Program-made: the position numbers and the translations under genes
Shown: one piece after another, positions 1-64,000 of the stretch
How positions within the stretch are numbered: position 1 is the stretch's first letter
Layout of the letters: each line of letters starts with the position of its first letter
From: Haloplasmataceae bacterium
GTDB taxonomy: Bacteria; Bacillota_I; Bacilli_A; Haloplasmatales; Haloplasmataceae
Reading direction: 5' to 3'
Assembly: GCA_029240795.1 (NCBI GenBank)
Contig: JARDZP010000003.1
Location: forward strand, 1 to 64,000
Length of the DNA: 64,000 bases
The notes under the pieces: generated by a model
Database searches by the model: none
What the model saw: the letters and a program-made list of their open reading frames with translations, nothing else
What the model was told of the DNA's origin: nothing

Positions 1-207
1 CTTGAAATCTGAGATGTATTATCTCAATGAATTTCATAGTATCGAAGAATTAGAAAAAGCAATTGATGAATATATAGATTTTTACAATAATAAAAGAATT
101 CAAGAAAAATTAAAAGACTTGACTCCGATTGAATATCGAAATCAAGCCTTATTAGCAAGCTAAAAGTTTTATTTATTTTCACTGTCTACTTGACAGGAGT
201 CAGTTCA
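1..207 (+). mobile_element. Right end of an IS3-type insertion sequence
   Basis: The transposase fragment is followed by a terminal sequence at about 180-207 (CTGTCTACTTGACAGGAGTC then AGTTCA). Its reverse complement starts TGAACTGACTCC, the form typical of IS3-group inverted repeats. The exact boundary and any target duplication cannot be fixed because the left end is missing. The next gene (290-1453, minus strand) points toward the element and appears intact. Confidence 0.75.
2..163 (+). CDS. IS3-family transposase (OrfB), C-terminal fragment cut by window edge
   Basis: An open frame runs in from the left edge and ends at TAA 161-163, leaving about 53 residues. It reads as the end of an IS3-family DDE integrase core: the segment YIDFYNNKRIQEKLKDLTP followed by IEYRNQ is the usual C-terminal signature of IS150/IS3-group OrfB. 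The catalytic residues would lie to the left, outside the window, so activity cannot be judged. The element's inverted repeat follows 40 bases downstream. Confidence 0.85.
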   Translation: MKSEMYYLNEFHSIEELEKAIDEYIDFYNNKRIQEKLKDLTPIEYRNQALLAS

Positions 208-289
208 TATTGACAGCCATTATTATTGTCATGATAACCAGCGAAAATAAATTATAAATTAAAGTTATAAAAAGGTAAAGAATTTCTCT

Positions 290-1453
290 TTACCTTTTAA
301 CATTTAGACTAAGCATTTTTGGAAGTGACAGATTTAAATTAAATTCTTTACTTAACTGTAAATACTTTTGATATTCTGCTTCGTTTAGATTTGCATCAGT
401 AGTTCTTATTGCTCGTATCAAGATATTTTTTGGCGTATGCTCCATATCAATAAATTCAACCACGTTTACTTTATAGCCATAACATTCTAATAAATTAGCT
501 CTTAAACTATCGGTAATTAAAGTCGCAAATTTTTCTTTGATTATGCCGTACTTCAAGAAATTTGACATCGTTTCATTTTGAATTTGTTCATAGGCTTCAT
601 GGTGACAACAAGGTACAGCAAGAATTACTTTCGCATTCCAATTAATTGCTTTTGCGAGCGCCGCGTCTGTAGCGGTATTACATGCATGTAAAGAAACAAC
701 CATGTCGATTTCTTTGTCTGTTGTATATTTACCTATATCGCCTACTTGAAAATGTAAGTTATCAAAATGTAAATTTTTAGCTAGTTTGTTACAGAATTCA
801 ATGACATCAGTTTTTAAATCTAAACCAACAATTTCGACATTTTTATTTAAAATTTCTTTAAAGTAATGATACATCGCGAATGTTAAATAAGATTTACCAC
901 AGCCGAAATCAATTATTCGAATGACACTCTTTTCCTCAAGTGTGGGTATGATATCTTGAATGAACTCTAAATAACGATTGATTTGTTTATATTTATCATA
1001 TTTTGTGGGTTTAATATTTTCGCTAGTATCCATAATTCCAAGTTCTTTTAAAAAGATATTTGACTGATCTGTTCCTAAGATATAATTCTTAGTCCGATTA
1101 TGACTGATATCTTTAGATTTACTTTTAGATGGATTGTTGGCTTTAATATTCACTTCTCCATTTTTACTTAAGAGGATATGATAATCATGTTGTTCTGTAT
1201 AGAGTTGAATTTGTTTATATTGTGAAACATTTTCATTTAAAAAGTGATCCACATCTTCTATTAATACATTAGCATGATATTCCTTATTATCCTTCTGCAT
1301 AGAAAATTGAATATATTTGATATCCTTTATTTCTACAAGTTTCGCAGTAATTTTATGATATGTATTTATTTTAACTCTTGGATTACTAAAAACACATAAA
1401 ATAAACTCATTATTTTTAATTGATTCTTTAAATATTTTAATTATTTCTTCCAT
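290..1453 (-). CDS. SAM-dependent methyltransferase (Methyltransf_32-like)
   Basis: 387 aa. The C-terminal half is a class I SAM-dependent methyltransferase. Motif I is DFGCGKSYL (residues 182-190), an acidic residue follows in VGLDL, and SLHACNTATDAAL and VPCCHHE come later. That combination matches the Methyltransf_32 family (GSTCD-like and METTL25-like proteins, and many Firmicute homologues). The N-terminal 150 residues form a separate region without a motif I recognise. The start is supported by AGGTG seven bases upstream. The substrate is unknown; RNA or protein are both possible. Confidence 0.8.
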   Translation of the reverse strand: MEEIIKIFKESIKNNEFILCVFSNPRVKINTYHKITAKLVEIKDIKYIQFSMQKDNKEYHANVLIEDVDHFLNENVSQYKQIQLYTEQHDYHILLSKNGEVNIKANNPSKSKSKDISHNRTKNYILGTDQSNIFLKELGIMDTSENIKPTKYDKYKQINRYLEFIQDIIPTLEEKSVIRIIDFGCGKSYLTFAMYHYFKEILNKNVEIVGLDLKTDVIEFCNKLAKNLHFDNLHFQVGDIGKYTTDKEIDMVVSLHACNTATDAALAKAINWNAKVILAVPCCHHEAYEQIQNETMSNFLKYGIIKEKFATLITDSLRANLLECYGYKVNVVEFIDMEHTPKNILIRAIRTTDANLNEAEYQKYLQLSKEFNLNLSLPKMLSLNVKR

Positions 1454-1625
1454 AGTTCACCTTTTGATTAATATTAACTATTATATCTTACCTTTGTTAT
1501 TACTTATTATCAACAAATATTATAAAATAATGAAATTATTACATAAAGATACAAATATTAATTACATTTATTACCAATTATATTATAATGTATATAATAA
1601 ATGTTTTTGAAAGTAAGGTGGTAAA

Positions 1626-2555
1626 ATGAAAATTTATAAAAACAATAATTCCAAAATTGATGAAATCCAAACTTTTGAGCGAAATAGTTGGATTAATTTA
1701 ATTAATCCAACTAATGAAGAAATCGCATTAATTTCAACAAATTTTAATATTAATATAGATGACATATTTTCTGTTCTTGATGAAGAAGAAAAAGCAAGAG
1801 TAGAAAAATCGAGTACCTATACACTTATAATATTTGATACACCAATCTATGATTTGCAACACTTCATGTATACTTCTTTACCAATAGCTATTTTTTATAT
1901 AGAAAATAAGGATGTTTTAATAACTGTATCATTAATAGAAAATGAGTTAATTAAAATATTTGAATCAAATACGATTAAAGATTTTAACATCAATAAGAAA
2001 AGTCGCTTTTTATATACTATATTAATAAAAAATACGGGTTTATTTTTGACTTCACTACAAAATATTAATAAAAAGTTACTTGAAACAGAAAGTGAATTAA
2101 AAGATCAATTATCTAATGAGGGATTAATAAAATTAACACAACTAGATAAGTCACTCGTATATTTGACAACATCGCTGAAGGCTAACAAAATAGTTCTCGA
2201 AAAGATTATTCGACAAGATATAATAAAGCAATATGAAGAAGATAAAAATCTATTAGAAGATCTTATTATTGAGAATGAACAGGCATTAGAAATGAGTGAT
2301 GTTTATAGTAATATTTTACAACGAACAAGTACTTTATTTTCTTCAATTATTTCAAATAATTTAAATATAGTGATGAAACGATTATCTATCATTATGGCAA
2401 TACTAACAATTCCAACCATGATCTTTTCTTTTTATGGGATGAATGTTATATTACCATTTCAAGAAAAACAGCTAGCTACATTATTTATTCTCTTATTTGC
2501 GATTAGTATCACTATTTTAGCGAGTTATTTATTATTAAAAAGAAGAAAGTTTTAG
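1626..2555 (+). CDS. corA: CorA-type magnesium/divalent metal transporter
   Basis: 309 aa, close to the usual CorA length. It has a long cytoplasmic N-terminal part with coiled-coil-like helices and two C-terminal membrane helices (about 250-270 and 284-303). The diagnostic YGMN motif is at residues 270-273, immediately after the first helix. A strong AAGGTGG ribosome site precedes ATG. CorA proteins assemble as pentameric channels for Mg2+, sometimes Co2+ or Ni2+. The next gene starts 36 bases downstream and may be cotranscribed. Confidence 0.92.
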   Translation: MKIYKNNNSKIDEIQTFERNSWINLINPTNEEIALISTNFNINIDDIFSVLDEEEKARVEKSSTYTLIIFDTPIYDLQHFMYTSLPIAIFYIENKDVLITVSLIENELIKIFESNTIKDFNINKKSRFLYTILIKNTGLFLTSLQNINKKLLETESELKDQLSNEGLIKLTQLDKSLVYLTTSLKANKIVLEKIIRQDIIKQYEEDKNLLEDLIIENEQALEMSDVYSNILQRTSTLFSSIISNNLNIVMKRLSIIMAILTIPTMIFSFYGMNVILPFQEKQLATLFILLFAISITILASYLLLKRRKF

Positions 2556-2591
2556 TATATAATTTTATACTTATATGGAGGGGATTGGTCT

Positions 2592-3101
2592 ATGGTAAAG
2601 TTTAGTTATACTATAACGAGTGAAGATTATTATAAATTTAATAATTGGTTTGTTTTTGAAAAAACAAATATGCGTAAAGCATATAATATTTTTTTACCAA
2701 TTATTTATCTTTGTGCAATATATCTCGCTATATTCTATGAAATTAATTGGATCACTGTATCAATGGCTATAATACTAACATTAATTCGATTTTTATTACC
2801 ACTTTTAACAAAATTTACAGCGGAAAAAAATTATTATGCTAATAAGGCAATTCAACTAGAAACAGAATATATTATTAATAGTGAAAATATTTCATCAAAA
2901 AATGAAACAGCAACGTTTGAACTAAAATGGGAAGATGTTTATAGTGCTTTTGAAAATGATGAGTATACCTTTATCTTTAATGCACCAAATTCAGCTATTA
3001 TAATACCAAAGAGTGAAATCAATTATGAGGAAAATCTATATATAAAACAACTAATAATAGAAAAATTACCTGAAAAGAAAAGAAAAAGAATTAAAATATA
3101 A
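2592..3101 (+). CDS. YcxB-like membrane protein
   Basis: 169 aa. The N-terminus is short and polar, followed by two hydrophobic helices (about 33-50 and 54-75). The soluble C-terminal part is of the YcxB-like type: ELKWEDVYSAFENDEYTFIF, then IIIPKSE. The family has no established function. GGAGGGG precedes ATG. A second protein of the same plan lies at 11009-11545 on the other strand. It follows corA closely, but no functional link is evident. Confidence 0.6.
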   Translation: MVKFSYTITSEDYYKFNNWFVFEKTNMRKAYNIFLPIIYLCAIYLAIFYEINWITVSMAIILTLIRFLLPLLTKFTAEKNYYANKAIQLETEYIINSENISSKNETATFELKWEDVYSAFENDEYTFIFNAPNSAIIIPKSEINYEENLYIKQLIIEKLPEKKRKRIKI

Positions 3102-3117
3102 AAATTTTAGAGAGCTT

Positions 3118-3633
3118 ATGAAGAAATATATAGATGGGTTAAGTTTTTTTGAGTTTATCTTATTTATTTTATTATCTTTATTCATTGGAATATATATAAT
3201 ATTATTTACTTAATTTGCAAAGACAAGTCAAGACTTTAAGTATACCTATGTAAAGGAACCAGATATAACTAATATTACTATTATTGGAACATGTTTGGTT
3301 ATAATTTTTTCGTTTCTATTAGCTGTTTATGATCCATTTATAATTAATTTTAACAACTCATTTAACAATTGACTTAATCATTTTAAATCTTTAAAAGGGA
3401 TAGAAAATTTAGATAAGTTGCAAGTATTATACATATTAAACAGTGGAATTGATGACTTTAGTCAAATCGCAGAAGTAGATTCCCTACTATATTTACACAT
3501 CGTAAATTCAAAAATAAATGATCTAAATAATATAGAAAAGTTTACTAATATTACACAATTAAAAATAGTTAACGTTAATGATCGTCAAATGATTAATGTT
3601 GATTTTATTAGTGATACAAGTTCAAATCGATAA
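3118..3633 (+). pseudogene. Decayed leucine-rich-repeat membrane protein, two in-frame stops
   Basis: One frame from ATG 3118 to TAA 3631-3633 reads as a coherent protein apart from TAA at 3211-3213 and TGA at 3370-3372; no frameshift is needed. The first block is MKKYIDGLSFFEFILFILLS, a membrane helix. The second block carries another helix (IIGTCLVIIFSFLLAVY). The third is leucine-rich-repeat-like with a 22-residue rhythm (LKGIENLDKLQVLYI, then IDDFSQIAEVDSLLYLHI, then INDLNNIEKFTNITQLKI). The repeats are of internalin type. Only the last block, readable from TTG 3418, could still be translated on its own. Both losses are point nonsense changes. Confidence 0.75.
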
Positions 3634-3693
3634 ACAGGATCAAGAAAATAATGGTTAAGAAATAATATTGATTTTGTTTAATTACAAAACAAA

Positions 3694-3736
3694 AGAGGCT
3701 GTAACGAATTAATTTATTAATGAGGTTACAGCCTCT
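3694..3736. terminator. Bidirectional rho-independent terminator
   Basis: AGAGGCTGTAAC at 3694-3705 pairs with GTTACAGCCTCT at 3725-3736, with T-runs on both strands. It separates the decayed LRR gene from the minus-strand MFS gene and can serve both. Confidence 0.85.
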
Positions 3737-3740
3737 TTTT

Positions 3741-4922
3741 CTATACAATTAAATTACTTTCTTTTTTAAATGTTTTATTGATTATTAATAATGTAAATAA
3801 TGATATTAAAACATAAAATGTATTCAGACGGTATCCCCATTCGGGACCAATATATTCATTAATTAAACCAGTACCAAGTTGCATCATTCCATTTATTATT
3901 CCAGAAATGACAATAATAACACTTGAAGCAATTGGGGTATTTATACCAAAAACTTTAATCGCATAACTCATTACCGTAGGCCATAAGATTGCGATAAATA
4001 AACCTGTTGAAGATAATACCCACATTCCATTTTTACCAATACTAAATCCTATAATATATAAGATTAAGATCAGTATTAAGGAGATGATAATGGATTTTAA
4101 ATAACCAATCTTTTCAATGCCGAAACCACTAATAAGTCTTGATAGGGTAAAGAAAGTATAAAATATCGAAACGAAAAATGCTCCTAGTGTTAATGGATCA
4201 ATGTTAAAAACATCTCTTAGATAAAATGCACCCCAATTGGCTGCACCAAATTCAATGACTTCCATAAATCCTAAAGCTAGTGAAAATAACCAAACATATT
4301 TATTTTGTAATGCCATTTTTATTGTAAGAGAGGGCAATTCATTCGTTTCATCATGAGTTACTTTAAATTTTGATGTTAGAATAATAAACAAAACGATAAT
4401 GATTGGTATTAATGTGAACATATATATATCTTTAAAACTATAACTTAAATTTTCAGAAAGGTGACCCGCGTAGATAGGTCCAATAATTGCACCTAATCCA
4501 TAGAAGCCGTGCATTAAGCTCATAAACAGGGCACTTTTAGAGGTAAAAATGGAAGTTGCTAGCGCATTGTTACCAATTTCAAAGAATCCAAATCCCATCC
4601 AAAGAATAGCTAAGGCCAATGTTACTATGATAAAATTTGGAGCTAATAAAATGGCAAGACATCCTAAAAATAAGCATATATAGCCAAAGATGATGGAAAT
4701 TTTAATACCCAATTTTTGAATTGAAAATGTAGCAACAATACAGAAAAATACATAACCAAACCACGAAAAGGAAACAAGAACACCTTGTGCATCATATGTA
4801 ACATTAAATGTATCTTTTATTAGTGGAAAGGTAACACCTTTTATATTTTCAATTAAACCAAATATAATCATCGTAGCATAAACGATAATTAATAATACTG
4901 TAATATTCTTTCTTGCTGACAT
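3741..4922 (-). CDS. MFS transporter (sugar/fucose-permease-like group)
   Basis: About 393 aa with 12 predicted membrane helices, of the major facilitator superfamily. The N-terminal half (GLIENIKGVTFPLIKDTFN, FGFFEIGNNALATS, MHGFYGLGAIIGPIYAG) resembles the FHS/sugar-permease branch of MFS. The start is placed at ATG 4922, because GGAGG lies just upstream of it (4927-4931); a longer frame reaches 4949 but lacks a ribosome site. The substrate cannot be read from sequence. It is transcribed alone between two terminators. Confidence 0.8.
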   Translation of the reverse strand: MSARKNITVLLIIVYATMIIFGLIENIKGVTFPLIKDTFNVTYDAQGVLVSFSWFGYVFFCIVATFSIQKLGIKISIIFGYICLFLGCLAILLAPNFIIVTLALAILWMGFGFFEIGNNALATSIFTSKSALFMSLMHGFYGLGAIIGPIYAGHLSENLSYSFKDIYMFTLIPIIIVLFIILTSKFKVTHDETNELPSLTIKMALQNKYVWLFSLALGFMEVIEFGAANWGAFYLRDVFNIDPLTLGAFFVSIFYTFFTLSRLISGFGIEKIGYLKSIIISLILILILYIIGFSIGKNGMWVLSSTGLFIAILWPTVMSYAIKVFGINTPIASSVIIVISGIINGMMQLGTGLINEYIGPEWGYRLNTFYVLISLFTLLIINKTFKKESNLIV

Positions 4923-4988
4923 AATTCCTCCAGGTTTGTTTAAATTCACATCATAATGTTAACAATTATTTATCCTTAAGTCAATAAT

Positions 4989-5012
4989 AAAGAGGTGAAT
5001 ATTCACCTCTTT
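4989..5012. terminator. Terminator hairpin downstream of the VWA lipoprotein gene
   Basis: AAAGAGGTGAAT at 4989-5000 is directly followed by its inverse ATTCACCTCTTT (5001-5012). It lies just past the minus-strand gene ending at 5021. Confidence 0.75.
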
Positions 5013-5020
5013 AATTATGT

Positions 5021-6535
5021 TTAATTATCATCCATACTTATTTCTTTAGCTAACTCAACTAATCTTACAAATTCGTTTCGATAGCCATATTCATCATCAC
5101 CAAGCGAAGCTTTAGCTTGCATTATTACATGATCATAATTTGCGTTTCCCTTATAAGGTGAGTTTCTTAATAACAAAGCAAATTCAGCTACTGAACTAGC
5201 AAATAAAAAGTTAATAGATGGTTCAGTTGTCTTGTCATTTACTTTTACGATGTGTTCTAATAGCTTACTTTGTTCACTAACTGGCTCTTTATATCTTAAT
5301 TTTATTGTCATAAAGTCATCAAAATCAGTGAATGTTTGTTCCTGATATTTTAAATCATCGATGTTATCAATGACTTCATCTGAATCAGTAGGTATTAACT
5401 CGTAAAATGCGGTTACTGTATGTCCGACACCAAATTCTCCAGCGTCTTTTGTATCATCATTAAAATCTTCATTATTTAAAATGCGATTTTCATAACCGAT
5501 TAGTCTGTAACCTTTAACTGTTGCAGGATTAAATTCAACTTGGATTTTAACGTCTTTAGCAATCGTTAATAGGGTAGATCCCATTTCTTCAACTAATACT
5601 TTTTTTGCTTCCATTAAGCTATCGATATAAGAATAATTGCCATTACCTTTATCTGCTAGTGTTTCCATTTTGTTATCTTTTATATTACCAGTTCCAAAAC
5701 CTAAAACACTTAGAAAGATATTGTCATTGCGTTTTTCTTCAATTAAATTTTCTAAATCACTATTACTACTTACACCTACATTAAAATCACCATCAGTAGC
5801 AAGAATGATACGATTGTTTCCATTTTCTTTAAAGTTATCTTCTGCGAGTTTATAAGCTAAATTAATTCCCTTTTCACCAGCCGTTGAACCTCCAGCTTGG
5901 AGGGAATCTAAGGTTCTTATGATTTTTTCCTTATTACTACCAGTTGTAGGCTCTAAAACTACACCGGCAGCTCCGGAATACACAACGATTGAGATTGTAT
6001 CTTCTTCCCGTAAATTATTGACAAGAAGTCTCAATGAGGCTTTTACAAGTTCTAATGATTCATTCATTGAGCCGGATACGTCTAATAAAAGCACCAAGTT
6101 ATTCGCGGGTAGATTTTCAAATTCGATATTTTTTGCCTGAAGCGCTATTTTTGCGAGTAATCTTTTTTCATTCCATGGTGCTACTGCTACCTCTGTTATT
6201 ACATTGAAAGGATCATCAGTAACTGGTTCAGGATAATCATAATTAAAATAATTAATTAATTCTTCAGTTCGTACAGCCCCTTTTTGAGGGAGATAACCAT
6301 CGTTAATCCTCCTTCTCATATTACTATAAGAAGCTGTATCAACGTCAATTGAAAATGTAGATAAGGGCGAAGTTAATACTTCTCTAATGGGGTTATCATC
6401 CAATTCTGCGTATTCTTCAGTGTTTTCTGAATAATAATAATTATAAAAATCTTCATTTCCAACTTGATTAGCCTTACATGCACTTAAAATTATGAATATG
6501 AAAATAGTCAAAGTAAATAATATTTTCTTTTTCAA
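5021..6535 (-). CDS. VWA-domain lipoprotein (YfbK-like)
   Basis: 504 aa. A lipoprotein signal peptide ends in LSAC, with Cys20 as the lipidated residue, so the protein is anchored outside the membrane. An N-terminal VWA-associated region (STFSIDVDTASYSNMRRRIN) leads into a von Willebrand A domain with a complete metal site: DVSGS at 152-156, then GGSTAG and TDGDFNVGV. The C-terminal part (VKGYRLIGYENR, then LLLRNSPYKG) matches the DUF3520-type tail. This architecture is that of the YfbK family. Its partner is unknown and no MoxR ATPase gene is next to it. Confidence 0.85.
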   Translation of the reverse strand: MKKKILFTLTIFIFIILSACKANQVGNEDFYNYYYSENTEEYAELDDNPIREVLTSPLSTFSIDVDTASYSNMRRRINDGYLPQKGAVRTEELINYFNYDYPEPVTDDPFNVITEVAVAPWNEKRLLAKIALQAKNIEFENLPANNLVLLLDVSGSMNESLELVKASLRLLVNNLREEDTISIVVYSGAAGVVLEPTTGSNKEKIIRTLDSLQAGGSTAGEKGINLAYKLAEDNFKENGNNRIILATDGDFNVGVSSNSDLENLIEEKRNDNIFLSVLGFGTGNIKDNKMETLADKGNGNYSYIDSLMEAKKVLVEEMGSTLLTIAKDVKIQVEFNPATVKGYRLIGYENRILNNEDFNDDTKDAGEFGVGHTVTAFYELIPTDSDEVIDNIDDLKYQEQTFTDFDDFMTIKLRYKEPVSEQSKLLEHIVKVNDKTTEPSINFLFASSVAEFALLLRNSPYKGNANYDHVIMQAKASLGDDEYGYRNEFVRLVELAKEISMDDN

Positions 6536-6641
6536 TTTCTCATCCCCTTTTATATATTATATCTAAAATTTAATAAAAGTTGAATACATATATTGTAAAT
6601 ATAAGAAGTTGTTGAAAAGGTTGTTACATTATGTAATAATT

Positions 6642-7589
6642 ATGATGATAGTGAGAGTGAATGAATTGAAAAAAGTTATAAAAGAAAATGAGTTATTAAT
6701 AGTTATCATAATTTCGATGTTATTATGGGGCGGTACTTGGACTTCAGCTAAGATTGTGTCTGATAATACCACTAAAGAAGTAATAGTATTTTGGCGCTTC
6801 TTTGTTACCTTTATCTCATTTTTACCGATTGTTCTATATAAACGAGAATCATTGAAGTTAAACAAATTTTCATTCATACTAGTAATATTAGGAACAGCAT
6901 CGCTTGTTTGTTACAACTTATTGTTCTTTGGTGGATTAAGAGTTGGATTACCTGGTGCAGGAGGAGTAATCGTTACAACTATTAGTCCGATTATTACATT
7001 TTTAATTTCTGCAATTCTATTCAAACAAAAGATTAAAAAGAAAGAGATTGTTGGCTTAATTATTGGTTTAAGTGGCGGTATGATAATCTTAGAAATCTGG
7101 AAAATCATCGCTGGAAGTAAATTTCAAGGTGGAGATTTATATTTCATTTTTGCGGCAATATTTTGGGCATTATTAACTTTAACAAGTCAAAAATCCAAAA
7201 AAAATCTTTCTCCCATTACCTTTAGTTTTTATACTTATGGTTTATCAGCTTTAATCGATTTTATCATCGCAATTCCAAATGGATTATTTACAACCTCTTA
7301 TTTTACACTTGAATTTACACTTAATATTTTATATTTGTCGTTAGGAGCAACCACATTTGCGACTACAGCTTATTTTATCGCTACAACAAAGCTAGGAGCT
7401 AACAAATCAAGTTCATATACGTTCTTAGTACCTACAAGTGCTATATTCTTTAGCTGGATTATCTTAAATGAAGTGCCTAAAATAAATTCAATTATTGGCG
7501 GCATATTTGCATTAATTGCGGTTTATATCATAAATTATAAAACAATAATTAAAGTTAATAAAATAAAGCAAGTTGAAATTGTTGCTTAA
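6642..7589 (+). CDS. EamA/DMT-family transporter
   Basis: About 315 aa with ten predicted membrane helices arranged as two EamA repeats, the drug/metabolite transporter plan. LLWGGTWTSAKI at the N-terminus and the C-terminal ATTFATTAYFIATTKLGANK segment are typical. The start is uncertain: ATG 6642, ATG 6645, GTG 6657 and TTG 6666 are all in frame and none has a strong ribosome site; the frame stays open to 6609. The gene is alone, with a terminator after it. Substrate unknown. Confidence 0.82.
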   Translation: MMIVRVNELKKVIKENELLIVIIISMLLWGGTWTSAKIVSDNTTKEVIVFWRFFVTFISFLPIVLYKRESLKLNKFSFILVILGTASLVCYNLLFFGGLRVGLPGAGGVIVTTISPIITFLISAILFKQKIKKKEIVGLIIGLSGGMIILEIWKIIAGSKFQGGDLYFIFAAIFWALLTLTSQKSKKNLSPITFSFYTYGLSALIDFIIAIPNGLFTTSYFTLEFTLNILYLSLGATTFATTAYFIATTKLGANKSSSYTFLVPTSAIFFSWIILNEVPKINSIIGGIFALIAVYIINYKTIIKVNKIKQVEIVA

Positions 7590-7598
7590 AAGTAAAAT

Positions 7599-7623
7599 GA
7601 ACCAGGTTTTACTAACTTGGTTC
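7599..7623 (+). terminator. Rho-independent terminator
   Basis: GAACCAGGTT at 7599-7608 pairs with AACTTGGTTC at 7614-7623 (one G-T pair), then TTTTATTTTTA. Confidence 0.8.
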
Positions 7624-7677
7624 TTTTATTTTTATATGATATAATAATGGATAGTTATGTGAAGAAGGGTGCATTTT

Positions 7678-9027
7678 ATGTTTAAAAAATATATCGCAGA
7701 TCGAAAATTTTATAATCAATTATTCGTTGTAATATTACCCATTATATTACAATTTTTTATACAAAATTTCGTAAACTTTTTAGATAACATTATGGTTGGT
7801 AAATTAGGATTAGAAGAAATTGAGGCTGTTGCTGTTGCTAATCAATATTATAAACTTTTTTATCCTGCCATTACAGCAATATGTACGGGTGCATCTATTT
7901 TTATGGCTCAATACTTTGGGTCTAAGAAACAAAAAGAATTACAAAAAATATTTGGAATACAGTTAATCTTTCCTATGCTCATCACAATCATTTTTGTAGT
8001 CGTAGGTTTAGTACTCCCTGAAGAAATTATTCGTTACTTTATTGATGATAATGAAGAGGTAGTTAAAATAGGAGTCGAATACCTAAGACTTGCTGTATGG
8101 AGTTATATTCCATTAACTTTATCAACTGCTTTTACTTTTACGCTAAGACCATTAAAAGAAACAAAGATACCTATGTATGCGAGTAGTATTGCGATGCTCA
8201 CTAATTTTATTTTGAACCTATTCTTAATAAATGGTTATTGGATTTTCCCCAAGATGGGGGTTAGTGGAGCCGCAGTCGGAACTATTATAGCGAGAGTATT
8301 TGAATTATTATTTTTTATCATTATGTTTATTAAAAAAGACTTCTTATTTAAAACAAATATTTTTAAATACTTTATTATCGATTTTAAAATTCTTAAAGAT
8401 GTCTTTAAAAAAGTTATCCCATTATTTATTAATGAAGTTAGTTTTTCAGTAGCTCTAGTATATATCTTCGCAATTTATAGTGATTTTGGATCGGTCGCTG
8501 TCATAAATATTGCTGACGCTATAAGTCAGGTTATCTTTATTCTTGCTAGTGGATTAGGAACTGCGACAAGTATTTTAGTAGGATATAAATTAGGAAATAA
8601 TGAACTAGAAGAAGCTGAAAAAAATGCTGATTATCTCCTAGGCTATTCTGTCATGTCAGGAATATTAATTATGTTTATGGTTAGTATTTGTGCGTTTATA
8701 GTTCCACCATTTTACAATGTAGATAGCGAAATTAGAAGATTAACAACCTATGCGATTTTAATTCAAGGTTTTACTGCACCAATCTTAATGCTTACGAGAA
8801 TTCCATTCTTCGTACTTAGAAGTGGTGGAAGAGTTATTGAAATATTATTCTTAGATAATGTCTTTATGTGGATTGTAAAGGTTCCAGTAGCGATCTTTTT
8901 TGGGTATGTTTTAAAATCCAATATTATCATCATTTTTCTCGCAGTTGAATTAACTCGTTTTTTAAATGCGATCATTAGTATGTATTTTTACAGACAAAAG
9001 AAATGGTTAAGGAATTTGACTAAATAA
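7678..9027 (+). CDS. MATE-family multidrug/metabolite exporter
   Basis: 449 aa with 12 predicted membrane helices. The N-terminal half has the MATE signature regions NFVNFLDNIMVGKLGLEEIE and GASIFMAQYFGSKK; the second half repeats the plan with GLGTATSILVGYKLGNN. MATE carriers export organic cations or metabolites using Na+ or H+ gradients. ATG 7678 is chosen over GTG 7669, because GAAGAAGGG ends at 7669 with good spacing to 7678. It is a single-gene unit closed by a terminator. A second MATE gene is at 23837. Confidence 0.88.
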   Translation: MFKKYIADRKFYNQLFVVILPIILQFFIQNFVNFLDNIMVGKLGLEEIEAVAVANQYYKLFYPAITAICTGASIFMAQYFGSKKQKELQKIFGIQLIFPMLITIIFVVVGLVLPEEIIRYFIDDNEEVVKIGVEYLRLAVWSYIPLTLSTAFTFTLRPLKETKIPMYASSIAMLTNFILNLFLINGYWIFPKMGVSGAAVGTIIARVFELLFFIIMFIKKDFLFKTNIFKYFIIDFKILKDVFKKVIPLFINEVSFSVALVYIFAIYSDFGSVAVINIADAISQVIFILASGLGTATSILVGYKLGNNELEEAEKNADYLLGYSVMSGILIMFMVSICAFIVPPFYNVDSEIRRLTTYAILIQGFTAPILMLTRIPFFVLRSGGRVIEILFLDNVFMWIVKVPVAIFFGYVLKSNIIIIFLAVELTRFLNAIISMYFYRQKKWLRNLTK

Positions 9028-9033
9028 AAGGCA

Positions 9034-9061
9034 AAAGACCTTCAACTTTTTGAAGGTCTTT
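9034..9061 (+). terminator. Rho-independent terminator
   Basis: AAAGACCTTCA (9034-9044) pairs with TGAAGGTCTTT (9051-9061), followed by more T. Confidence 0.85.
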
Positions 9062-9193
9062 TTATGAAATGCATATTCATTTTAATCAAGTAAAATAGAA
9101 TTTTTGAGATTATTATAGAGGCTCATTAAATATATATGATAAGATATAAATAATAATATAAAAATGTTAGAAAAATATTAATTAGGTGAGATT

Positions 9194-10030
9194 ATGAATA
9201 ATATACTAACTTGTCCTGTTTGTAAAAATACATTAATTCTAAATGAAAATAGTTATATGTGTCCTAAAAAACATTCTTTTGATATTGGAAAAGAAAAATA
9301 TGTTAATTTACTATTAAATAGTTCACAATCTACAGGTGATGATAAACATATGATCCTGGCTCGAAATGCTTTCTTAGAGAAAGGCTATTATATCGATATC
9401 GCAAATAAATTGTTTGAAATCATTAAAAGTAGTCTACCTTCAAATGCTCATATTAATATTATAGATGCGGGTTGTGGAGAAGGATATTATTTAAACTATC
9501 TTTATGAATCCTTACAAGATAATATTATTTCTTATTATGGATTTGATATTTCTAAAAAGGCAGTTCAGATAGCTGCTAAACGCAATCAAAATATTAATTG
9601 GTTTGTGGGCAATGCCTTTAATATTCCTCTGCTTAATCATTCAATTGATTTTTTTATTTCTATGTTTGCTTTTTATAGTGTAAATGAAGTAGAAAGAATA
9701 TTAAATAATAATGGAATTGCGATTATTTTTAGAGCTGGTAAAAATCATTTAATTGAGTTAAAAAGTATTTTATATAATGAATTAAGTTTAAAAGACAGTA
9801 ATCATGAATTTGACAATGCTCGTTATATAATTGATAAGCAAAACTTACATTGTAAAATAGAAGTTAAGAGTAATGAGGATATTGAAAATTTATTATTAAT
9901 GACACCACACTATTGGAAAACAAAATTAGAAAATAAAGAATTACTTAAATACTATAATTCTCTTATATGTACACTTGATGTAGATATTTATTTAGTTAGT
10001 AAACACAAAAACACTTTAAATATCTTATAA
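9194..10030 (+). CDS. rlmA: 23S rRNA (guanine-N1)-methyltransferase, RlmA family
   Basis: 278 aa. An N-terminal zinc site of the RlmA/TlrB type (CPVC at 7-10, Cys23 and His27 within YMCPKKHSFD) is followed by GKEKYVNLLL, diagnostic of the family. The SAM motif DAGCGEGYYL lies near residues 96-105. RlmA enzymes methylate N1 of G745 or G748 in helix 35 of 23S rRNA; which one cannot be decided here. TTAGGTGAG precedes ATG. It stands upstream of an unrelated membrane gene with a 39-base gap. Confidence 0.85.
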   Translation: MNNILTCPVCKNTLILNENSYMCPKKHSFDIGKEKYVNLLLNSSQSTGDDKHMILARNAFLEKGYYIDIANKLFEIIKSSLPSNAHINIIDAGCGEGYYLNYLYESLQDNIISYYGFDISKKAVQIAAKRNQNINWFVGNAFNIPLLNHSIDFFISMFAFYSVNEVERILNNNGIAIIFRAGKNHLIELKSILYNELSLKDSNHEFDNARYIIDKQNLHCKIEVKSNEDIENLLLMTPHYWKTKLENKELLKYYNSLICTLDVDIYLVSKHKNTLNIL

Positions 10031-10069
10031 TTATAGTATAATATTAATATAAATGAAGGAGTGATTTAT

Positions 10070-10861
10070 GTGAAGTTTTTCAAATATGCGTTTAAACAAT
10101 CAGAAAAAGGCATAGGGAAAGTATTTTTGTTTTCATTATTATTAGCTTTTATAACAGTAATATCAGTAGTTGTTGCTATAGCTAAAGAAGTTTCATACAT
10201 GAATTCGGAAGAATTTTATAAAGAATTTGAAAGTGAATTTAATTGCGGTATTGATAATTATCAATTAAGTTGCAAAGAAGACTTATATGATTTTGGAACA
10301 GCAAAAATTGATTTAAACTATGATAGTAATGATCTTGAAATGGGTTATGAATTAATTTTAACTAAAACTAGTCTTATAACTAGTGAAGGTGAGAGGTCCT
10401 ATGAAAGTATTTTAACTTATTTTGATATAATGGAATCAGATTATACCATTGATGATGCAATTGATTTTATTAATTCAGCAATGCCTTTAGTGTATACATT
10501 AGTAATCATCTTTAGTTTGATTGGATTATTTATTTTCTATCCACTTGGTAACTTACTACTCGCTTTAATCGTTAGAGGAATAATAAATTCAGTATTTAAA
10601 ACTAGATTTGATTTCAAATCAATTTATAAAATCACGATTGTTACAACCTTACCATATGTGTTATTCAATGCGATTACCAGAATGATTTTTGGTCAAACAC
10701 TCTCAAACCAAGTCCCAATTATGATCCTAGCTGTCGTTATTGACTATGCAATTATATATGGCTTAACACATCTAGCCGTTAAAGAAGGTTTAAAAGATAA
10801 ACCGGTTGATCAAGTTATTGAAGGATCAGTTGTAGAAGAAAGTCCACGAGAAAATCAATAA
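10070..10861 (+). CDS. Integral membrane protein, possibly DUF1189-like
   Basis: About 263 aa. One N-terminal helix (about 20-42) is followed by an extracytoplasmic domain of roughly 100 residues with two cysteines in FNCGIDNYQLSCKED, then three to four C-terminal helices. The plan resembles DUF1189 proteins, but I hold that only loosely. GTG 10070 is taken as start because AAGGAG (10056-10061) sits eight bases upstream; GTG 10061 overlaps that site, and the overlapping ATG at 10068 is out of frame and runs straight into TGA. Confidence 0.6.
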   Translation: MKFFKYAFKQSEKGIGKVFLFSLLLAFITVISVVVAIAKEVSYMNSEEFYKEFESEFNCGIDNYQLSCKEDLYDFGTAKIDLNYDSNDLEMGYELILTKTSLITSEGERSYESILTYFDIMESDYTIDDAIDFINSAMPLVYTLVIIFSLIGLFIFYPLGNLLLALIVRGIINSVFKTRFDFKSIYKITIVTTLPYVLFNAITRMIFGQTLSNQVPIMILAVVIDYAIIYGLTHLAVKEGLKDKPVDQVIEGSVVEESPRENQ

Positions 10862-10872
10862 TAATATTTAAA

Positions 10873-10890
10873 AGTACTCGCAGGAGTACT
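10873..10890 (+). terminator. Rho-independent terminator
   Basis: AGTACTC (10873-10879), loop GCAG, GAGTACT (10884-10890), then a run of eight T. Confidence 0.85.
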
Positions 10891-10977
10891 TTTTTTTACC
10901 ATGGAGTTTACTTAATTTTGGGAAACTAGGAGTTAGTTTATGAGTTATCCGACTATAGTAATAAAGGGTTAAAAAAT

Positions 10978-11001
10978 GAGTCTATACGAAAGTATAGACT
11001 C
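10978..11001. terminator. GAAA-tetraloop terminator, serves the minus-strand gene
   Basis: GAGTCTATAC (10978-10987) and GTATAGACTC (10992-11001) form a ten-pair stem with loop GAAA. On the minus strand it is followed by ATTTTTTAA, on the plus strand by TAGCTTTTT, so it can act both ways. Confidence 0.85.
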
Positions 11002-11008
11002 TAGCTTT

Positions 11009-11545
11009 TTAATATTCTCTTTCAATGATCTCAACTTGATTGTTAGTATGGCTTAAGATATAATTTAAAAACTCTTCATATTCATTATTGATAAACACTC
11101 TTAAGGGGATAATCATATTTTCTTTTTTAGTGTGAATAATTAGGTAATCCTTTGTTTTGTTTATTATAGTTATCTTATTTGAAAATATAAAATACTCAAA
11201 ATTTTCAAAATCTTTTAAGTAAATACCCTCATCATCAAGTCTAATAAACATTTCTTGTTTAGTTTCTTTTTCGATATATGAAACATTTTGATATCTCTTC
11301 AATAATAATTTTTTTCCATTTGTGATAAAAAAGAGGAAAATAAGTATTAAAGTAAATGCGACCCATTGAAAGACAAATGCATCAATACCTAATCTTTGAA
11401 AGCCAGATAGAGTTACAACAAGGAATAGAAGTAATAAAACATAATGATAAATCTTTTCGAACTTAACTTTATTTCTTAATGTGTCTAGTGTAACTAATTT
11501 ATAAAATTCAAAGTCATTTTTTGTAAATACATAATTAAATTCCAT
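11009..11545 (-). CDS. YcxB-like membrane protein
   Basis: 178 aa. Same plan as the protein at 2592-3101: an N-terminal FNYVFTKNDFEFYKLV segment, two hydrophobic helices (about 35-50 and 56-74), then a soluble region with FENFEYFIFSNKITIINKTK and IIPLRVF. This matches the YcxB-like C-terminal domain pattern (a short beta-rich domain ending in a conserved Ile-Ile-Pro segment). Function unknown. The ATG has a weak upstream AAGGATG. It is a single transcript closed by the tetraloop terminator. Confidence 0.55.
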   Translation of the reverse strand: MEFNYVFTKNDFEFYKLVTLDTLRNKVKFEKIYHYVLLLLFLVVTLSGFQRLGIDAFVFQWVAFTLILIFLFFITNGKKLLLKRYQNVSYIEKETKQEMFIRLDDEGIYLKDFENFEYFIFSNKITIINKTKDYLIIHTKKENMIIPLRVFINNEYEEFLNYILSHTNNQVEIIEREY

Positions 11546-11669
11546 ATATATCCATCCTTTAAATATAAATTTATTATATGTTATATTGAAAATAATATCA
11601 ATAACTAATCTTTATTATAGTAATTAATATAAAAATTAGCTATAATATTAATTAATATAGAGGTGAAAT

Positions 11670-12275
11670 ATGTTAATTAAATTAGATGAAATTGAACAAC
11701 TTATTCGAAAAGATCAAAAATTAGGAAATATTATTAATCAAATTGGTGATCTTGAGATTAAATTGGACGAAAATTATTTTAACTCATTAGCTAATTCAAT
11801 CATAGGACAACAACTATCGATGAAAGCTGCTAGTACGATTATAAATCGATTCAATACATTATGTGGTGAAATTACTCCAAATAATATTTTAAATTTAAGC
11901 GATGAATCGATTAGAGAAGTTGGAGTATCAAGACCTAAAATTAGTTATATTAAAGACTTGGCACAAAAAGTAAGTAAAAATGTGATTGATTTGGAACATA
12001 TAGCTGAATTAAGTGATGAAGCAATTATCCAAAACCTTACGAAAGTTAAAGGAATTGGTGAATGGACAGCTCAAATGTTTTTAATTTTTACTTTAGGTAG
12101 GAAAGATGTATTACCTGATAAAGACTTAGGAATTAAAAAAGCGATTAAACTTTTATATCAATTAGAAGATTTACCAGATACAATTAAAATCCATGAGATA
12201 GGTTCAATTTGGGAACCCTATCGATCTGTAGCTTCTTTATATTTATGGAGAGCGCTAGATAGAAAAATAATTTAA
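11670..12275 (+). CDS. DNA-3-methyladenine glycosylase II (AlkA-like, HhH-GPD)
   Basis: 201 aa, matching AlkA-family enzymes that lack the extra N-terminal domain. The helix-hairpin-helix is VKGIGEWTAQMFLIF (126-140), followed by LPDKDLG, where Asp152 is the expected catalytic aspartate. SIIGQQLS (43-50) is the conserved upstream segment. The enzyme removes alkylated purines in base excision repair. AGAGGTGAAAT precedes ATG. The next gene (coiA-like) begins nine bases after the stop, so the two probably share a transcript. Confidence 0.88.
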   Translation: MLIKLDEIEQLIRKDQKLGNIINQIGDLEIKLDENYFNSLANSIIGQQLSMKAASTIINRFNTLCGEITPNNILNLSDESIREVGVSRPKISYIKDLAQKVSKNVIDLEHIAELSDEAIIQNLTKVKGIGEWTAQMFLIFTLGRKDVLPDKDLGIKKAIKLLYQLEDLPDTIKIHEIGSIWEPYRSVASLYLWRALDRKII

Positions 12276-12284
12276 GGTGATAGT

Positions 12285-13313
12285 TTGGAGAGATGTACGT
12301 ATTTAGGGAAAAGTATCTATGCAGACAAAGTTAAATTAGATTTTTGTGAAGAACAACTGATAAGAAATTCGGGAAGAGAAAGAAAGTTGTTTTGTTATGA
12401 CTGTGGAAAACCAGTAATATATAAAAGAGGCGAAATACGTGATGCTCATTTCGCTCATCTAGATCACTCAGACGAATGTGATTATGAGGAATACTCGAAA
12501 TATTGTGCAAAAAGATCGCCTAGTTGGAAAATAGTAAAAGAGATCATTAACTACCATTTCTCAAATATTTATCCTCATGCGATTATTGAACGAGATGAAA
12601 GGTTATTCAAAGGTCATTATACAGACTTTTATATCAAGTTAGAGAGTGGATTAGAAATCGCAATTGAAATTGATGATAAAACTATGACTTCAAAGAATTT
12701 ATCAAACTTTTATGATAAATATAATGAATTACAACTAAATGTTGATTGGATTGTTTTAGATTCAGTCAAAACATTTAATTATGATTATCAATCCTATTAC
12801 ATCAAAAGAGCAAGGTTAAATGAATCAATCAATCATTCTGTTATTGTTGTGGATAAAAGTGATTATACTTTTTGTATGTATAAATTAGATACGAAAAAAT
12901 ATATTTATTCTGATTCAAATATTTGTAAATTCACAGAAAATGTATTTTCATATATATTTGATTTTGAAAAATTAAGAATTTCTGAAAAGGGCTTATATAT
13001 TGATGAATTTGAAAGTGAATATCAAAAGTGGTTAGGTAAAAGATTATATGAATTTAAACAAAGAGATATAGAGTTAAATAAAAGTAAACAAAGTTACTGG
13101 GATGAAGATCATTATATAGAAATCATTAATAGAATTATGAGCGGAGAAAAAAGTTTAATTGATGATGTAGTTATTAGATTATCTCAAGATGAAAATAAAC
13201 TCGAAATTGTTATTTTCGAACAATTATATAATGGTTTTAAGGATACAGATCTTAATAATTACATAGACATTTTTGAAACTATAATAAACAAAATCAAGGA
13301 AACTCAATTATGA
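12285..13313 (+). CDS. coiA: CoiA-like competence nuclease family protein
   Basis: 342 aa, starting at TTG 12285 behind AAGGTGATAG. The N-terminus has a zinc-ribbon-like pattern typical of CoiA: FCYDCGKPVIYKRG (Cys37, Cys40), DAHFAH (His55, His58), then H61 and C65. A candidate restriction-type nuclease core follows: Asp114 in TDFYIKL and IAIEIDDK (Glu128, Lys132). CoiA acts in natural transformation in Gram-positive bacteria; no other competence gene is visible here. The last ~130 residues are variable. Its stop codon lies inside the terminator stem. Confidence 0.75.
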   Translation: MERCTYLGKSIYADKVKLDFCEEQLIRNSGRERKLFCYDCGKPVIYKRGEIRDAHFAHLDHSDECDYEEYSKYCAKRSPSWKIVKEIINYHFSNIYPHAIIERDERLFKGHYTDFYIKLESGLEIAIEIDDKTMTSKNLSNFYDKYNELQLNVDWIVLDSVKTFNYDYQSYYIKRARLNESINHSVIVVDKSDYTFCMYKLDTKKYIYSDSNICKFTENVFSYIFDFEKLRISEKGLYIDEFESEYQKWLGKRLYEFKQRDIELNKSKQSYWDEDHYIEIINRIMSGEKSLIDDVVIRLSQDENKLEIVIFEQLYNGFKDTDLNNYIDIFETIINKIKETQL

Positions 13314-13322
13314 GTTTCCTTG
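13295..13322 (+). terminator. Terminator overlapping the coiA stop codon
   Basis: CAAGGAAACTCA (13295-13306), loop ATTA, TGAGTTTCCTTG (13311-13322), then TTTTT. The coiA TGA is the first triplet of the right arm. Confidence 0.85.
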
Positions 13323-13327
13323 TTTTT

Positions 13328-13622
13328 CTAAATAAGTAAAAAAAAGATGAATAGTTCATTGTCTTTTTCATCTTTTACGATATCTTCAAATCGATCTAAT
13401 ATAATAATAGGTGTGATTTTTTATAAAGTTATTAAATTCATCATATGGTATGAATATCAATATTTGTAAAGTACATAGATTGAAATGGTTCATCAAAATT
13501 AATTTCAATACTATTACTATTTGCATTAAAAATATTGATCACTTGTTTTAAAATGACTTTACTACTACCAAATAATTAGCTGCCTCTTCGACTGTTAATA
13601 ATGTTTGTAAATCTACTTTCAA
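13328..13622 (-). pseudogene. Frameshifted small gene, N-terminus excisionase-like
   Basis: On the minus strand GAGGGG (13629-13634) precedes TTG 13622, which opens MKVDLQTLLTVEEAANYLVV. Reading then shifts frame to KVILKQVINIFNANSN, then IEINFDEPFQSMYFTNIDIH, shifts again to PYDEFNNFIKNHT, and again to IIILDRFEDIVKDEKDNEL, ending at TAG 13328. At least three frame changes are needed, so it cannot make one protein. The opening LTVEEAANYL-x-V resembles excisionase/HTH_17 proteins, but the rest is not recognised. Confidence 0.5.
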
Positions 13623-13907
13623 AATATTCCCCTCGTTTTATTAATATTATAACAAAAATCATCTTATAAAATAACAATATTAATATTTGATTTATTTTAA
13701 CCTATCTAATGTTTTTCAATTCTTTAATTATCCTATTTTTTAATCTATTTTTACAAAATATAGTCTATATGTATTAATTGTCTATCTCGCTTAAAATCAA
13801 ACTCATATCCAGTTTCAAATTAGCGATTTTTAAAATAAAAGCAGTTTAAAGTGCTTTTTTAATTAATACATTGTATAATTTATATAGAACTTTAAAAGGA
13901 GTTATTA
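13623..13907. other. Intergenic region, no gene seen
   Basis: 285 bases, very AT-rich, with stops in all frames. A short hairpin (AAAAGCA ... TGCTTTT, about 13837-13858) lies before the MFS gene, and TGTATAAT at about 13871-13878 could be its -10 box. Nothing else stands out. Confidence 0.5.
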
Positions 13908-15062
13908 ATGGAAATTAAAAATTATAAACAATCGTTATTTTGTACTGTAACTATTCTATTTTGGTTTTCAACATATGCATATGTACCGATATTTACTAAT
14001 TATTTAAACAGTTTAGGTGCATCATCCAAAATGGTAGGATTAATTGCGGGTTCATATGGTTTTACACAAATGATCTTAAGAATTCCTTTAGGAATATTAT
14101 CTGATAAAATTCAAAGAAGAAAATTATTTATTATTTTAGGTTTATTGTTTACATTAATAAGTGGTGCTGGTTTACTATTCACTAGAAATAATCTTTATTT
14201 GATTTTATTATTTAGAGCAATAGCTGGTGTAGCTGCCTCAACTTGGGTTAGTTTCACAGTTCTTTATACCAGTTATTATAATAAGAGTCATACTTCAAAA
14301 GCAATAGGAACAATAAACTTCTTTAATAATACGGGACAAATGCTTGCGATGTTAATTGGTGGACTTGCCGTTCAATTGTTTAGTTGGCATGCATCATTTA
14401 CATTATCAACTATTTCAGGATTAATTGGTTTACTATTATCTTTTTTTATTATCGAAAATAATGATGAAAACAAAGAAAAAATTACGTTAAAAGGTGTATT
14501 AAGTGTTATATCTAATCATAAGCTAATTCTCGCAACCTTATTTGCGATCATTGCCCAAATGATTACATTCGCAACTGCTTTTAGTTTTACTACAAAACAT
14601 GCAATTAATATTGGTGTTACAAATTTTGAACTTGGTATCCTTTCGTTTGCATCAACTTTGCCAACAGCTATTGCGGCATTAATTGGCGGTAGATATTTGG
14701 GTCAAAAGTTTGGTGAAAAACGTATGATCATTATAGGTTTTATACTATTAGGAATTTTTACTTTGGTAATACCATTTACAAATACATTTACTTCGTTGTT
14801 AATAACACAATTTATATCTGGAATAGGACGAGGATTATCTTTTCCACTTTTAATGTCTTTAAGTATAAAAGACATTAATCCTAATAAACAGTCAACAGCA
14901 ATGGGAATTTTTCAAGCCTTATATGGAATTGGGATGACAATAGGCCCAATTATAATGGGATACTTAATCGATAATATTTCACTTATGGTTGGATTTGTAA
15001 GTTTTGGCTTGTTAGGTTGTATAACTTCATTGATGTTTTATTTAACAACAAAGAAAATATAA
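13908..15062 (+). CDS. MFS transporter
   Basis: 384 aa with 12 predicted helices. The loop between helices 2 and 3 reads GILSDKIQRRK, the classic MFS motif A, and the second half has a related GRYLGQKFGEKR. The protein belongs to the drug/efflux-like branch judging by length and motif A, but its substrate is unknown. AAAAGGAG precedes ATG. The gene is single, convergent with the Gly/Phe repeat protein across a small hairpin. Confidence 0.82.
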   Translation: MEIKNYKQSLFCTVTILFWFSTYAYVPIFTNYLNSLGASSKMVGLIAGSYGFTQMILRIPLGILSDKIQRRKLFIILGLLFTLISGAGLLFTRNNLYLILLFRAIAGVAASTWVSFTVLYTSYYNKSHTSKAIGTINFFNNTGQMLAMLIGGLAVQLFSWHASFTLSTISGLIGLLLSFFIIENNDENKEKITLKGVLSVISNHKLILATLFAIIAQMITFATAFSFTTKHAINIGVTNFELGILSFASTLPTAIAALIGGRYLGQKFGEKRMIIIGFILLGIFTLVIPFTNTFTSLLITQFISGIGRGLSFPLLMSLSIKDINPNKQSTAMGIFQALYGIGMTIGPIIMGYLIDNISLMVGFVSFGLLGCITSLMFYLTTKKI

Positions 15063-15064
15063 AA

Positions 15065-15082
15065 GACCATCAAATGATGGTC
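15065..15082. terminator. Shared terminator hairpin of two convergent genes
   Basis: GACCATCA (15065-15072) and TGATGGTC (15075-15082). The T-run is better on the minus strand (TCTTTTATA), favouring the gene at 15094-15378. Confidence 0.65.
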
Positions 15083-15093
15083 CTTAAATTATA

Positions 15094-15378
15094 TTAATAC
15101 CATGGACGTGGACGTCTACGTGGGAAGAATGGAAAGAAAGGAAAGAAAGGGAAAAATGGGAAGAATGGAAAGAATGGAAAGAAGGGGAATCTACCAGGGC
15201 GACCAAAGCCAAAACCACCGAATCCACCAGGGCGACCAAAGCCAAAACCACCGAATCCACCAGGGCGACCAAAGCCCATACCACCGAATCCACCAGGGCC
15301 ACCAAAGCCCATACCACCGAATCCACCAGGGCCACCAAAGCCCATAGAAATTCTATTATCAGGATAATATTCTTGCAT
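15094..15378 (-). CDS. Low-complexity Gly/Phe and Phe-Phe-Pro repeat protein
   Basis: 94 aa. GGAGG then TTAAAT precede ATG, so this strand is the coding one. After MQEYYPDNRISM come five 11-residue units of the form GFGxPGGFGGx, where x changes from G/M to R/F along the array. Then follows FP plus seven consecutive FFP triplets, and the protein ends RRRPRPWY. No signal peptide or membrane helix is evident. Glycine-aromatic repeats suggest a structural, coat-like or self-associating protein. I know no family with the FFP array, and function is unknown. Confidence 0.7.
   Translation of the reverse strand: MQEYYPDNRISMGFGGPGGFGGMGFGGPGGFGGMGFGRPGGFGGFGFGRPGGFGGFGFGRPGRFPFFPFFPFFPFFPFFPFFPFFPRRRPRPWY
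15194..15344. repeat. Five 33-bp tandem repeats inside the Gly/Phe gene
   Basis: CCAGGG recurs at 15194, 15227, 15260, 15293 and 15326, a strict 33-base period (11 codons). Neighbouring units differ by a few bases. A 9-base period array encoding the FFP triplets follows at about 15122-15185. Confidence 0.9.
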
Positions 15379-15540
15379 ATTTAACCTCCGTAAATTATTG
15401 AAAAGTATATGAAAAAATAGGTAATTATATAGCTTTTCAGTTTAATTTATGCGAAAAAAATAAATATGAATGGGCGGAGTATTTGATTATAAAAATAATT
15501 TGGAGAAAATATTAAAAAAGGAAATTAAAAGGTTGAATAT

Positions 15541-16590
15541 ATGAAAACAAAAATTGTTCTAATGGATGAATTTAATATTAACGAAGAAATTATAAATGAA
15601 GCAGGTCGTGTGATTAAAGATGGAGGTCTTGTCGCATTTCCAACTGAAACTGTTTATGGTCTTGGCGCAAATGCCTTAAATGGTGAAGCAGTAAAGAAAA
15701 TCTTTATCGCGAAAGGTAGGCCACAGGATAATCCTTTAATAGTTCATGTTTCTAATAAAAATATTAATCATTTAGTAAGTGAGATCCCTTTTGTTGCTCA
15801 AAATTTGATTAATAAATTTTGGCCAGGTCCACTAACAGTTATATTATCAAAATCAAAAATTATCCCCAAGGAAACATGCGCTAATTTAGATACTGTTGGC
15901 ATAAGAATGCCTGCTAATCAAATAGCGTTAAAGTTAATCGAATCTGCAGGTTTTCCGATTGCTGCTCCTTCTGCAAACCTATCTGGTAGACCAAGCCCTA
16001 CAGAGGTTTCACGATGTATAGAAGATTTAGAAGGTAAAATAGATTTTATTATTGGTGGAGATAAGAGTAATATCGGTTTAGAATCAACGATAGTTGATTG
16101 TACAGAATATCCTCCAGTTGTATTAAGACCGGGTGGGATAACCCTAGAAATGCTTCATGAAATTGATGAAAATATTTATTTAGACCCTTCATTAATGAAA
16201 GAACCATCACTTGACTTAAAACCAAAAGCTCCAGGTATGAAGTATCGTCACTACGCACCTAAAGCTGATGTAAAAATTATTGAGGGAGATATTAATAAAA
16301 CAGTAGAAAAAATCAATCATATGATTATTAAATATAACAACGAAAATAAAAAAGTAGGTGTTTTAGCTACTGATGAAACGAAAGATCTCTATCAAAACTG
16401 TATTGTTTTGTCTTTAGGAAATCGTAACAACCTATTTACAGTTGCACAGAATCTATTTGAGGTATTAAGATCATTAGATGATCAAAATGTTGATATAATT
16501 CTATCTGAAAGTTTTGAAGAGAATGGTGTAGGAATAGCGATAATGAATCGATTACGTAAAGCGGCAGCTTTTGATATCATTAAATTATGA
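15541..16590 (+). CDS. sua5: Threonylcarbamoyl-AMP synthase (Sua5/YwlC type)
   Basis: 349 aa. Residues ~10-200 are the YrdC/TsaC domain (VAFPTETVYGLGANA, KGRPQDNPLIVH, SAPSANLSGRPSPT). The extra C-terminal ~140 residues are the Sua5 domain, joined through PKAPGMKYRHYAPKA. The enzyme makes threonylcarbamoyl-AMP from threonine, bicarbonate and ATP for the t6A37 modification of ANN-decoding tRNAs. AAAAGGTTG precedes ATG. Its end overlaps the end of the minus-strand DUF421 gene by six bases. Confidence 0.93.
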   Translation: MKTKIVLMDEFNINEEIINEAGRVIKDGGLVAFPTETVYGLGANALNGEAVKKIFIAKGRPQDNPLIVHVSNKNINHLVSEIPFVAQNLINKFWPGPLTVILSKSKIIPKETCANLDTVGIRMPANQIALKLIESAGFPIAAPSANLSGRPSPTEVSRCIEDLEGKIDFIIGGDKSNIGLESTIVDCTEYPPVVLRPGGITLEMLHEIDENIYLDPSLMKEPSLDLKPKAPGMKYRHYAPKADVKIIEGDINKTVEKINHMIIKYNNENKKVGVLATDETKDLYQNCIVLSLGNRNNLFTVAQNLFEVLRSLDDQNVDIILSESFEENGVGIAIMNRLRKAAAFDIIKL

Positions 16591-17277
16591 TTTAGATCTT
16601 TTTTGATAATAAAACCCTTCACTAATGCTGTATTCAGCATATAATACATCTTTAATATTATTGATGTAATCTGATCTAAGTTCATTCTCAATCATTTCAA
16701 TATTTATGCCGATTATTTTTAAGTTTTCTTCAATTACCTCACCATCAAGGATAATAGGCAAATTTAAAGTTGAAGAAGGTTCAGAATTTACTTTTAAATC
16801 TGCTTTTGATGGAGAATTGAATTGATCTCTTTTCTTTACAGAAAGTTGACCATTTATTTCAATAATCGCGTATTCTACTTCACGCAAAGAAAATACATCT
16901 TTACTTCTTAACATACTTGTTAATTCATCAAAATCTATATTTTCTTTCTTTAATAAAGTAAAATTTATTATTCCATCTTTTATTACCAAATGTGGACTAC
17001 CGATTACTAATTTGCGAACTATTCTAAATCTCTCAGTTAGTTTTTCAATAATAAATACTAGAAAGGTCCACAAGGTGATTGCATATAAAATAAAATAGAG
17101 GTTAGTATCTTGATCATACATCGCATTTCCTACAATTTCACCTAAAATAACTGCTGATATAAAATCGAACGGTGATATTTGTGAGACTTGTCTTTTACCT
17201 GTAATTTTTAGACTGATTAATAATCCGAAAAACCCCACTATTAATTCAATAGTTAAAGAAAGAAATATTTCAGGCAT
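16585..17277 (-). CDS. DUF421 membrane protein (YetF/YcaP family)
   Basis: 230 aa from ATG 17277, chosen because AAGGAGG stands directly before it; the frame is open to 17292. Three N-terminal helices carry the DUF421 signature GKRQVSQISPFDFISAVILGEI (residues ~26-47). They are followed by the cytoplasmic region with GSPHLVIKDG, LTSMLRSKDVFSLREVEYAIIE and NGQLSVKKR. The family is common in Bacillus relatives (YetF, YdfR) and its function is not established. It overlaps sua5 tail to tail by six bases. Confidence 0.85.
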   Translation of the reverse strand: MPEIFLSLTIELIVGFFGLLISLKITGKRQVSQISPFDFISAVILGEIVGNAMYDQDTNLYFILYAITLWTFLVFIIEKLTERFRIVRKLVIGSPHLVIKDGIINFTLLKKENIDFDELTSMLRSKDVFSLREVEYAIIEINGQLSVKKRDQFNSPSKADLKVNSEPSSTLNLPIILDGEVIEENLKIIGINIEMIENELRSDYINNIKDVLYAEYSISEGFYYQKRSKS

Positions 17278-17398
17278 AATATCCTCCTTCATATCAATAC
17301 TTATATTTTACCTAGTATTTAAAATGTTATGCTTTTCTTTTTTGCAAAGTCTGATTGAGACTTACTAGTAAATAATGAAAAAAACGGTGTCAAATGAA

Positions 17399-17443
17399 AA
17401 AAGACCAATGGTCTTTGAGGCTGCTGAATTGGTGGCCTCTTTT
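17399..17443. terminator. Tandem hairpins between two minus-strand genes
   Basis: AAAGACCAATGGTCTTT (about 17400-17416) is followed by GAGGC ... GCCTC and TTTT (about 17417-17443). On the minus strand the first hairpin also ends in TTTTTT, so these may back up the terminator of the gene at 17522. Confidence 0.5.
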
Positions 17444-17484
17444 GAATAATTATCATTTTAAAATATAAAAAATCATTAAAAAAA

Positions 17485-17504
17485 GGGATGCATGATTACA
17501 TCCC
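17485..17504 (-). terminator. Terminator of the zinc-ribbon gene
   Basis: GGGATG (17485-17490) pairs with CATCCC (17499-17504). The minus strand continues TTTTTTTA. Confidence 0.7.
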
Positions 17505-17521
17505 ATTTTCTGTGTGATTAA

Positions 17522-17740
17522 TTAATTTTTAAAAGTATTTATAATTTTTACTAAGTCATGCTCATTTTCAATCCATTCCTCTAAGTAACCACATTTACAA
17601 CAAATATACATGGTAGGAAATACTGCTCCACTTATAAGACCTTTTGTAAAAATAGTATTTCTTGGACCTTTATTAAAACCATATTTAGCTTTAACAATTT
17701 CATTAGAATTACATTTTGGACATATTTTAGTATTCTTCAA
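17522..17740 (-). CDS. Small zinc-ribbon protein
   Basis: 72 aa from TTG 17740, chosen since GAAAGGGTG (17747-17755) precedes it. Upstream codons also stay open, but without a ribosome site. Two CxxC pairs, CPKC near the N-terminus and CCKC in the middle (YICCKCGYLEEWI), make a likely zinc ribbon around a GLISGAVFPT hydrophobic stretch. It resembles small Firmicute zinc-ribbon proteins of unknown role. It lies downstream of the ABC exporter on the same strand, 98 bases apart from it. Confidence 0.6.
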   Translation of the reverse strand: MKNTKICPKCNSNEIVKAKYGFNKGPRNTIFTKGLISGAVFPTMYICCKCGYLEEWIENEHDLVKIINTFKN

Positions 17741-17838
17741 AAACTTCACCCTTTCTAATAAATCTATTTTAAGGATATCATTTTTTACTACAAGAGTAAA
17801 ATATATCTTAATCATTCATTGTTTTTAATGATATTTTT

Positions 17839-20094
17839 TTATTCGCTTTGTCGTAAAGCTTCAACAGGATTTTTTCTCGCAGCGATAGATGATGGAAGTA
17901 ATCCAGATATGAAGGTTAAAATAACGCTTATTATGATTAGTATAATGGCATGGTTAAGTGTTAATTGAACTACATTATATAACTGATAATTAAAATTATT
18001 GATTATCGAATTTAAAGGAAAAGATAGTATATAAGTTAATGATATACCAAACAAACCAGCCATTAGTCCAATAATGATAGCTTCTGCTTGAAATACGCTT
18101 GTTATATCAATCTTTCTTGCCCCTAGTGAACGCAATATTCCAATTTCTTTTGTTCTTTCAAGGACAGATATATAAGTAATGATACCAATCATGATTGATG
18201 AGACGACTAGTGATATTGCTGCGAATGCTACTAGAATTGTTTGTATCATATTAATGATTCTACCAAGTGTAAAGCCAATTGTTTCAGCTAGGTCATTATA
18301 TATGATTTTATCCTCATCTGGTAAGTTTATATTATATTGATCTAAGTATTCTTTGATCTGTTCCTTTGCATTATATGAAGTAGGGTATATATTAATAGAA
18401 ACTGGTTTATGAATACAACCTAAATTTTGAAGTAAAGAAGTTCTTGTAGCTTCATAACTAAAGTAATCACCAGTTAAGACGTTATAATTTACTTCCTTCT
18501 GTTTATTACAAACTTCAGAGGTTGTATTCATATTAATGATGGTTTCTTTTAATATAGGTTTATAGTACAAACCATAATTTGTATTGATTGCTGATTCCTC
18601 ATTGAGTCTAATAACACCAGAAATTACTAATTTTTGACCATTTTGATAGACTTGATTGATATTAGGATTTTCTACATATATATGATTACTTCTTATATAA
18701 AAATCTTTATTAGTAGGAAAAACTAATTCTTTGCCAATAACTTCTTGAAAACTCACATCATTTGCGGTATTAATCGCTAATGCATTTAGTGTGTTGACAT
18801 TAATTTGGTTATTTTTATCGATAATAATCGTTAACTCATTAGGTGATTCTGGCATTTTTCCAGCTACTATATCAAAATTATTTATTATAAACTTCTGATT
18901 ATAGGGAAGTTGGGTCCAATCTAATGCTGATATACTTAATTTTTTAATACCATTTGCTGTTTTAGAATACAAAGTATCTTTTAAGCCGTATCTGTATTCA
19001 ATAGAGGTGTATAAATCACGATTTAAATTATTTATATATTCAATAAAGTTATCTGTAATGATATTTGTATGTGATTGATTATTTTGAGGACGATAGATAT
19101 TAAAAAACCCTTCTTTGAATTCTTCAGTTTTCTTAATATATTGATTAACAATTCCTAAATTAAGATTAGCAACAATTTTGGTAATAGAAATAGGTAATGT
19201 AGATAAAGTTTCTGTTTCTAAAGCATTTACGTTAGAACTGAAGCCTGTTCCTAATGCAAGAACTAAGGCGATTCCAATAATACCAATACTGCCAGCGAAT
19301 GCTGTAATCAATGTTCTGCTGATTTTTGTTTTTAAGTTATTAAAGGATAATTTTAAGGCAGTATAGAAACTCATACTAGTATGTACTAATTTATAATGAT
19401 ATTCTCTAGTAATTGAAGTTGTTGGCTTAGAATCACTTATTACTAAACCATCTGTTAATCTTATAATTCTAGTAGAATAATGAGAAGCTAGTTCAGGATT
19501 ATGTGTAACCATAATAACAAGTTTATCTTTGGAGATTTCATTTAGAATATCTAGAATCTGAGTTGATGTTACTGTATCTAGAGCTCCAGTAGGTTCATCA
19601 GCTAAAATGATTTCAGGATCATTAGCTAATGCTCTAGCGATTGCTACTCTTTGTTTTTGACCACCAGATAAAATATTAGGTTTTTTATAGATATGTTCTT
19701 TTAATCCAACCTGTTCTAATAACTGAATTGCTTTTTTTTTGCGTTCTTTTGAGTTTATACCACTTAAAGTCATTCCCATTTCGACATTTTCTAAAATAGT
19801 TATGTGCTGAATTAAATTATAATTTTGGAAAATAAATCCTACACTGTTATTTCGGTAGGCATCCCAATCGTTTGTCTTAAACTGTTTTGTAGACTTACCT
19901 TTTATGATTAAATCACCGTCTGTATAATTGTCTAGTCCTCCAATTATATTTAATAATGTGGTTTTTCCGCCACCTGATGGACCTAAAATTGATACAAATT
20001 CGCCACTTTCAAAGGTCAAATCGATACCTTGTAAAACAGGAATTTCATTATTTCCAATATAATAAGATTTACTTATGTTTTGTAATTGCATCAT
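17839..20094 (-). CDS. MacB-like ABC exporter, ATPase fused to FtsX permease
   Basis: 751 aa. Residues 1-220 are the LolD/MacB-type ATPase: Walker A GPSGGGKT (38-45), signature LSGGQ (142-146), Walker B IILADE (162-167), then VTHN. A membrane helix near 264-290 leads to a large extracytoplasmic domain (~290-610), and three C-terminal helices carry the FtsX permease segment (ERTKEIGILRSLGARKIDI). This four-helix half-transporter would dimerise and act mechanically on an extracellular peptide, antibiotic or lipoprotein. No accessory periplasmic-type adaptor gene is adjacent. Either of two consecutive ATGs may start it. Confidence 0.9.
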   Translation of the reverse strand: MMQLQNISKSYYIGNNEIPVLQGIDLTFESGEFVSILGPSGGGKTTLLNIIGGLDNYTDGDLIIKGKSTKQFKTNDWDAYRNNSVGFIFQNYNLIQHITILENVEMGMTLSGINSKERKKKAIQLLEQVGLKEHIYKKPNILSGGQKQRVAIARALANDPEIILADEPTGALDTVTSTQILDILNEISKDKLVIMVTHNPELASHYSTRIIRLTDGLVISDSKPTTSITREYHYKLVHTSMSFYTALKLSFNNLKTKISRTLITAFAGSIGIIGIALVLALGTGFSSNVNALETETLSTLPISITKIVANLNLGIVNQYIKKTEEFKEGFFNIYRPQNNQSHTNIITDNFIEYINNLNRDLYTSIEYRYGLKDTLYSKTANGIKKLSISALDWTQLPYNQKFIINNFDIVAGKMPESPNELTIIIDKNNQINVNTLNALAINTANDVSFQEVIGKELVFPTNKDFYIRSNHIYVENPNINQVYQNGQKLVISGVIRLNEESAINTNYGLYYKPILKETIINMNTTSEVCNKQKEVNYNVLTGDYFSYEATRTSLLQNLGCIHKPVSINIYPTSYNAKEQIKEYLDQYNINLPDEDKIIYNDLAETIGFTLGRIINMIQTILVAFAAISLVVSSIMIGIITYISVLERTKEIGILRSLGARKIDITSVFQAEAIIIGLMAGLFGISLTYILSFPLNSIINNFNYQLYNVVQLTLNHAIILIIISVILTFISGLLPSSIAARKNPVEALRQSE

Positions 20095-20165
20095 ATAATC
20101 ACCGCTTCAAATTTATTTATATCTGTATTCTTATTATAAGAAAAAATAAATATTTTAAAAAATAA

Positions 20166-20230
20166 TTGACAATAAATTTTACTTATTGTATCATTAAATT
20201 AGATATACGAATTAGGTTCGTATATGCGTA
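20166..20230 (+). promoter_or_regulatory. Promoter A with shared operator (yhcH)
   Basis: TTGACA (20166-20171), 17-base spacer, TATCAT (20189-20194). The operator lies just downstream: TACGAA (20206), five bases, TTCGTA (20217), two bases, TGCGTA (20225-20230). The first two halves belong to a longer perfect inverted repeat, ATATACGAA/TTCGTATAT. Covering the start site, it suits repression. Confidence 0.75.
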
Positions 20231-20277
20231 CTGTGAAGAATATAAAATACTTTCCTTTCTTTGTTTTAAACATTTAA

Positions 20278-20316
20278 CGCTATAAAACCTCATATTAATG
20301 GGGTTTTTATAGCTGT
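20278..20316 (+). other. Leader stem-loop upstream of yhcH
   Basis: GCTATAAAACCTC pairs with GGGGTTTTTATAGC around loop ATATTAAT. No T-run follows, so it is not a simple terminator; it sits in the ~150-base untranslated leader. Confidence 0.55.
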
Positions 20317-20360
20317 TAATATAAAATTTTGAAAACTAAATTAAGAAAAGAGGATAATAT

Positions 20361-20822
20361 ATGATTATTGGTAGAGAGTTAAAAGAATTAAGAAATTACT
20401 ATGGTCATAGTAAGAACTTAGATTTTGCGATTGATTTTATTTTAGGTAATGATCTTATAACCTTTGGGGTAGGTAAACAAGAATTATTAGGAAAAGAAGT
20501 AACTTTAAGTGTTGAAGAATATGAACCGAGAGACATTGAACAATGTTATTTTGAAAATCACCACAAATACTTAGACATTCAGATCGTGTTATCAGGTAAA
20601 GAAGGATTTGGTTATGCTAATGTAAATAATAAAGACTTACAAGTAACTAATGCATATAATGCAGATAAAGATATAGCTAAATATGCTCTTAAGCCTGAAT
20701 TTATATTTGAAATGCAAACAAATTCATTTGCGGTTGTTTATCCAGAAGATTTACATATGCCTAAAATTAAATTAGCTGATAGTTTACAAGTTAAAAAGGC
20801 TATTTTTAAAGTTAAATTATAA
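20361..20822 (+). CDS. yhcH: YhcH/YjgK/YiaL-family protein (DUF386)
   Basis: 153 aa, full length for the family. HHKYLDIQIVLSGKEGFGYANV and the C-terminal VVYPEDLHMPKIKL give the conserved cupin-like metal-binding positions. The family occurs with sialic acid, beta-galactoside and uronate catabolism and is thought to act on small sugar acids or anomers; the precise reaction is not established. GAAAAGAGGATAAT precedes ATG. It is driven by promoter A of the shared regulon and followed by a terminator before the IclR gene. Confidence 0.85.
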   Translation: MIIGRELKELRNYYGHSKNLDFAIDFILGNDLITFGVGKQELLGKEVTLSVEEYEPRDIEQCYFENHHKYLDIQIVLSGKEGFGYANVNNKDLQVTNAYNADKDIAKYALKPEFIFEMQTNSFAVVYPEDLHMPKIKLADSLQVKKAIFKVKL

Positions 20823-20825
20823 ATT

Positions 20826-20854
20826 AATCAAAGGCTTAATTAAAGCCTTTGATT
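20826..20854 (+). terminator. Rho-independent terminator
   Basis: AATCAAAGGCTT (20826-20837), loop AATTA, AAGCCTTTGATT (20843-20854), then TTTT. Confidence 0.85.
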
Positions 20855-20947
20855 TTTTCTTTATCTAGATTTAAAAGTTATAGATTATTATTCTTTTTTA
20901 GTGTAATATTAATATAGATGATGAATTGATAAGGTGAGGTTTCAAGT

Positions 20948-21697
20948 ATGAATCGTACATCAGAAAGAACAATAGAGATGCTAGAAATTATTTCTAAACA
21001 AATAAATGGCATCAGCTTAAAAGAAATAGTAGAAATAATGAATATTCCAAAATCAAGTGCTTTTGATATTTTACATACATTAATTAAATTAAGGGTTGTA
21101 TCTGAAAAAGAAGGTAAAGAAAAGAAATACGTTATAGGTGTAAAAGCATTTGAAATTGGTAGTACTTTTATGAAGGATATAGACTTAATCTCAAAAGCTA
21201 AATATGAATTAGAAGAATTGTCTGAAAAGTTAAATAAAACAACTTTTATTGGTGTTTTAGATGATGAACAAATATTATATGTTTATAAACACCAAGCTTC
21301 TAATGCGAAAATTACCGCAAGTAATGTAGGAAGTAAAAATGACTTATATAATACATCATTAGGAAAAGCGATTTTAGCTCATTTAGATAAAAGTAAACAA
21401 TTAGCAATAATCGATAGAATTAATTTCATTACGAAAACTCAAAATACAATTATTGATAAAAATATATTTATAAAAGAATTAGAGAAAGTCAGAAAATTAG
21501 GATATGCGGTAGATAATCGTGAACTAGAAAATCATATGTTATGTTTTGGAGCACCTGTTTTTGATTATACTGGAAATGTCATTGCTTCAATAAGTGTTTC
21601 AGGTCTTTATGATGATGAAACTAATTTTGAACTTAATGGTGAAATGATTAAAGAAACAGCGGCTAAAATATCTGCTAAACTAGGTAAATTACTATAA
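20948..21697 (+). CDS. IclR-family transcriptional regulator 1
   Basis: 249 aa. The N-terminal winged helix (about 1-65) has recognition-helix segment IPKSSAFDILHTLIKL. The C-terminal IclR effector domain is complete (GVKAFEIGS, SLGKAILAHLD, GYAVDNRELENHMLCFGAPVFD). IclR proteins bind sugar-acid ligands, and KdgR, the 2-keto-3-deoxygluconate regulator, belongs here. GATAAGGTGAGG precedes ATG. It is very similar throughout to the protein at 43770, and together they bracket the lyase and transport genes. I infer that it reads the five shared operators. Confidence 0.9.
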   Translation: MNRTSERTIEMLEIISKQINGISLKEIVEIMNIPKSSAFDILHTLIKLRVVSEKEGKEKKYVIGVKAFEIGSTFMKDIDLISKAKYELEELSEKLNKTTFIGVLDDEQILYVYKHQASNAKITASNVGSKNDLYNTSLGKAILAHLDKSKQLAIIDRINFITKTQNTIIDKNIFIKELEKVRKLGYAVDNRELENHMLCFGAPVFDYTGNVIASISVSGLYDDETNFELNGEMIKETAAKISAKLGKLL

Positions 21698-21701
21698 TAT
21701 T

Positions 21702-21730
21702 AAGGGATTTGAAGTTAACTTTAAATCCTT
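21702..21730 (+). terminator. Terminator after IclR 1
   Basis: AAGGGATTTGAAGTT and AACTTTAAATCCTT pair imperfectly, followed by TTTTT. Confidence 0.6.
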
Positions 21731-21745
21731 TTTTAATTTTTGAAA

Positions 21746-21759
21746 ATGTAAACGTTTTA
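21746..21759 (+). promoter_or_regulatory. Candidate cre box
   Basis: ATGTAAACGTTTTA fits the CcpA consensus WTGNAANCGNWNNCW apart from one position near the end. It lies 18 bases upstream of the -35 box of promoter B. Confidence 0.45.
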
Positions 21760-21777
21760 AGAAAAAAGTAATTTTTA

Positions 21778-21845
21778 TTGACATTATTTTTTTATTATAG
21801 TAATATAATATTATAATAATTCCGAACAGTGTTCGTAATTACGAA
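21778..21845 (+). promoter_or_regulatory. Promoter B with shared operator (lyase operon)
   Basis: TTGACA (21778-21783), 17-base spacer, TAATAT (21801-21806). The operator follows: TCCGAA (21821), five bases, then the perfect 14-base palindrome TTCGTAATTACGAA (21832-21845). It lies at or just after the start of transcription, which suits repression. Confidence 0.8.
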
Positions 21846-21870
21846 AAATATTCACAATGAGGTATAATTT

Positions 21871-22998
21871 ATGTATTTTAATATCGTTAAATTAGATCCA
21901 GTAAATAATTACTATATATTTACTAAAGCTGATTTAGTAAAACTTAAAAAGTCCATAAATAAAATTTATCTTAATCAATATGAAAATGATATGAGTGGAC
22001 TATTTGATATACCAGTTGAAAGTGTTACTACAAAAGCAAACATTCCGCCAAGTAATGATGTACATGACTATGTAAGTTTAGCTACTTATTATTGGCCAAA
22101 TCCGAACACTGAGGATGGATTTCCTTATATACAAAAAGATGGAATAGCGAATCCAGATGGAATAAACTACGATAAAGATAAATTACGAAGATTAGCGTAT
22201 TTAGTATATCATTCAGGTTTATTATTTCTTTTAACTGATCAGCTTAAGTATTACGAATTATTAAAAAAACATTGTTATAATTGGTTTATTGATGAAAACA
22301 CCAAAATGAATCCAAATTTAAACTTCGGCCAGTTTATTCCAGGGTTAGTAGATGGTAGAGCAGAAGGGATAATTGATTATTCAGCAAACTTTAGTTATGC
22401 ATTACATATGATAACTTTATTATCTCAATTTAATTTAATTGAAACTGACCTACTAAATGGTATAAAATCTTGGCATAAAAGTTTTAAAAAATGGTTAGTT
22501 GAAAGTGAAATTGGAAAGAAAGAATCACTAGCTCAAAATAATCATGGGACTTTTTATGATTTTTCTTTATTAGTTATAAACATTTTCTTAGAAGATAATG
22601 AAGCAGTTATCAATAAATCAGCTAACTTTTTAGAAGAAAGAATTAATAGACAAATTATGCAAGATGGTTCTTTACCAAAAGAAACTGCAAGAACAAAATC
22701 AAAAAGTTATACCTTTATGGGTTTAAAAGGAATGCTTGACTTTGCTGAATTAGTAAAAGAATTTGATATTAATTTACTAAATACTAAAGTGAACTTGTGC
22801 GTAGATTGGTTGTATAATTTAGCAATAATATCTCATGATTCATGGCCTTTTACACAAATAACACCATTTGATGAAGGGATAAATATCCAATTCATTCACC
22901 AAATATCTAAATTATATGGTAATAAATATTATAATAAAAGTACTTTTAAAATTGAAAATATAATTAACAAAGTACCTTATTATTTGTTTATTGAATAA
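21871..22998 (+). CDS. Alginate-lyase-fold polysaccharide lyase (PF05426 type), intracellular
   Basis: 375 aa. DYVSLATYYWPNPNTEDGFP followed by YIQKDGIANPD is the hallmark of the alginate lyase alpha-barrel family (PF05426, which includes PL5-like and the glucuronan/alginate-active PL38 enzymes). QNNHGTFYD supplies the expected Asn-His active-site segment. No signal peptide is present, so it should act on imported oligosaccharides. It is first in a set with an SDR gene 26 bases downstream. Alginate or glucuronan are both possible substrates. Confidence 0.8.
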   Translation: MYFNIVKLDPVNNYYIFTKADLVKLKKSINKIYLNQYENDMSGLFDIPVESVTTKANIPPSNDVHDYVSLATYYWPNPNTEDGFPYIQKDGIANPDGINYDKDKLRRLAYLVYHSGLLFLLTDQLKYYELLKKHCYNWFIDENTKMNPNLNFGQFIPGLVDGRAEGIIDYSANFSYALHMITLLSQFNLIETDLLNGIKSWHKSFKKWLVESEIGKKESLAQNNHGTFYDFSLLVINIFLEDNEAVINKSANFLEERINRQIMQDGSLPKETARTKSKSYTFMGLKGMLDFAELVKEFDINLLNTKVNLCVDWLYNLAIISHDSWPFTQITPFDEGINIQFIHQISKLYGNKYYNKSTFKIENIINKVPYYLFIE

Positions 22999-23024
22999 AT
23001 TGAAAAAGTATAGGAGGAGATATA

Positions 23025-23774
23025 ATGAATAAAGTAGCAGTGGTCACAGGTGCTAGTGGGGGAATTGGCTTCTCTGTTTGTAAAACATTAGGTGAAGCTG
23101 GTTACACTGTTGTATTGAGTGACATCAATGAAGAAAGAGGACAAGAGAAAGTTATTCAATTAAGAGAACTCGGAATTAAATGTGATTTCTATAGTATTGA
23201 TGTTACAAATGAAGAACAAGTTAATGAAAAATTTAAATTAATTGGTGACAAATATACCAAAATTGATGCATTGATTAATGCCGCTGGTGGGTTAGGTGGA
23301 AGAAGTCGATTTGAAGATATGCCAACATCATTCTATCGCAGTGTTATGGCATTAAACTTAGATAGTGTCTTATTTGTTACCCGTGCAGCAATTCCTTTCC
23401 TTAAAAAATCTGGAAATGCTTCTATTGTTAACTTTACATCAATAGCAGGATGGAACGCAGGTGGACCTGGTGCTGGGGTTTATTCAGCAGCAAAAGCAGC
23501 CGTTACAACATTAACTAGAGCATATGCAAAAGACTTATCTGAATATAATATTAGAGCAAATGCTGTAAGTCCTGGTACAATTGATACACCATTCCATGCT
23601 GAAACAAAAACTAATAATCCAGCTTTGTTTGAATCATGGAAAAATGGAATTGTAATGAAACGTTTTGGAGAACCTCATGAGGTTGCATCAGTTGTTGAAT
23701 TTTTAGTTAGTGATAAAGCTTCATATCTAACTGGTGAAGTTATCCAAATAAATGGTGGTCAAGCATTTATTTAA
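23025..23774 (+). CDS. SDR-family oxidoreductase, possible uronate/DEH reductase
   Basis: 249 aa, a classical short-chain dehydrogenase/reductase. It has the NAD(P) motif GASGGIG, the NAAGG segment, a catalytic Ser in NFTSIAGW, and YSAAKAA. GGAGGAG precedes ATG. Its position right behind a lyase gene suggests it reduces the released 4-deoxy-5-ketouronate (DEH) to 2-keto-3-deoxygluconate, as alginate DEH reductases do; that is inference. KduD at 48366 is a separate SDR with an overlapping possible role. DVTNEEQV suggests a residue environment not decisive for NADH versus NADPH. Confidence 0.85.
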   Translation: MNKVAVVTGASGGIGFSVCKTLGEAGYTVVLSDINEERGQEKVIQLRELGIKCDFYSIDVTNEEQVNEKFKLIGDKYTKIDALINAAGGLGGRSRFEDMPTSFYRSVMALNLDSVLFVTRAAIPFLKKSGNASIVNFTSIAGWNAGGPGAGVYSAAKAAVTTLTRAYAKDLSEYNIRANAVSPGTIDTPFHAETKTNNPALFESWKNGIVMKRFGEPHEVASVVEFLVSDKASYLTGEVIQINGGQAFI

Positions 23775-23784
23775 TAAAATAAAA

Positions 23785-23808
23785 ATTGGGATGCAAAAGC
23801 ATCCTAAT
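23785..23808 (+). terminator. Terminator between SDR and MATE genes
   Basis: ATTGGGATGC (23785-23794), loop AAAA, GCATCCTAAT (23799-23808), then TTATTTTTA. The MATE gene follows without an obvious promoter, so partial read-through is likely. Confidence 0.75.
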
Positions 23809-23836
23809 TTATTTTTATAGAAGGAGAAGTAGGTTA

Positions 23837-25201
23837 ATGCGAATGACTGATAGACGTCAGCGTATATTACATGGGAAATTATTTTCAACTATTCTTATTA
23901 TAACACTACCAGTAGCTATCAATAATTTAATAATTTCACTTTATAACATGATTGATGCTTTGTTTATTTCTTCTAGAGGTGCACTATCCTTGTCATCTGT
24001 TACATTTATTGATCCAATAATTACGTTCTTTTACGCTTTTAGTATGGGGATTACGATAGCTACAACAACCATTATCGCAAGAAAAATTGGTGAAGGTAAT
24101 TTATCATTAGTCAAGAAGAATATAGTCCAAACCCTATTACTTATTACTATTGTAGGAGCTATTATTGCCTTCATAGGTTTTTCGTTTGCTGAAAAAATTT
24201 TAATATTTCTAGGTGCAACAGATAATATAATTAATATTGCTACTAAATACTTTAAAATCCAAATGTTAATTATTCCTTTAAAATTTATCGGTGATTTATA
24301 TATTGGAATTAAAAGAGCTGAAGGTAGCAATACAAAAGCTATGATTGTTAATATTATTTCAATCGGAATTAAAGTTATTTTGACATATATATTTATTTTT
24401 AAGTACAATTATGGAGTAACTTCATTAGCTTATTCAACATTGATTTCTTTATCATTTATAGCGATTATTGCAATATTTGAATTATTTATAAAGGATAGTA
24501 ATTTTAAAATAGATTTTAAAGATTTAAAAATTGATTATAACATTCTAGCACCATTAATAATAATTAGTCTTCCATTAATAGTTGAAAAAACATCACTTAG
24601 TTTTAGTAATGTCATAGTCGGAATGTTTACTGTCAAGTACTCAGAGACAGTTTTGGCTGCTTACGGATTAACAAATAAACTTAATACGATTATATTTAGT
24701 ACAGCAACTGGATTTGGCGTAGCAATAGTAGCATTAGTGAGTCAAAATTTAGGGAATAATAATGTAAAAAGAGTTAAGGAAGCTATTAAATTAACGATGT
24801 GTATTTCTATGTCAATTTCCCTTATTTTATTAGCAATATTATTTATTTTTAAAGATAAAATTGTTTTGCTATTTACAAAAGAGGATGTTAAATTTTATCA
24901 ACATACTATTAATGCGATGAATGTATATACTATATCCGTGATTCCCTGGACAATTTTCCAACTGATTATCGGTGTATTTCAAGGATCTGGGCATAATCTC
25001 TATCCTTTAATGATTAGTATTTTTAGGTTATACATATTTAGAATTCCAGTTATTTATATATTAAGTCATTTTACTAATTTACAAGAATATAGTATTTGGT
25101 ACAGTATGTTATATGCAAATATATTAACAGCTTTCTTTGCGATCGTGTTATATTATTTAGTTAGGTGGGAGAAAACTCCTAAGATATTTAAAAAAACATA
25201 A
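23837..25201 (+). CDS. MATE-family exporter
   Basis: 454 aa, 12 predicted helices, MATE family (LYNMIDALFISSRGALSLSS; TATGFGVAIVALVSQNLGNN). ATG 23837 is preferred: AAGGAG is at 23821-23826, and a longer frame to 23786 would run through the terminator hairpin. It is unusual to find a multidrug-type exporter placed as the last gene behind a lyase and an SDR. It might export a toxic keto-uronate or simply be a passenger. The next gene has its own promoter. Confidence 0.85.
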   Translation: MRMTDRRQRILHGKLFSTILIITLPVAINNLIISLYNMIDALFISSRGALSLSSVTFIDPIITFFYAFSMGITIATTTIIARKIGEGNLSLVKKNIVQTLLLITIVGAIIAFIGFSFAEKILIFLGATDNIINIATKYFKIQMLIIPLKFIGDLYIGIKRAEGSNTKAMIVNIISIGIKVILTYIFIFKYNYGVTSLAYSTLISLSFIAIIAIFELFIKDSNFKIDFKDLKIDYNILAPLIIISLPLIVEKTSLSFSNVIVGMFTVKYSETVLAAYGLTNKLNTIIFSTATGFGVAIVALVSQNLGNNNVKRVKEAIKLTMCISMSISLILLAILFIFKDKIVLLFTKEDVKFYQHTINAMNVYTISVIPWTIFQLIIGVFQGSGHNLYPLMISIFRLYIFRIPVIYILSHFTNLQEYSIWYSMLYANILTAFFAIVLYYLVRWEKTPKIFKKT

Positions 25202-25259
25202 AGAACCTATAATTTTAGTTACTAATTTTTTAGTAACTTTTTTCTACTTTTTTCGCCAT

Positions 25260-25321
25260 TCCGAATATCGTGCGTATATATGAAAAAGATATTGACTTAA
25301 AAACAATGACTATTATATAAT
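25260..25321 (+). promoter_or_regulatory. Promoter C with upstream shared operator
   Basis: Operator TCCGAA (25260), five bases, TGCGTA (25271), two bases, TATGAA (25279-25284). Then TTGACT (25292-25297) and TATAAT (25316-25321) with an 18-base spacer. The operator ends eight bases upstream of -35, so it may activate. This is the most degenerate of the five sites. Confidence 0.65.
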
Positions 25322-25380
25322 TATATATGGGAGAAAATGCTTTCATTTGTAAAAATGAAGCAAGAAAGAGGAGGATTGCT

Positions 25381-28300
25381 ATGAGAAAATTATCTTTATT
25401 CATGTTATTAATGATTATGTTAGTAGTTGCTAATGGATGTAGAAAATCAACAGAACAGAATACGTCAGCTACAACTACGGGTAGTACTACTACTACCACT
25501 ACTACTGTTTTGCAAGTACCCAGATTTAATAGTGCAATTGCTCGAAGTGGAGAAATTGCAAATAGTATTAGAATTATAGCAAGTGCTGAGGATAGTACTG
25601 CTGTAATTTATTTCGTAATTATTGCTGAAAACGCACAAGAACCCAATGATGTACAAATTAAAGCAGGGGTAAATTATGACGGTGTAACAATATTAGATAA
25701 AGGTTCTGCAATTGGAGAAATCGTTGAAGATAGAACGACAGGATTAGTTGGAGAAACGACATATAAAGTTGCCTTTGTACTAGAACTAAATGGAATGTTT
25801 AGTCAAGTAACTTTTAGAACAGCTGAAGCAACATCAGAGGATGATTTAGTAGATCGTGGAGACGGATCGAGTGAAAATCCTTTCTGGGTTGAAACCATAG
25901 CTGATTTACAAAAAGTAGGTACAGGAACCGATGGTTGGGCAAATACATTACATTATGTTTTAAAGAATGATATTGATTTAATAGGTGTTGATTGGAATCC
26001 AATCGGTAGAAATGAAGATGGAACATTTATTAAATTTAATGGAACATTTGATGGATCGGGTCATGTAATAAGTAATGTAACGATAAACAATAAGATTTGC
26101 TTTATTGATCCATTAGACGCAACAAAAAATGAAAAATCTGGTTTTTTCTGTGAATTAGACCTTGAAGGAGTAATTAAAAACTTTCATTTAAGAAATGTAA
26201 ATATAACAGCTAACGAAAAGCGTGTTGGTGGTATAGTCGGATACTCAAAAGGTATGATTGAAAACGTATCGGTTATAGGAGGAACAATTTCAGCAACAAC
26301 AGTAACTGACTCTCAAGTAGGTGGAATTGTTGGTGCGGTTTATGAATTAGGTTCTATCAGCAAAGCCTACACTGATATTACAGTTAAAGGTGAAGGAAAA
26401 CGTATTGGAGGTATAGTCGGATCAATAGATGTTTCAGATAAGTCAACAGAGAATTTAGTTATAAGTGATGTGTATACAATTGGTGATGTTATTGGATTAA
26501 CAGCTTCTTCTAATCAAGTGGGTGGAATTGTCGGTTATTCAAGAAACACTAACATCGAAAGAGCGTATGCATCAGGTAATATATACGGTACTACTGATAT
26601 TGGTGGAATTGCTGGATTTATGCAAAAAAGAAGTAGTAATACTTTATACGATGGTCAACCACAATTGAAAGATTCTTTCTATATGGGTAGTCAAGTTGTA
26701 GGTAAAGGGGATGCAAGCGGTGCAAATCGAGTTGGAGCTCTAGTAGGAAATATCTCTACCAATAATAATACCGTTGCAGTGTTAGTGAACAATTATGCTA
26801 TAGACTCTGTAATTCTTTCAGGTAAAGTTGGAACGACAGCTTATATGGGAACTAATGTTAATTTTGATAAATTTATAGATACTACTTGGTTATCAACTCA
26901 TTTAACTGGTTGGAATTTTACAAATGTTTGGGAAATAAAAACAAGTGCTGTTAGACCAGTTCTTAAAGGAATGAATGATAATGGATCTAAAGTTGAACAT
27001 ACAGTTGATTTATTAGTTTATGATGTATTAGCTAATAAGGGAGAAACAGTAGGTACATTAATAATTAATGCCAAATCAAATAAAACAGGAAATATTTACT
27101 ATGTATTAGTGTTAAAAGGACAAACAGCACCTACTGCAGTAGAAGTTAAGAGTGGTGCAAATTATGGTGATGTAACTTTAGTTGCATCTGGATCTGTGTT
27201 AAATTCAAAACAAATTAATGAAACTAAAGCTTTATTAATAAATACTGAATATGACTTATATGTTTATGTCGAAGCTGGTAGTGAAACTACTCCTGTTACA
27301 AAAGTATCAGGAATATCTCAAGATATATCAACAGGGGAAAAACTAATAGAAGCTAAAAATGGATTAGAAATAGGCTCTGCAGAAGTAAGCAGTAATGTAA
27401 CACTACCAGTTAATGGATTAAAAGGTTCTACCATTACTTGGTCTTCAAATAATACGGATGTAATAGCTAATGATGGTACGATTACAATACCTAATAGTAA
27501 TACTGAAGTAATATTAACAGCTACGATTACAATCGATGGTGAAAGTATAATAAAAACCTTTAATTTAACCGTTTTAGGTAAAACAGTTGAGGTAAGACTA
27601 ACAGAAGCTAAAGAAGGCTTAGTACTTACTTATACTAACGTAAATAGCAATATTATATTACCATCCAGTGGATTACATGAATCAACAATAACATGGATTT
27701 CAAGTAATCAGTCCGCTATAGCAAATGATGGTACATATACAAGTCCTGAAGTAGTTATAGTTATTACATTAACAGCAAGAGTTTCAATTAATGGACAGTC
27801 AGTAACAAAAGATTTTACTATAACTGTAACACCATTAACGATAGAAGAAAAACTAAATGAAGTTAAAAGTGCTTTAAATCTTGTGGCTGAAACAACAACT
27901 GATCTTTCACTAGTAACAGAAGGATTACATAATGCTACAATTACTTGGGTTTCAAGTAATCCAGAGGTCATTTCAAATACAGGAATATTTGTTAGACCTG
28001 AAACAAGTGTAGATGTAACCTTAACAGCAACGATCACAATCGATGATCAATCAGTGACAAAAGTATTTATAGTAAACGCAATAGAAATTGAAGTTAATCT
28101 TCCTTGGGGCGGTGAAAATCCTGAAACATTAGGTTTTTATCCAATTTATAGTGTTGCTGATTTAGAAGCGTACCGTGATGGCGCAAATAATGGAACTATA
28201 CCTAAAAATTCAACATTTAAATTAAAACGAAATATTGATATGTCAATTGAATATGGGCCTCAAGGGAAAAATTGGACTCCAATTGGATTTACGCCAGACG

Positions 28301-29172
28301 GAAGTGGAATTATAAAATGGAGAGGGACATTTGATGGCCAAGGCTATAAAATAAATGGATTATACATAGAAGAGACTTCTTTAAATAATAAAGATTATGG
28401 TATAGGTTTCTTCGGAACAGTTGATACAGGTGCAGTCATCAAAAATGTTAAATTTACAAATGTTTTTGTCAAAGGATTAACATCTGTAGGAACATTAATT
28501 GGTTATGGTAAACCCGCACTAGTTGAAAATGTGTCGGTGGATGGTGGTACTGTCATTTCAACAAATACAGGTGACTCTAGAGTTGGTGGCATAATTGGTA
28601 GATTAGCTCAATCTAGTACAGATTCATTAGTTAATAAATTGTGGTCAAATGTTTCAGTAAGTGGAAGTAAATATGTTGGTGGTTTAATCGGACATGTAGA
28701 TTATACTGCAGATACGACATTTATAATTTTTGTTAAGAATGTATATACACTTGGTGATACTACTGGTACAAGTGATTGGGTTGGTGGAGTAGTCGGTTTC
28801 TTAAGAGCTAGAATGGAAAATGCAGTATCTTATGGTAATGTATCAGGTAACAAAGTTGGTGGAGTAGTAGGTTATGTACAAAATCCTGCAGCAACAACAG
28901 CTAGACCGCTAGCTGCGCTTGATAATGCGATTGCTTTAAATTCTAGTATTATAGGAACAACTGAATCCGCTAGAGTTGTAATCGTAGCAGGTTCTAATGG
29001 TGAAGTAGATTCACTTACAAAATTATTTGCACTAGACACACTAGCAGGTGTAGATGGAACTAATGTAACTGCTTTAGAAATAATAGATGCTAATTGGTTT
29101 TCTACTAATTTACCAAGCTTTGATTTTACTAATGTTTGGCAAATTCTAGATGGTAAAGTAATTTTAAGATAA
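25381..29172 (+). CDS. Large surface lipoprotein with GLUG and Ig-like repeats
   Basis: 1263 aa from ATG 25381, preceded by GAGGAGG; upstream ATG 25327 lies within the promoter. The signal peptide ends VANGC (lipobox), then comes a Thr-rich linker. Next come a beta region (to ~150), GLUG-type repeats (VGGIVGYSKG, VGGIVGAV, IGGIVGSI, VGGIVGYSRN), a short fibronectin-like region, and three Ig-like repeats of atrophied-Big type (ITWSSNNTDVIANDG, ITWISSNQSAIANDG, ITWVSSNPEVISNTG). A second GLUG block ends the protein. It is probably anchored outside the cell as a polysaccharide- or surface-binding scaffold. No enzyme domain is recognised. Confidence 0.85.
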   Translation: MRKLSLFMLLMIMLVVANGCRKSTEQNTSATTTGSTTTTTTTVLQVPRFNSAIARSGEIANSIRIIASAEDSTAVIYFVIIAENAQEPNDVQIKAGVNYDGVTILDKGSAIGEIVEDRTTGLVGETTYKVAFVLELNGMFSQVTFRTAEATSEDDLVDRGDGSSENPFWVETIADLQKVGTGTDGWANTLHYVLKNDIDLIGVDWNPIGRNEDGTFIKFNGTFDGSGHVISNVTINNKICFIDPLDATKNEKSGFFCELDLEGVIKNFHLRNVNITANEKRVGGIVGYSKGMIENVSVIGGTISATTVTDSQVGGIVGAVYELGSISKAYTDITVKGEGKRIGGIVGSIDVSDKSTENLVISDVYTIGDVIGLTASSNQVGGIVGYSRNTNIERAYASGNIYGTTDIGGIAGFMQKRSSNTLYDGQPQLKDSFYMGSQVVGKGDASGANRVGALVGNISTNNNTVAVLVNNYAIDSVILSGKVGTTAYMGTNVNFDKFIDTTWLSTHLTGWNFTNVWEIKTSAVRPVLKGMNDNGSKVEHTVDLLVYDVLANKGETVGTLIINAKSNKTGNIYYVLVLKGQTAPTAVEVKSGANYGDVTLVASGSVLNSKQINETKALLINTEYDLYVYVEAGSETTPVTKVSGISQDISTGEKLIEAKNGLEIGSAEVSSNVTLPVNGLKGSTITWSSNNTDVIANDGTITIPNSNTEVILTATITIDGESIIKTFNLTVLGKTVEVRLTEAKEGLVLTYTNVNSNIILPSSGLHESTITWISSNQSAIANDGTYTSPEVVIVITLTARVSINGQSVTKDFTITVTPLTIEEKLNEVKSALNLVAETTTDLSLVTEGLHNATITWVSSNPEVISNTGIFVRPETSVDVTLTATITIDDQSVTKVFIVNAIEIEVNLPWGGENPETLGFYPIYSVADLEAYRDGANNGTIPKNSTFKLKRNIDMSIEYGPQGKNWTPIGFTPDGSGIIKWRGTFDGQGYKINGLYIEETSLNNKDYGIGFFGTVDTGAVIKNVKFTNVFVKGLTSVGTLIGYGKPALVENVSVDGGTVISTNTGDSRVGGIIGRLAQSSTDSLVNKLWSNVSVSGSKYVGGLIGHVDYTADTTFIIFVKNVYTLGDTTGTSDWVGGVVGFLRARMENAVSYGNVSGNKVGGVVGYVQNPAATTARPLAALDNAIALNSSIIGTTESARVVIVAGSNGEVDSLTKLFALDTLAGVDGTNVTALEIIDANWFSTNLPSFDFTNVWQILDGKVILR

Positions 29173-29177
29173 CAACA

Positions 29178-29212
29178 AAAACGTACCATATTCTATGAGT
29201 AAGGTACGTTTT
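29178..29212 (+). terminator. Rho-independent terminator
   Basis: AAAACGTACC (29178-29187) pairs with GGTACGTTTT (29203-29212). The following beta-helix gene is only 27 bases further, so read-through is possible. Confidence 0.75.
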
Positions 29213-29238
29213 AAATAAATAGTGAAAGGTGATAGGTA

Positions 29239-31353
29239 GTGAAAAAAATATTAATTACTTTAATTTTAATAGTAAGTGTTTTTATTTTAGCTTCATGTAA
29301 AACTAAAACAGATTCTAGTTTAACTTCAGGTTCTGAAGCAAGTACCGCAGTTACTACAGTTGGTAATACAGTTATTCCAGGAAGAATAGTTTATTCAAAA
29401 GGTCATAAAGAATGGTTTTATCCAGGACTTTATGAAAAAGATGGATCTGACCACATAAGAACAGTTGCTAATGAAAGAACAGGCATGAGCATAGATGTTA
29501 CTTTATATGGGGCTAAACCTAATGACCCTAATTTTGATAATGTAATCCCTGTTAAGGAAGCAATTCTAGACGCACAAGCTGGAGATGAAATTTATTTCCC
29601 AGCAGGAACTTATTATTTCAAGACAGCAACTTTATATACTCCATATATTTCTCACATTAATTTAAAAACAGGTGTGAATCTAAGGGGAGAAAGTAAAGAA
29701 ACAGTAAGTTTGGTTTCTAACTTCACACAATTAGATAATCAAAAAGAAACAACTGTAATTTCAGTTGTAAATGCTAGTAATGTTAAAATATCAGGAGTAA
29801 CGATTACTTCGATTGTATTAGATAGTGAATTACCAGATAAAGATATATCAAGTAAAAACTCCTATAATTACGATGCTCCTAAATATGGTATTAGTGTAGA
29901 AAACACTAAAATTGGTCAAATTGTGAGTAATGTATCTATTGATAATGTTTTAATAGAAAAGTTTCAAAGAATTGGTATACGCGTTAAAAGTTCTAGAGAT
30001 GTTGCTATCACTAATTCAAAATTTCAAAAAGCGGTTGATTTAGGTGGTGGGGGTGCTGGTTATGGTATTTCAATCCAAGGTAGCGGAAATAATATTGATT
30101 TGACAAATACTAATTTTGATACTTTATTTAATGTTGTAGAAAATAATGAATTTATCGGGCCGTGGCTAAGACATGGAACTATTATTCAATATTACGCTCA
30201 TAATAACTTAATAACAAATAATATCTATCGAGATGGATTATTAGATTGCATTGATTTACATGGTGAAGATGAGTACCTTAATGAAGTAAGCTACAATGAG
30301 GTGTTTAATACTAGGGCTGGAGCAGGTATAGCTGCAGGTAATAGTGGAGCAACACATGATGCTACAGGGCCCGGAAATTACATTCATCATAACACAATTG
30401 ATGGCGGCAGAAGAGGAATAGATGTTATTTTAGGTACAACATATTCTTTTATTTATGATAATACGATTAAAAATTTATCTGCAGAAAATTCAACCGGCAT
30501 CCAAGTTTCAAATGCTCCTCATACCGTGATTAAAAATAATGTGATTGAAAATATTAGGGGTGAAAAATCTAAAGGAATTAATATCGTTTACGCTTTTATT
30601 TGGAATAATCCAGCTGCAGGCATCCCTTCTGTAGAAATAACTGATAATAAATTTACAAATAATAAATATGCTATGTTTATTGAAACCTTCACGGATGATT
30701 CGCTAATCAAGGATAATACATTCACAGAAAATGGTACTGATTTTGTCAATAGTAAAGCTAATTTTGTTTTACCTGGAAGATCTGAAGATATGGATCCTAA
30801 AAATGGTCAAGTATTAGTTGCATCTCAAGATACATACATCGAAAGCGGGACACCAATATCAAGCTATGGAGCTTCTACTACCTTAAAATTTAAAGGTGAA
30901 ACAATTGAACCAGGATATAACAGAGTTGTATTTTATGAGTTTGATAACTATGAATATGAAGCAGCGAATTATGATAAAATCTATTTTAGGGTAACAGTAA
31001 AAGCGAGAGATGGTCAAACAACAATGAATGTTTGGGGAAAAGAAAATCTCGAATGGAATGAAAATTCATTATCATGGAATACAGCATCTTATATCGATTC
31101 AACGCAAATGTTTAGTAAAATCTATGATCCAAATAATGAATTAGTCAAGGTAATAGATTATAAGTTTTTGGCTACAGGAGACTCATTTTATACTTACTAT
31201 ATTGATATTACAAATTATGTTAAAAATTTAAGTGGCGGTAATTTTTCTTTTATTATCACGAATGAAGGTATAGAAGAAATGTATAATGAGTTTAGACCAA
31301 AAGAACATAAAGTTTTAAATGAACAACCAGCACTTATCTTTGTAAATGAATAA
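29239..31353 (+). CDS. Secreted beta-helix lyase lipoprotein with CBM96/DNRLRE-like C-terminus
   Basis: 704 aa. GTG start behind GAAAGGTGATAGG; lipoprotein signal ending ASCK (Cys20). Residues ~75-500 are a right-handed parallel beta-helix: DVTLYGAKPNDPNFDN at its entry, then many NNxI/NxF rungs, RHGTIIQYYAHNN and DLHGEDEYLNEVSYN. That last stretch resembles alginate/pectate lyase beta-helices (PL6/PL31-like), though the family cannot be fixed by eye. Residues ~530-704 (DTYIESGTPISSYGASTTLKF; LSWNTASYID) match the DNRLRE/CBM96 module, some of which bind alginate. It would act outside the cell, anchored by lipid. Confidence 0.8.
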   Translation: MKKILITLILIVSVFILASCKTKTDSSLTSGSEASTAVTTVGNTVIPGRIVYSKGHKEWFYPGLYEKDGSDHIRTVANERTGMSIDVTLYGAKPNDPNFDNVIPVKEAILDAQAGDEIYFPAGTYYFKTATLYTPYISHINLKTGVNLRGESKETVSLVSNFTQLDNQKETTVISVVNASNVKISGVTITSIVLDSELPDKDISSKNSYNYDAPKYGISVENTKIGQIVSNVSIDNVLIEKFQRIGIRVKSSRDVAITNSKFQKAVDLGGGGAGYGISIQGSGNNIDLTNTNFDTLFNVVENNEFIGPWLRHGTIIQYYAHNNLITNNIYRDGLLDCIDLHGEDEYLNEVSYNEVFNTRAGAGIAAGNSGATHDATGPGNYIHHNTIDGGRRGIDVILGTTYSFIYDNTIKNLSAENSTGIQVSNAPHTVIKNNVIENIRGEKSKGINIVYAFIWNNPAAGIPSVEITDNKFTNNKYAMFIETFTDDSLIKDNTFTENGTDFVNSKANFVLPGRSEDMDPKNGQVLVASQDTYIESGTPISSYGASTTLKFKGETIEPGYNRVVFYEFDNYEYEAANYDKIYFRVTVKARDGQTTMNVWGKENLEWNENSLSWNTASYIDSTQMFSKIYDPNNELVKVIDYKFLATGDSFYTYYIDITNYVKNLSGGNFSFIITNEGIEEMYNEFRPKEHKVLNEQPALIFVNE

Positions 31354-31398
31354 AATAAATAACTCCTTAAATTACTAAAATTTAGGGGGTTATTTATT
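31354..31398 (+). terminator. Terminator after beta-helix lyase
   Basis: AATAAATAAC (31354-31363) with GTTATTTATT (31389-31398), and the inner TTAAATT/AAATTTA pairing; TGTTTTTT follows. Confidence 0.75.
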
Positions 31399-31401
31399 GT
31401 T

Positions 31402-31472
31402 TTTTCGTAAATACGAAAATTAATCGCATATGCGAAATTAATATTGACTTTCATTTTGTGGTAATATATAAT
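31402..31472 (+). promoter_or_regulatory. Promoter D with upstream operator (ABC transport operon)
   Basis: Palindrome TTTTCGTAAATACGAAAA (31402-31419) overlaps the shared layout TACGAA (31412), five bases, ATCGCATATGCGAA (31423-31436). Then come TTGACT (31444-31449), a 17-base spacer and TATAAT (31467-31472). This site has an extra half compared with the others, and it sits upstream of -35. Confidence 0.75.
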
Positions 31473-31482
31473 AAAATTATAT

Positions 31483-31497
31483 TAGAAAGTGCTTACA
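31483..31497 (+). promoter_or_regulatory. Weak candidate cre box
   Basis: TAGAAAGTGCTTACA differs from WTGNAANCGNWNNCW at two positions. It lies just downstream of promoter D. Confidence 0.35.
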
Positions 31498-31519
31498 TCA
31501 AGTAAAACAAGGTGAATTT

Positions 31520-32101
31520 ATGGAACTAACTTTAAATAAATATCGAATGATGGATTTAACTTTTTTTAGTATATTAGCTGTAATAGCTGAAGTAATAAGT
31601 ATAGTCGCGTTAAGAGAATTTTCAGGTGCTGGATTTTATCTTAGTTTCTCAGTAATGATTGCAATCATTTCAATCATTAGATGGGGTGCTATTGGTTCAG
31701 TTGTTTATATTGCATCTGGCATACCTATGATATTTATATCAAGTGAAGAAATATTAACCGGGTTACTATTATTTCCTTTAGCGAATACATTTATTTCTTT
31801 GTCTACTATCATCTTTCTATTCATTAAAAGAGAAGATATTATAAAAAATAGATTATTATTCCTTACCTATCAAGTTTTGGTATTTGTATGTATTTCATTT
31901 GGAAAAGGAATAGCTAGTTATATAATAGATGGAAACTTTATAAATGTTTTGTATTCTTATTTTGTAAGCCAATTATTTTGTATTCTTATTACATGTTTGT
32001 TTTTGACCTCTATAAGTAAAAAAGAGGGATTGGTTGTAAATATGGAAAAATATATTTTATCAGTAAGAGTGGAGGAAGGGAAAAATGATATTTCAAGATG
32101 A
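31520..32101 (+). CDS. Membrane protein opening the ABC operon
   Basis: 193 aa with five to six predicted membrane helices and a short cytoplasmic tail. The plan (small, multi-helix, MMDLTFFSILAVIAEVISIV, with GAIGSVVYIASGIPMIF) recalls S-component-like ECF proteins, but no diagnostic motif is seen. ACAAGGTGAA precedes ATG. Its 3' end overlaps the permease gene by 17 bases, so the two are translationally coupled. It is the first gene after promoter D and therefore tied to uptake. Confidence 0.6.
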   Translation: MELTLNKYRMMDLTFFSILAVIAEVISIVALREFSGAGFYLSFSVMIAIISIIRWGAIGSVVYIASGIPMIFISSEEILTGLLLFPLANTFISLSTIIFLFIKREDIIKNRLLFLTYQVLVFVCISFGKGIASYIIDGNFINVLYSYFVSQLFCILITCLFLTSISKKEGLVVNMEKYILSVRVEEGKNDISR

Positions 32102-33047
32102 GATATTTAATAAACTCAGAAAATATGTGAGGATTATAATTAAAGATTGGAGACTATATGTCTTACTCTTACCAATGATCATCTGGTTTTTAATGTGGAT
32201 TTACAAACCAATGGGAGGATTATTGATAGCGTTCAAAAACTATGAACCTGTTAAAGGTGTTGAAGGAAGTGAATTTGTCGGTTTCTACAATTTTGAAAAC
32301 TTAATGTTTGGTAACAAGGCTTTAGAATTTTGGAAAGCATTTAGAAATACTTTTTTAATTAGTTTATATGGACTAATCTTTGGGTTTCCAATTCCAATCA
32401 TATTAGCAATCCTTTTTAGTGAAATAACCCATGAACCTTATCGAAAATTAGCTCAAACAATAACTTACTTGCCACACTTTTTATCTGAAGTAACTATTAC
32501 CGGTCTAGTCTTAACATTAATATATCATGGAGAAAAAAATACAGGTGTATTAGCCCAGTTTTTATTTGAATTAAACATAATACCTGATGGTACAAAAATA
32601 ATTCAAAGTCACCAGTACTTTAGGCCACTTTTTATAGTTACAGGAATGTGGAAAGAAGCTGGGTATAGTTCTATCGTCTATTTTGCGGCAATAATGGGAA
32701 TATCACAAGTGTTATATGAAGCTCTTAAAGTTGATGGGGGAAATAAACTACAAGAAATTAGGTATGTCACTTTACCGGGTATGGCTCCGACTTTAATAAT
32801 TATGATCATTTTACGGATAGGAAACATACTTTCTGTAGGATACGAACGGATTATCCTATTATACAACGAAAATATATACGAAACTGCTGATGTATTAAGC
32901 ACATTAGTAATAAGGTATGGATTAGAACAACAAAATCAAGAAGCATACGGGGCGGCTACGGATATGTTTAATTCATTAATAGGCTTTATTTTAGTTATTG
33001 GAGCTAATTATATTAGTAGACAAATCTCTGATACTTCATTATGGTAG
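32085..33047 (+). CDS. ABC sugar permease, LplB/YteP-like
   Basis: 320 aa with six predicted helices, binding-protein-dependent transport permease. The EAA loop reads YEALKVDGGNKLQEIRYVTL followed by PGMAP. The N-terminal WRLYVLLLPMIIWFLMWIYKPMGGLLIAFKNY is characteristic of the LplB/YteP group of CUT1-family oligosaccharide importers, many of which take up uronate-containing oligomers. GGAGGAAGGG precedes ATG within the previous gene. It pairs with the permease at 33056. Confidence 0.92.
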   Translation: MIFQDEIFNKLRKYVRIIIKDWRLYVLLLPMIIWFLMWIYKPMGGLLIAFKNYEPVKGVEGSEFVGFYNFENLMFGNKALEFWKAFRNTFLISLYGLIFGFPIPIILAILFSEITHEPYRKLAQTITYLPHFLSEVTITGLVLTLIYHGEKNTGVLAQFLFELNIIPDGTKIIQSHQYFRPLFIVTGMWKEAGYSSIVYFAAIMGISQVLYEALKVDGGNKLQEIRYVTLPGMAPTLIIMIILRIGNILSVGYERIILLYNENIYETADVLSTLVIRYGLEQQNQEAYGAATDMFNSLIGFILVIGANYISRQISDTSLW

Positions 33048-33055
33048 GTGTAAAA

Positions 33056-33919
33056 ATGGAGAGATTAAATAAAAGTGAAATTATTTATAAGTTTATTGCT
33101 TATACATTAATTGGATTATTTTCATTAATGGCTTTATATCCAGTCGTGTATGCTTTTTCTGCATCCATTAGTGGAAAAATACCATATGAAACAGGTAAGG
33201 TTATATTATTACCTAAAGAAGTTAGTTTTAAAGTATATAGATTACTCTATATTGATAAATTGTTTTGGATTTCATACATAAATACTCTCTATTATACTGT
33301 GTACGGTACAATTTGGAGTATGGTTATTTCTACCTGTGGGGCATATGCTCTTTCAAAAAGTAGATTACTATTTAGAAGAAAATTTAATTTATTTATTGTG
33401 TTCACAATGTGGTTTAGTGCTGGGATTATACCTTCATATCTAAATTATATGGGTATGGCAGTGAATAACCGTGTGGGTATAATAGTGGCTTTCGGTATTC
33501 AAGCCTATAATATCATCCTTTTAAGAAATTATTTTGAAGGGGTGCCAAAAGAAATTGAAGAAGCAGCAATTGTTGATGGTGCAAATGAATTTCAAATTTT
33601 CACACGTATTTATTTACCTATGTCTAAAGCAGCGCTTGCAACAGTAACACTATTTTATGCAACAAGTAGATGGAATGGATACTTTTGGTCAAGTAGGTTG
33701 CTAAGAGATTCTTCAGAACAACCACTACAAGTGTACATGGCTAATAAGGTAGATAATTATCAAAAAATGTTTGACGGTATGCCAATAGATATACCCTATG
33801 CAGCTGATTCTTATATATATGCCATCTTAGTTTGCTCAATTATACCTGTTTTGTTAATATATCCGTATATTCAAAAATATTTTGCTAAAGGGGTTAATTT
33901 AGGAGGAGTAAAGGGTTAA
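33056..33919 (+). CDS. ABC sugar permease, LplC/YtcP-like
   Basis: 287 aa, six predicted helices. The EAA motif reads EEAAIVDGANEFQIFTRIYL followed by P, with the typical C-terminal tail (YIQKYFAKGVNLGGVKG) of LplC/YtcP proteins. ATG 33056 is chosen because TAGGTG stands eight bases before it; ATG 33041 lies inside the end of the previous gene without a ribosome site. Either way the coupling is tight. It forms a heterodimeric channel with the permease upstream and pairs with the lipoprotein encoded next. Confidence 0.92.
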   Translation: MERLNKSEIIYKFIAYTLIGLFSLMALYPVVYAFSASISGKIPYETGKVILLPKEVSFKVYRLLYIDKLFWISYINTLYYTVYGTIWSMVISTCGAYALSKSRLLFRRKFNLFIVFTMWFSAGIIPSYLNYMGMAVNNRVGIIVAFGIQAYNIILLRNYFEGVPKEIEEAAIVDGANEFQIFTRIYLPMSKAALATVTLFYATSRWNGYFWSSRLLRDSSEQPLQVYMANKVDNYQKMFDGMPIDIPYAADSYIYAILVCSIIPVLLIYPYIQKYFAKGVNLGGVKG

Positions 33920-33924
33920 ATTGT

Positions 33925-33947
33925 TTTAAATTGCATGCCAATTTAAA
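33925..33947 (+). other. Intercistronic hairpin before the binding protein gene
   Basis: TTTAAATTG (33925-33933), loop CATGC, CAATTTAAA (33939-33947). No T-run. Such stems often let binding protein mRNA outlast the permease mRNA; that role is inferred. Confidence 0.5.
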
Positions 33948-33973
33948 TAAATAATAAATTATAGGAGGATAAA

Positions 33974-35977
33974 ATGAGAAAAATACTTACAGTTTTTGTA
34001 TTTATCATTACCTTAATAGTTCTTACTGCTTGTAAAACAACAAGTACAGAAAAAAGTGAAAATACCAATAATACATCATCAAGTGGAACAACTACGGCGA
34101 TTGACAACACACCCGGATCATTAAAATTCAATTTAGCTTTTGATAATTATGAAAGAACTATGACTTATAATCAAGGAGATCCATTAGTAATGCCTGATGG
34201 AAAAACCTTTGTACAAGGTGATTTGAAACCTGTATGGCAATACATTTCAGAAGAATTAAATATTGATTTTGAAGATGTAACAATTCAAGATCAATCAGGT
34301 GCAGAAATGATCAATTTTTCTGCAACTACACAATTTACTGATGCTGATATTTATGGAGGAAATAGTATTGGTGATGAATTAATGGCATATGGAGCTCAAG
34401 GATATTTTGTAAATTTAAATGAACATTTAAATTCTATGCCAAATTTCAAAGCCTATCTAGATGAATATCCAAGTGTTAAAAAAGCAATTACAGCTTATGA
34501 TGGTGGAATATATCATATTCCATACGTAGCTGAGATTGATAACTTCGCACGTATGTATGAAGTTAGAGAATCATGGGTTAAAACATTATTGGATTCACCT
34601 TTAAGTGGATTAGAAACTGAAACTGCTCAAATTACAACTGCATTTCAACCTTATTGGATTGGTTCAAATGCTCGTAATATTCAAAATGTAATTCAATTAC
34701 AAAATACGGCTGCAACAGGTGGTCTATTAACTCGTAACGTGGCTTTAACTAAATTAGTCGATTATATAAAAGTAACGTATCCAACATTTGCTAGTCAACC
34801 ATCTAAATTATTTCTAGGAGCAGAAGCTAAATATGACATCGATGAATTAGTGGCTTTATGGCGTGTTATAAGACTCTCTCCAAATACCTTATCTAAATTA
34901 GAAACAGGAACAGCTAATCCAGAAGCAGTAATTGCACCCTATTTCGTTAGACAATCTAGTTATAGAGAAGAACTATTTAGATTAGCTAATTATTTTAATG
35001 GACAACGCGTTCATGGTTCAGACTCATATGGCTCAAGATTCTATCTTGACAATGAAGGGGAATTACAATTCTCATATGCTGAAGATAGTTTCTTACAAAT
35101 CTTAGATTCTTTTAAAGCAATGTATTCTGAAGGCTTAATTCATCAAGAATTCGCAGATAAATCTAATAAAACAAACTTCAGAATGGACTTCTATGGAAAA
35201 GATACAGTTGTAAGCCATAAATTATTTGGATTTATGACATTCGACTTCACAGCTTCAACTACAGGAATTAAAGATCAAACTGATGTAACAGCAATTTTAC
35301 CACCAGTTAGTAAAATTAATGGTGGAAATGAATTTGTTCATTATATTGAAAATACGCGGGTTATTAAACCTGACGGATGGTCAATTTCAAAAACTACAAC
35401 TGGAAAAGATTTAGATGATGCACTTCGTTTATTTGATTATATGTTTAGTGAAGAAGGAAACGTCGTTCAAAACTATGGAGTACCTGCAAACATTGATCAA
35501 AATGAACAATTTACTGCACCAGATGGTACAAAGCATCCAAAATTAAACGCTTGGTTCCTAGAACAGGCAACTGAGCATTCAAGTGGGGACGCTTCAACAT
35601 TTGTTAGAGATTATATTGGTGGCAATATGCCTATTGGTTATTCGAAAGAAATCGGATTTGAATACCAATATACATCAGCACAAGGTTTTGCTTCATGGAA
35701 ATTATATAATGAGGCAAATATTTTTTCTTCAACTTATAAAGCAACAACAAGTCCATACTTCAGTCTAGTTCCACCTGTATTTTCATTAACAGAAGTTGAT
35801 TCAGATATATTAGCAACCTTAAACATTGGTGACTCACAAGTTGATGCAATGTTTGCATATGTTACAGGTGCACAAAATGCTGCAGCAGATTGGGAAGCAA
35901 TAAAACAATTATACGTGGCTGCAGGAATTGAAGATTACATTGATATCTATCGTGTAGCTTATGAAAGCATGAAATAA
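33974..35977 (+). CDS. Extracellular solute-binding lipoprotein of the ABC importer
   Basis: 667 aa. Signal peptide ending LTACK (Cys20), a Ser/Thr/Asn-rich linker, then a family 1 type solute-binding fold (GDLKPVWQYISEELNIDFE at the N-lobe; VIKPDGWSISKTT; LFDYMFSEEGNVVQNYGV). It resembles LplA/YtcQ lipoproteins but is longer than their usual ~500-550 residues; inserted segments lie around 210-330. GGAGG precedes ATG. It would deliver uronate oligosaccharides to the two permeases just upstream. It is the only binding protein in the island. Confidence 0.88.
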   Translation: MRKILTVFVFIITLIVLTACKTTSTEKSENTNNTSSSGTTTAIDNTPGSLKFNLAFDNYERTMTYNQGDPLVMPDGKTFVQGDLKPVWQYISEELNIDFEDVTIQDQSGAEMINFSATTQFTDADIYGGNSIGDELMAYGAQGYFVNLNEHLNSMPNFKAYLDEYPSVKKAITAYDGGIYHIPYVAEIDNFARMYEVRESWVKTLLDSPLSGLETETAQITTAFQPYWIGSNARNIQNVIQLQNTAATGGLLTRNVALTKLVDYIKVTYPTFASQPSKLFLGAEAKYDIDELVALWRVIRLSPNTLSKLETGTANPEAVIAPYFVRQSSYREELFRLANYFNGQRVHGSDSYGSRFYLDNEGELQFSYAEDSFLQILDSFKAMYSEGLIHQEFADKSNKTNFRMDFYGKDTVVSHKLFGFMTFDFTASTTGIKDQTDVTAILPPVSKINGGNEFVHYIENTRVIKPDGWSISKTTTGKDLDDALRLFDYMFSEEGNVVQNYGVPANIDQNEQFTAPDGTKHPKLNAWFLEQATEHSSGDASTFVRDYIGGNMPIGYSKEIGFEYQYTSAQGFASWKLYNEANIFSSTYKATTSPYFSLVPPVFSLTEVDSDILATLNIGDSQVDAMFAYVTGAQNAAADWEAIKQLYVAAGIEDYIDIYRVAYESMK

Positions 35978-35994
35978 AAAAACGTGTAGTGGGG

Positions 35995-36056
35995 GAGAAT
36001 TGTAAGAATTCTCTCTACTCCTAATATGAATATGAATATGTTCATATTAGGAGTAG
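35995..36056 (+). other. Two tandem hairpins after the binding protein gene
   Basis: First stem GAGAATT (35995-36001), loop GTAAG, AATTCTC. Second stem CTACTCCTAATATGAA (36015-36030), ten-base loop, TTCATATTAGGAGTAG (36041-36056), 16 perfect pairs, then AAAAAA rather than T. It is not a standard terminator on this strand. A 3' stabiliser or partial attenuator is more likely. Confidence 0.65.
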
Positions 36057-36080
36057 AAAAAACAAAGGGGAGTAAATTAG

Positions 36081-36611
36081 ATGATGAAAAAAATATTAAT
36101 TAAACTACAAAAATATATGACATTTATATATCTATTTTTCGCCGTATCAGTATTTGTGTACTCTTTAGGCTTTATTACGAAATTGCATGGATTATACTTA
36201 TATTACAATAGGTATAAAGATATACTTAATTATTATCGAGAAGTTTTACAACCATTTAATAACGAAATCTTTGATAGAGCTATAATATTTATATTATTAT
36301 CTTTGGCGTTGTTAATTTTGGAAATTAATAAAAAAGCCATGGGAATATTAGGATTAGTTCTTAGCATAGTAACCACAGTTTACTCTTATATTTATTCATT
36401 TAAATATATAAAACTATTAAAAGATTTAAAAGATCAATACTTACTATTTGATTTAACAAAATCTAAAAAATATACTAGTTCAACTATAACATTTGATATA
36501 GGTCATTCTCTCTATTTTACATTCGCTATTGTTTCAATATTATTATCAATAATTGTGATAATAAACTTCCTAGTTAAAATTAAAAATAGGGGGGCAAAAG
36601 AAAATGAGTAG
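36081..36611 (+). CDS. Uncharacterised membrane protein in ABC operon
   Basis: 176 aa, four predicted helices, with a lengthy extracytoplasmic loop between the first and second (YYNRYKDILNYYREVLQPFN). No family recognised. AAAGGGGAG precedes ATG ATG. Its end overlaps the next gene by eight bases, so they are coupled. It lies between the binding protein and ATPase genes of the same importer, and similar small membrane proteins follow (36604, 38191, 38689). Function unknown. Confidence 0.55.
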   Translation: MMKKILIKLQKYMTFIYLFFAVSVFVYSLGFITKLHGLYLYYNRYKDILNYYREVLQPFNNEIFDRAIIFILLSLALLILEINKKAMGILGLVLSIVTTVYSYIYSFKYIKLLKDLKDQYLLFDLTKSKKYTSSTITFDIGHSLYFTFAIVSILLSIIVIINFLVKIKNRGAKENE

Positions 36612-37047
36612 AAAAGAAAAATACTTATATCAAGAAAATCGTTTAGGTTATTCACTAGTAATATTATTTATATTGATAAATGCAGTTAATGCAATAGTTG
36701 AACTAAACAATATGAGTATTGATAAGGGTCTGGGAATAACTGTTTTTGTTAATATCATTATCTCATTAGTTACCTTTTTATCGGCAGTAAAAATTAAAAA
36801 GTATTTTATAAATTGGACATATTTTACATTCTTATTAGGTCTATTACAATTTTATCGAATAAAATTTGTTCCTATAGAAACAGCAGAGAAAGTTGGTAAA
36901 GTAATATTTTTTAACTTCTCTGTTAATAAAATATTGATTACTTGTTTAATTACTTCTGGAATACTAGCTATTATTGGAGCTTTAATCTCATTTAGAAAAT
37001 GTATTATCAGAAAGCGAATAATTAAGAGAAATTTAATTAAGGTATAA
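36604..37047 (+). CDS. Uncharacterised membrane protein in ABC operon
   Basis: 147 aa with four predicted helices and basic termini (MSRKEKYLYQENRLGY; RKCIIRKRIIKRN). No family recognised. AGGGGGGCAAAAG in the end of the preceding gene provides its ribosome site. It is followed 17 bases later by the importer ATPase. It is similar in size and helix number to the neighbouring small membrane proteins, but sequence kinship is not obvious by eye. Confidence 0.55.
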   Translation: MSRKEKYLYQENRLGYSLVILFILINAVNAIVELNNMSIDKGLGITVFVNIIISLVTFLSAVKIKKYFINWTYFTFLLGLLQFYRIKFVPIETAEKVGKVIFFNFSVNKILITCLITSGILAIIGALISFRKCIIRKRIIKRNLIKV

Positions 37048-37064
37048 TGAGGGAGGGATAAAAA

Positions 37065-38228
37065 ATGGCTGATTTAATACTTTCAGGAGTAAATAAAATT
37101 TATCCAAATGGTGTTCAAGCAGTATTTGACTTTTGTCTTGATATAAAGGATGGTGAATTCATTGTATTAGTAGGACCATCAGGTTGTGGTAAATCAACGA
37201 CACTAAGGATGATTGCCGGTCTTGAAGGGATAAGTTCAGGTGATTTAATTTTAGATGGAGTTAAAATAAATGACAAGGCTCCTTCTAATCGAGATATTAC
37301 AATGGTTTTCCAAGATTATGCTTTATATGGTAACATGACAGTGTATGAAAATATGGGTTTTAGTTTAACAGTTAGAAAAGAAAAAAGTGACAAAATCCAT
37401 GATGCTGTAATGGATATATCTAAAATTATTGGTTTAAATGATTATTTAAATCGATTACCTGCAAGATTATCGGGTGGCCAACGTCAAAGAGTTGCATTAG
37501 GTCGGTCAATTGTTCGAAATGCAAAAGTCTTTTTAATGGACGAACCACTGTCTAATTTGGATGCTCAATTGCGTCAACAAACACGTAAAGAAATTGTTGT
37601 TTTACATAATAAACTTAATGCAACGATCGTCTATGTTACTCATGATCAAGTAGAAGCAATGACCATGGCTACTCGAATAGTTGTTATGAATAATGGTTAT
37701 GTACAACAAGTTGGAACTCCTTTTGAAGTATATAATAATCCAGATAATATGTTTGTAGGTGGTTTTATTGGAACTCCACCTATGAATTTCCTACAAGGAA
37801 CTATTAAGGGGAATTATTTTATTGTTTTAGATGAAAAAGAAACCGAGGTATTAGTTAAACTAGAAATACCAAATTCAAAGCTTAATGAATTAACTGAATA
37901 CAATAATAAAGCTGTTGCATTAGGTTTTAGAGCAGAGCATTTATTCATTGAGAATGAAAAACTATCATTACATAAAGAGTCAGCTATTAAGGGGATTGTT
38001 GATGTAGCGGAATTATTAGGTTCTGAAATCTTAGTTAAAGTTTGTGTAGGTAAAAACAAGTTTATAGCGAAAATAAACTCTAATAACGAAGTTTATAATG
38101 GACAATCTATAATATTAGCTTTGGATATGAATAAGGTACACTTCTTTGATATAGATACATTGATAAGAATTAGAAAATTAGGAGGGAAAAATGGATATAC
38201 AGAACAAAATAGACAAAAAAAATGTTAA
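37065..38228 (+). CDS. ABC sugar importer ATPase, MsmK/UgpC type
   Basis: 387 aa. Walker A GPSGCGKST, signature LSGGQRQRVALGRSIV, Walker B VFLMDEPLSNLDAQ, and VTHDQVEAMTMATR. The ~140-residue C-terminal OB-type regulatory domain (GTPPMNFLQGTI; GFRAEHLFIE) is that of MsmK/UgpC/MalK. It energises CUT1 importers. Lpl-type systems usually borrow a distant shared ATPase, so a dedicated one inside the operon is notable. GAGGGAGG precedes ATG. The next gene begins inside its 3' end (38-base overlap). Confidence 0.92.
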   Translation: MADLILSGVNKIYPNGVQAVFDFCLDIKDGEFIVLVGPSGCGKSTTLRMIAGLEGISSGDLILDGVKINDKAPSNRDITMVFQDYALYGNMTVYENMGFSLTVRKEKSDKIHDAVMDISKIIGLNDYLNRLPARLSGGQRQRVALGRSIVRNAKVFLMDEPLSNLDAQLRQQTRKEIVVLHNKLNATIVYVTHDQVEAMTMATRIVVMNNGYVQQVGTPFEVYNNPDNMFVGGFIGTPPMNFLQGTIKGNYFIVLDEKETEVLVKLEIPNSKLNELTEYNNKAVALGFRAEHLFIENEKLSLHKESAIKGIVDVAELLGSEILVKVCVGKNKFIAKINSNNEVYNGQSIILALDMNKVHFFDIDTLIRIRKLGGKNGYTEQNRQKKC

Positions 38229-38682
38229 TTTTTTTATAACAATCATCATAAAAATACGAGAAAAATTATTAAATATATTTTTGTTTTTTTGGCATTTATC
38301 AATTGAGAAAAAAGCTGCATATTTAATTGTCATTAATTCATTATATCAATTATGGATTTCAAAATATCATATTGATGCAATTAATAATGTTTTCACTACC
38401 TATATAGGTGTTTGGTTATTTGCTTTTATCATTTTTGGTTTTGTCGCATTATTTAATGCGACAAGAATACATGGTAATAACAGTAAAATACTTACGATAT
38501 TCTTTACCTTATTAACAACTGCATTTGGTGTTGTATATGTGTATATTGCTTTAAGTGATAATGTTCTATATGAAAAAATAGAAAAATCAATGAATTATGC
38601 ATATGAAGGTATAGCTGTATATTTATTAGCGTCTATCATGTTGTTTATTAGTATGATTGTTAACAAAAAGAAAAATAGGTGA
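38191..38682 (+). CDS. Uncharacterised membrane protein in ABC operon
   Basis: 163 aa; an amphipathic, Lys-rich N-terminus, then four predicted helices. Its ATG sits within the ATPase gene with TTAGGAGG directly upstream (the overlap is 38 bases in another frame), so the start is convincing. No recognised family. It is one of four small membrane proteins around the importer ATPase. A possible role as importer accessory is only context. Confidence 0.55.
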   Translation: MDIQNKIDKKNVNFFITIIIKIREKLLNIFLFFWHLSIEKKAAYLIVINSLYQLWISKYHIDAINNVFTTYIGVWLFAFIIFGFVALFNATRIHGNNSKILTIFFTLLTTAFGVVYVYIALSDNVLYEKIEKSMNYAYEGIAVYLLASIMLFISMIVNKKKNR

Positions 38683-38688
38683 GGATTT

Positions 38689-39168
38689 ATGCAAATTAAG
38701 AGATTCAAATATTGGAGCGATGAAACTAAAGGCAATTTACTGAGAGTATGGGCAGTAGGTGCTGTTTATTTTTTTATTGGTTGGGGAACTTCATTCGGAC
38801 AAGCAGATTCATATTTAGATAGTATCTTTTTTCTAGCATTAGGTATTACGTTAATTACAATACTTGTGGTTAACCCAATAATAAGAGGAATGTTAAAAAC
38901 ATCATTGGATAAAAAGTATAACGAGACAACAGTTTCTAGTAAAGTTTTTAATCGTCTTACAATCTTTTTTGAATCGTTACTCATTGTCATTTTGATTGTT
39001 TTAACATATCAACTTATAAATCAAATTCTGATTGTTGTTTTAAAATTATCTGAAGAAGTTATAGTACTTCCAGTTGAACCGTTTTTATTTTCACTCTTTT
39101 ATTTTATTTATTATTATCTATTAAATAAAATAATTTTCGTATTTATAAAAAGAAAAAGTAATAGGTGA
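38689..39168 (+). CDS. Uncharacterised membrane protein in ABC operon
   Basis: 159 aa, four predicted helices (about 18-33, 42-62, 85-110, 122-147), opening QIKRFKYWSDETKGNLLRVWAVGA and ending with a basic KRKSNR. AGGTGAGG precedes ATG six bases after the previous gene. No family recognised. The following lyase gene begins immediately at its end, so transport and cleavage genes are one transcript. Confidence 0.55.
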   Translation: MQIKRFKYWSDETKGNLLRVWAVGAVYFFIGWGTSFGQADSYLDSIFFLALGITLITILVVNPIIRGMLKTSLDKKYNETTVSSKVFNRLTIFFESLLIVILIVLTYQLINQILIVVLKLSEEVIVLPVEPFLFSLFYFIYYYLLNKIIFVFIKRKSNR

Positions 39169-39173
39169 TTTTA

Positions 39174-41279
39174 ATGGGGAAATATGTTTTTATAAATCAA
39201 GACATAGAAATTTTAAGAGAAGAAATCAAAGGAGTTAGACTCCCTTTTTTAAAACGATTATTAGAACAATGTGAGTTATATAAGACTATAAAACTATCTA
39301 TGGAACATCCATCAAAAAGCACAACTTTTATGGGAATAGCGTGTGCTAACTTAGCGCTTGCATACTTGTTGACGAAACAAGATCAATATCTTAATGAGGC
39401 TAAACGATGGATTTTTACCATTGTAGGGTATAAAAAATGGGGTAATGCTCATTTAGTTAATGTTGATTTAAGTGCTTCTTGGATTATGTTTGGTTTATCT
39501 TTAGCTTATGATTGGTTAAAGGAAAATTTTAATGAGGAGGAAAGATTACTTGTATTAAACAAATTAATTTTACAAAGTGAAATAATGTATGATTACAAGA
39601 TTGTAAACGAGGGTGAAGGCTGGCCAACTCAATATTGGCAAAATCATAATTGGATTAATTTAACTGGTCTAGCAACTGCTGGTTATGCACTTCAAGATGA
39701 ATATGAAGGAGCAAAAAAGTGGATAGAAGAAGCCAAAAATAACTTCTCACTTGTCTATGATTACCTTCCTGAAGATGGAAGTGATTATGAAGGGGTTGTA
39801 TATTGGCGATACGGGGTAATGTGGTTATTTATTTATGCCCACTTAATAAAAGTTGAAGAGGGAATGGATTATTTTAAAATTAATCATTTCTTAAAAAACA
39901 CTTTTTATTATCGTTTATATCAAGCTGTACCTAATTTAGAAGAAATAGTAAACATTGGCGATTGTCATGATCGTCGTAGTGGACATTCAACCGCGATCTA
40001 TTATAAAGTTGCTGCTGAATATCAAAATGGTCATGCTCAATATTTAGCTAATTTAGTTAGAAATGAATTTTTATTCAGAGAACAATATGAAAGTCATGTA
40101 AAACCTGGAATATTATCTGAGGCAATGTTTGAATTATTATGGTATAACCCACAAATAGAAGAAAAGCATTTTTCTGATTTACCATTTGTCAAGTTTTTTC
40201 CTGATTTAGGTCTTATTGTCGTTCGTTCAAGTTGGGATAAAGATGCGCTTCATCTATCCTTTAAATCGGGTCATCCAGGTGGAAAGAAACAATGGGAAAA
40301 ACTTTGGAAATTATATAATGAAAAAAGTTATAATTGTTTTGGATTAAGTCATCAACATGCTGATAATAATGCATTCATACTTCATGGATATGGCGCATAT
40401 TTAGCAATTGATGAAGGATACAATCGAGAAGTAAAAACTTTAGAACATAATGTCGTTATTATTGATGATAAAGGTTATCCTGTGGAAAATGTTAACGATG
40501 TTCTAACTCAATCAGCATTTAAACTACTAAACGATAATCCCAGTTTTAATCCAACCACTGACTTTATTTCATCAATTGATTTATTTATGAATGAAGCGAA
40601 CATTACTGCATTTAAAGGAAATGCGTCTAGAATGTATGATCGTTCATTAAACTTAGAGCAATTTACTCGTACATTTTTATATACTGGGAAAGAATATTTT
40701 ATTATTTTAGATGAATTAAGAAGTAAAGATGAACATAAATATACTTGGATGATGCACACAGATACTTTAGGAAAAAATGTAAAACCAGGTGTTTATGATT
40801 ATACTAATGGTTTAGCAAGTATGAATTTAACGAATTTATTTCCAGATAACGCTAAATATTCTCAAACAGAAACATATGTGAAAGCAGTAATGACAACTCA
40901 AGAACCTGATAATTATCGTGAAATATTAATGAACACTTTAAAAATTGAAAATGAAATAAAATCAAATTCTGTAAATTTTTTAAATATATTAACGCCAAGG
41001 CATTTTTATGAAACGGAAAAATTTGAAATCATTAAAATTAGTAACAAAGATACAATCGGTGTAATAGTAAAGGGAAAAGATTTTAAAGATATCTACTTAT
41101 ACTCTCATTCTAATAATATTGAATATGAAAATATCAAAGCGAACGCTATATGGGTATTATGTCAATTTGAATGGGATAAAGTATGTAAGGTTGCCTGTCA
41201 TGAGGTTACTTACCTGAGTATAGAAAATAAAGTAATTGTTAATGAGAGTGGGAAAACGAATCTTATAAAAGAGGTGTAA
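39174..41279 (+). CDS. Heparinase II/III-family lyase 1 (oligouronate lyase)
   Basis: About 701 aa from ATG 39174, behind AGGTGATTTTA; GTG 39165 is also in frame. The N-terminal alpha-toroid (to ~340) contains YWQNHNWINLTGLATAGYAL and EDGSDYEGVVYWRYG. The C-terminal heparinase II/III beta-sheet domain has FGLSHQHADNNAFILHGYGA followed by YLAIDEGYN, where the Asn/His/Tyr set is expected to catalyse beta-elimination. No signal peptide is present, so it acts on imported chains. PL15/PL17/PL21-like relatives act on alginate or glycosaminoglycans; the substrate is open. Confidence 0.82.
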   Translation: MGKYVFINQDIEILREEIKGVRLPFLKRLLEQCELYKTIKLSMEHPSKSTTFMGIACANLALAYLLTKQDQYLNEAKRWIFTIVGYKKWGNAHLVNVDLSASWIMFGLSLAYDWLKENFNEEERLLVLNKLILQSEIMYDYKIVNEGEGWPTQYWQNHNWINLTGLATAGYALQDEYEGAKKWIEEAKNNFSLVYDYLPEDGSDYEGVVYWRYGVMWLFIYAHLIKVEEGMDYFKINHFLKNTFYYRLYQAVPNLEEIVNIGDCHDRRSGHSTAIYYKVAAEYQNGHAQYLANLVRNEFLFREQYESHVKPGILSEAMFELLWYNPQIEEKHFSDLPFVKFFPDLGLIVVRSSWDKDALHLSFKSGHPGGKKQWEKLWKLYNEKSYNCFGLSHQHADNNAFILHGYGAYLAIDEGYNREVKTLEHNVVIIDDKGYPVENVNDVLTQSAFKLLNDNPSFNPTTDFISSIDLFMNEANITAFKGNASRMYDRSLNLEQFTRTFLYTGKEYFIILDELRSKDEHKYTWMMHTDTLGKNVKPGVYDYTNGLASMNLTNLFPDNAKYSQTETYVKAVMTTQEPDNYREILMNTLKIENEIKSNSVNFLNILTPRHFYETEKFEIIKISNKDTIGVIVKGKDFKDIYLYSHSNNIEYENIKANAIWVLCQFEWDKVCKVACHEVTYLSIENKVIVNESGKTNLIKEV

Positions 41280-41280
41280 T

Positions 41281-43335
41281 ATGGAATATTTAAATGAGGA
41301 GCTATTAATTAAGTCAATTAATAATAATGTTGATTATCAAAATATGGTTGATCAGCTTAAGATTGAAGTCGATTATTTTTGTAGTACGTTTAGTGATGAT
41401 CCCCAAAAAATAAGTGGTTGGGGGCATAAATATTTTTGTCAAGATGATGGGGGTCGATTAATATTTGATTTAACTAAACCTCATTCACAAAAATGTGATA
41501 TTTGTGGTAAAGAATACACAGGCGACTTGTACGATAGCATTTGGGTTTATAATTATCGTAATGAAGCAATTTTAATTTCTTGGAAGTCAGCATTGTTATA
41601 TAAAATTACCCAGGAAGTAAAATATTTAGATTATGTAAAGCAAATTATTGGTTTTTATGCAGATCATTATTTGGAATTTAAACTTCATAATAAAGATGGT
41701 CATATCTATGAAAGTTTAGATGATATGGTATGGGGCTGCGGAAGATTAATGCCACAAGGATTAAATGAATCACTCTTTATAATAAGACTCGTAAATGCTT
41801 TAGAAATTGTAAAAAGTGATTTAGGTGATAGTTTTATAAGTAGTGTTAATGAAAAATTATTTAAGGAAGTTTTTAAATTATTAAAACCCCAAGTAAATAA
41901 AGTTCATAATATTATAGCTTGGAATAATAGTGCGATTGGCACAATGGGTTTATTTTCTAATAATGAAGAAATGCTAGACTTTGTCTTCAAAGGGGAGTTT
42001 AATATTCGTCGTCAAATCCGTGAAGGAGTAACAAGTGATGGGTTTTGGTATGAAGGATCAATTCACTACAATTTCTTTACTTTAGAAGGAATAATTAATT
42101 TATTATTATTCTCAAAACTTTATGATTTTGAATTTGGTGAAGAAGAATTAATCATTAAAAACATGTTAACTGCTGCCTACCAATATGCTTTTGACAATCA
42201 CGTCTTTCCAAATCCTAATGATGGGTGGCCAGATATTAATTTAAAAACATATTCGTACGTATATACAGTAGCAACAAAAATTTTTGGTTACGACAGTGAA
42301 GTAGCTAATTTATTAAAAAATATTGAGAATAAAAATACATTAAGAGTATCTGTTCCACTTTCAAAACCATATTATTTTGATAATCGAATTCCACTTGAAA
42401 GATTATCATTAATTCCTAATCTTAATATGGAAAACTATTATCCAGTTGTAAGTACATCAAAAAACTTTGAACAATCTCAATTTGGTGTAATTAGAAGAAA
42501 TAACATCAATGTCTTTTTAAAGTACGGTCATCGAGGACCTTCACATGCTCATCCTGATAAAATGACGATTGAAGTGATGATTGGAAATAAAATGTTAACA
42601 AGAGATCTATCAAATTCAGGTTATGGAGCTATATTATGCAATGAATGGCATCGTATGTCAGCATCTCATAATACTGTAATTGTAAATGGTAAAAATCAAG
42701 TTTCAATGGAAGGTGGTAATACTATATCATTTGAAGAGTATTGTTTGCATTCTAATGTATCTAATGTATATTCTATTTCTAATAAAATAGATATCGAAAC
42801 AATGAAAAATACAATGAATGAAGATGAAGTAATTAAATATTTGGTTAAAAATCTATTTATGACAGAACATGAAGCAAAAGAAGCAATTGGAAGTAAAAAA
42901 AATATGAGCGAGATCGCAGAAGAAGCGATTCTTTCTGCACCAAAGGTCAATTATGATCGTAAAATTCAACTATTAGACAATGGATTTATTGATGAATTCA
43001 TTGTTACCTCAAATCAAGAAGTTATTTTTGATTATTTCTTCCATTCTGAAGCAGATTTATTAACAACGTTAGTAACGGAAGAATATTCATTAGGATTTGA
43101 TGAAAATGGATTTCAACATATCAAAAATGTTAGAAAAGTTGTTTCGAGTAATAAAAATTTAGTACTCAAGTGGCGTTTAGGTGAATATTTATTAGAAAGT
43201 AACATTGATTTAGATGATAAAGAATTGTTATTAGCAGAAACTTATGATAATCCCATTACAAAAAATCGTACATCGATAGTAATTCGTCATAAGGGCATGA
43301 ATGCTGTGTATTCATTAATTTGGAAAATTATATAA
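41281..43335 (+). CDS. Heparinase II/III-family lyase 2 (oligoalginate-lyase-like)
   Basis: 684 aa. Four Cys in FCQDD...KCDICGKEYTG form a possible structural zinc site near the N-terminus. The toroid carries HNIIAWNNSAIGTMGLF and EGSIHYNFFTLEGI (Asn/His/Tyr). The C-terminal domain has GHRGPSHAHPDKMTIEV and then WHRMSASHNTVIVNGKNQ, the heparinase II/III signature. The family includes exo-acting oligoalginate lyases. No signal peptide. GAGGTG lies upstream. It follows lyase 1 by one base, and the two may split endo and exo steps or different linkages. Confidence 0.85.
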   Translation: MEYLNEELLIKSINNNVDYQNMVDQLKIEVDYFCSTFSDDPQKISGWGHKYFCQDDGGRLIFDLTKPHSQKCDICGKEYTGDLYDSIWVYNYRNEAILISWKSALLYKITQEVKYLDYVKQIIGFYADHYLEFKLHNKDGHIYESLDDMVWGCGRLMPQGLNESLFIIRLVNALEIVKSDLGDSFISSVNEKLFKEVFKLLKPQVNKVHNIIAWNNSAIGTMGLFSNNEEMLDFVFKGEFNIRRQIREGVTSDGFWYEGSIHYNFFTLEGIINLLLFSKLYDFEFGEEELIIKNMLTAAYQYAFDNHVFPNPNDGWPDINLKTYSYVYTVATKIFGYDSEVANLLKNIENKNTLRVSVPLSKPYYFDNRIPLERLSLIPNLNMENYYPVVSTSKNFEQSQFGVIRRNNINVFLKYGHRGPSHAHPDKMTIEVMIGNKMLTRDLSNSGYGAILCNEWHRMSASHNTVIVNGKNQVSMEGGNTISFEEYCLHSNVSNVYSISNKIDIETMKNTMNEDEVIKYLVKNLFMTEHEAKEAIGSKKNMSEIAEEAILSAPKVNYDRKIQLLDNGFIDEFIVTSNQEVIFDYFFHSEADLLTTLVTEEYSLGFDENGFQHIKNVRKVVSSNKNLVLKWRLGEYLLESNIDLDDKELLLAETYDNPITKNRTSIVIRHKGMNAVYSLIWKII

Positions 43336-43349
43336 TAAGGAGAGATAAA

Positions 43350-43688
43350 ATGGAAGTAAAAAATTTTTTTATGAACTTAGAAGTTGAGTTACAAGATTTA
43401 GGGAATGGAATTAGTCGTAAAATTTTGGCTTACAATGATAACTTAATGATCGTTGAAGTGAGCTTTGATAAGGGTTCAGTAGGTACATTACATTCACACC
43501 CACATGAGCAAATTACTTATATTTTAGAAGGTGAATTTGAATTTACAATAAATGGGGTAAAAAAAGTAGTAAAAGCTGGAGATTCGATGTATAAACAACC
43601 TAACATAATTCACGGAGCAATTTGTTTAAAAAAAGGCAAATTACTTGATATATTTACTCCACACCGAGAAGATTTTTTGAAAAAATAA
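43350..43688 (+). CDS. kdgF: KdgF-like cupin (unsaturated uronate ring opening)
   Basis: 112 aa from ATG 43350, chosen by AAGGAGAG just upstream. Single-domain cupin: HSHPHEQITYILEGEFEF gives His48, His50 and Gln54, and IIHG gives His88, with D100-I-F102 near the end. These correspond to the metal and active-site residues reported for KdgF. KdgF converts 4,5-unsaturated monouronate from pectin or alginate to linear ketouronate. It is the last gene of the lyase run, exactly where its substrate is made. Confidence 0.88.
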   Translation: MEVKNFFMNLEVELQDLGNGISRKILAYNDNLMIVEVSFDKGSVGTLHSHPHEQITYILEGEFEFTINGVKKVVKAGDSMYKQPNIIHGAICLKKGKLLDIFTPHREDFLKK

Positions 43689-43769
43689 TATAATTTGTGA
43701 TACAATAGAGTTTGTTACAGTTAATTTTTGGTGAATATATAAATAGAAGTAATAAAATGGAGTGTTAAT

Positions 43770-44513
43770 ATGAATAAAACAGTTAATAAGGCGATAAGAA
43801 TACTAGATTTAATATCAAAACATAAAAATGGTTTATCATTAAGTGAAATTGCAGAAAAAACCAATTTAGCAAAGTCTAGTACTTATGATATTTTAGATGA
43901 ATTATTAAATGAACATATATTAGAATTAAAAGAGAAAAAATATTACGTAATAGGTATAAAGGCTTTTGAGATAGGTACAACTTATATAAATAATACTGAT
44001 GTAGTAACGAAGGGTAAAAGTGATATCGAGACACTAGCTGAAGCGTTGAATAAGACTGCTTTTATAGGAACACTACAAGGTGATGAGGTAATCTATATTT
44101 ACAAATTTCAAGGTACGAATGCTAAATTAACTGCATGTAACATAGGGACTCATAAGAAATTATATTATACAGCTTTGGGAAAAGTTTTGTTAGCCTATAT
44201 GGATGAATCAGAGCGTAATAACATTATAAAAGATACTAATTTTGTAAAGCATACTGAATATACTATTACAAATAAAGAACAACTAATTGCTGATTTAGAA
44301 CAAATTAAAAGACAAGGCTTCTCAGTAGATAATCGAGAAGGTGAAAGTCATATGCTGTGTTTTGGTGCTCCTATTTTTGATTACTCTGGTAAAGTGGTAG
44401 CCTCTGCAAGTATATCTGATTTATACGATGAAAAGGTAAATATAAATGATTTAGGTAACAAGTTAAAAGATGTTTGCCTTAATATATCAAGAAAATTAGG
44501 TTATAACAAATAA
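43770..44513 (+). CDS. IclR-family transcriptional regulator 2
   Basis: 247 aa. Winged helix with NLAKSSTYDILDELLNEHIL, and an IclR effector domain nearly parallel to regulator 1: GIKAFEIGTTYI, NAKLTACNIGTHKKLYYTAL, GFSVDNREGESHMLCFGAPIFD. The recognition helix KSSTYDIL is close to KSSAFDIL of regulator 1, so the two may bind the same operators. TGGAGTG precedes ATG. It is expressed behind kdgF with an 81-base gap that may hold its own promoter (TGATACAAT). A terminator follows. Confidence 0.9.
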   Translation: MNKTVNKAIRILDLISKHKNGLSLSEIAEKTNLAKSSTYDILDELLNEHILELKEKKYYVIGIKAFEIGTTYINNTDVVTKGKSDIETLAEALNKTAFIGTLQGDEVIYIYKFQGTNAKLTACNIGTHKKLYYTALGKVLLAYMDESERNNIIKDTNFVKHTEYTITNKEQLIADLEQIKRQGFSVDNREGESHMLCFGAPIFDYSGKVVASASISDLYDEKVNINDLGNKLKDVCLNISRKLGYNK

Positions 44514-44520
44514 TGTATTT

Positions 44521-44550
44521 AGGTGAGATTTTTAAACTAAAATTTCACCT
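44521..44550 (+). terminator. Rho-independent terminator
   Basis: AGGTGAGATTTT pairs with AAAATTTCACCT (one mismatch), followed by eight T. Confidence 0.85.
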
Positions 44551-44578
44551 TTTTTTTATTGAAATGATACATTTATGA

Positions 44579-44647
44579 TTGACTTTAAAAAGGTAATATT
44601 GTATCATTTACATGTGGGTATATACGAACTCTGTTCGTAAATGCGAA
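44579..44647 (+). promoter_or_regulatory. Promoter E with shared operator (KDG operon)
   Basis: TTGACT (44579-44584), 17-base spacer, TATCAT (44602-44607): the same boxes as promoter A. Then TACGAA (44623), five bases, TTCGTA (44634), two bases, TGCGAA (44642-44647). Covers the region downstream of the start, which suits repression. Confidence 0.8.
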
Positions 44648-44679
44648 TGGAGTTAACTACTTTATTTTTTTATAGCCCA

Positions 44680-44694
44680 TTGTAAGCGCTACAA
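44680..44694 (+). promoter_or_regulatory. Candidate cre box in the KDG operon leader
   Basis: TTGTAAGCGCTACAA is a near-palindrome that fits WTGNAANCGNWNNCW with one mismatch, about 70 bases after the likely start site. A CcpA roadblock is possible. Confidence 0.5.
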
Positions 44695-44723
44695 AAATTT
44701 AATAAAAGAAAGGTTGGTGCAAA

Positions 44724-44745
44724 TTCTAGGTTAATTAATCTAGAA
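44724..44745 (+). other. Hairpin between distant ribosome site and eda start
   Basis: TTCTAG (44724-44729) and CTAGAA (44740-44745) pair around GGTTAATTAAT-like loop. The only good ribosome site, AGAAAGG (44708-44714), is 37 bases from ATG 44751, and the hairpin would bring it closer. Confidence 0.45.
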
Positions 44746-44750
44746 ATAAT

Positions 44751-45389
44751 ATGAGAAAAACAGAAGTATTGAGAAGAATTGAAGAAGTTGGTGTTGTTGC
44801 TGTAGTACGTGCAGAAAACAGCGATCAAGCAGAAAAAATTAGTCAAGCATGTATTGATGGAGGTATTTCTAGTATAGAAATCACCTTTACAGTACCAGGT
44901 GCTGATAAAGTAATTAAATCATTAAATGAAAAATTTGTTGACAGTTTATTAATTGGAGCAGGTACTGTGTTAGATGCTCCAACAGCAAGAATTGCGATTT
45001 TAAATGGAGCTAAATTTATTGTGAGTCCTTTGTTTGATTTAGAAACATGCCAACTTTGTGGAAGTTATCAAATTCCTTATATGCCTGGATGTATGACTTT
45101 AACAGAAATTAACAATGCAATGAAAGCAGGAGCAGACGTAATTAAGATATTCCCTGGTGAAGTATTTGGTCCAGGCTTTATTAAATCTATAAAAGGACCA
45201 TTACCACAAGCTGTTTTAATGCCAACGGGTGGGGTTAGTATTGAAAACGTTGGAGAATGGATTAAAAATGGTTGTGTTGCTGTAGGTGTAGGTTCACAAT
45301 TAACAGCACCAGCTAAAAAAGGTGATTATTTAGGAGTAACCGAATTAGCTAAACAATTTGTTGAAAAAGTTCGTTTAGCAAGAGGTTAA
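44751..45389 (+). CDS. eda: KDPG/KHG aldolase
   Basis: 212 aa, full-length Eda. Catalytic lysine in ADVIKIFPGEVFGP (Lys132), Glu43 in SIEITFT, and GAGTVL at 70-75. It cleaves 2-keto-3-deoxy-6-phosphogluconate to pyruvate and glyceraldehyde 3-phosphate, the last step of the uronate pathway. The start is ATG 44751, since an in-frame TAA at 44736 rules out anything earlier, although the ribosome site is unusually far. It is first of a six-gene operon under promoter E. Confidence 0.93.
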   Translation: MRKTEVLRRIEEVGVVAVVRAENSDQAEKISQACIDGGISSIEITFTVPGADKVIKSLNEKFVDSLLIGAGTVLDAPTARIAILNGAKFIVSPLFDLETCQLCGSYQIPYMPGCMTLTEINNAMKAGADVIKIFPGEVFGPGFIKSIKGPLPQAVLMPTGGVSIENVGEWIKNGCVAVGVGSQLTAPAKKGDYLGVTELAKQFVEKVRLARG

Positions 45390-45396
45390 TAAATAG

Positions 45397-46410
45397 ATGG
45401 AGGTAAATAAGGTAGTAACTTTTGGCGAAATCATGTTAAGACTATCGCCTCCAATGTATAATAAAATCGAACAAACAAATGAATATCAAGCTTATTATGG
45501 TGGTGGAGAGGCTAATGTTGCAATTTCTCTCGTTAATTTAGGTCATGATGTACAGTTTGTTACAAAGTTGCCTAATAATCAACTCGGTGATGGAGCTATT
45601 AAACATTTAAGAGCTCAAGGAGTAGATATTAGTCATGTTATTCGTGGCGGCGATAACATAGGGATATACTTTTTAGAGCATGGCTTTGGTGGACGTCCAT
45701 CAAAAGTCCTCTATAATCGTAAACATTCAGCATTTTCTGAAATGAATAGTGAAGAGTTAGATTTTGATTTAATATTTAATAATGTTAAATGGTTCCATGT
45801 TAGTGGGATTACTTTAGCACTATCTGAATCTATAAGGCAATCAACATTATTAGCTTTAAAAAAAGCTAAAGAACATCATGTTTTGGTAAGTTTTGACTTT
45901 AATTATCGTGCTAAATTGTGGAGTTTAAAAGAAGCAAAAGAAGCATTTTTAAAAGTTTTGCCTTATGTTGATGTTTGTTTTGCGACAATAAGAGATTTAA
46001 AAGATATTTTAGAATATAAATTTGATGGTCCAGATGAAGAATACACACGTGAATTACACATGATGCAATTTGCGAAAGAATTTCAAATAGACTATATGTT
46101 TGGAACAGATCGTGAAGTCATCTCAGCAAATGAAAACATTTTATCAGCATTCGCAATCTTAAGAGATAAAACATTTCAGACAAAAGAATATCGCTTTAAT
46201 ATAATCGATCGTGTAGGCGGTGGAGATGCTTTTGCATCTGGTGTTATAAGTGGTTTATTAAATAATTATTCTGATTTTAAATGTGCCGTAGAGTTAGGCT
46301 TAGCATGTTCAGTATTGAAACACACACTTTATGGTGATGCAAGTATATTAAAAATGAATGAAATATTAGAATTTATGAAATCAAGTGGAAGATCACTTAT
46401 AGAAAGATAA
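45397..46410 (+). CDS. kdgK: PfkB-family sugar kinase, KDG kinase paralogue 1
   Basis: 337 aa. The N-terminal YYGGGEANVAISLVNLGH is the KDG kinase substrate region, and the C-terminal DRVGGGDAFASG includes the catalytic Asp of the PfkB signature. NYRAKLW in the middle matches KDG kinases. It phosphorylates 2-keto-3-deoxygluconate to KDPG. ATGGAGGT overlaps its start region; it lies seven bases after eda. It is clearly paralogous to the next gene but diverged (HGFGGRPSKVLYNRKHSAFSE), so a different substrate form is possible. Confidence 0.85.
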   Translation: MEVNKVVTFGEIMLRLSPPMYNKIEQTNEYQAYYGGGEANVAISLVNLGHDVQFVTKLPNNQLGDGAIKHLRAQGVDISHVIRGGDNIGIYFLEHGFGGRPSKVLYNRKHSAFSEMNSEELDFDLIFNNVKWFHVSGITLALSESIRQSTLLALKKAKEHHVLVSFDFNYRAKLWSLKEAKEAFLKVLPYVDVCFATIRDLKDILEYKFDGPDEEYTRELHMMQFAKEFQIDYMFGTDREVISANENILSAFAILRDKTFQTKEYRFNIIDRVGGGDAFASGVISGLLNNYSDFKCAVELGLACSVLKHTLYGDASILKMNEILEFMKSSGRSLIER

Positions 46411-46424
46411 TAACGGAGGTTAAA

Positions 46425-47447
46425 ATGGCAAAAGTAGTGACAATGGGAGAAATAATGTTAAGATTATCAACTCCTGGAAATAATAGATTCGTTCAATCTG
46501 ATAGCTTTGATGTAGTTTATGGTGGAGGAGAAGCAAATGTGGCTGTATCATTAGCTAATTATGGTCATGATACATATTTTGTTACTAAACTACCTAAACA
46601 TGAAATTGGTCAAAGTGCAGTCAATAATCTACGCAAATTTGGTGTTAATACAGACTTCATCGCACGCGGTGGAGAACGTATTGGTATTTATTACTTAGAA
46701 TCTGGTGCTAGTATGAGAGCATCAAAAGTTATTTATGATCGTGCTAATTCAGCAATTGCAGAAGCGGAATTAAAAGATTTTGACTTTGATGCAATTTTTG
46801 AAGGTGCTACATGGTTCCACTGGACTGGAATTACTCCAGCATTAGGTCAGAAAACAAGAATAATACTTGAAGAAGCTTTAATAGCAGCTAAAAGACATCA
46901 TGTTACAGTATCTGTTGACTTAAATTATCGTAAAAAATTATGGACACCTAAAGAAGCCCAAGAAACTATGACTTATTTAATGCAATATGTAGATGTTTGT
47001 ATCGGTAATGAAGAAGATGCAGAAACTTGTTTAGGATTCAAACCAGGTAAATCTGATGTTACTAAAGGTGAATTAGAACTTGATGGATACAAATCAATCT
47101 TCAAACAAATGCAAGAAAAATTTGGGTTTAAATATGTATGTACAACATTACGTGAAAGTCATTCAGCTAGTGATAATGGATGGAGTGCTTTAATTTATGA
47201 TGGTAAGGAATTCTATCATTCTAAAAAATATGAAATTCGTATAGTTGACCGTGTTGGTGGTGGAGATTCATTTGCAGCTGGTTTAGTGCATGGTTTATTA
47301 ACTAAAGGGAATATGAACAACGCATTAGAATTTGCGGTTGCAGCAAGTGCATTAAAACATACAATACCTGGTGATTTTAACTTAGTAAGTGAAAGTGAAG
47401 TAAATACACTTGCAGGTGGAGACGCTTCAGGTCGCGTTCAAAGATAG
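46425..47447 (+). CDS. kdgK: 2-dehydro-3-deoxygluconokinase (KDG kinase) 2
   Basis: 340 aa. Strong match to KDG kinase: TMGEIMLRLSTPGNNRFVQS at the N-terminus, YGGGEANVAVSLANYGH, NYRKKLWTPKEA, and DRVGGGDSFAAGLVHGLL with the catalytic Asp. It converts KDG to KDPG with ATP. ACGGAGG precedes ATG. Of the two tandem kinases this one looks the more typical. A small hairpin separates it from kduI. Confidence 0.92.
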   Translation: MAKVVTMGEIMLRLSTPGNNRFVQSDSFDVVYGGGEANVAVSLANYGHDTYFVTKLPKHEIGQSAVNNLRKFGVNTDFIARGGERIGIYYLESGASMRASKVIYDRANSAIAEAELKDFDFDAIFEGATWFHWTGITPALGQKTRIILEEALIAAKRHHVTVSVDLNYRKKLWTPKEAQETMTYLMQYVDVCIGNEEDAETCLGFKPGKSDVTKGELELDGYKSIFKQMQEKFGFKYVCTTLRESHSASDNGWSALIYDGKEFYHSKKYEIRIVDRVGGGDSFAAGLVHGLLTKGNMNNALEFAVAASALKHTIPGDFNLVSESEVNTLAGGDASGRVQR

Positions 47448-47457
47448 TAAATTTATG

Positions 47458-47486
47458 ATGCATACGGTAAATTTTACCATATGCAT
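47458..47486 (+). other. Intercistronic hairpin kdgK-kduI
   Basis: ATGCATACGGTAAA pairs with TTTTACCATATGCAT with a single bulge. Four T follow, so weak termination or mRNA processing is possible inside the operon. Confidence 0.6.
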
Positions 47487-47516
47487 TTTAAACTTAAATA
47501 AATTGGGAGGATAAAA

Positions 47517-48353
47517 ATGAAATTAGATGTCAGATATCCAAATCATCCTGAAGATTCAAAAAAATATACAACGGATGAATTAAGAAGACATTATTTAATT
47601 GAAACAGTGTTTGTAAGTGATGAAGTGAAATTAACTTATTCACATGTTGATAGAATTATTGCAGGTGGAATTAAACCTGTAAATAAGGAAGTTAAATTAG
47701 AAGCTGGAAAAGAAATGGGAGTAAGCTACTTCTTAGAAAGAAGAGAAGCTGGAATAATAAATATTGGTGGAAAAGGCGAAATCATCATTGATGGAATCAC
47801 TTACTCACTTGATAATCGTGATGGGATTTATATAGGTAAAGGAAATAAAGAGGTTATTTTTAGGTCTTTAGATAAAAATAACCCTGCCAAATTTTATTTA
47901 AATAGTGCACCAGCTCATCGAGAATATCCAACCGTAAAAATAGAAATAAGTAAAGCAAATCCTAATCGTCTAGGTAATCAAACAACATTAAACAAACGCA
48001 CAATTTATCAATATGTACATCCAACTGTTTGTCAAAGTTGCCAACTAGTTATGGGACTGACAATATTAGAACCAAATAATGTTTGGAATACAATACCTAG
48101 TCATACTCACGAAAGAAGAATGGAAGTGTATTTCTATTTTGATATGGCAGAAGATACCCGTGTTATTCACCTAATGGGTGAACCTACAGAAACTAGACAT
48201 ATCGTTATGTCTAACGAACAAGCGGTTATTTCACCAAGTTGGTCAATACATTCTGGTGTAGGAACAAGTAACTACACATTTATTTGGGGGATGTGTGGTG
48301 AAAACCAAACATTTAATGATATGGATCATGTGAAAATGAACGAATTAAAATAG
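47517..48353 (+). CDS. kduI: 5-keto-4-deoxyuronate isomerase
   Basis: 278 aa, same length as the E. coli enzyme. The metal ligands fall in the expected places: [16 protein letters not shown] gives His196, His198 and Glu203, and His245 is in WSIHSG. It converts 5-keto-4-deoxyuronate (DKI) to 2,5-diketo-3-deoxygluconate. GGGAGG precedes ATG. It is followed after 12 bases by kduD, which takes the product. Confidence 0.96.
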
Positions 48354-48365
48354 TGGAGGTATAAT

Positions 48366-49127
48366 ATGATTTTAGATACATTTAGGTTAGATGGAAAAGT
48401 AGCAATTGTAACTGGGGCATCACAAGGTTTAGGTCAAGGTATGGCTTTAGCTTTGGCTGAAGCAGGAGCAAACATTGTAGGTGTAAATCATACGCCAATG
48501 CCAGAAACACAAGCTAAGGTAGAAGCATTAGGAAAAGAGTTCTTAGGAATAGAAGCTAATTTATTATCTATAGAACCCATTGATCGTATATTAGAAGAAA
48601 CACTTAAGAGATTTGGACGAGTAGACATTTTAGTTAATAATGCTGGAATAATTAGACGTGAGGACGCTGTAAATTTTACAGAAAAAGACTGGGATGACGT
48701 AATTGATATCAACTTAAAAACTGTTTTCTTTTTATCTCAGGCAGTGGGAAAACAATTTATAAAGCAACAAGATGGTGGAAAAATCATAAATATAGCTTCT
48801 ATGTTATCTTTTCAAGGTGGACTTCGTGTTCCTTCCTATACTGCTAGTAAATCGGGTGTTAAAGGGATAACAATGTTATTAGCAAATGAATGGGCTAAAT
48901 ATAATATTAATGTAAATGCGATTGCACCAGGTTATATGGCAACAGCAAATACACAACAATTACGTCAAGATGAACAACGTAGTGAAGAGATATTAGCTCG
49001 TATTCCAGCTGGTCGTTGGGGCACACCACAAGATATGGCCGGTGCAGTTGTGTTTTTATCAAGTGATGCATCAAATTATGTTAATGGTTTCACAATAGCA
49101 GTTGATGGAGGATGGTTAGCTCGATAA
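48366..49127 (+). CDS. kduD: 2-dehydro-3-deoxy-D-gluconate 5-dehydrogenase
   Basis: 253 aa SDR. GASQGLGQG nucleotide loop, NNAGI, catalytic Ser in NIASMLSF, and YTASKSG. EWAKYNINVNAIAPGYMATANTQ is the KduD-type C-terminal segment. It reduces 2,5-diketo-3-deoxygluconate to KDG with NAD(P)H. TGGAGG precedes ATG. It sits directly after kduI. Sequence is distinct from the SDR at 23025, which lacks the ANTQ segment. Confidence 0.93.
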   Translation: MILDTFRLDGKVAIVTGASQGLGQGMALALAEAGANIVGVNHTPMPETQAKVEALGKEFLGIEANLLSIEPIDRILEETLKRFGRVDILVNNAGIIRREDAVNFTEKDWDDVIDINLKTVFFLSQAVGKQFIKQQDGGKIINIASMLSFQGGLRVPSYTASKSGVKGITMLLANEWAKYNINVNAIAPGYMATANTQQLRQDEQRSEEILARIPAGRWGTPQDMAGAVVFLSSDASNYVNGFTIAVDGGWLAR

Positions 49128-49142
49128 AGCTAATCGAAAAGT

Positions 49143-49811
49143 ATGAATAAGGCTATAGTTATATGTGATTTAAAACGAATACCTAAATTATTAGTAGGGT
49201 TTTTATTCGTTTCCCTGGGTTTGGTATTTTCTGATAAGTCTAACCTAGGGATGTTACCATGGGGAGTATTTCATTCAGGAATATCTCAACTAACAGGAGT
49301 AATGTTTGGTACTGTAGTTCAAATTGTTGGAGTAATTGTTTTGGCTTTTTCAATTATATTTGTTAAGGTAAAACCAGGTATTGGAACTGTGTTAAACATT
49401 ATCTTTATTGGTATGATTGTCAACTTTATTAATATTATGGGTGTTATAAAAGAATATGAAAGTTTATCTATTCAAATCAGCTATTTAATCGTAGGGATCA
49501 TTTGTTCTGGATTTGGAACTGCTTTATATGTGAGTTGTAAATTAGGATCAGGACCAAGAGATGGTTTATTTATCGGATTTTCGTTAATAACTAAACTAAG
49601 TGTTAAATATACTAAACCTATGATAGAAGGAATTGTTTTAATTGTAGGCTTTTTACTTCATGGTGACTTTGGAATAGGAACATTTGTAAATGCATTTATT
49701 TCTGGGTTTGTAACAGATTTCTTTTTTGATGTCCTAAAATATAATCCCAAGACATCAAAACAACGCCGATTTATTGATTATGTCACTAAAGGAAAGGTAG
49801 AAAAATGTTAA
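49143..49811 (+). CDS. YczE/YitT-type membrane protein
   Basis: 222 aa with five to six predicted helices. LGMLPWGVFHSGISQLTG and LGSGPRDGLFIGFS are the conserved segments of the YczE/YyaS group. Function of this family is not established; some members lie in regulatory or surfactin contexts. Here it is last in the KDG operon, 16 bases after kduD. Its ribosome site (GAAAAG) is weak. It could be a carrier for a pathway-related metabolite, but nothing in the sequence proves it. Confidence 0.75.
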   Translation: MNKAIVICDLKRIPKLLVGFLFVSLGLVFSDKSNLGMLPWGVFHSGISQLTGVMFGTVVQIVGVIVLAFSIIFVKVKPGIGTVLNIIFIGMIVNFINIMGVIKEYESLSIQISYLIVGIICSGFGTALYVSCKLGSGPRDGLFIGFSLITKLSVKYTKPMIEGIVLIVGFLLHGDFGIGTFVNAFISGFVTDFFFDVLKYNPKTSKQRRFIDYVTKGKVEKC

Positions 49812-49850
49812 ATATATTTAACGGTTTTCTTTTTATTAAGAGATAAATAG

Positions 49851-49979
49851 ATGTTAATTGTCGGTAAAGATGAGTTATATAAAACTATCAAGCAAGCTTT
49901 AGATTGTGTTACAGATAATGATTATACAATCTTGATAAAAAATGGGATATATATTGAAAAAATTGTTTTAGATAAGTAG
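49851..49979 (+). pseudogene. Pectinesterase N-terminal remnant
   Basis: 42 codons, ATG 49851 to TAG 49977-49979. The product VGKDELYKTIKQALDCVTD followed by YTILIKNGIYIEKIVLDK is the exact N-terminal pattern of pectin methylesterase (VAKDGSGDYTTIQEAI...IKNGVYKEKV). The entire catalytic beta-helix is missing. The remnant has no signal peptide, like cytoplasmic-type family members. It runs straight into the altronate dehydratase remnant. Confidence 0.8.
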
Positions 49980-50188
49980 GTAAGATTTCGACTAATACTG
50001 AATTAGCGAATAAGAAACCTCAATGGATTGATTTTGATGCAGGTAGATTAGTGAATAGTGTGAGTATGGATAATTTATTAGATGAGTTTATTGATTATAT
50101 TGTAAATGTTGTAAATGGTAAATCAACTAATAATGAAAAGAATAACTTCCGTGAAATTGCGATTTTTAAGTCAGGAGTAACTTTGTAA
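49979..50188 (+). pseudogene. Altronate dehydratase C-terminal remnant (uxaA 3' end)
   Basis: 69 codons in the frame beginning GGT 49979 and ending TAA 50186-50188: GKISTNTELANKKPQWIDFD, then AGRL, ... and the closing FREIAIFKSGVTL. The end YREIAIFKxGVTL and the TNTELA/IDFDAGRL segments are diagnostic for the UxaA/altronate dehydratase C-terminus. The rest of the gene (some 400 codons) is gone. The reading frame has no start codon. It overlaps the last base of the previous remnant's stop. Confidence 0.85.
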
Positions 50189-50195
50189 TAAATAA

Positions 50196-50228
50196 AAAAC
50201 TGTAACTAATTTAATTAGTTACAGTTTT
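50196..50228. terminator. Bidirectional terminator
   Basis: AAAACTGTAACTAAT (50196-50210), loop TTA, ATTAGTTACAGTTTT (50214-50228). It survives from the lost operon on the plus strand and ends the DegV gene on the minus strand. Confidence 0.85.
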
Positions 50229-50231
50229 ACT

Positions 50232-51077
50232 TTATTTTGTTATATAAAGGATACCAATACAACCTTTTCCACAATGACTTGATATAACGCATCCAGCTTT
50301 TGTTTCATAAAGATTTTCGATCTTTAAATTAGCCTTTAATTCAGTTTTTAAATATTCTGCTTCAGTTTCAGCGATAGAATGAGTTACCATAACAAATTCA
50401 GAATCTAAAACTTCTTTATCACCTATAATTTGACTAAGTAATATTTTTAAGCCCTTTTTTTTGCCGATTGGTTTTTGTCCAACTTCCATACCACCGTTTA
50501 AAACATGAATTATTGGTTTAATATTTAAAACTAAGCTCATGTAGTTTGCTAAACTAGAACAACGTCCACCCTTATGTAAATAATCTAATGTATCAATCAC
50601 GAATGAAGTGTGAACTTTGGGTACAATTTCTCGTACCTTTTCTGCGATTTCCTTTGCACTTAATCCTGCTTCCGCAAATTTTGCAGCTTTCATTGCAAGT
50701 AATCCTACTCCACTAGATAAGTTTAAAGAATCGACACAATGTATTCTACCTTCAGGAAATTCAGCTGCAGCTAATAGGGAATTTTGATGTGTAACTGATA
50801 ATTTAGAAGATATTCCTACGTATACAATATCTTTTTCCTCATTAATTAAAGATTCAAAAAATTGATAAAAATCGCCAATAGAAGGAGCTGAAGTTTTAGG
50901 TAAAGACCCATTTTCATCAACTTTTTTATATAACTCTTCTGTGTTTATTTCTACACCATCTTTATAAGTATTATTTCCAAAACCAACATAAAGTGGTAGA
51001 ACCTTTAAATTATATTGTGAAATAATGTCTTGTGTTAGGTCACTTGTACTATCTGTTACAATAACAACTTTTTTCAT
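50232..51077 (-). CDS. DegV-family fatty-acid-binding protein
   Basis: 281 aa from ATG 51077, with GGAGG just upstream; the frame extends four codons further without a ribosome site. VIVTDSTSDLT and PKTSAPSIGDFYQFF at the N-terminal lobe, and LDYLHKGGRCSSLANYMSLVLNIKPI in the second lobe, are the DegV signatures. DegV/FakB proteins bind an acyl chain between two lobes and present it to FakA kinase for phosphorylation. No FakA gene is near. The gene stands alone between two plus-strand regions. Confidence 0.9.
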   Translation of the reverse strand: MKKVVIVTDSTSDLTQDIISQYNLKVLPLYVGFGNNTYKDGVEINTEELYKKVDENGSLPKTSAPSIGDFYQFFESLINEEKDIVYVGISSKLSVTHQNSLLAAAEFPEGRIHCVDSLNLSSGVGLLAMKAAKFAEAGLSAKEIAEKVREIVPKVHTSFVIDTLDYLHKGGRCSSLANYMSLVLNIKPIIHVLNGGMEVGQKPIGKKKGLKILLSQIIGDKEVLDSEFVMVTHSIAETEAEYLKTELKANLKIENLYETKAGCVISSHCGKGCIGILYITK

Positions 51078-51237
51078 AAATACCTCCAAAAAAACTATAC
51101 ATTTATAATTTTACTTTAAAAAAGCTGTTAAGTAAATAACTAAACACTTAAACAAGAAAAATTTACCATATTTGTTGGTAGTTTTTTTAAAATTATTATA
51201 TAATTAATTATCTAAAAAATAAAAGGTAGGTTATAAT

Positions 51238-51825
51238 TTGGAAAAGAAGCAATTACCAATATTAAAAACACAGAGATTAACACTAAGAGAAATAAGTTTA
51301 TCTGATGTTAATGATATTTTTGAATATGCATCAAAGGCGAATGTTGGACCTAGAGCTGGATGGTTACCGCACGTTGTGATTCAAGACACAAAAAGTTGGG
51401 TTGAGCACACGTTAAGTGAAGAATTTTCAGATTCAAATGTTGGGGTATTTTCGATTATAAATAACGAAAACAACAAAATGATTGGTACGATAGGATTACA
51501 TCGCTATGATGTAAAAAATAATACTGTAGAGATTGGTTATGTGTTAAATCCTGCTTATTGGGGAAATGGGATTATGCTTGAAGCATGTATCGCAATTATC
51601 AAATGGTGTTTTGAATCTTTAAATATTTATCGGTTAGAAGTTGGTCATTATGAATTTAATTATCAATCTAGAAGAGTAATCGAAAAATCAGGGTTTAAAC
51701 TTGAAGGTGTATCACGTCAAAAAATCGTATTAGTAAATGGTGAAAGATGCGATTTATATAATTATGCCATTTTAAAATATGAATATTTTAATAATGAATT
51801 ACCATGGCAAATTAACAAGAACTAA
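51238..51825 (+). CDS. GNAT-family N-acetyltransferase (RimJ/RimL-like)
   Basis: 195 aa from TTG 51238 behind AAAAGGTAGG. ILKTQRLTLREISLSDVNDI opens the RimJ/RimL-type GNAT fold. EIGYVLNPAYWGNGIMLEAC carries the acetyl-CoA pyrophosphate loop (W-G-N-G), and YRLEVGHYEFNYQSRRVIEKSGF is the expected C-terminal motif. Members acetylate ribosomal protein N-termini or small amines; the substrate here is unknown. Confidence 0.88.
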   Translation: MEKKQLPILKTQRLTLREISLSDVNDIFEYASKANVGPRAGWLPHVVIQDTKSWVEHTLSEEFSDSNVGVFSIINNENNKMIGTIGLHRYDVKNNTVEIGYVLNPAYWGNGIMLEACIAIIKWCFESLNIYRLEVGHYEFNYQSRRVIEKSGFKLEGVSRQKIVLVNGERCDLYNYAILKYEYFNNELPWQINKN

Positions 51826-51929
51826 ATTACGAAATTACTTGATTTTGATTAAAAATGACATTAAATTATGTTAAAATATTACTAGTTATTGTATAATAAT
51901 GGATATATAATAGATAAGAGGGGGTCACA

Positions 51930-52742
51930 ATGAAGAATAAATATGGAAAAGTGGCACTTGTAGTTGGTGCATCTTCAGGAGTAGGAAAAGAAATTGCGGG
52001 CTACCTTTTAAATGAAGGTTATAAAGTTTATGGAACTTCACGTAAAGCAACATTTCCTAGCTTTTTTGAAGATAAGTTACAGATGATACCTTTAGATGTT
52101 ACTAATGAAGAATCAATAAAAAAAGCTGTTGATTTTATCATAGAGCGTGAAAAAACTATTGGTGTTTTAGTTAATTGTCCTGGCTATGGCTTATCTGGAG
52201 CGATTGAGGATACTTCGTTAGAGGAAGTAAAAGCAATCTTTAATACAAACCTTTTTGGTATTATTGAAGTATGTAATCAGGTTCTTCCATACATGAGAAA
52301 ACAAAAAAATGGGCTTATTGTTAATATAAGTTCTGTGGCTGGTTTTATATCAATTCCTTTTCAGTCAATGTATAGTGCTAGTAAATATGCTTTAGAAGCA
52401 ATATCCGAAGCATTAAGAATTGAAGTTAAGCCATTTGGCGTTAAAGTGTCATTAATTGAACCAGGAGATATGAAAACTAATTTTCAAAGAGTGTACACTA
52501 ATAAAGCTAAAGACTCTGATTATGCAAAGTCATGTGAAAGAGCAGTTAACGAAATGATTAAATCAGAATCAAATGGACCTGGACCTATTGTTGTGGTTAA
52601 AGAATTTAAAAAAATTATAAATAGTAAAAACCCTCCTATAAGAAGAGTAGTAGGATTTCAATATAAATTTATAGCTTTTTTTAAAAAAATTGTTCCATCT
52701 AGATTTGTAGAATTTATTGTAACTAAGTTGTATCGAGTATAA
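51930..52742 (+). CDS. SDR oxidoreductase, possible 3-ketosphinganine reductase-like
   Basis: 270 aa. SDR: GASSGVGKE, NCPGYGLSG (Cys in place of the usual Ala-Gly), catalytic Ser in NISSVAGF, and YSASKYA. The C-terminus FQYKFIAFFKKIVPSRFVEF then IVTKLYRV is hydrophobic-basic and may be membrane-associated, as in ketosphinganine reductase and related lipid SDRs. AGAGGGGGT precedes ATG. It lies 43 bases ahead of an alpha-oxoamine synthase gene, which would make its substrate if that enzyme is a serine palmitoyltransferase-like one. Confidence 0.8.
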   Translation: MKNKYGKVALVVGASSGVGKEIAGYLLNEGYKVYGTSRKATFPSFFEDKLQMIPLDVTNEESIKKAVDFIIEREKTIGVLVNCPGYGLSGAIEDTSLEEVKAIFNTNLFGIIEVCNQVLPYMRKQKNGLIVNISSVAGFISIPFQSMYSASKYALEAISEALRIEVKPFGVKVSLIEPGDMKTNFQRVYTNKAKDSDYAKSCERAVNEMIKSESNGPGPIVVVKEFKKIINSKNPPIRRVVGFQYKFIAFFKKIVPSRFVEFIVTKLYRV

Positions 52743-52785
52743 AATTAATATATAATTTAAATATATGCGGGAGGATTATTTTTTT

Positions 52786-53958
52786 ATGGATATTTTCAAC
52801 AAGTGTTATAGTTTCACTGATGCAAAAAAAGCTATTGAAGCAGGTGTTTATCCTTATTTCCATTCATTAAGTTCTGGACAAGATACTGAAGTAATTATGA
52901 ACGGTATAAGAACTATTATGATAGGATCTAATAACTATTTAGGTCTTACTTCTGATGAGAGAGTTAAAGCTGCGGCGATTAAGGCTGTGGAAAAATATGG
53001 AACAGGTTGTTCTGGTTCAAGATTTTTAAATGGAACACTTGATCTCCACCTGGAATTAGAGGACAGATTAGGTAAGTTTTTACACAAAGAAGCAGTAATG
53101 ACTGTGAGTACTGGATTTCAATCTAACTTAGCAATTATTTCAGCAATCGCCGGTAGAAATGATTATATTATTTGCGATAGAGGTAATCACGCAAGTATTT
53201 ATGATGGATGTCGCTTAAGTTTCGCAAAATTAGTTAAGTATAATCACAACGATATGGAAGATTTAGAAAGAGCATTACAATCAGTTCCAGAAAATTGTGG
53301 TAAAATCATCATTACTGATGGAGTATTCAGTATGGAGGGTGATGTTTGTAACTTACCTGAAATGGTGAGATTAAAGGAAAAATACGGTGCAAGAATAATG
53401 GTCGATGATGCTCATGGTCTTGGTATGATGGGTCCGACTGGTAGAGGTACTGCAGAACATTATGGACTTGAAGATAAAGTTGATTTAATAGTAGGTACAT
53501 TCAGTAAATCATTAGCAAGTCTTGGCGGGTTTGTCGCTGGTGATGAAGCTGTTATCCATTATGTTAGACACGTTTCACGTCCATTTATTTTTAGTGCATC
53601 TATTACCCCTGGAAATGCTGCATCAGCTTTAGAAGCGTTAAATGTTTTAGAACAAGAACCTGAACGTGTAAAAAGATTATGGGATAATGCGAATTATATG
53701 AAAAAAGGCTTACTTGATCTTGGCTTACATTTAGGTAACACAACTACACCAATATTACCTGTAATGACATATGAAGATATGAGAACATTCATTATCGCAA
53801 AACAACTTCTACTTGAAGGTGTTTACGTTAACCCTGTTATTTCACCTGCGGTAAATCCTGGTGAAGCATTATTAAGAACAAGTTATACTGCTACTCATAC
53901 TTTTGAACAATTAGATTACGCTATAAGCAAATTTGAAAAAGTATTTAAAGCATTCTAA
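52786..53958 (+). CDS. Alpha-oxoamine synthase (serine palmitoyltransferase/KBL/AONS family)
   Basis: 390 aa from ATG 52786, since GGGAGG (52769-) lies at usable distance; ATG 52765 precedes that site. PLP fold type I: SNNYLGLTSDERV, GTGCSGSRFLNGTLDLH, DDAHGLGMMGPTGRG, and the PLP lysine in GTFSKSLASLGGF (Lys241). The lysine context FSKSLAS-xGGF is closer to serine palmitoyltransferase and lipid-type members than to KBL (LGKA). It joins an amino acid and an acyl-CoA/ACP with CO2 loss. Lipid, biotin or threonine use cannot be separated with certainty. Confidence 0.85.
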   Translation: MDIFNKCYSFTDAKKAIEAGVYPYFHSLSSGQDTEVIMNGIRTIMIGSNNYLGLTSDERVKAAAIKAVEKYGTGCSGSRFLNGTLDLHLELEDRLGKFLHKEAVMTVSTGFQSNLAIISAIAGRNDYIICDRGNHASIYDGCRLSFAKLVKYNHNDMEDLERALQSVPENCGKIIITDGVFSMEGDVCNLPEMVRLKEKYGARIMVDDAHGLGMMGPTGRGTAEHYGLEDKVDLIVGTFSKSLASLGGFVAGDEAVIHYVRHVSRPFIFSASITPGNAASALEALNVLEQEPERVKRLWDNANYMKKGLLDLGLHLGNTTTPILPVMTYEDMRTFIIAKQLLLEGVYVNPVISPAVNPGEALLRTSYTATHTFEQLDYAISKFEKVFKAF

Positions 53959-53972
53959 AATAAGATAAATAA

Positions 53973-54002
53973 GGGTATAATAACCAAATTGTTATTATAC
54001 CC
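53973..54002. terminator. Bidirectional terminator
   Basis: GGGTATAATAAC (53973-53984), loop CAAATT, GTTATTATACCC (53991-54002), with T-rich flanks on both strands. It separates convergent genes. Confidence 0.85.
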
Positions 54003-54011
54003 ATTTATTTT

Positions 54012-55055
54012 CTATAGATATTTACCATCATATTTTATAATTTTACTAAATGGCTCCTTGTAAAACATTTTGACTGCTTCAATTATCTCAAACTTTCGTT
54101 TCACCTTTTCTGATTCATCAAGTAAAAGTACAATATCATCTACATCATGTGGTCCTATTCGCCAATGTCCACATACCGCTCCTTTAAATTCTCCGTCAAT
54201 TAGAATATATTGTAAAACTTCATAGTCTTTAAATAGATCCTTTAAAATATGTTCAGATGACTTTACTAAGAAATCAGAACGGTGTAAAACAAAAATTGAA
54301 TCAATAGCTTGTTTTTCTTGATTTTGATTGATTAAATCACTGTCTTTACTTAAACAATAACCAGTATTTCCATCTATTTTTAGTTCATTAACAACTCCAT
54401 CTTGGATTAATAGATCAAGACTAGTTTTTATATCTTTATTGGTTAATCTTAGCCAGCCTTTGAGCATATTTAAATCAGCAAATACAAGTAAATATAATGT
54501 CTTTTTGATTAATTCTGAAATGGCATAGCCTTTAGAATATTTATTTATATTTACATCAAATTCACTTTCAAAGATATACCAACTACGTTCCCAATCTGAA
54601 TCAACTTGATCTTCATATAGAATAAATGCTTTTTGTAGTTCGTGTAGGATTGGCATAATCTGTTTAGACAACATGCCTGATATGTCTTTGATTTGGTGAC
54701 ATGTTAAAGGTCCAACTTGTCTTATTAATTTTAAAATATAGTCATGTTTAAAGTCTAATGTCAATTCTTTTTTGTAAGCAGCAATGTAAATTTCGATATC
54801 ATCAAAATAAACATACCCAACATTTCCACCTTGAAAACGACCTTTGATAATTTTCCTGATTGAGCGCATTTTATCATTATATTTTTTATCATCAAATAAG
54901 GTTCTATGAACAAGAGATGGTGGATCACCTGGTTCACTAAAGTAAATAGGTGATACGGGCTGAATCAATCGGAAAAAGTTAATGTAGTCATCATAATTAT
55001 TAATTTTATTTATTAAATTTTGTCTTTCTATTCTTGAAATATTTATTGAATTCAA
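54012..55055 (-). CDS. Winged-helix protein, YcaQ/AlkZ-like
   Basis: 347 aa. Its middle has helix-turn-helix patterns (LIRQVGPLTCHQIKDISGMLS, then IMPILHELQKAF) and the C-terminal third reads FVLHRSDFLVKSSEHILKDLF and GPHDVDDIVLL. The arrangement of three winged helices resembles the HTH_42 family of YcaQ/AlkZ DNA glycosylases, but the typical Q-rich catalytic motif of AlkZ is not seen. The start is TTG/ATG-like with weak signals; ATG at 55055 is used. DNA repair or a regulator are both possible. Confidence 0.55.
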   Translation of the reverse strand: MNSINISRIERQNLINKINNYDDYINFFRLIQPVSPIYFSEPGDPPSLVHRTLFDDKKYNDKMRSIRKIIKGRFQGGNVGYVYFDDIEIYIAAYKKELTLDFKHDYILKLIRQVGPLTCHQIKDISGMLSKQIMPILHELQKAFILYEDQVDSDWERSWYIFESEFDVNINKYSKGYAISELIKKTLYLLVFADLNMLKGWLRLTNKDIKTSLDLLIQDGVVNELKIDGNTGYCLSKDSDLINQNQEKQAIDSIFVLHRSDFLVKSSEHILKDLFKDYEVLQYILIDGEFKGAVCGHWRIGPHDVDDIVLLLDESEKVKRKFEIIEAVKMFYKEPFSKIIKYDGKYL

Positions 55056-55314
55056 AATTATCCCTCTATTACTTAAATAATTATTTTAATTATACTTTAT
55101 AAATAATCGATATTCAACTTATTATTTATAAAGTATAATAATAAGATCGGTACATTCAAAAAATGTTGATAACTGAAAAGTATTACTGTTATTTGATACT
55201 AAAATAGTAAGTTTTTATTATTATTAAAGCAATGAATGAATGTAAAACGAAATTTCAAGGGGAGAAAACAAAAACATAAATTTGAAAGTACGAAATGATC
55301 TGAAAGGATATTAT

Positions 55315-56352
55315 ATGAAAATAATTAATACAGCGATTATTGGCTTTGGTTTATCAGGAAAAGTTTTTCATGCACCAATAATAAGTAGCATGGAATCATT
55401 CAATCTATCAAAAATATATACTAGAAATCAAGAATCAATTAGTTATATATCCAATAATTATGTCAATACAAAGATCGTTAATGATGTAGATGAAATTATG
55501 AATGATTTGGAAATTGAGTTAGTAATCATCTCAACTCCTAATGAGTTTCATTATGAGTATGCTAAAATAGCACTTGAAAGTGGTAAACATGTCATAGTGG
55601 AAAAACCATTTACAATAATAACTAAAGAAGCAGATGATTTAATTAATCTTGCAAATAAAGTAGAAAAAGTATTAACTGTTTTTCAAAATCGAAGATATGA
55701 TAGTGATTTTAAAACAGTTAAAAAAGTCATTGAAAGTGGTAAATTAGGTAATATAGTTGAATATGAAGCGCATTTTGATCGGTTTAGAAATTATCTTAAA
55801 AACTCATGGAAAGAAGAGAATAAACCTGGCTCAGGTATTCTTTATGATTTAGGTCCGCATTTAATTGATCAAGCACTTATGTTATTTGGATTACCTAATC
55901 AAATTTTTGGGGATATTAGAATTCAACGAGAATGTGCAAACACAACTGATAATTTTGAGCTAATATTATACTATGATAAACTAAAAGTAACTTTAAAAGC
56001 AGGAATGTTGGTCAAGGCAAATCTTCCTCGCTATATCATTCTTGGCGATCAAGGCACTTTTATTAAATATGGTATGGATGTTCAAGAAATGGAATTATCT
56101 ATAGGAAATAAACCATTAAATGATGAATGGGGAATAGAACCAGAAAGTATCTGGGGAGAACTTAACACTGATAAATTAGAAAAGGTAATTTCTGAAAAAG
56201 GTGATTACCGAGTATTTTATCAAAATATCTATAACACAATTGTATATGATGAGAAACTTCAAGTTACACCAAAACAAGCAGAGCACACAATAAAAATAAT
56301 AGAACTAGCAATATTAAGCAATAAAGAAAAGCGAGTAGTTGAATTTAAATAA
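55315..56352 (+). CDS. Gfo/Idh/MocA-family oxidoreductase
   Basis: 345 aa from ATG 55315, chosen by GAAAGGAT nine bases upstream. The Rossmann motif IIGFGLSGKVFHAP opens it, followed by STPNEFHYEYAKIALESGKH and VEKPFTI, with the catalytic EKP lysine. The C-terminal substrate domain has YDLGPHLIDQAL. Similar Gfo/Idh/MocA enzymes oxidise or epimerise sugars and inositol with NAD(P). The VFHAPII motif places it near the YvaA/YcjS-type branch. The product is followed by a 21-pair terminator. Substrate unknown. Confidence 0.87.
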   Translation: MKIINTAIIGFGLSGKVFHAPIISSMESFNLSKIYTRNQESISYISNNYVNTKIVNDVDEIMNDLEIELVIISTPNEFHYEYAKIALESGKHVIVEKPFTIITKEADDLINLANKVEKVLTVFQNRRYDSDFKTVKKVIESGKLGNIVEYEAHFDRFRNYLKNSWKEENKPGSGILYDLGPHLIDQALMLFGLPNQIFGDIRIQRECANTTDNFELILYYDKLKVTLKAGMLVKANLPRYIILGDQGTFIKYGMDVQEMELSIGNKPLNDEWGIEPESIWGELNTDKLEKVISEKGDYRVFYQNIYNTIVYDEKLQVTPKQAEHTIKIIELAILSNKEKRVVEFK

Positions 56353-56418
56353 GATAAAAACTGTTAAATTGAGTTCTTTAGAGTAAAATTCATTATTATG
56401 AATGAACAATAACATAGA

Positions 56419-56474
56419 AAAGAACTGAAAAGAGAATCAAAAATTCAAAATCTTGATTCTCTTTTCAGTTCTTT
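56419..56474. terminator. Long perfect bidirectional terminator
   Basis: A 21-base arm at 56419-56439 (begins AAAGAACTGAAAAG) pairs perfectly with 56454-56474. It lies between convergent genes and touches the stop codon of the DUF438 gene at 56476. Confidence 0.9.
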
Positions 56475-56475
56475 G

Positions 56476-57726
56476 TTATTCCGACAATAATCTTTTTTCA
56501 CCATCAAGAGCTTTAATTGTTGAAATTTCTTGAGTAAATTCTAATGTACCTAAATATTTACCTTGTTCATCTCTAACAGCGAAATACCGAATATAAACAA
56601 ATATGCCTTTCATCTTAATCCAAAAGTCTTCATGATCTTTTTTCCCGCTTTTAAAATCCTCTAGTATCGTTTCTACTACATGGACACTTTTTGGTGGATG
56701 GCAGTTTTGCACAGTTCTTCCAATGACAGCTTTTGTTCTTGGAAATATTCGTTCTTTACCATGTGAGAAATATCTAACTACATCAAATTCATCAATAAAG
56801 GTAATGTCAACAGGTAATGTATTTAACATGAAATCAAGTTGTTTTAAAGTGATGACACCTGTTTCAAAATGGATGTTACCATCAGGTATATTATTATTTA
56901 TATTTTGATTATCACTATTATTCATTTCTATTACTTTCTTAGGCACCCATTTTTCTGGTTTATCAATTAGAGTATAACCTAGTTCATTACTTTCTTCTTG
57001 AATTTTAAACCATTCGTCTTGTGTTAATTTTTCTTCAGCCATAGGAAGTAAGATGTTTTCTTCTTTAAAAATCATTTCATTGACCTTATAGATTACTTTT
57101 TCAATTTCGGATAGGATTGTATCCTTTGAAATTGTATTATCTTTTATTATATTTAGTAGGTTTTTAATATCTCTTCTTATTTCATCATCTACACCCCACA
57201 TCACTTTACCAGGTCCATAGATACCATATTTCTCTAAGTATGGGAACAATAAATTCTCTTTTCTTAAATAATGTTTATCAACGTCATATAATAGGTTAAT
57301 ATCTTTTATTAACTTTTCTCTGGTTGAATCATGATCATTTTCATTAAATAAATCCATATGGAAACTAAATTTAACACTTAAAAATTGTTTGAGTGCTGCA
57401 TTCTCACGATATATTGTATTAATAGGATGTCCTATAGTACCTCTTGAAGGAGTTATCCCGTGTATATCATCTATTGACCCTTTAAAAACAGCCGAATGGA
57501 CATCACATAATCTTTGAACTTCGGAAATTGCTAAGCCTTCTTTAATTAATGCTTGTTCTAAATCAGATATTTCTGATGCAGATACTTTTCCAAATACTTT
57601 TTCAAATTCATTTTTAACTTCATCAAAGTTCCTACCATCATGAAGTTGTAAGATGAGTTCTTTCAATTTATTTTGTCTTTCTGATTTTGTTGAGGTTAAT
57701 TCGCGATTATTAATAAATTCACTCAT
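56476..57726 (-). CDS. DUF438-hemerythrin-PAS protein
   Basis: 416 aa from ATG 57726, with AAAGGATG upstream; the frame is open to 57750. The order is DUF438 (about 15-80: LKELILQLHDGRNFDEVKNE), a hemerythrin HHE region (about 95-240; HPINTIYRENAAL, DVDKHYLRKENLLFPYLEKYG and MIFKEENILLPM), and a PAS_10-type domain (FIDEFDVVRYFSHGKERIFP, RTVQNCHPPKSVHVVE). The His/Glu set in the HHE part would hold a di-iron site that senses oxygen or nitric oxide. Firmicute relatives are common and uncharacterised. It diverges from yban-like 57861. Confidence 0.9.
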   Translation of the reverse strand: MSEFINNRELTSTKSERQNKLKELILQLHDGRNFDEVKNEFEKVFGKVSASEISDLEQALIKEGLAISEVQRLCDVHSAVFKGSIDDIHGITPSRGTIGHPINTIYRENAALKQFLSVKFSFHMDLFNENDHDSTREKLIKDINLLYDVDKHYLRKENLLFPYLEKYGIYGPGKVMWGVDDEIRRDIKNLLNIIKDNTISKDTILSEIEKVIYKVNEMIFKEENILLPMAEEKLTQDEWFKIQEESNELGYTLIDKPEKWVPKKVIEMNNSDNQNINNNIPDGNIHFETGVITLKQLDFMLNTLPVDITFIDEFDVVRYFSHGKERIFPRTKAVIGRTVQNCHPPKSVHVVETILEDFKSGKKDHEDFWIKMKGIFVYIRYFAVRDEQGKYLGTLEFTQEISTIKALDGEKRLLSE

Positions 57727-57796
57727 TATTTTCATCCTTTCTAAAAACATGATTATCTTTCTGGTTTTATCATATAATAAATAAAAGTTTAATAAT

Positions 57797-57810
57797 GTGA
57801 TTTACATCAA
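57797..57810. promoter_or_regulatory. FNR/CRP-like site between divergent genes
   Basis: GTGAT-TTAC-ATCAA differs from the FNR box TTGAT-N4-ATCAA at one position. It lies between the DUF438-hemerythrin gene and the YbaN-like gene. A single match, so weak. Confidence 0.3.
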
Positions 57811-57860
57811 ATTTAAAAAGTTATCTTTATATTATAATAAGGTCATAAGGAAGTGTTACA

Positions 57861-58238
57861 ATGATCAAAAAAGGATTGTTAATGAGTATTGGAAGTATCG
57901 CGGTTATTTTAGGACTGATCGGTATCATATTACCTATTTTACCCACAACACCATTTCTATTGTTGGGAGCTGCTTGTTTTTTTAGAAGCTCGAATAAAAT
58001 GTATAAATTGTTAATAAATAATCGTTATCTAGGTGTTTATATAAAAAATTATCAAGAAAAAAAAGGGATACCTTTAAAAATTAAAATTTCTGTCATAACA
58101 TTTCTATGGATATCGATCATCTACTCAGCTTTTTTTGTTTTAGATCAGTTAATTTTAAGAATTATCATTTTATCAATCGCTATTATTGTCACTTACCATA
58201 TTTTAAAACAAAATACATTTAATGAGAATTATAAATGA
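57861..58238 (+). CDS. YbaN-like membrane protein (DUF454)
   Basis: 125 aa. GSIAVILGLIGIILPILPTTPFLLLGAACFFRSS matches the conserved DUF454/YbaN core, and KGIPLKIK follows, with two to three further helices at the C-terminus. The family is widespread with no proven function. AAGGAAGTGTT precedes ATG. Next to it stands the DUF438 gene on the other strand. A terminator follows. Confidence 0.85.
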   Translation: MIKKGLLMSIGSIAVILGLIGIILPILPTTPFLLLGAACFFRSSNKMYKLLINNRYLGVYIKNYQEKKGIPLKIKISVITFLWISIIYSAFFVLDQLILRIIILSIAIIVTYHILKQNTFNENYK

Positions 58239-58286
58239 TAAAGATCATATAGATTACAAGAAACATGTAGATCGTTTTGAATAAAG

Positions 58287-58320
58287 AAGAGTCAAGCTAC
58301 TAAAAGTATGCTTGACTCTT
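58287..58320 (+). terminator. Rho-independent terminator
   Basis: AAGAGTCAAGC (58287-58297) pairs with GCTTGACTCTT (58310-58320), then TATATT. Confidence 0.8.
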
Positions 58321-58400
58321 TATATTGATATTGATATTGATTTCTATCTATCAAAGTGATATACTTTAACAAAGTAAATTGACGTTTAATAGGTGATAGT

Positions 58401-60170
58401 GTGGCAAGTAAAGATAGACTGAATATAATAAAAAAATATAAATTAATCACATTCGTTTTTTATTTCTTTGTATTAATAACAAGTATAACAACAATAGAAT
58501 ATAATTATTTCTCAATTGTTACTTGTTTTTTATTTTTACTTTTTATAATCTTAGCTTATAAAAGTAAACTTAAACAATTTAAATGGTTCTATACCTTTTT
58601 ATCAGTAGGTATTTTAAGTACCTACTTATTGACTATAAATCTTCATGACTATGAATTCTTATTTTATATATTAATGTTATCAATCATCATGGGTATGGTA
58701 TTTAATAATTTTTATTTTAGTATTGTTAGTAATATTATGACTTTAATCTTGACATTTTTAATTTTTAAAGATGAAAACTTATATAAATTATTGATATTAA
58801 ATAATCTATCTACTTTGATATTGCTTTTTATTTTAATAAAGGTGTTAAAGAATTATAACAAATTCAATTATATTAATTCTAATCTATACTTACCAAACCA
58901 TAGCATTGCTTTAAAAAGGTTATCAGAACTTATTGAGACATATAAAAGCAATAACGATATTAATTTTGCAGTTGCAGCTATTGATTTAGATTGTTTAAAA
59001 ACAATCAATAAAAAAGAAGGTTATGATGCTGGCGATTATATCATCTTTCAAGTATCAAATCGGATTAAGAATAATTTGAATAAAAATCACATCGTAGTTA
59101 GAAGTGGTGGAGATGAGTTTGCTATAATATTCAGTAATATTGTTACTAAAAAAGAATGTTTAAAAATAGTTAATAGTATTCTACTTGATTTAAGAAAATC
59201 ATTTATTTATAATAATAATCCACTTTATATTTCTGCCAGTATTGGACTCGTATTTAATAATCAGAAATTTGTATCTGTTGATGAATATATGAGAGCAGCC
59301 AGTATATCTTTAGAAAAAGCAAAATTTTATGGAAAAAATCGAATTTGTATTTTTGATAATCTTAAAGATGAAATTAAGATTCGTCGATTTAAAATTGAAA
59401 AGGATTTAAAAGACGCTTTAGAGAAACACGAACTTGAGTTATATTATCAACCTATTTTAAAACTTAATAATAAAAAAGAAGTTGGACTAGAAGCTTTAAT
59501 ACGTTGGAATCATCCTGAATTAGGGCTTATTTCACCAGGTGAATTCATCCCAATTGCGGAAAATACTGGATTAATTATTGATATTGGTAAATTTGTGATT
59601 AGAGAAGCTTGTAGAACACTTTGCTCAATTAATGGTTATGTTAATGATAATTTTTCAATGAATATCAATATATCTCCCAAACAATTAAAAGATAAAAATC
59701 TCTATGATGTGATACATGATTCAATTATTCAATTAAATATAAATCCTGAAAGAATTCATATTGAAATTACTGAATCAGCCCTTATTGATGATTTAGAAAT
59801 TTCTAAACTTACTCTAAATAAACTCGTTGAATTTGGAGTTAAAATTCATTTAGATGATTTTGGTACTGGCTATTCTTCTTTAAGTTATTTACATATGTTG
59901 CCAATAAACAGTTTAAAAATTGATAAATCCTTTATTGAAAACTTAATGTTAGAACAAAAAAATTATCAATTGCTTAAAAGTATAATTTTAATGGGAAAAG
60001 AATTAAATATGCATGTTATTGCCGAGGGAATTGAAGATATAAATCGTTATAATCGACTATTAGAAATGGGCTGTGAATTTGGTCAAGGTTATTATTTTTC
60101 AAAGCCTTTAAAAGTTTCAGATTTATTGATTTACTTAGAAAATAAAATATTTCTTAAAAACGCTATTTAA
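58401..60170 (+). CDS. Membrane GGDEF-EAL protein (c-di-GMP cyclase/phosphodiesterase)
   Basis: 589 aa from GTG 58401 behind AGGTGATA. Residues 1-150 hold about five membrane helices. The GGDEF domain (~165-320) has an intact GGDEF at 236-240 and DLD at 195-197, so it may be active, but no RxxD inhibitory site precedes it (N-K-N-H). The EAL domain (~335-585) has EAL at 364-366, ITESA at 456-460, DDFGTGYSSL, Lys507 and AEGIE (Glu542), all consistent with active phosphodiesterase. It probably tunes c-di-GMP with the cyclase encoded next. Confidence 0.93.
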   Translation: MASKDRLNIIKKYKLITFVFYFFVLITSITTIEYNYFSIVTCFLFLLFIILAYKSKLKQFKWFYTFLSVGILSTYLLTINLHDYEFLFYILMLSIIMGMVFNNFYFSIVSNIMTLILTFLIFKDENLYKLLILNNLSTLILLFILIKVLKNYNKFNYINSNLYLPNHSIALKRLSELIETYKSNNDINFAVAAIDLDCLKTINKKEGYDAGDYIIFQVSNRIKNNLNKNHIVVRSGGDEFAIIFSNIVTKKECLKIVNSILLDLRKSFIYNNNPLYISASIGLVFNNQKFVSVDEYMRAASISLEKAKFYGKNRICIFDNLKDEIKIRRFKIEKDLKDALEKHELELYYQPILKLNNKKEVGLEALIRWNHPELGLISPGEFIPIAENTGLIIDIGKFVIREACRTLCSINGYVNDNFSMNINISPKQLKDKNLYDVIHDSIIQLNINPERIHIEITESALIDDLEISKLTLNKLVEFGVKIHLDDFGTGYSSLSYLHMLPINSLKIDKSFIENLMLEQKNYQLLKSIILMGKELNMHVIAEGIEDINRYNRLLEMGCEFGQGYYFSKPLKVSDLLIYLENKIFLKNAI

Positions 60171-60188
60171 TATATGGAAGTGAAATAA

Positions 60189-61247
60189 ATGATTTATAAT
60201 TTGTTTATAAGTATTCTCATCTTTACCTTTTTTATCCTTCTTGGAGCACAAATGACTCGAGAAATTCCATTAAATAGACATTCGAAAATTAAAACAAAAA
60301 TATTATATGGATTATCAGGATCTTTTATGAACTTTGCTTTCACTATTTTAGAAATCGAGGATTCAATTTTTTTCATAAATAGTGGCTTTATGTCGGTGAT
60401 TTTAATTTATAATTATGGAGGAATAATATCAGCTTCGATAACAGGTTTATGTGTGATCATCTACCTATTATTAAAAGCAGGATTTTCTTCACTCATCATT
60501 TTTTTATCTTTGGTATTATTAATCTCATTCGTTTTGATTGCTATATCAGAGAAATTTTTTAGTAATAGATGGAAAAGATGGTCTTCATGGTTATTTGTTT
60601 TGATATTAGTTAATATTTCATTGGTATATTATAATAAAGACTATTTTCCAGACCTACTAAAAAATATTATTGTAACAAGTTTAACAGGTATTTTTATTTT
60701 TCACTTAATAAAATATCTAGAATCAACACAAACTTTATTTGTAAAATATAAAACAGAAGCATTGTATGATTATTTAACAGGATTAAAAAATTCACGGTCC
60801 TTTGATATTCAATTTAATAAGGTTGCCGAAGAATCTAAATTGACTAACCAATCTGTGGCAGTATTAATGATTGACATTGACTTTTTTAAAAATATAAATG
60901 ATACATATGGTCATGAAGTTGGTGACAAAATATTAAAAGAATTTGGATCAATCTTAAAAACAAATTGTCATATTAATGATGTTGTTTCGCGAATTGGTGG
61001 CGAAGAGTTTTGCTTAATTATATATTGTGGTAAAGAAAAAGCATTAATTATTGGTGAAACGATCCGTAAAGCTGTCGAGGAGTATGAATTTTATAATAAA
61101 AAAAATGATAAAATTCATATAACAGTATCTATTGGAATTGCGGTTTATCCTGATACCACCAGTAAAATTAATGATTTAAGGAGTAATGCTGATGATGCAG
61201 TTTACCTTGCTAAACATCAAGGTAGAAATAAAGTTTGTATCATATAA
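60189..61247 (+). CDS. Membrane diguanylate cyclase (GGDEF)
   Basis: 352 aa. Five to six N-terminal helices of the 5TMR-LYT kind (SVILIYNYGGIISASITGLC) are followed by a GGDEF domain (~190-350) with DYLTGLKNSRSFD, MIDIDFFKNINDTYGHEVGD and GGEEF intact. The residue at the inhibitory R is His (HIND before GGEEF), so product inhibition by RxxD looks absent. It starts 18 bases after the GGDEF-EAL gene, suggesting one operon. ATGGAAGTG precedes ATG weakly. Confidence 0.92.
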   Translation: MIYNLFISILIFTFFILLGAQMTREIPLNRHSKIKTKILYGLSGSFMNFAFTILEIEDSIFFINSGFMSVILIYNYGGIISASITGLCVIIYLLLKAGFSSLIIFLSLVLLISFVLIAISEKFFSNRWKRWSSWLFVLILVNISLVYYNKDYFPDLLKNIIVTSLTGIFIFHLIKYLESTQTLFVKYKTEALYDYLTGLKNSRSFDIQFNKVAEESKLTNQSVAVLMIDIDFFKNINDTYGHEVGDKILKEFGSILKTNCHINDVVSRIGGEEFCLIIYCGKEKALIIGETIRKAVEEYEFYNKKNDKIHITVSIGIAVYPDTTSKINDLRSNADDAVYLAKHQGRNKVCII

Positions 61248-61261
61248 ATTAGGAGTGTTTT

Positions 61262-61975
61262 ATGAATATATTAGTAGTAAATGATGATGGTTATGAATCA
61301 AAAAAAATTAAAATATTAGCAGATTCATTTAGAAAATATGGCAATGTATATATTGTTGCACCACATTATGAACAAAGTGGAGCTTCAAGTTCTATAACAG
61401 TGCATAAAGGATTTAACGTTCATAATCACGGAAATAACTCATGGAGTGTTGAAGGAACTCCAAGTGATTGTGTAAAATATGCGCTTTTTGGATTAAAATT
61501 AGATGTAGACATAGTTGCATCAGGCATTAATAATGGACCTAATATCGGTTTAGATACTATTTATTCTGGTACAGTTGGTGCGTGTATGGAAGCTTTAATT
61601 TATGGAAAAATTGCGTTAGCTTTTTCAAGTGAATATAATCAAGATATAAATATAACGGATTTAAATCATGTAATCAAGTTTATTCTAGATAAAAAACTTT
61701 TTTCCAATCAATTTATCCTAAATATTAATTTTCCAAAAGTTAAAAGTTCTAAGGATATTATCATCACTGATTTAGGAATAAGACCGATTGAGCAATATTA
61801 TGAACAGAATGATGGGAATTATTTCGTGAAAAGAAATTTTCAAGATTTTGTTTTTGAAGAACACACAGATTTATGGGCATTTGAAAATGGCACTATTTCA
61901 ATTACCCCTTTGAAGTTAGGAAATGGTGATATCACAATTACAAACAATCTTAGAGATAAATTAAAAAATTGTTAA
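61262..61975 (+). CDS. surE: 5'/3'-nucleotidase SurE
   Basis: 237 aa. NDDGY at the N-terminus holds the metal-binding Asp pair, followed by PHYEQSGASSSIT, EGTPSDCVKYAL and SGINNGPNIG-(L)-DTIYSGTVGACMEA, all hallmark SurE segments. It dephosphorylates nucleoside 5' or 3' monophosphates. AGGAGTG precedes ATG. It lies 14 bases after the GGDEF gene, so it is probably cotranscribed; a link with c-di-GMP breakdown products such as GMP is possible but unproven. Confidence 0.95.
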   Translation: MNILVVNDDGYESKKIKILADSFRKYGNVYIVAPHYEQSGASSSITVHKGFNVHNHGNNSWSVEGTPSDCVKYALFGLKLDVDIVASGINNGPNIGLDTIYSGTVGACMEALIYGKIALAFSSEYNQDINITDLNHVIKFILDKKLFSNQFILNINFPKVKSSKDIIITDLGIRPIEQYYEQNDGNYFVKRNFQDFVFEEHTDLWAFENGTISITPLKLGNGDITITNNLRDKLKNC

Positions 61976-62054
61976 TTTATTCCATATATAATAAAATATC
62001 TCCTTTGTTATGAAACTATAATGAGTATTTTTTATAAGAAAAGGAGTATATTAC

Positions 62055-62507
62055 ATGAAAAAATTATCATTATTGATGTTATCATTATTTGTTGCTTTAG
62101 TATTAAACGCATGTGCTGATAATGTTACTACAAGTGGCACAACTGCAACAACAGCGACTACACAAGCAGCAATTTGGCCTAATCTTAAACAATTTAGAAT
62201 AGATATGGCAAATGAAATGTTAGCAGCACAATCACCTGATGTTGATACAAAAGCAGGCGCTACTGATAGTTCACTGGGTTGGATCAAAGCAGTTGAAAAT
62301 GCATTAACACAAGCAGAGTCAACAACTACACCAGGTACATATATTGATGGTACTTATTCTGGTGAAGGTGATAAGAGACAATATGGTTATGAAAATGCTA
62401 CTGTAACGATAGTTAGTGGTGAAATAACAGAAATTATTTTAAGAAGATTAAATAATGATGGAACAGAAGTAGATTACAATCAATGGACAGGACAACCTGC
62501 ACAATAA
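62055..62507 (+). CDS. Small lipoprotein with permuted FMN-binding-like domain 1
   Basis: 150 aa. Signal peptide with lipobox LNAC (Cys20) and Thr-rich linker. Residues 54-85 (EMLAAQSPDVDTKAGATDSS, then LGWIKAVENAL) look like the end of an FMN_bind domain, where the usual SGAT threonine carries covalent FMN; here the motif is AGAT. After it come GTYIDGTYSGEG (94-105) and ATVTIVSGEITEIILR, which look like the domain's beginning. So the two halves are in reverse order. AAGGAG precedes ATG. Closely related to the gene at 63617. Confidence 0.75.
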   Translation: MKKLSLLMLSLFVALVLNACADNVTTSGTTATTATTQAAIWPNLKQFRIDMANEMLAAQSPDVDTKAGATDSSLGWIKAVENALTQAESTTTPGTYIDGTYSGEGDKRQYGYENATVTIVSGEITEIILRRLNNDGTEVDYNQWTGQPAQ

Positions 62508-62520
62508 TTTTTTTATTAAT

Positions 62521-62551
62521 AAAGCTATATGAAAATGATTCATATAGCTTT
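62521..62551 (+). terminator. Rho-independent terminator
   Basis: AAAGCTATATGAA (62521-62533), loop AATGA, TTCATATAGCTTT (62539-62551), then ATTTTTTA. Confidence 0.9.
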
Positions 62552-62671
62552 ATTTTTTATGGTATAAATTTAGAATTATGTCTAACTATAAAAATGAGTT
62601 CTATTTACTATAAGTAAATATTAAGTTATAATTAAATTATCTATGTTTATTGATACATTGGAGGATTACAT

Positions 62672-63535
62672 ATGAAAAACCTCATTCGATTTAAAGAATT
62701 TTTAATTATAAATTTTGGCTTATTTTTAGTTGCGTTAGCGATTCACTTTATTATGGTTCCTAATAATTTTGTTGTAGGTGGTGTAAGTGGGTTAGCTATT
62801 GTCTTACATAGCTTTATTCCTTTATCAATTGGAACGCTTATGACAATCTTAAATACAATTCTATTCATTTTAGGTATGCTTTTAATTGGATTTGGATATG
62901 GCATTAGAACACTTTATTCAAGTTATATGTTATCGTTTATGGTAATAGTACTTGAAAGGTTTTTCCCAATAGATGGTCCTTTAATCCCTGAAGGAGGGCA
63001 TTTATTTGTGCAACTTACTTTATTATCAATTGTTACAGCGATTGGTTTAGCAATAGTGTTTAAATATAATGCTTCTACCGGCGGAACGGATATTACCGGT
63101 AAAATTATAAATAAATATTTTCATGTCGATTTAGGTAAAGCCGTACTCATTTCAGATTTATTTATCACATTAGCTGCATTATATATATATGATTTTAAAA
63201 CATTTGCATATGGTCTTATTGGTGTCATAATGAATGGCTTAGTCATTGATTTTGTATTAGATACTATAAAAGAACAAAGAGAAATAACGATTATCAGTGA
63301 AAAATCAGATGAAATATCTAAATTTATTATTGAAGTATTAGAAAAGGGTGCTACAATATATCCTGGAATTGGCGCTTATACAAAACAAGAGAGAGATATT
63401 ATTATCACGATTGTCAATAAAAAAGAATTTTATAAGTTGAAAGAATATATTAAGCTAATTGATTTAAATGCTTTTATAACTGTAAATGATATTCGAGAAA
63501 CATTTGGAGAAGGGTTTACCGCATTATCAGATTAA
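62672..63535 (+). CDS. YitT-family membrane protein (DUF2179 C-terminus)
   Basis: 287 aa. Five to six helices in the N-terminal two-thirds (HFIMVPNNFVVGGVSGLAIV; YNASTGGTDITGKIINKY), then the cytoplasmic DUF2179 domain (EVLEKGATIYPGIGAYTKQER; NAFITVNDIRETFGEGF). The N-terminal plan is shared with the YczE-type protein at 49143. Proteins of this family are widespread in Firmicutes and mostly uncharacterised. TTGGAGG precedes ATG. It separates the two FMN-bind-like lipoprotein genes, which suggests the pair arose by duplication around or near it. Confidence 0.88.
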   Translation: MKNLIRFKEFLIINFGLFLVALAIHFIMVPNNFVVGGVSGLAIVLHSFIPLSIGTLMTILNTILFILGMLLIGFGYGIRTLYSSYMLSFMVIVLERFFPIDGPLIPEGGHLFVQLTLLSIVTAIGLAIVFKYNASTGGTDITGKIINKYFHVDLGKAVLISDLFITLAALYIYDFKTFAYGLIGVIMNGLVIDFVLDTIKEQREITIISEKSDEISKFIIEVLEKGATIYPGIGAYTKQERDIIITIVNKKEFYKLKEYIKLIDLNAFITVNDIRETFGEGFTALSD

Positions 63536-63556
63536 TAATAATTAATGAGCGTTTTT

Positions 63557-63575
63557 AATGATAATTATTATCATT
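63557..63575 (+). terminator. Possible terminator hairpin
   Basis: AATGATAA (63557-63564), TTA, TTATCATT (63568-63575), then TATGTT. The T-run is poor and stability is low. Confidence 0.4.
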
Positions 63576-63616
63576 TATGTTAGCCTATTGGTGAAAATGT
63601 AAGTAGGAGGATATAA

Positions 63617-64000
63617 ATGAAAAAATTTGGAATTTTAGTATTATTACTGCTGTTAAATTTTTCATTAGCTGCGTGTAAGAAGGAAGAAGTTACAACAACT
63701 ACACAACCAGCTGCTGTTAGACCTAATTTAGCTCAATATAGATTTGATTTAGCAGACGATATGTTAGAAGCACAATCAGCAAGTGTTGATACAATCGCCA
63801 GCGCAACTGATAGTTCAAATGGTTGGATTCAAGCAGTTGAAAGAGCATTGGAAAAAGCAGAATCAACTACAGTACCTAATACTTTTGTTAATGGTACATA
63901 TACAGCTGAAAGTGATAAAAGACAATTGGGCTTTGAAGATGCTACTGTAGTTATTTCTGATGGTGAAATATCAAGTATTACATTAAGAAGATTGAATAGT
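63617..64000 (+). CDS. Small lipoprotein with permuted FMN-binding-like domain 2, cut by right edge
   Basis: 128 residues visible from ATG 63617, behind AGGAGG. Lipobox LAAC (Cys20) and a Thr-rich linker. EAQSASVDTIASATDSSNGW and IQAVERAL match the first half of the neighbour at 62055 (motif ASAT instead of AGAT), followed by NTFVNGTYTAESDKRQLGFE, then ATVVISDGEISSITLRRLN. The stop is beyond the window. Clearly a paralogue of the protein at 62055; their similar lengths so far suggest the C-terminus will be similar. Confidence 0.75.
   Translation, partial: MKKFGILVLLLLLNFSLAACKKEEVTTTTQPAAVRPNLAQYRFDLADDMLEAQSASVDTIASATDSSNGWIQAVERALEKAESTTVPNTFVNGTYTAESDKRQLGFEDATVVISDGEISSITLRRLNS

Follow-up and report, generated by a model that had tools for sequence, protein, structure and literature searches.

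What would a bacterium do with a 94-residue protein built of Gly/Phe units and Phe-Phe-Pro triplets, and is such a sequence a protein at all? The open reading frame raising these questions lies in the window, the whole 64,000-nucleotide stretch of DNA analysed here (contig C91 of a host genome of 2.67 Mb that is 86% complete). The preliminary description had reported a 94-residue product with a strong ribosome site, FP plus seven FFP repeats followed by an Arg/Pro/Trp/Tyr tail, and regular 33 bp and 9 bp DNA repeats, and each of these was confirmed, the DNA repeats by Tandem Repeats Finder (Table 1). Five 11-residue units had also been counted; four are complete and the fifth is truncated where FP begins. 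The full translation (MQEYYPDNRISMGFGGPGGFGGMGFGGPGGFGGMGFGRPGGFGGFGFGRPGGFGGFGFGRPGRFPFFPFFPFFPFFPFFPFFPFFPRRRPRPWY) has the layout MQEYYPDNRIS-[MGFGGPGGFGG]x2-MGFGRPGGFGG-FGFGRPGGFGG-FGFGRPGRF-P(FFP)x7-RRRPRPWY. It contains 29 Gly, 26 Phe, 16 Pro, and 9 Arg among its 94 residues, with a single Ser, has a calculated pI of ~11.7, and carries no recognizable signal peptide or sorting motif. A single-sequence AlphaFold2 model had no fold (mean pLDDT 51, pTM 0.13), by a method that gives poor models for any orphan protein. In its present form the protein is not yet described.

Table 1 Coordinates of the window gene, its signals and repeats, and the second Gly/Phe protein of the host.
Feature	Position	Strand	Description
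94-aa ORF	15094..15378	-	ATG start; 11-aa head, Gly/Phe 11-residue repeats, FP(FFP)7, RRRPRPWY tail
33-bp tandem repeat	15187..15346	-	4.8 copies, 96% match; GFG[G/R]PGGFGG[M/F] units (Tandem Repeats Finder)
9-bp tandem repeat	15121..15183	-	7.0 copies, 87% match; FFP array (Tandem Repeats Finder)
Ribosome-binding site region ACGGAGGTTAAAT	15379..15391	-	Read directly, before ATG
Putative sigma-E-type promoter ATA-N16-CATATACT	15404..15430	-	Post-hoc consensus match, 26-52 nt upstream of ATG
Intrinsic-terminator-like hairpin and T-tract	15062..15085	-	10 stem pairs, directly after stop
Second Gly/Phe-Tyr/Pro protein	G000:C161:26314-26604 (= L313:6315-6608)		97 aa, apparently monocistronic

The ORF is a real coding gene in the stated frame. 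Its GC content is 49% compared with 29% in the window, owing to its Gly and Pro codons. The seven FFP DNA units are of four types, which require at least four substitutions, and all of these are synonymous in the ORF frame while the other five frames give varied peptides; the simulated probability that all four changes would be silent was 0.001-0.005. The 33-bp units look recently amplified because they are nearly identical, and their few differences alter residues (G to R, M to F). A strong Shine-Dalgarno site (ACGGAGGTTAAATATG) precedes the ORF, and the terminator-like hairpin follows it, as one of a kind of which the hairpin scan alone expects ~1 by chance per 800 bp. The gene is separated by 162 bp from a divergent Sua5 gene, faces an MFS transporter gene in convergent orientation, and looks like a single-gene transcription unit. 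No sporulation gene is among its neighbours (MFS transporter, Sua5, YetF). Tandem repeats easily remain open, two other frames also hold ORFs of 81-84 aa, and genomes of the family lack a homologue, all of which would fit a tandem DNA repeat that stays open by accident. We consider this highly improbable given the ribosome site and terminator, the synonymous-only differences of the FFP array in the ORF frame and no other, a similar protein elsewhere in the host genome, and look-alike proteins in other genera.

Searches of Pfam, NCBIfam, PHROGs, and PDB gave no match to the window protein; a Keratin_2_head match at E about 6 was noise. Nothing was returned by tblastn against plasmids and phages, with sensitivity limited by the BLAST low-complexity filter. 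There was no homologue among 60 relatives, where two weak matches (L002, L003) were unrelated, and the FFP pattern was absent from ~390 genomes of the class and phylum. The Sua5 neighbourhood in the closest relative (G005, 63% identical) contained no such gene. According to the preliminary description, lack of a homologue in sister strains would count against the gene, and in part that is what we found, with no counterpart in the 7 other spore-gene-bearing genomes of the same family, none of which is of the same genus. That the other family members lack it may point to a lineage-specific gene or to high turnover. The same description knew of no family with an FFP array. This holds for the curated libraries and for the searched open literature, where the FFPFFP string returned nothing relevant, but not for genomes, since FFP-array proteins are present in Gottfriedia, Thermincola, Bacillus sp. 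OV166, Desulfosporosinus, and unrelated phages.

We scanned public species genomes for runs of three consecutive FFP triplets and recovered at least 114 stretches, most of which were fortuitous frames opposite genes rich in Lys/Glu or belonged to dispersed repeats, as in Kamptonema. Filtering for a start codon and a five-base Shine-Dalgarno match left ten ORFs among the matches listed. Seven of these ten consisted of F/P/G/Y/R/W to at least 77% and came from Gottfriedia acidiceleris, two Thermincola ferriacetica MAGs, Bacillus sp. OV166 (three copies), and Desulfosporosinus sp. FKB. Gottfriedia, Thermincola, Bacillus, and Desulfosporosinus form endospores, and thus all seven composition-matching ORFs among the matches listed belong to endospore-forming lineages. 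The remaining three, also among the matches listed, had at most 43% F/P/G/Y/R/W, look spurious, and have hosts that are not spore-formers. An FFP array in Pelosinus (L119) was excluded from the count because its start site is unclear. The uncharacterised T. ferriacetica proteins (L031, L073) share with the window protein GGFGGFGGFKKF followed by P(FFP)6 in exactly the same register, but have a Tyr-rich head and GFGG units after the array as well. A (PGYGGY)n tandem-repeat protein, part of it masked as N, lies directly upstream of one of these FFP genes (L031:6186-6525). In Kamptonema sp. UHCC 0994, a dispersed DNA repeat (...STKLADSIPFFPFFPFFP) was found on many contigs (L043, L045, L077, L100, L106, L118, L133, L134) and looks like a repeat element rather than a gene.

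Among the matches listed, the closest in layout to the window protein was the uncharacterised protein of G. acidiceleris with its orthologues (L072, L291-L303). Both have a short polar head, GFGRPG units, an FFRPFFPFFPFF array, and an aromatic tail, in that order, and both are encoded by a single gene with a GGAGG site and of similar length (87-98 aa in Gottfriedia). They differ in the tail, which in Gottfriedia is YCPPGYYCPPPYYY and rich in Tyr/Pro/Cys compared with RRRPRPWY in the window protein; the Gottfriedia CPPGYYCPPPYYY tail is absent from the latter, and the Gottfriedia GFG units contain His. The Gottfriedia protein was found in 12/19 genomes of its family. Its orthologues had dN/dS values of 0.02-0.23, which is strong purifying selection, and differed in how many GFGRP and FFP/FRP units they carry, always in frame. 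In two of them (L299, L301) the F/P array was largely swapped for PFFGGLATGALLAG or similar, a segment of the same kind, by our comparison, as in a second Gly/Phe protein of the host described below. Further matches in the order of Gottfriedia (L316-L319) were unrelated or wrong-frame repeats. All 11 of the 11 Gottfriedia upstream regions read contained ACCTTCC-N8-10-GTCC[TA]GCATANTTT[GA], equivalent to AC-N17-CATANNNT[A/G], which we take to fit the sigma-K consensus. This conserved sigma-K-type promoter makes the Gottfriedia family a good candidate for late mother-cell genes of the coat or exosporium. Alignment of the window and Gottfriedia proteins gave a shuffle-test z of 9.3, a value that repeats can yield by convergence. 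The resemblance may indeed be convergent, because the Gottfriedia genome was not among the phmmer matches of the window protein at E<=0.01. We therefore treat the other FFP/GFG proteins as alike in build, with common descent unproven.

Phe/Pro arrays are also widespread in phages, and we found no description of them. Several viral contigs (L138:609-1610, L158, L170:7932-8876, L184, L181, and others) encode proteins of ~290-360 aa with FN3-like domains, a long (PFFPPFFPFFP)n array, and a Cys/Gly-rich end. One phage FFP-array protein matched phrog_3995 (tail protein, 4e-4), and in L140, L153, and L189 a Hint/intein-like stretch (CVDGDTLILTSEGPKPARKIKVGDKL...) comes after the array. These proteins share long Phe/Pro arrays with the window protein, but differ in their length, folded N-terminal domains, tail-protein context, and lack of GFG units; the FN3-like domain before the array is a phage feature absent from the window protein, which in 94 aa holds repeats only. 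The longer phage arrays, along with the small, basic, and hydrophobic character of the window protein, might suggest an antimicrobial peptide or a cargo protein of a mobile element or phage. Such a role is very unlikely, as secretion, processing, and immunity genes are absent nearby, the phage FFP proteins carry their FN3-like domains and use another register (P-F-F-P-P), and there was no PHROGs, phage, or plasmid match.

By gene content alone, the host is genetically an endospore-former. This assignment is based on SpoIVA, found in all eight genomes (the host and seven others of its family), on a SigK that scores over the curated cut-off, and on an adjacent sigma-factor pair on contig C64, which we infer to be SigE and SigG. 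A codon-pattern search of the host genome for GFGxPG recovered one further such gene, on contig C161. Its product (MNIDFYEENLDQFDSPDERIRPGLGFGGFGSGFGFLPGLGFGRPGLGLGRRFGFPFPFLAGLAAGALLTPRYPYPPYYYPYPYPQYYYPYYYPYPYY) has an acidic head (...PDERIRPGLGFGG..GFGRPG..), a hydrophobic stretch of small residues, and a tail of Tyr/Pro, has no FFP array, and had no library match. It aligned to the window protein through PD[EN]RI and GFGRPG with a score of 111 compared with a shuffle maximum of 98, and it aligned strongly to the Gottfriedia protein L301 (z 9.8). Elsewhere in the window (20361-49811), a long cluster resembles one for uptake and breakdown of an acidic polysaccharide, with genes that read as alginate/heparinase-like lyases, an ABC transporter, sugar-acid kinases, an aldolase, and IclR-type regulators.

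We take the putative promoter of the window gene to fit the sigma-E consensus; it differs in type from that of Gottfriedia. The pattern had 4 matches in the 64 kb on both strands where 4.3 were expected, and the match at the window gene is the only one of the 4 outside a gene. With spacings of 15-17 allowed, 2/57 upstream regions in the window matched. Of 1000 shuffles of the window gene's own upstream region, 14 matched. Because it was sought after the sequence was seen, the match gives weak support.

Taken with the gene's coding evidence, these data lead us to propose that the window protein is probably an intrinsically disordered structural component of the endospore coat or of another spore surface layer. 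An adhesive building block of the outer shell of the spore is the most likely role because similar small proteins occur in other spore-forming bacteria. A coat or aggregating role had already been called possible, and it gains indirect support from the spore-forming host, from look-alikes confined to spore-formers among the matches listed, and from mother-cell-type promoters. We weighed two vegetative roles against it. In the first, a self-associating condensate or RNA-binding protein, the Gly/Phe/Arg units would act like FG or RGG sequences in gathering cytoplasmic proteins or RNA, and the basic tail would bind nucleic acid; such a role would be compatible with the pI and the Arg and Phe contents given above, with the kinship of GFGRPG to RG/FG motifs, and with the missing signal peptide. 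We regard this as unlikely: well-formed look-alike ORFs were found only in spore-formers among the matches listed, the Gottfriedia tails are rich in Tyr/Pro/Cys rather than Arg and their promoter is sigma-K-type, and the profile libraries detected no RNA-binding domain. An envelope or secreted surface protein (adhesin or matrix), with the FFP array in or on the membrane, seems just as doubtful. The array is the most hydrophobic stretch of the protein (mean hydropathy 1.41 over 19 residues) and relatives have a hydrophobic segment of small residues in the corresponding position (GGLATGALLAG, FLAGLAAGALL), but a signal peptide and sorting motif are absent, Pro at every third residue would break a membrane helix, and a hydropathy of 1.4 falls short of the customary 1.6 threshold.

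As a spore coat component, the window protein would be made from a gene transcribed alone in the mother cell during sporulation from the putative sigma-E-type promoter, and without a signal peptide it would remain in the mother-cell cytoplasm. Its Phe (GFG, FFP) and Arg residues could engage in numerous weak contacts of the aromatic and cation-pi kind. The FFP array, a hydrophobic stretch broken by proline, could form no regular helix or sheet. We propose that, owing to these contacts and the unfoldable array, the protein self-condenses and co-condenses with other coat proteins on the SpoIVA scaffold, where it hardens as filler or cement; the repeat count would be free to drift with function kept. 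Expression time, coat location, and self-association are thus what we infer for the protein. CotT is an inner coat protein of B. subtilis that presumably resembles the window protein in its small acidic head ending near Arg, its Pro/aromatic repeats, and its Gly/aromatic stretch, and presumably differs in having Tyr/Pro where the window protein has Phe/Pro. On our best reading, the window protein would work like coat proteins of the CotT/CotG type. Several B. subtilis coat proteins expressed alone self-assemble into fibres, sheets, and stacks (PMC4950064), and work on CotB and CotG has led to the proposal that phase separation of disordered low-complexity regions may act in coat assembly (PMC7821199). 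CotG and CotB have disordered repeat regions like the window protein, but their repeats are of Ser/Lys/Arg and are phosphorylated by CotH (PMC7821199), whereas the window protein has just one Ser. By analogy with the B. subtilis coat proteins, the window protein would condense inside the mother cell and harden on the layer based on SpoIVA.

In a survey of 2650 genomes, Erysipelotrichales were without essentially all Bacillus coat proteins, and many coat-protein losses were inferred on nodes toward the Erysipelotrichales side of the Bacilli; some Erysipelotrichales have been shown to make spores (PMC10868615). The host probably belongs to the Haloplasma/Erysipelotrichia/RF39 part of the Bacilli. 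Orphan low-complexity genes like the window gene are candidates for the missing coat material. A broader idea, which we hold as speculative and on balance doubtful, is that coat building blocks are defined by physical chemistry and not by homology. Lineages that have lost the standard Bacillus coat proteins would then evolve them anew out of Gly/Phe and FFP repeats able to expand and to condense on SpoIVA, and the coat on the Haloplasma/Erysipelotrichia side would consist of orphan low-complexity proteins that evolve fast. Domain libraries miss coat genes of low-complexity repeats, as they missed the window gene. If it encodes a coat component, the window gene would show in one concrete and testable case what such spores contain, and its aromatic/proline repeat, very short and simple, could serve work on protein self-assembly.

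Follow-up and report, generated by a model that had tools for sequence, protein, structure and literature searches.

Gene organization of the locus

The window, by which we mean the whole 64,000-nucleotide stretch of a Haloplasmataceae genome that was analysed, brings together alginate-type lyases, an AlgQ-like importer and the KDG pathway. All genes, promoters and sites described below lie on its forward strand. The yhcH gene (20361..20822; YhcH/YjgK/YiaL family, PF04074) is followed by iclR1 (20948..21697), and a terminator-like hairpin at 20826-20854 separates the two. Downstream are the genes for an Alginate_lyase-family enzyme (21871..22998; PF05426), whose nearest solved structures, 9fi1 and 8bdq, are named 'alginate lyase family protein', and for an SDR oxidoreductase (23025..23774), which is possibly an unsaturated-uronate reductase; a MATE transporter gene is grouped with them. 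The next gene encodes a secreted protein with a GLUG motif and aBig_2 domains (25327..29172); its start is probably at 25381, where a GGAGG ribosome-binding site is found, rather than at 25327.

The ABC importer genes (31520..38228) encode two permeases (32085-33047 and 33041-33919), an AlgQ1/AlgQ2-like binding protein (33974-35977; AlgQ2/AlgQ1 match, 1e-31) and an ATPase (37065-38228). A binding protein, two permeases and an ATPase also make up the Sphingomonas alginate importer AlgM1-AlgM2-AlgS-AlgQ1/Q2. However, the lineage here is different and apparently of the Gram-positive type, and the operon contains extra small proteins and sits behind a three-box operator. The importer genes are followed by those of two heparinase II/III-fold lyases (39165..43335), of which the first (39165-41279) is related to the oligoalginate lyase 3a0o and the second (41281-43335) to PL17 alginate lyases. 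After iclR2 (43770..44513) lies a catabolic operon (44751..49127) consisting of eda (44751-45389), two kdgK-like PfkB kinase genes (45397-46410 and 46425-47447), kduI (47517-48353) and kduD (48366-49127). The preliminary description of this DNA had reported this operon as eda-kdgK-kduI-kduD; the operon is present, but its PfkB kinases number two. Judged from the genes that they flank, the five sites described below span one 24-kb alginate-type polyuronate locus. Its substrate is possibly alginate or another polyuronate, the similarity of the enzymes being too low to fix it.

Recurrent three-box sites and their promoters

The pattern TMCGAANNNNNTTCGTANNTRCGAA, i.e. TMCGAA-N5-TTCGTA-N2-TRCGAA, was used to scan the window and the host genome, with mismatches allowed. 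It had been claimed to recur five times with fixed spacing and with few mismatches, mostly in the third and fourth copies. Indeed, the copies starting at 20206, 21821, 25260, 31412 and 44623 carried 1, 0, 2, 2, and 0 mismatches, respectively. In the following, these candidate operators are called A to E.

A TTGACA/TTGACT-17/18-TATAAT-like pair was found near each site. Operator A (TACGAATTAGGTTCGTATATGCGTA; 20206..20230), before yhcH, starts 11 nt after the -10 element of promoter A (-35, 20166-20171; -10, 20189-20194), and operator B (TCCGAACAGTGTTCGTAATTACGAA; 21821..21845), before the lyase, SDR, and MATE genes, starts 14 nt after that of promoter B (-35, 21778-21783; -10, 21801-21806). The three-box part of operator E (TACGAACTCTGTTCGTAAATGCGAA; 44623-44647, or 44615..44647 with a fourth box), before eda-kdgK-kdgK-kduI-kduD, starts 15 nt after the -10 element of promoter E (-35, 44579-44584; -10, 44602-44607). 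Operator C (TCCGAATATCGTGCGTATATATGAA; 25260-25284, or 25252..25284 with a fourth box) precedes the GLUG/aBig gene, and operator D (TACGAAAATTAATCGCATATGCGAA; 31412-31436, or 31404..31436 with a fourth box) precedes the ABC transporter/lyase operon. In both cases, exactly 7 nt lie between the operator end and the -35 element of the promoter (promoter C: -35, 25292-25297; -10, 25316-25321; promoter D: -35, 31444-31449; -10, 31467-31472). These distances bore out the earlier statements that every site is close to a -35/-10 pair and that A, B, and E lie just after -10, with C and D just before -35; the genes named downstream of the sites likewise agreed with the annotation.

At offset -8, a fourth half-site was present at C (TTCGCC, 25252-25257; 4/6 letters), at D (TTCGTA, 31404-31409; 6/6 letters) and, weakly, at E (TGGGTA, 44615-44620; 4/6 letters), while B has an extra right half-site on the opposite side (TTCACA, 21851-21856; 4/6 letters). 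With the fourth box, C, D, and E each form two 14-bp palindromes 19 bp apart. In relatives, however, the -8 box was absent and only three boxes were kept, and the double-palindrome pattern had no match there at up to 3 mismatches. A four-box operator was therefore rejected as a conserved unit, and the fourth box is regarded as specific to the window.

In the window, 9 matches with up to 3 mismatches were obtained, against 0.17 expected (mean of 100 shuffles; largest, 2); the 9 include four shifted minus-strand readings of sites already counted. The preliminary description had proposed a genome-wide scan and had held that equally frequent scores in random sequence would speak against the motif. 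In our pattern scans of the host assembly (2.67 Mb, 181 contigs, 86% complete), all places that matched with at most 2 mismatches fell inside the window, and the 3-mismatch matches outside it were at control level (4, versus 6 in a reversed control for the whole genome). This result, together with the shuffles, disposes of the objection from random sequence. Since the assembly is 86% complete, further sites may lie outside view. The 14-bp palindrome alone occurred at control level genome-wide and was rejected as a marker, so that the three-box geometry is needed for this purpose.

Elements resembling the cre site of CcpA were seen at four of the five promoters: TGTAAACGTTTTAA (21747..21760) upstream of promoter B, AGAAAATGCTTTCA (25332..25345) after site C, AGAAAGTGCTTACA (31484..31497) after site D, and TGTAAGCGCTACAA (44681..44694) after site E. 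The form AGAAARTGCTTWCA starts 48 nt after both the C and D operators. Such elements were not over-represented in the window (15 versus 16.3 expected) and are individually within chance; near the five sites they were enriched (4 of 12 places versus 0.27 expected), as was noticed after the fact. The host genome encodes a CcpA-like LacI protein, whose score of 336 bits is under the curated cut-off of 442. On the basis of these elements and this protein, catabolite repression may perhaps be layered on top of the control discussed below.

Conservation of the sites in related genomes

Exact-match footprinting of 60 relatives with TMCGAA-N5-TTYGTA-N2-TRCGAA gave zero-mismatch matches only in the window genome and in G001 and G002, two genomes of the same family. 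The only exact matches in these two adjoin an iclR orthologue, and the site precedes yhcH-eda-kdgK in G001 and eda in G002.

In a class-wide IclR profile search, 46 of 395 genomes contained a relative at 1e-30 or better, and 25 of the strongest IclR-clade genomes, the window genome among them, were scanned with the pattern. Leaving the window genome out, 15 sites with at most 1 mismatch were found in 24 IclR-clade genomes, compared with 2 in 25 genomes that lack this clade; for 15 of 17 sites at even odds, p is about 0.001 (binomial). One of the two latter sites is upstream of kdgK and the other is within a coding frame. When 100 kb of iclR neighbourhoods were shuffled, no match with 2 or fewer mismatches arose. 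In all, 23 sites had their boxes at offsets 0, 11, and 19, and within the class three-box sites recur across six families.

In relatives, sites with at most 2 mismatches were located upstream of kdgK (G002, G265, and G007), ABC operons (G033, G265, and G347), solute-binding lipoprotein genes (G028, G074, and G082), a UxaC-mannitol-dehydrogenase fusion (G058), a pectinesterase protein (G033) and its counterpart (G244), and iclR itself (G318 and G224). A weak pectinesterase-like protein in G082 is preceded by a 2-mismatch site, and a PTS EIIC gene is also among the downstream genes in relatives. KDG-pathway genes are thus preceded by sites both here (the eda-kdgK-kduI-kduD operon) and in relatives (eda and kdgK), and the motif adjoins an iclR gene in G001, G002, G318, and G224. 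Pattern scans of the IclR-bearing genomes G217, G329, and G322 found no site at up to 2 mismatches, and in these the box has presumably drifted or the regulator differs.

Because the boxes are short and degenerate, one might suspect that they arose by chance in AT-rich DNA or belong to a mobile repeat. We consider this explanation practically negligible, because the window count far exceeds that of the shuffles, the flanks of the sites are unlike one another (C with D excepted) and the boxes are kept in relatives whose flanks differ; the matches in the window, genome and relatives and the shuffle counts already refute it. Gene content, conservation and co-occurrence with the IclR clade rather uphold the proposal that the sites mark one uronate regulon.

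Candidate regulators

The candidate regulators IclR1 and IclR2 both contain an IclR helix-turn-helix and an IclR effector domain (PF09339 and PF01614), and the IclR profile matches the KdgR structures 1ysp and 5y6i. With the NCBIfam KdgR model they scored 162 and 152 bits, respectively, against a cut-off of 275; since neither passes, we call them KdgR-like, not KdgR. In the tree, the two are sister paralogues (48% identical; support, 84/83), and both group with proteins from motif-bearing genomes. Their recognition helices share KSS-x-[FY]-DIL, and most members of the motif-bearing clade have PK[ST]S-x-[FY]-DI. The IclR proteins of G025 and G040 have the STVH-type helix RSTVHGLV or PSTVHRLL, and a search of their iclR loci found no three-box site.

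The preliminary description assigned the sites to both paralogues. The IclR family is indeed by a wide margin the best candidate, given the tracking of the clade, the adjacency of iclR genes and the layout of the sites, with either paralogue or both as the possible binder. It is a serious possibility, somewhat short of an even chance, that a single paralogue binds the operator and that the other has diverged to a different site or ligand: the G001 orthologue, which adjoins an exact site, resembles IclR1 more than IclR2 (46% versus 38%), and the recognition helix of IclR2 departs more (AKSSTYDILDELL). On the other hand, both proteins keep KSS-x-[FY]-DIL and are sisters in the tree, and a second conserved motif was not noticed, although this is an incidental observation. 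Binding by IclR proteins is predicted here; alternatively, the sites might be served by a non-IclR regulator whose gene lies elsewhere, the IclR link then being coincidental. We regard this as very unlikely, because the sites track the IclR clade in six families and adjoin iclR in four genomes, and because they agree with IclR sites in box letters and in alternating direction.

Comparison with known operators and regulons

Suvorova and Gelfand (2021; PMC8222616) described two types of IclR site, as well as three boxes of alternating direction, predicted for 32 orthologous groups, and palindromes in tandem, spaced 18-22 nt, for 94 groups. The window sites likewise have three alternating half-sites, and the palindromes at C, D, and E, 19 bp apart, are within the published range for tandem sites. 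The same paper gives the consensus TYCRY-W3-4-RYGRA for group 1 and TGRAACA-N1-2-TGTTYCA for group 2. Boxes 2-3 here (TTCGY-A-NN-T-RCGAA) match the letters as well as the spacing of group 1 (TYCRY-W4-RYGRA), and TTCGY-ANNT-RCGAA is present in B, D, E, and most relatives. Boxes 1-2 converge in the same orientation as in group 2; however, their spacer is 2-3 nt shorter in the same register (CGAA-N5-TTCG versus YGRA-N7/8-TYCR), and in a shifted register each box deviates in two letters. Agreement with the published consensus is therefore exact only for boxes 2-3. Furthermore, the three-box examples given there, PcaU, PobR, and HmgR, concern aromatic, not uronate, catabolism.

The gamma-proteobacterial KdgR box is RWWGAAACGNCGTTTCAKKA (PMC8222616), a two-box GAA-N7-TTC site, whereas three boxes with CGAA cores are found here; its letters confirm the earlier remark that KdgR of Enterobacteria uses a different box. 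In that regulon the KDG-forming genes kduI, kduD, kdgK, and eda as well as lyases are likewise controlled from promoter-side sites, although the locus here is of the alginate type instead. IclR-family KdgR proteins also occur outside Proteobacteria, as here. That of Caldicellulosiruptor bescii is a predicted repressor of KDG genes with sites in 5' UTRs or promoters (PMC8579813), and that of Thermotoga maritima does not have kdgK or kdgA in its regulon (PMC3750489). Unlike the present case, the corresponding portions of these two papers do not describe an alginate locus. In the paper texts searched, the box letters together with IclR turned up no earlier description of the operator. As judged by this comparison, the layout is the already published IclR three-box type.

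Proposed mode of regulation

Taken together, these findings make it very probable that a KdgR-like IclR regulator (IclR1, IclR2, or both) uses the sites as its operator in controlling the polyuronate locus. The sites with their statistics and conservation, the co-occurrence with the IclR clade and the gene content are observed, whereas we infer that the regulator binds, with which ligand, in which oligomeric form and with which sign it acts. The box pairs of alternating direction would bind IclR dimers, and the two palindromes formed by the fourth box at C, D, and E would suit a tetramer. Without substrate, an IclR protein situated just after -10 at A, B, and E would block transcription. Once uronate is supplied through the lyases, the importer and KduI/KduD, an intermediate on which all routes converge (KDG or KDPG) would bind the C-terminal domain of the IclR protein and release it from the DNA. 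The operator is found at pectin-type as well as alginate-type loci, which suggests a shared intermediate, and the inducer is probably KDG or KDPG. Ligand-relieved repression was chosen because nearly all sites in relatives with a recognisable promoter begin 5-20 nt past the -10 element, which is where a repressor classically sits. Both the inducer and the sign of control are proposed with less confidence than the operator and its assignment to the IclR family.

At C and D, the protein would lie just upstream of -35 and might repress or activate, repression being slightly preferred. The preliminary description saw here a hint of both modes. Among IclR relatives, PcaU and PobR, for example, act as activators, and one protein could repress at A, B, and E yet serve as an activator at C and D through contact with RNA polymerase from a position immediately upstream of -35, the fourth box permitting another arrangement of dimers. 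The near-identical geometry of C and D (operator end, 7 nt, TTGACT, 17/18 nt, TATAAT), the fourth box at both and the cre-like element at an equal distance from both operators are consistent with this. Such a dual role is nevertheless rather unlikely. The ABC-operon and secreted-protein promoters of G033, G244, and G265 have the site 13-20 nt after -10, and the -35 and -10 hexamers of promoters C and D are near consensus (11/12), so that these promoters may need no activator. Moreover, C and D show 52% identity in register over 75 nt beyond the operator, versus 33% (maximum 43%) out of register, and their 7-nt spacing could equally be explained by common descent of the two promoters. Still less probable, in our estimate, is a division in which the two paralogues, or one protein in two dimer arrangements, repress the catabolic promoters from after -10 and activate those of the importer and the secreted protein from exactly 7 nt before -35; that box number and position would then decide the sign is rated just as low.

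For the class as a whole, where our literature search did not turn up any published site of this regulator, the present results offer an operator, a likely regulator and a gene set for uronate catabolism. Two-way dimerisation of IclR proteins is a published but unproven idea, and three- and four-box sites before and after the promoter would form a natural set in which to probe it. With the operator in hand, the uronate regulons of uncultured relatives would become readable from sequence.

Cre-like (CcpA) elements adjoin four of the five operator-bearing promoters, namely B (lyase-SDR pair; 21747-21760), C (GLUG/aBig secreted protein; 25332-25345), D (ABC importer operon; 31484-31497), and E (KDG operon; 44681-44694), whereas 0.27 would be expected near the sites. 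These locations suggest that catabolite repression may be layered over IclR control of the uronate promoters. A CcpA-like LacI protein is encoded in the same genome (G000:C97:2419-3399). In promoter modules C (25252-25360) and D (31404-31510), the operator position, the -35/-10 pair, and the spacing to the cre-like element match nearly to the nucleotide, as if one module had been copied from the other or the same constraint held both.

Because a terminator-like hairpin (20826-20854) separates yhcH from iclR1, the latter may be driven by its own promoter and not from site A, which precedes yhcH. In the related genome G001, a lone palindrome, TTCGTAAATACGAT (L029:9517-9530), lies beside TTGACA immediately 5' of the probable start of iclR; autoregulation of this gene is likely.

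The 667-aa binding protein encoded at 33974-35977 matches AlgQ1/AlgQ2 of Sphingomonas and is accompanied by two permeases and an ATPase. This is an alginate-type ABC importer in a lineage that appears to be of Gram-positive type. Similar importer operons were found in G001 (L032) and G033 (L090 and L035). Small proteins with no convincing Pfam match are encoded in the importer operon (31520-32101, 36081-36611, 36604-37047, 38191-38682, and 38689-39168) and the KDG operon (49143-49811); the matching operons of G001 and G033 also contain relatives of those starting at 31520 and 36604.

In G058, an exact three-box site precedes a single gene (L097:8538-11411) in which glucuronate isomerase (UxaC) is fused to a mannitol-dehydrogenase-type oxidoreductase. 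The KDG operon itself encodes two PfkB sugar kinases side by side (45397-46410 and 46425-47447). Close relatives of the second (77-80%) lie downstream of the same three-box operator in G002, G007, and G265, so the genuine KDG kinase in this clade may be this second enzyme.
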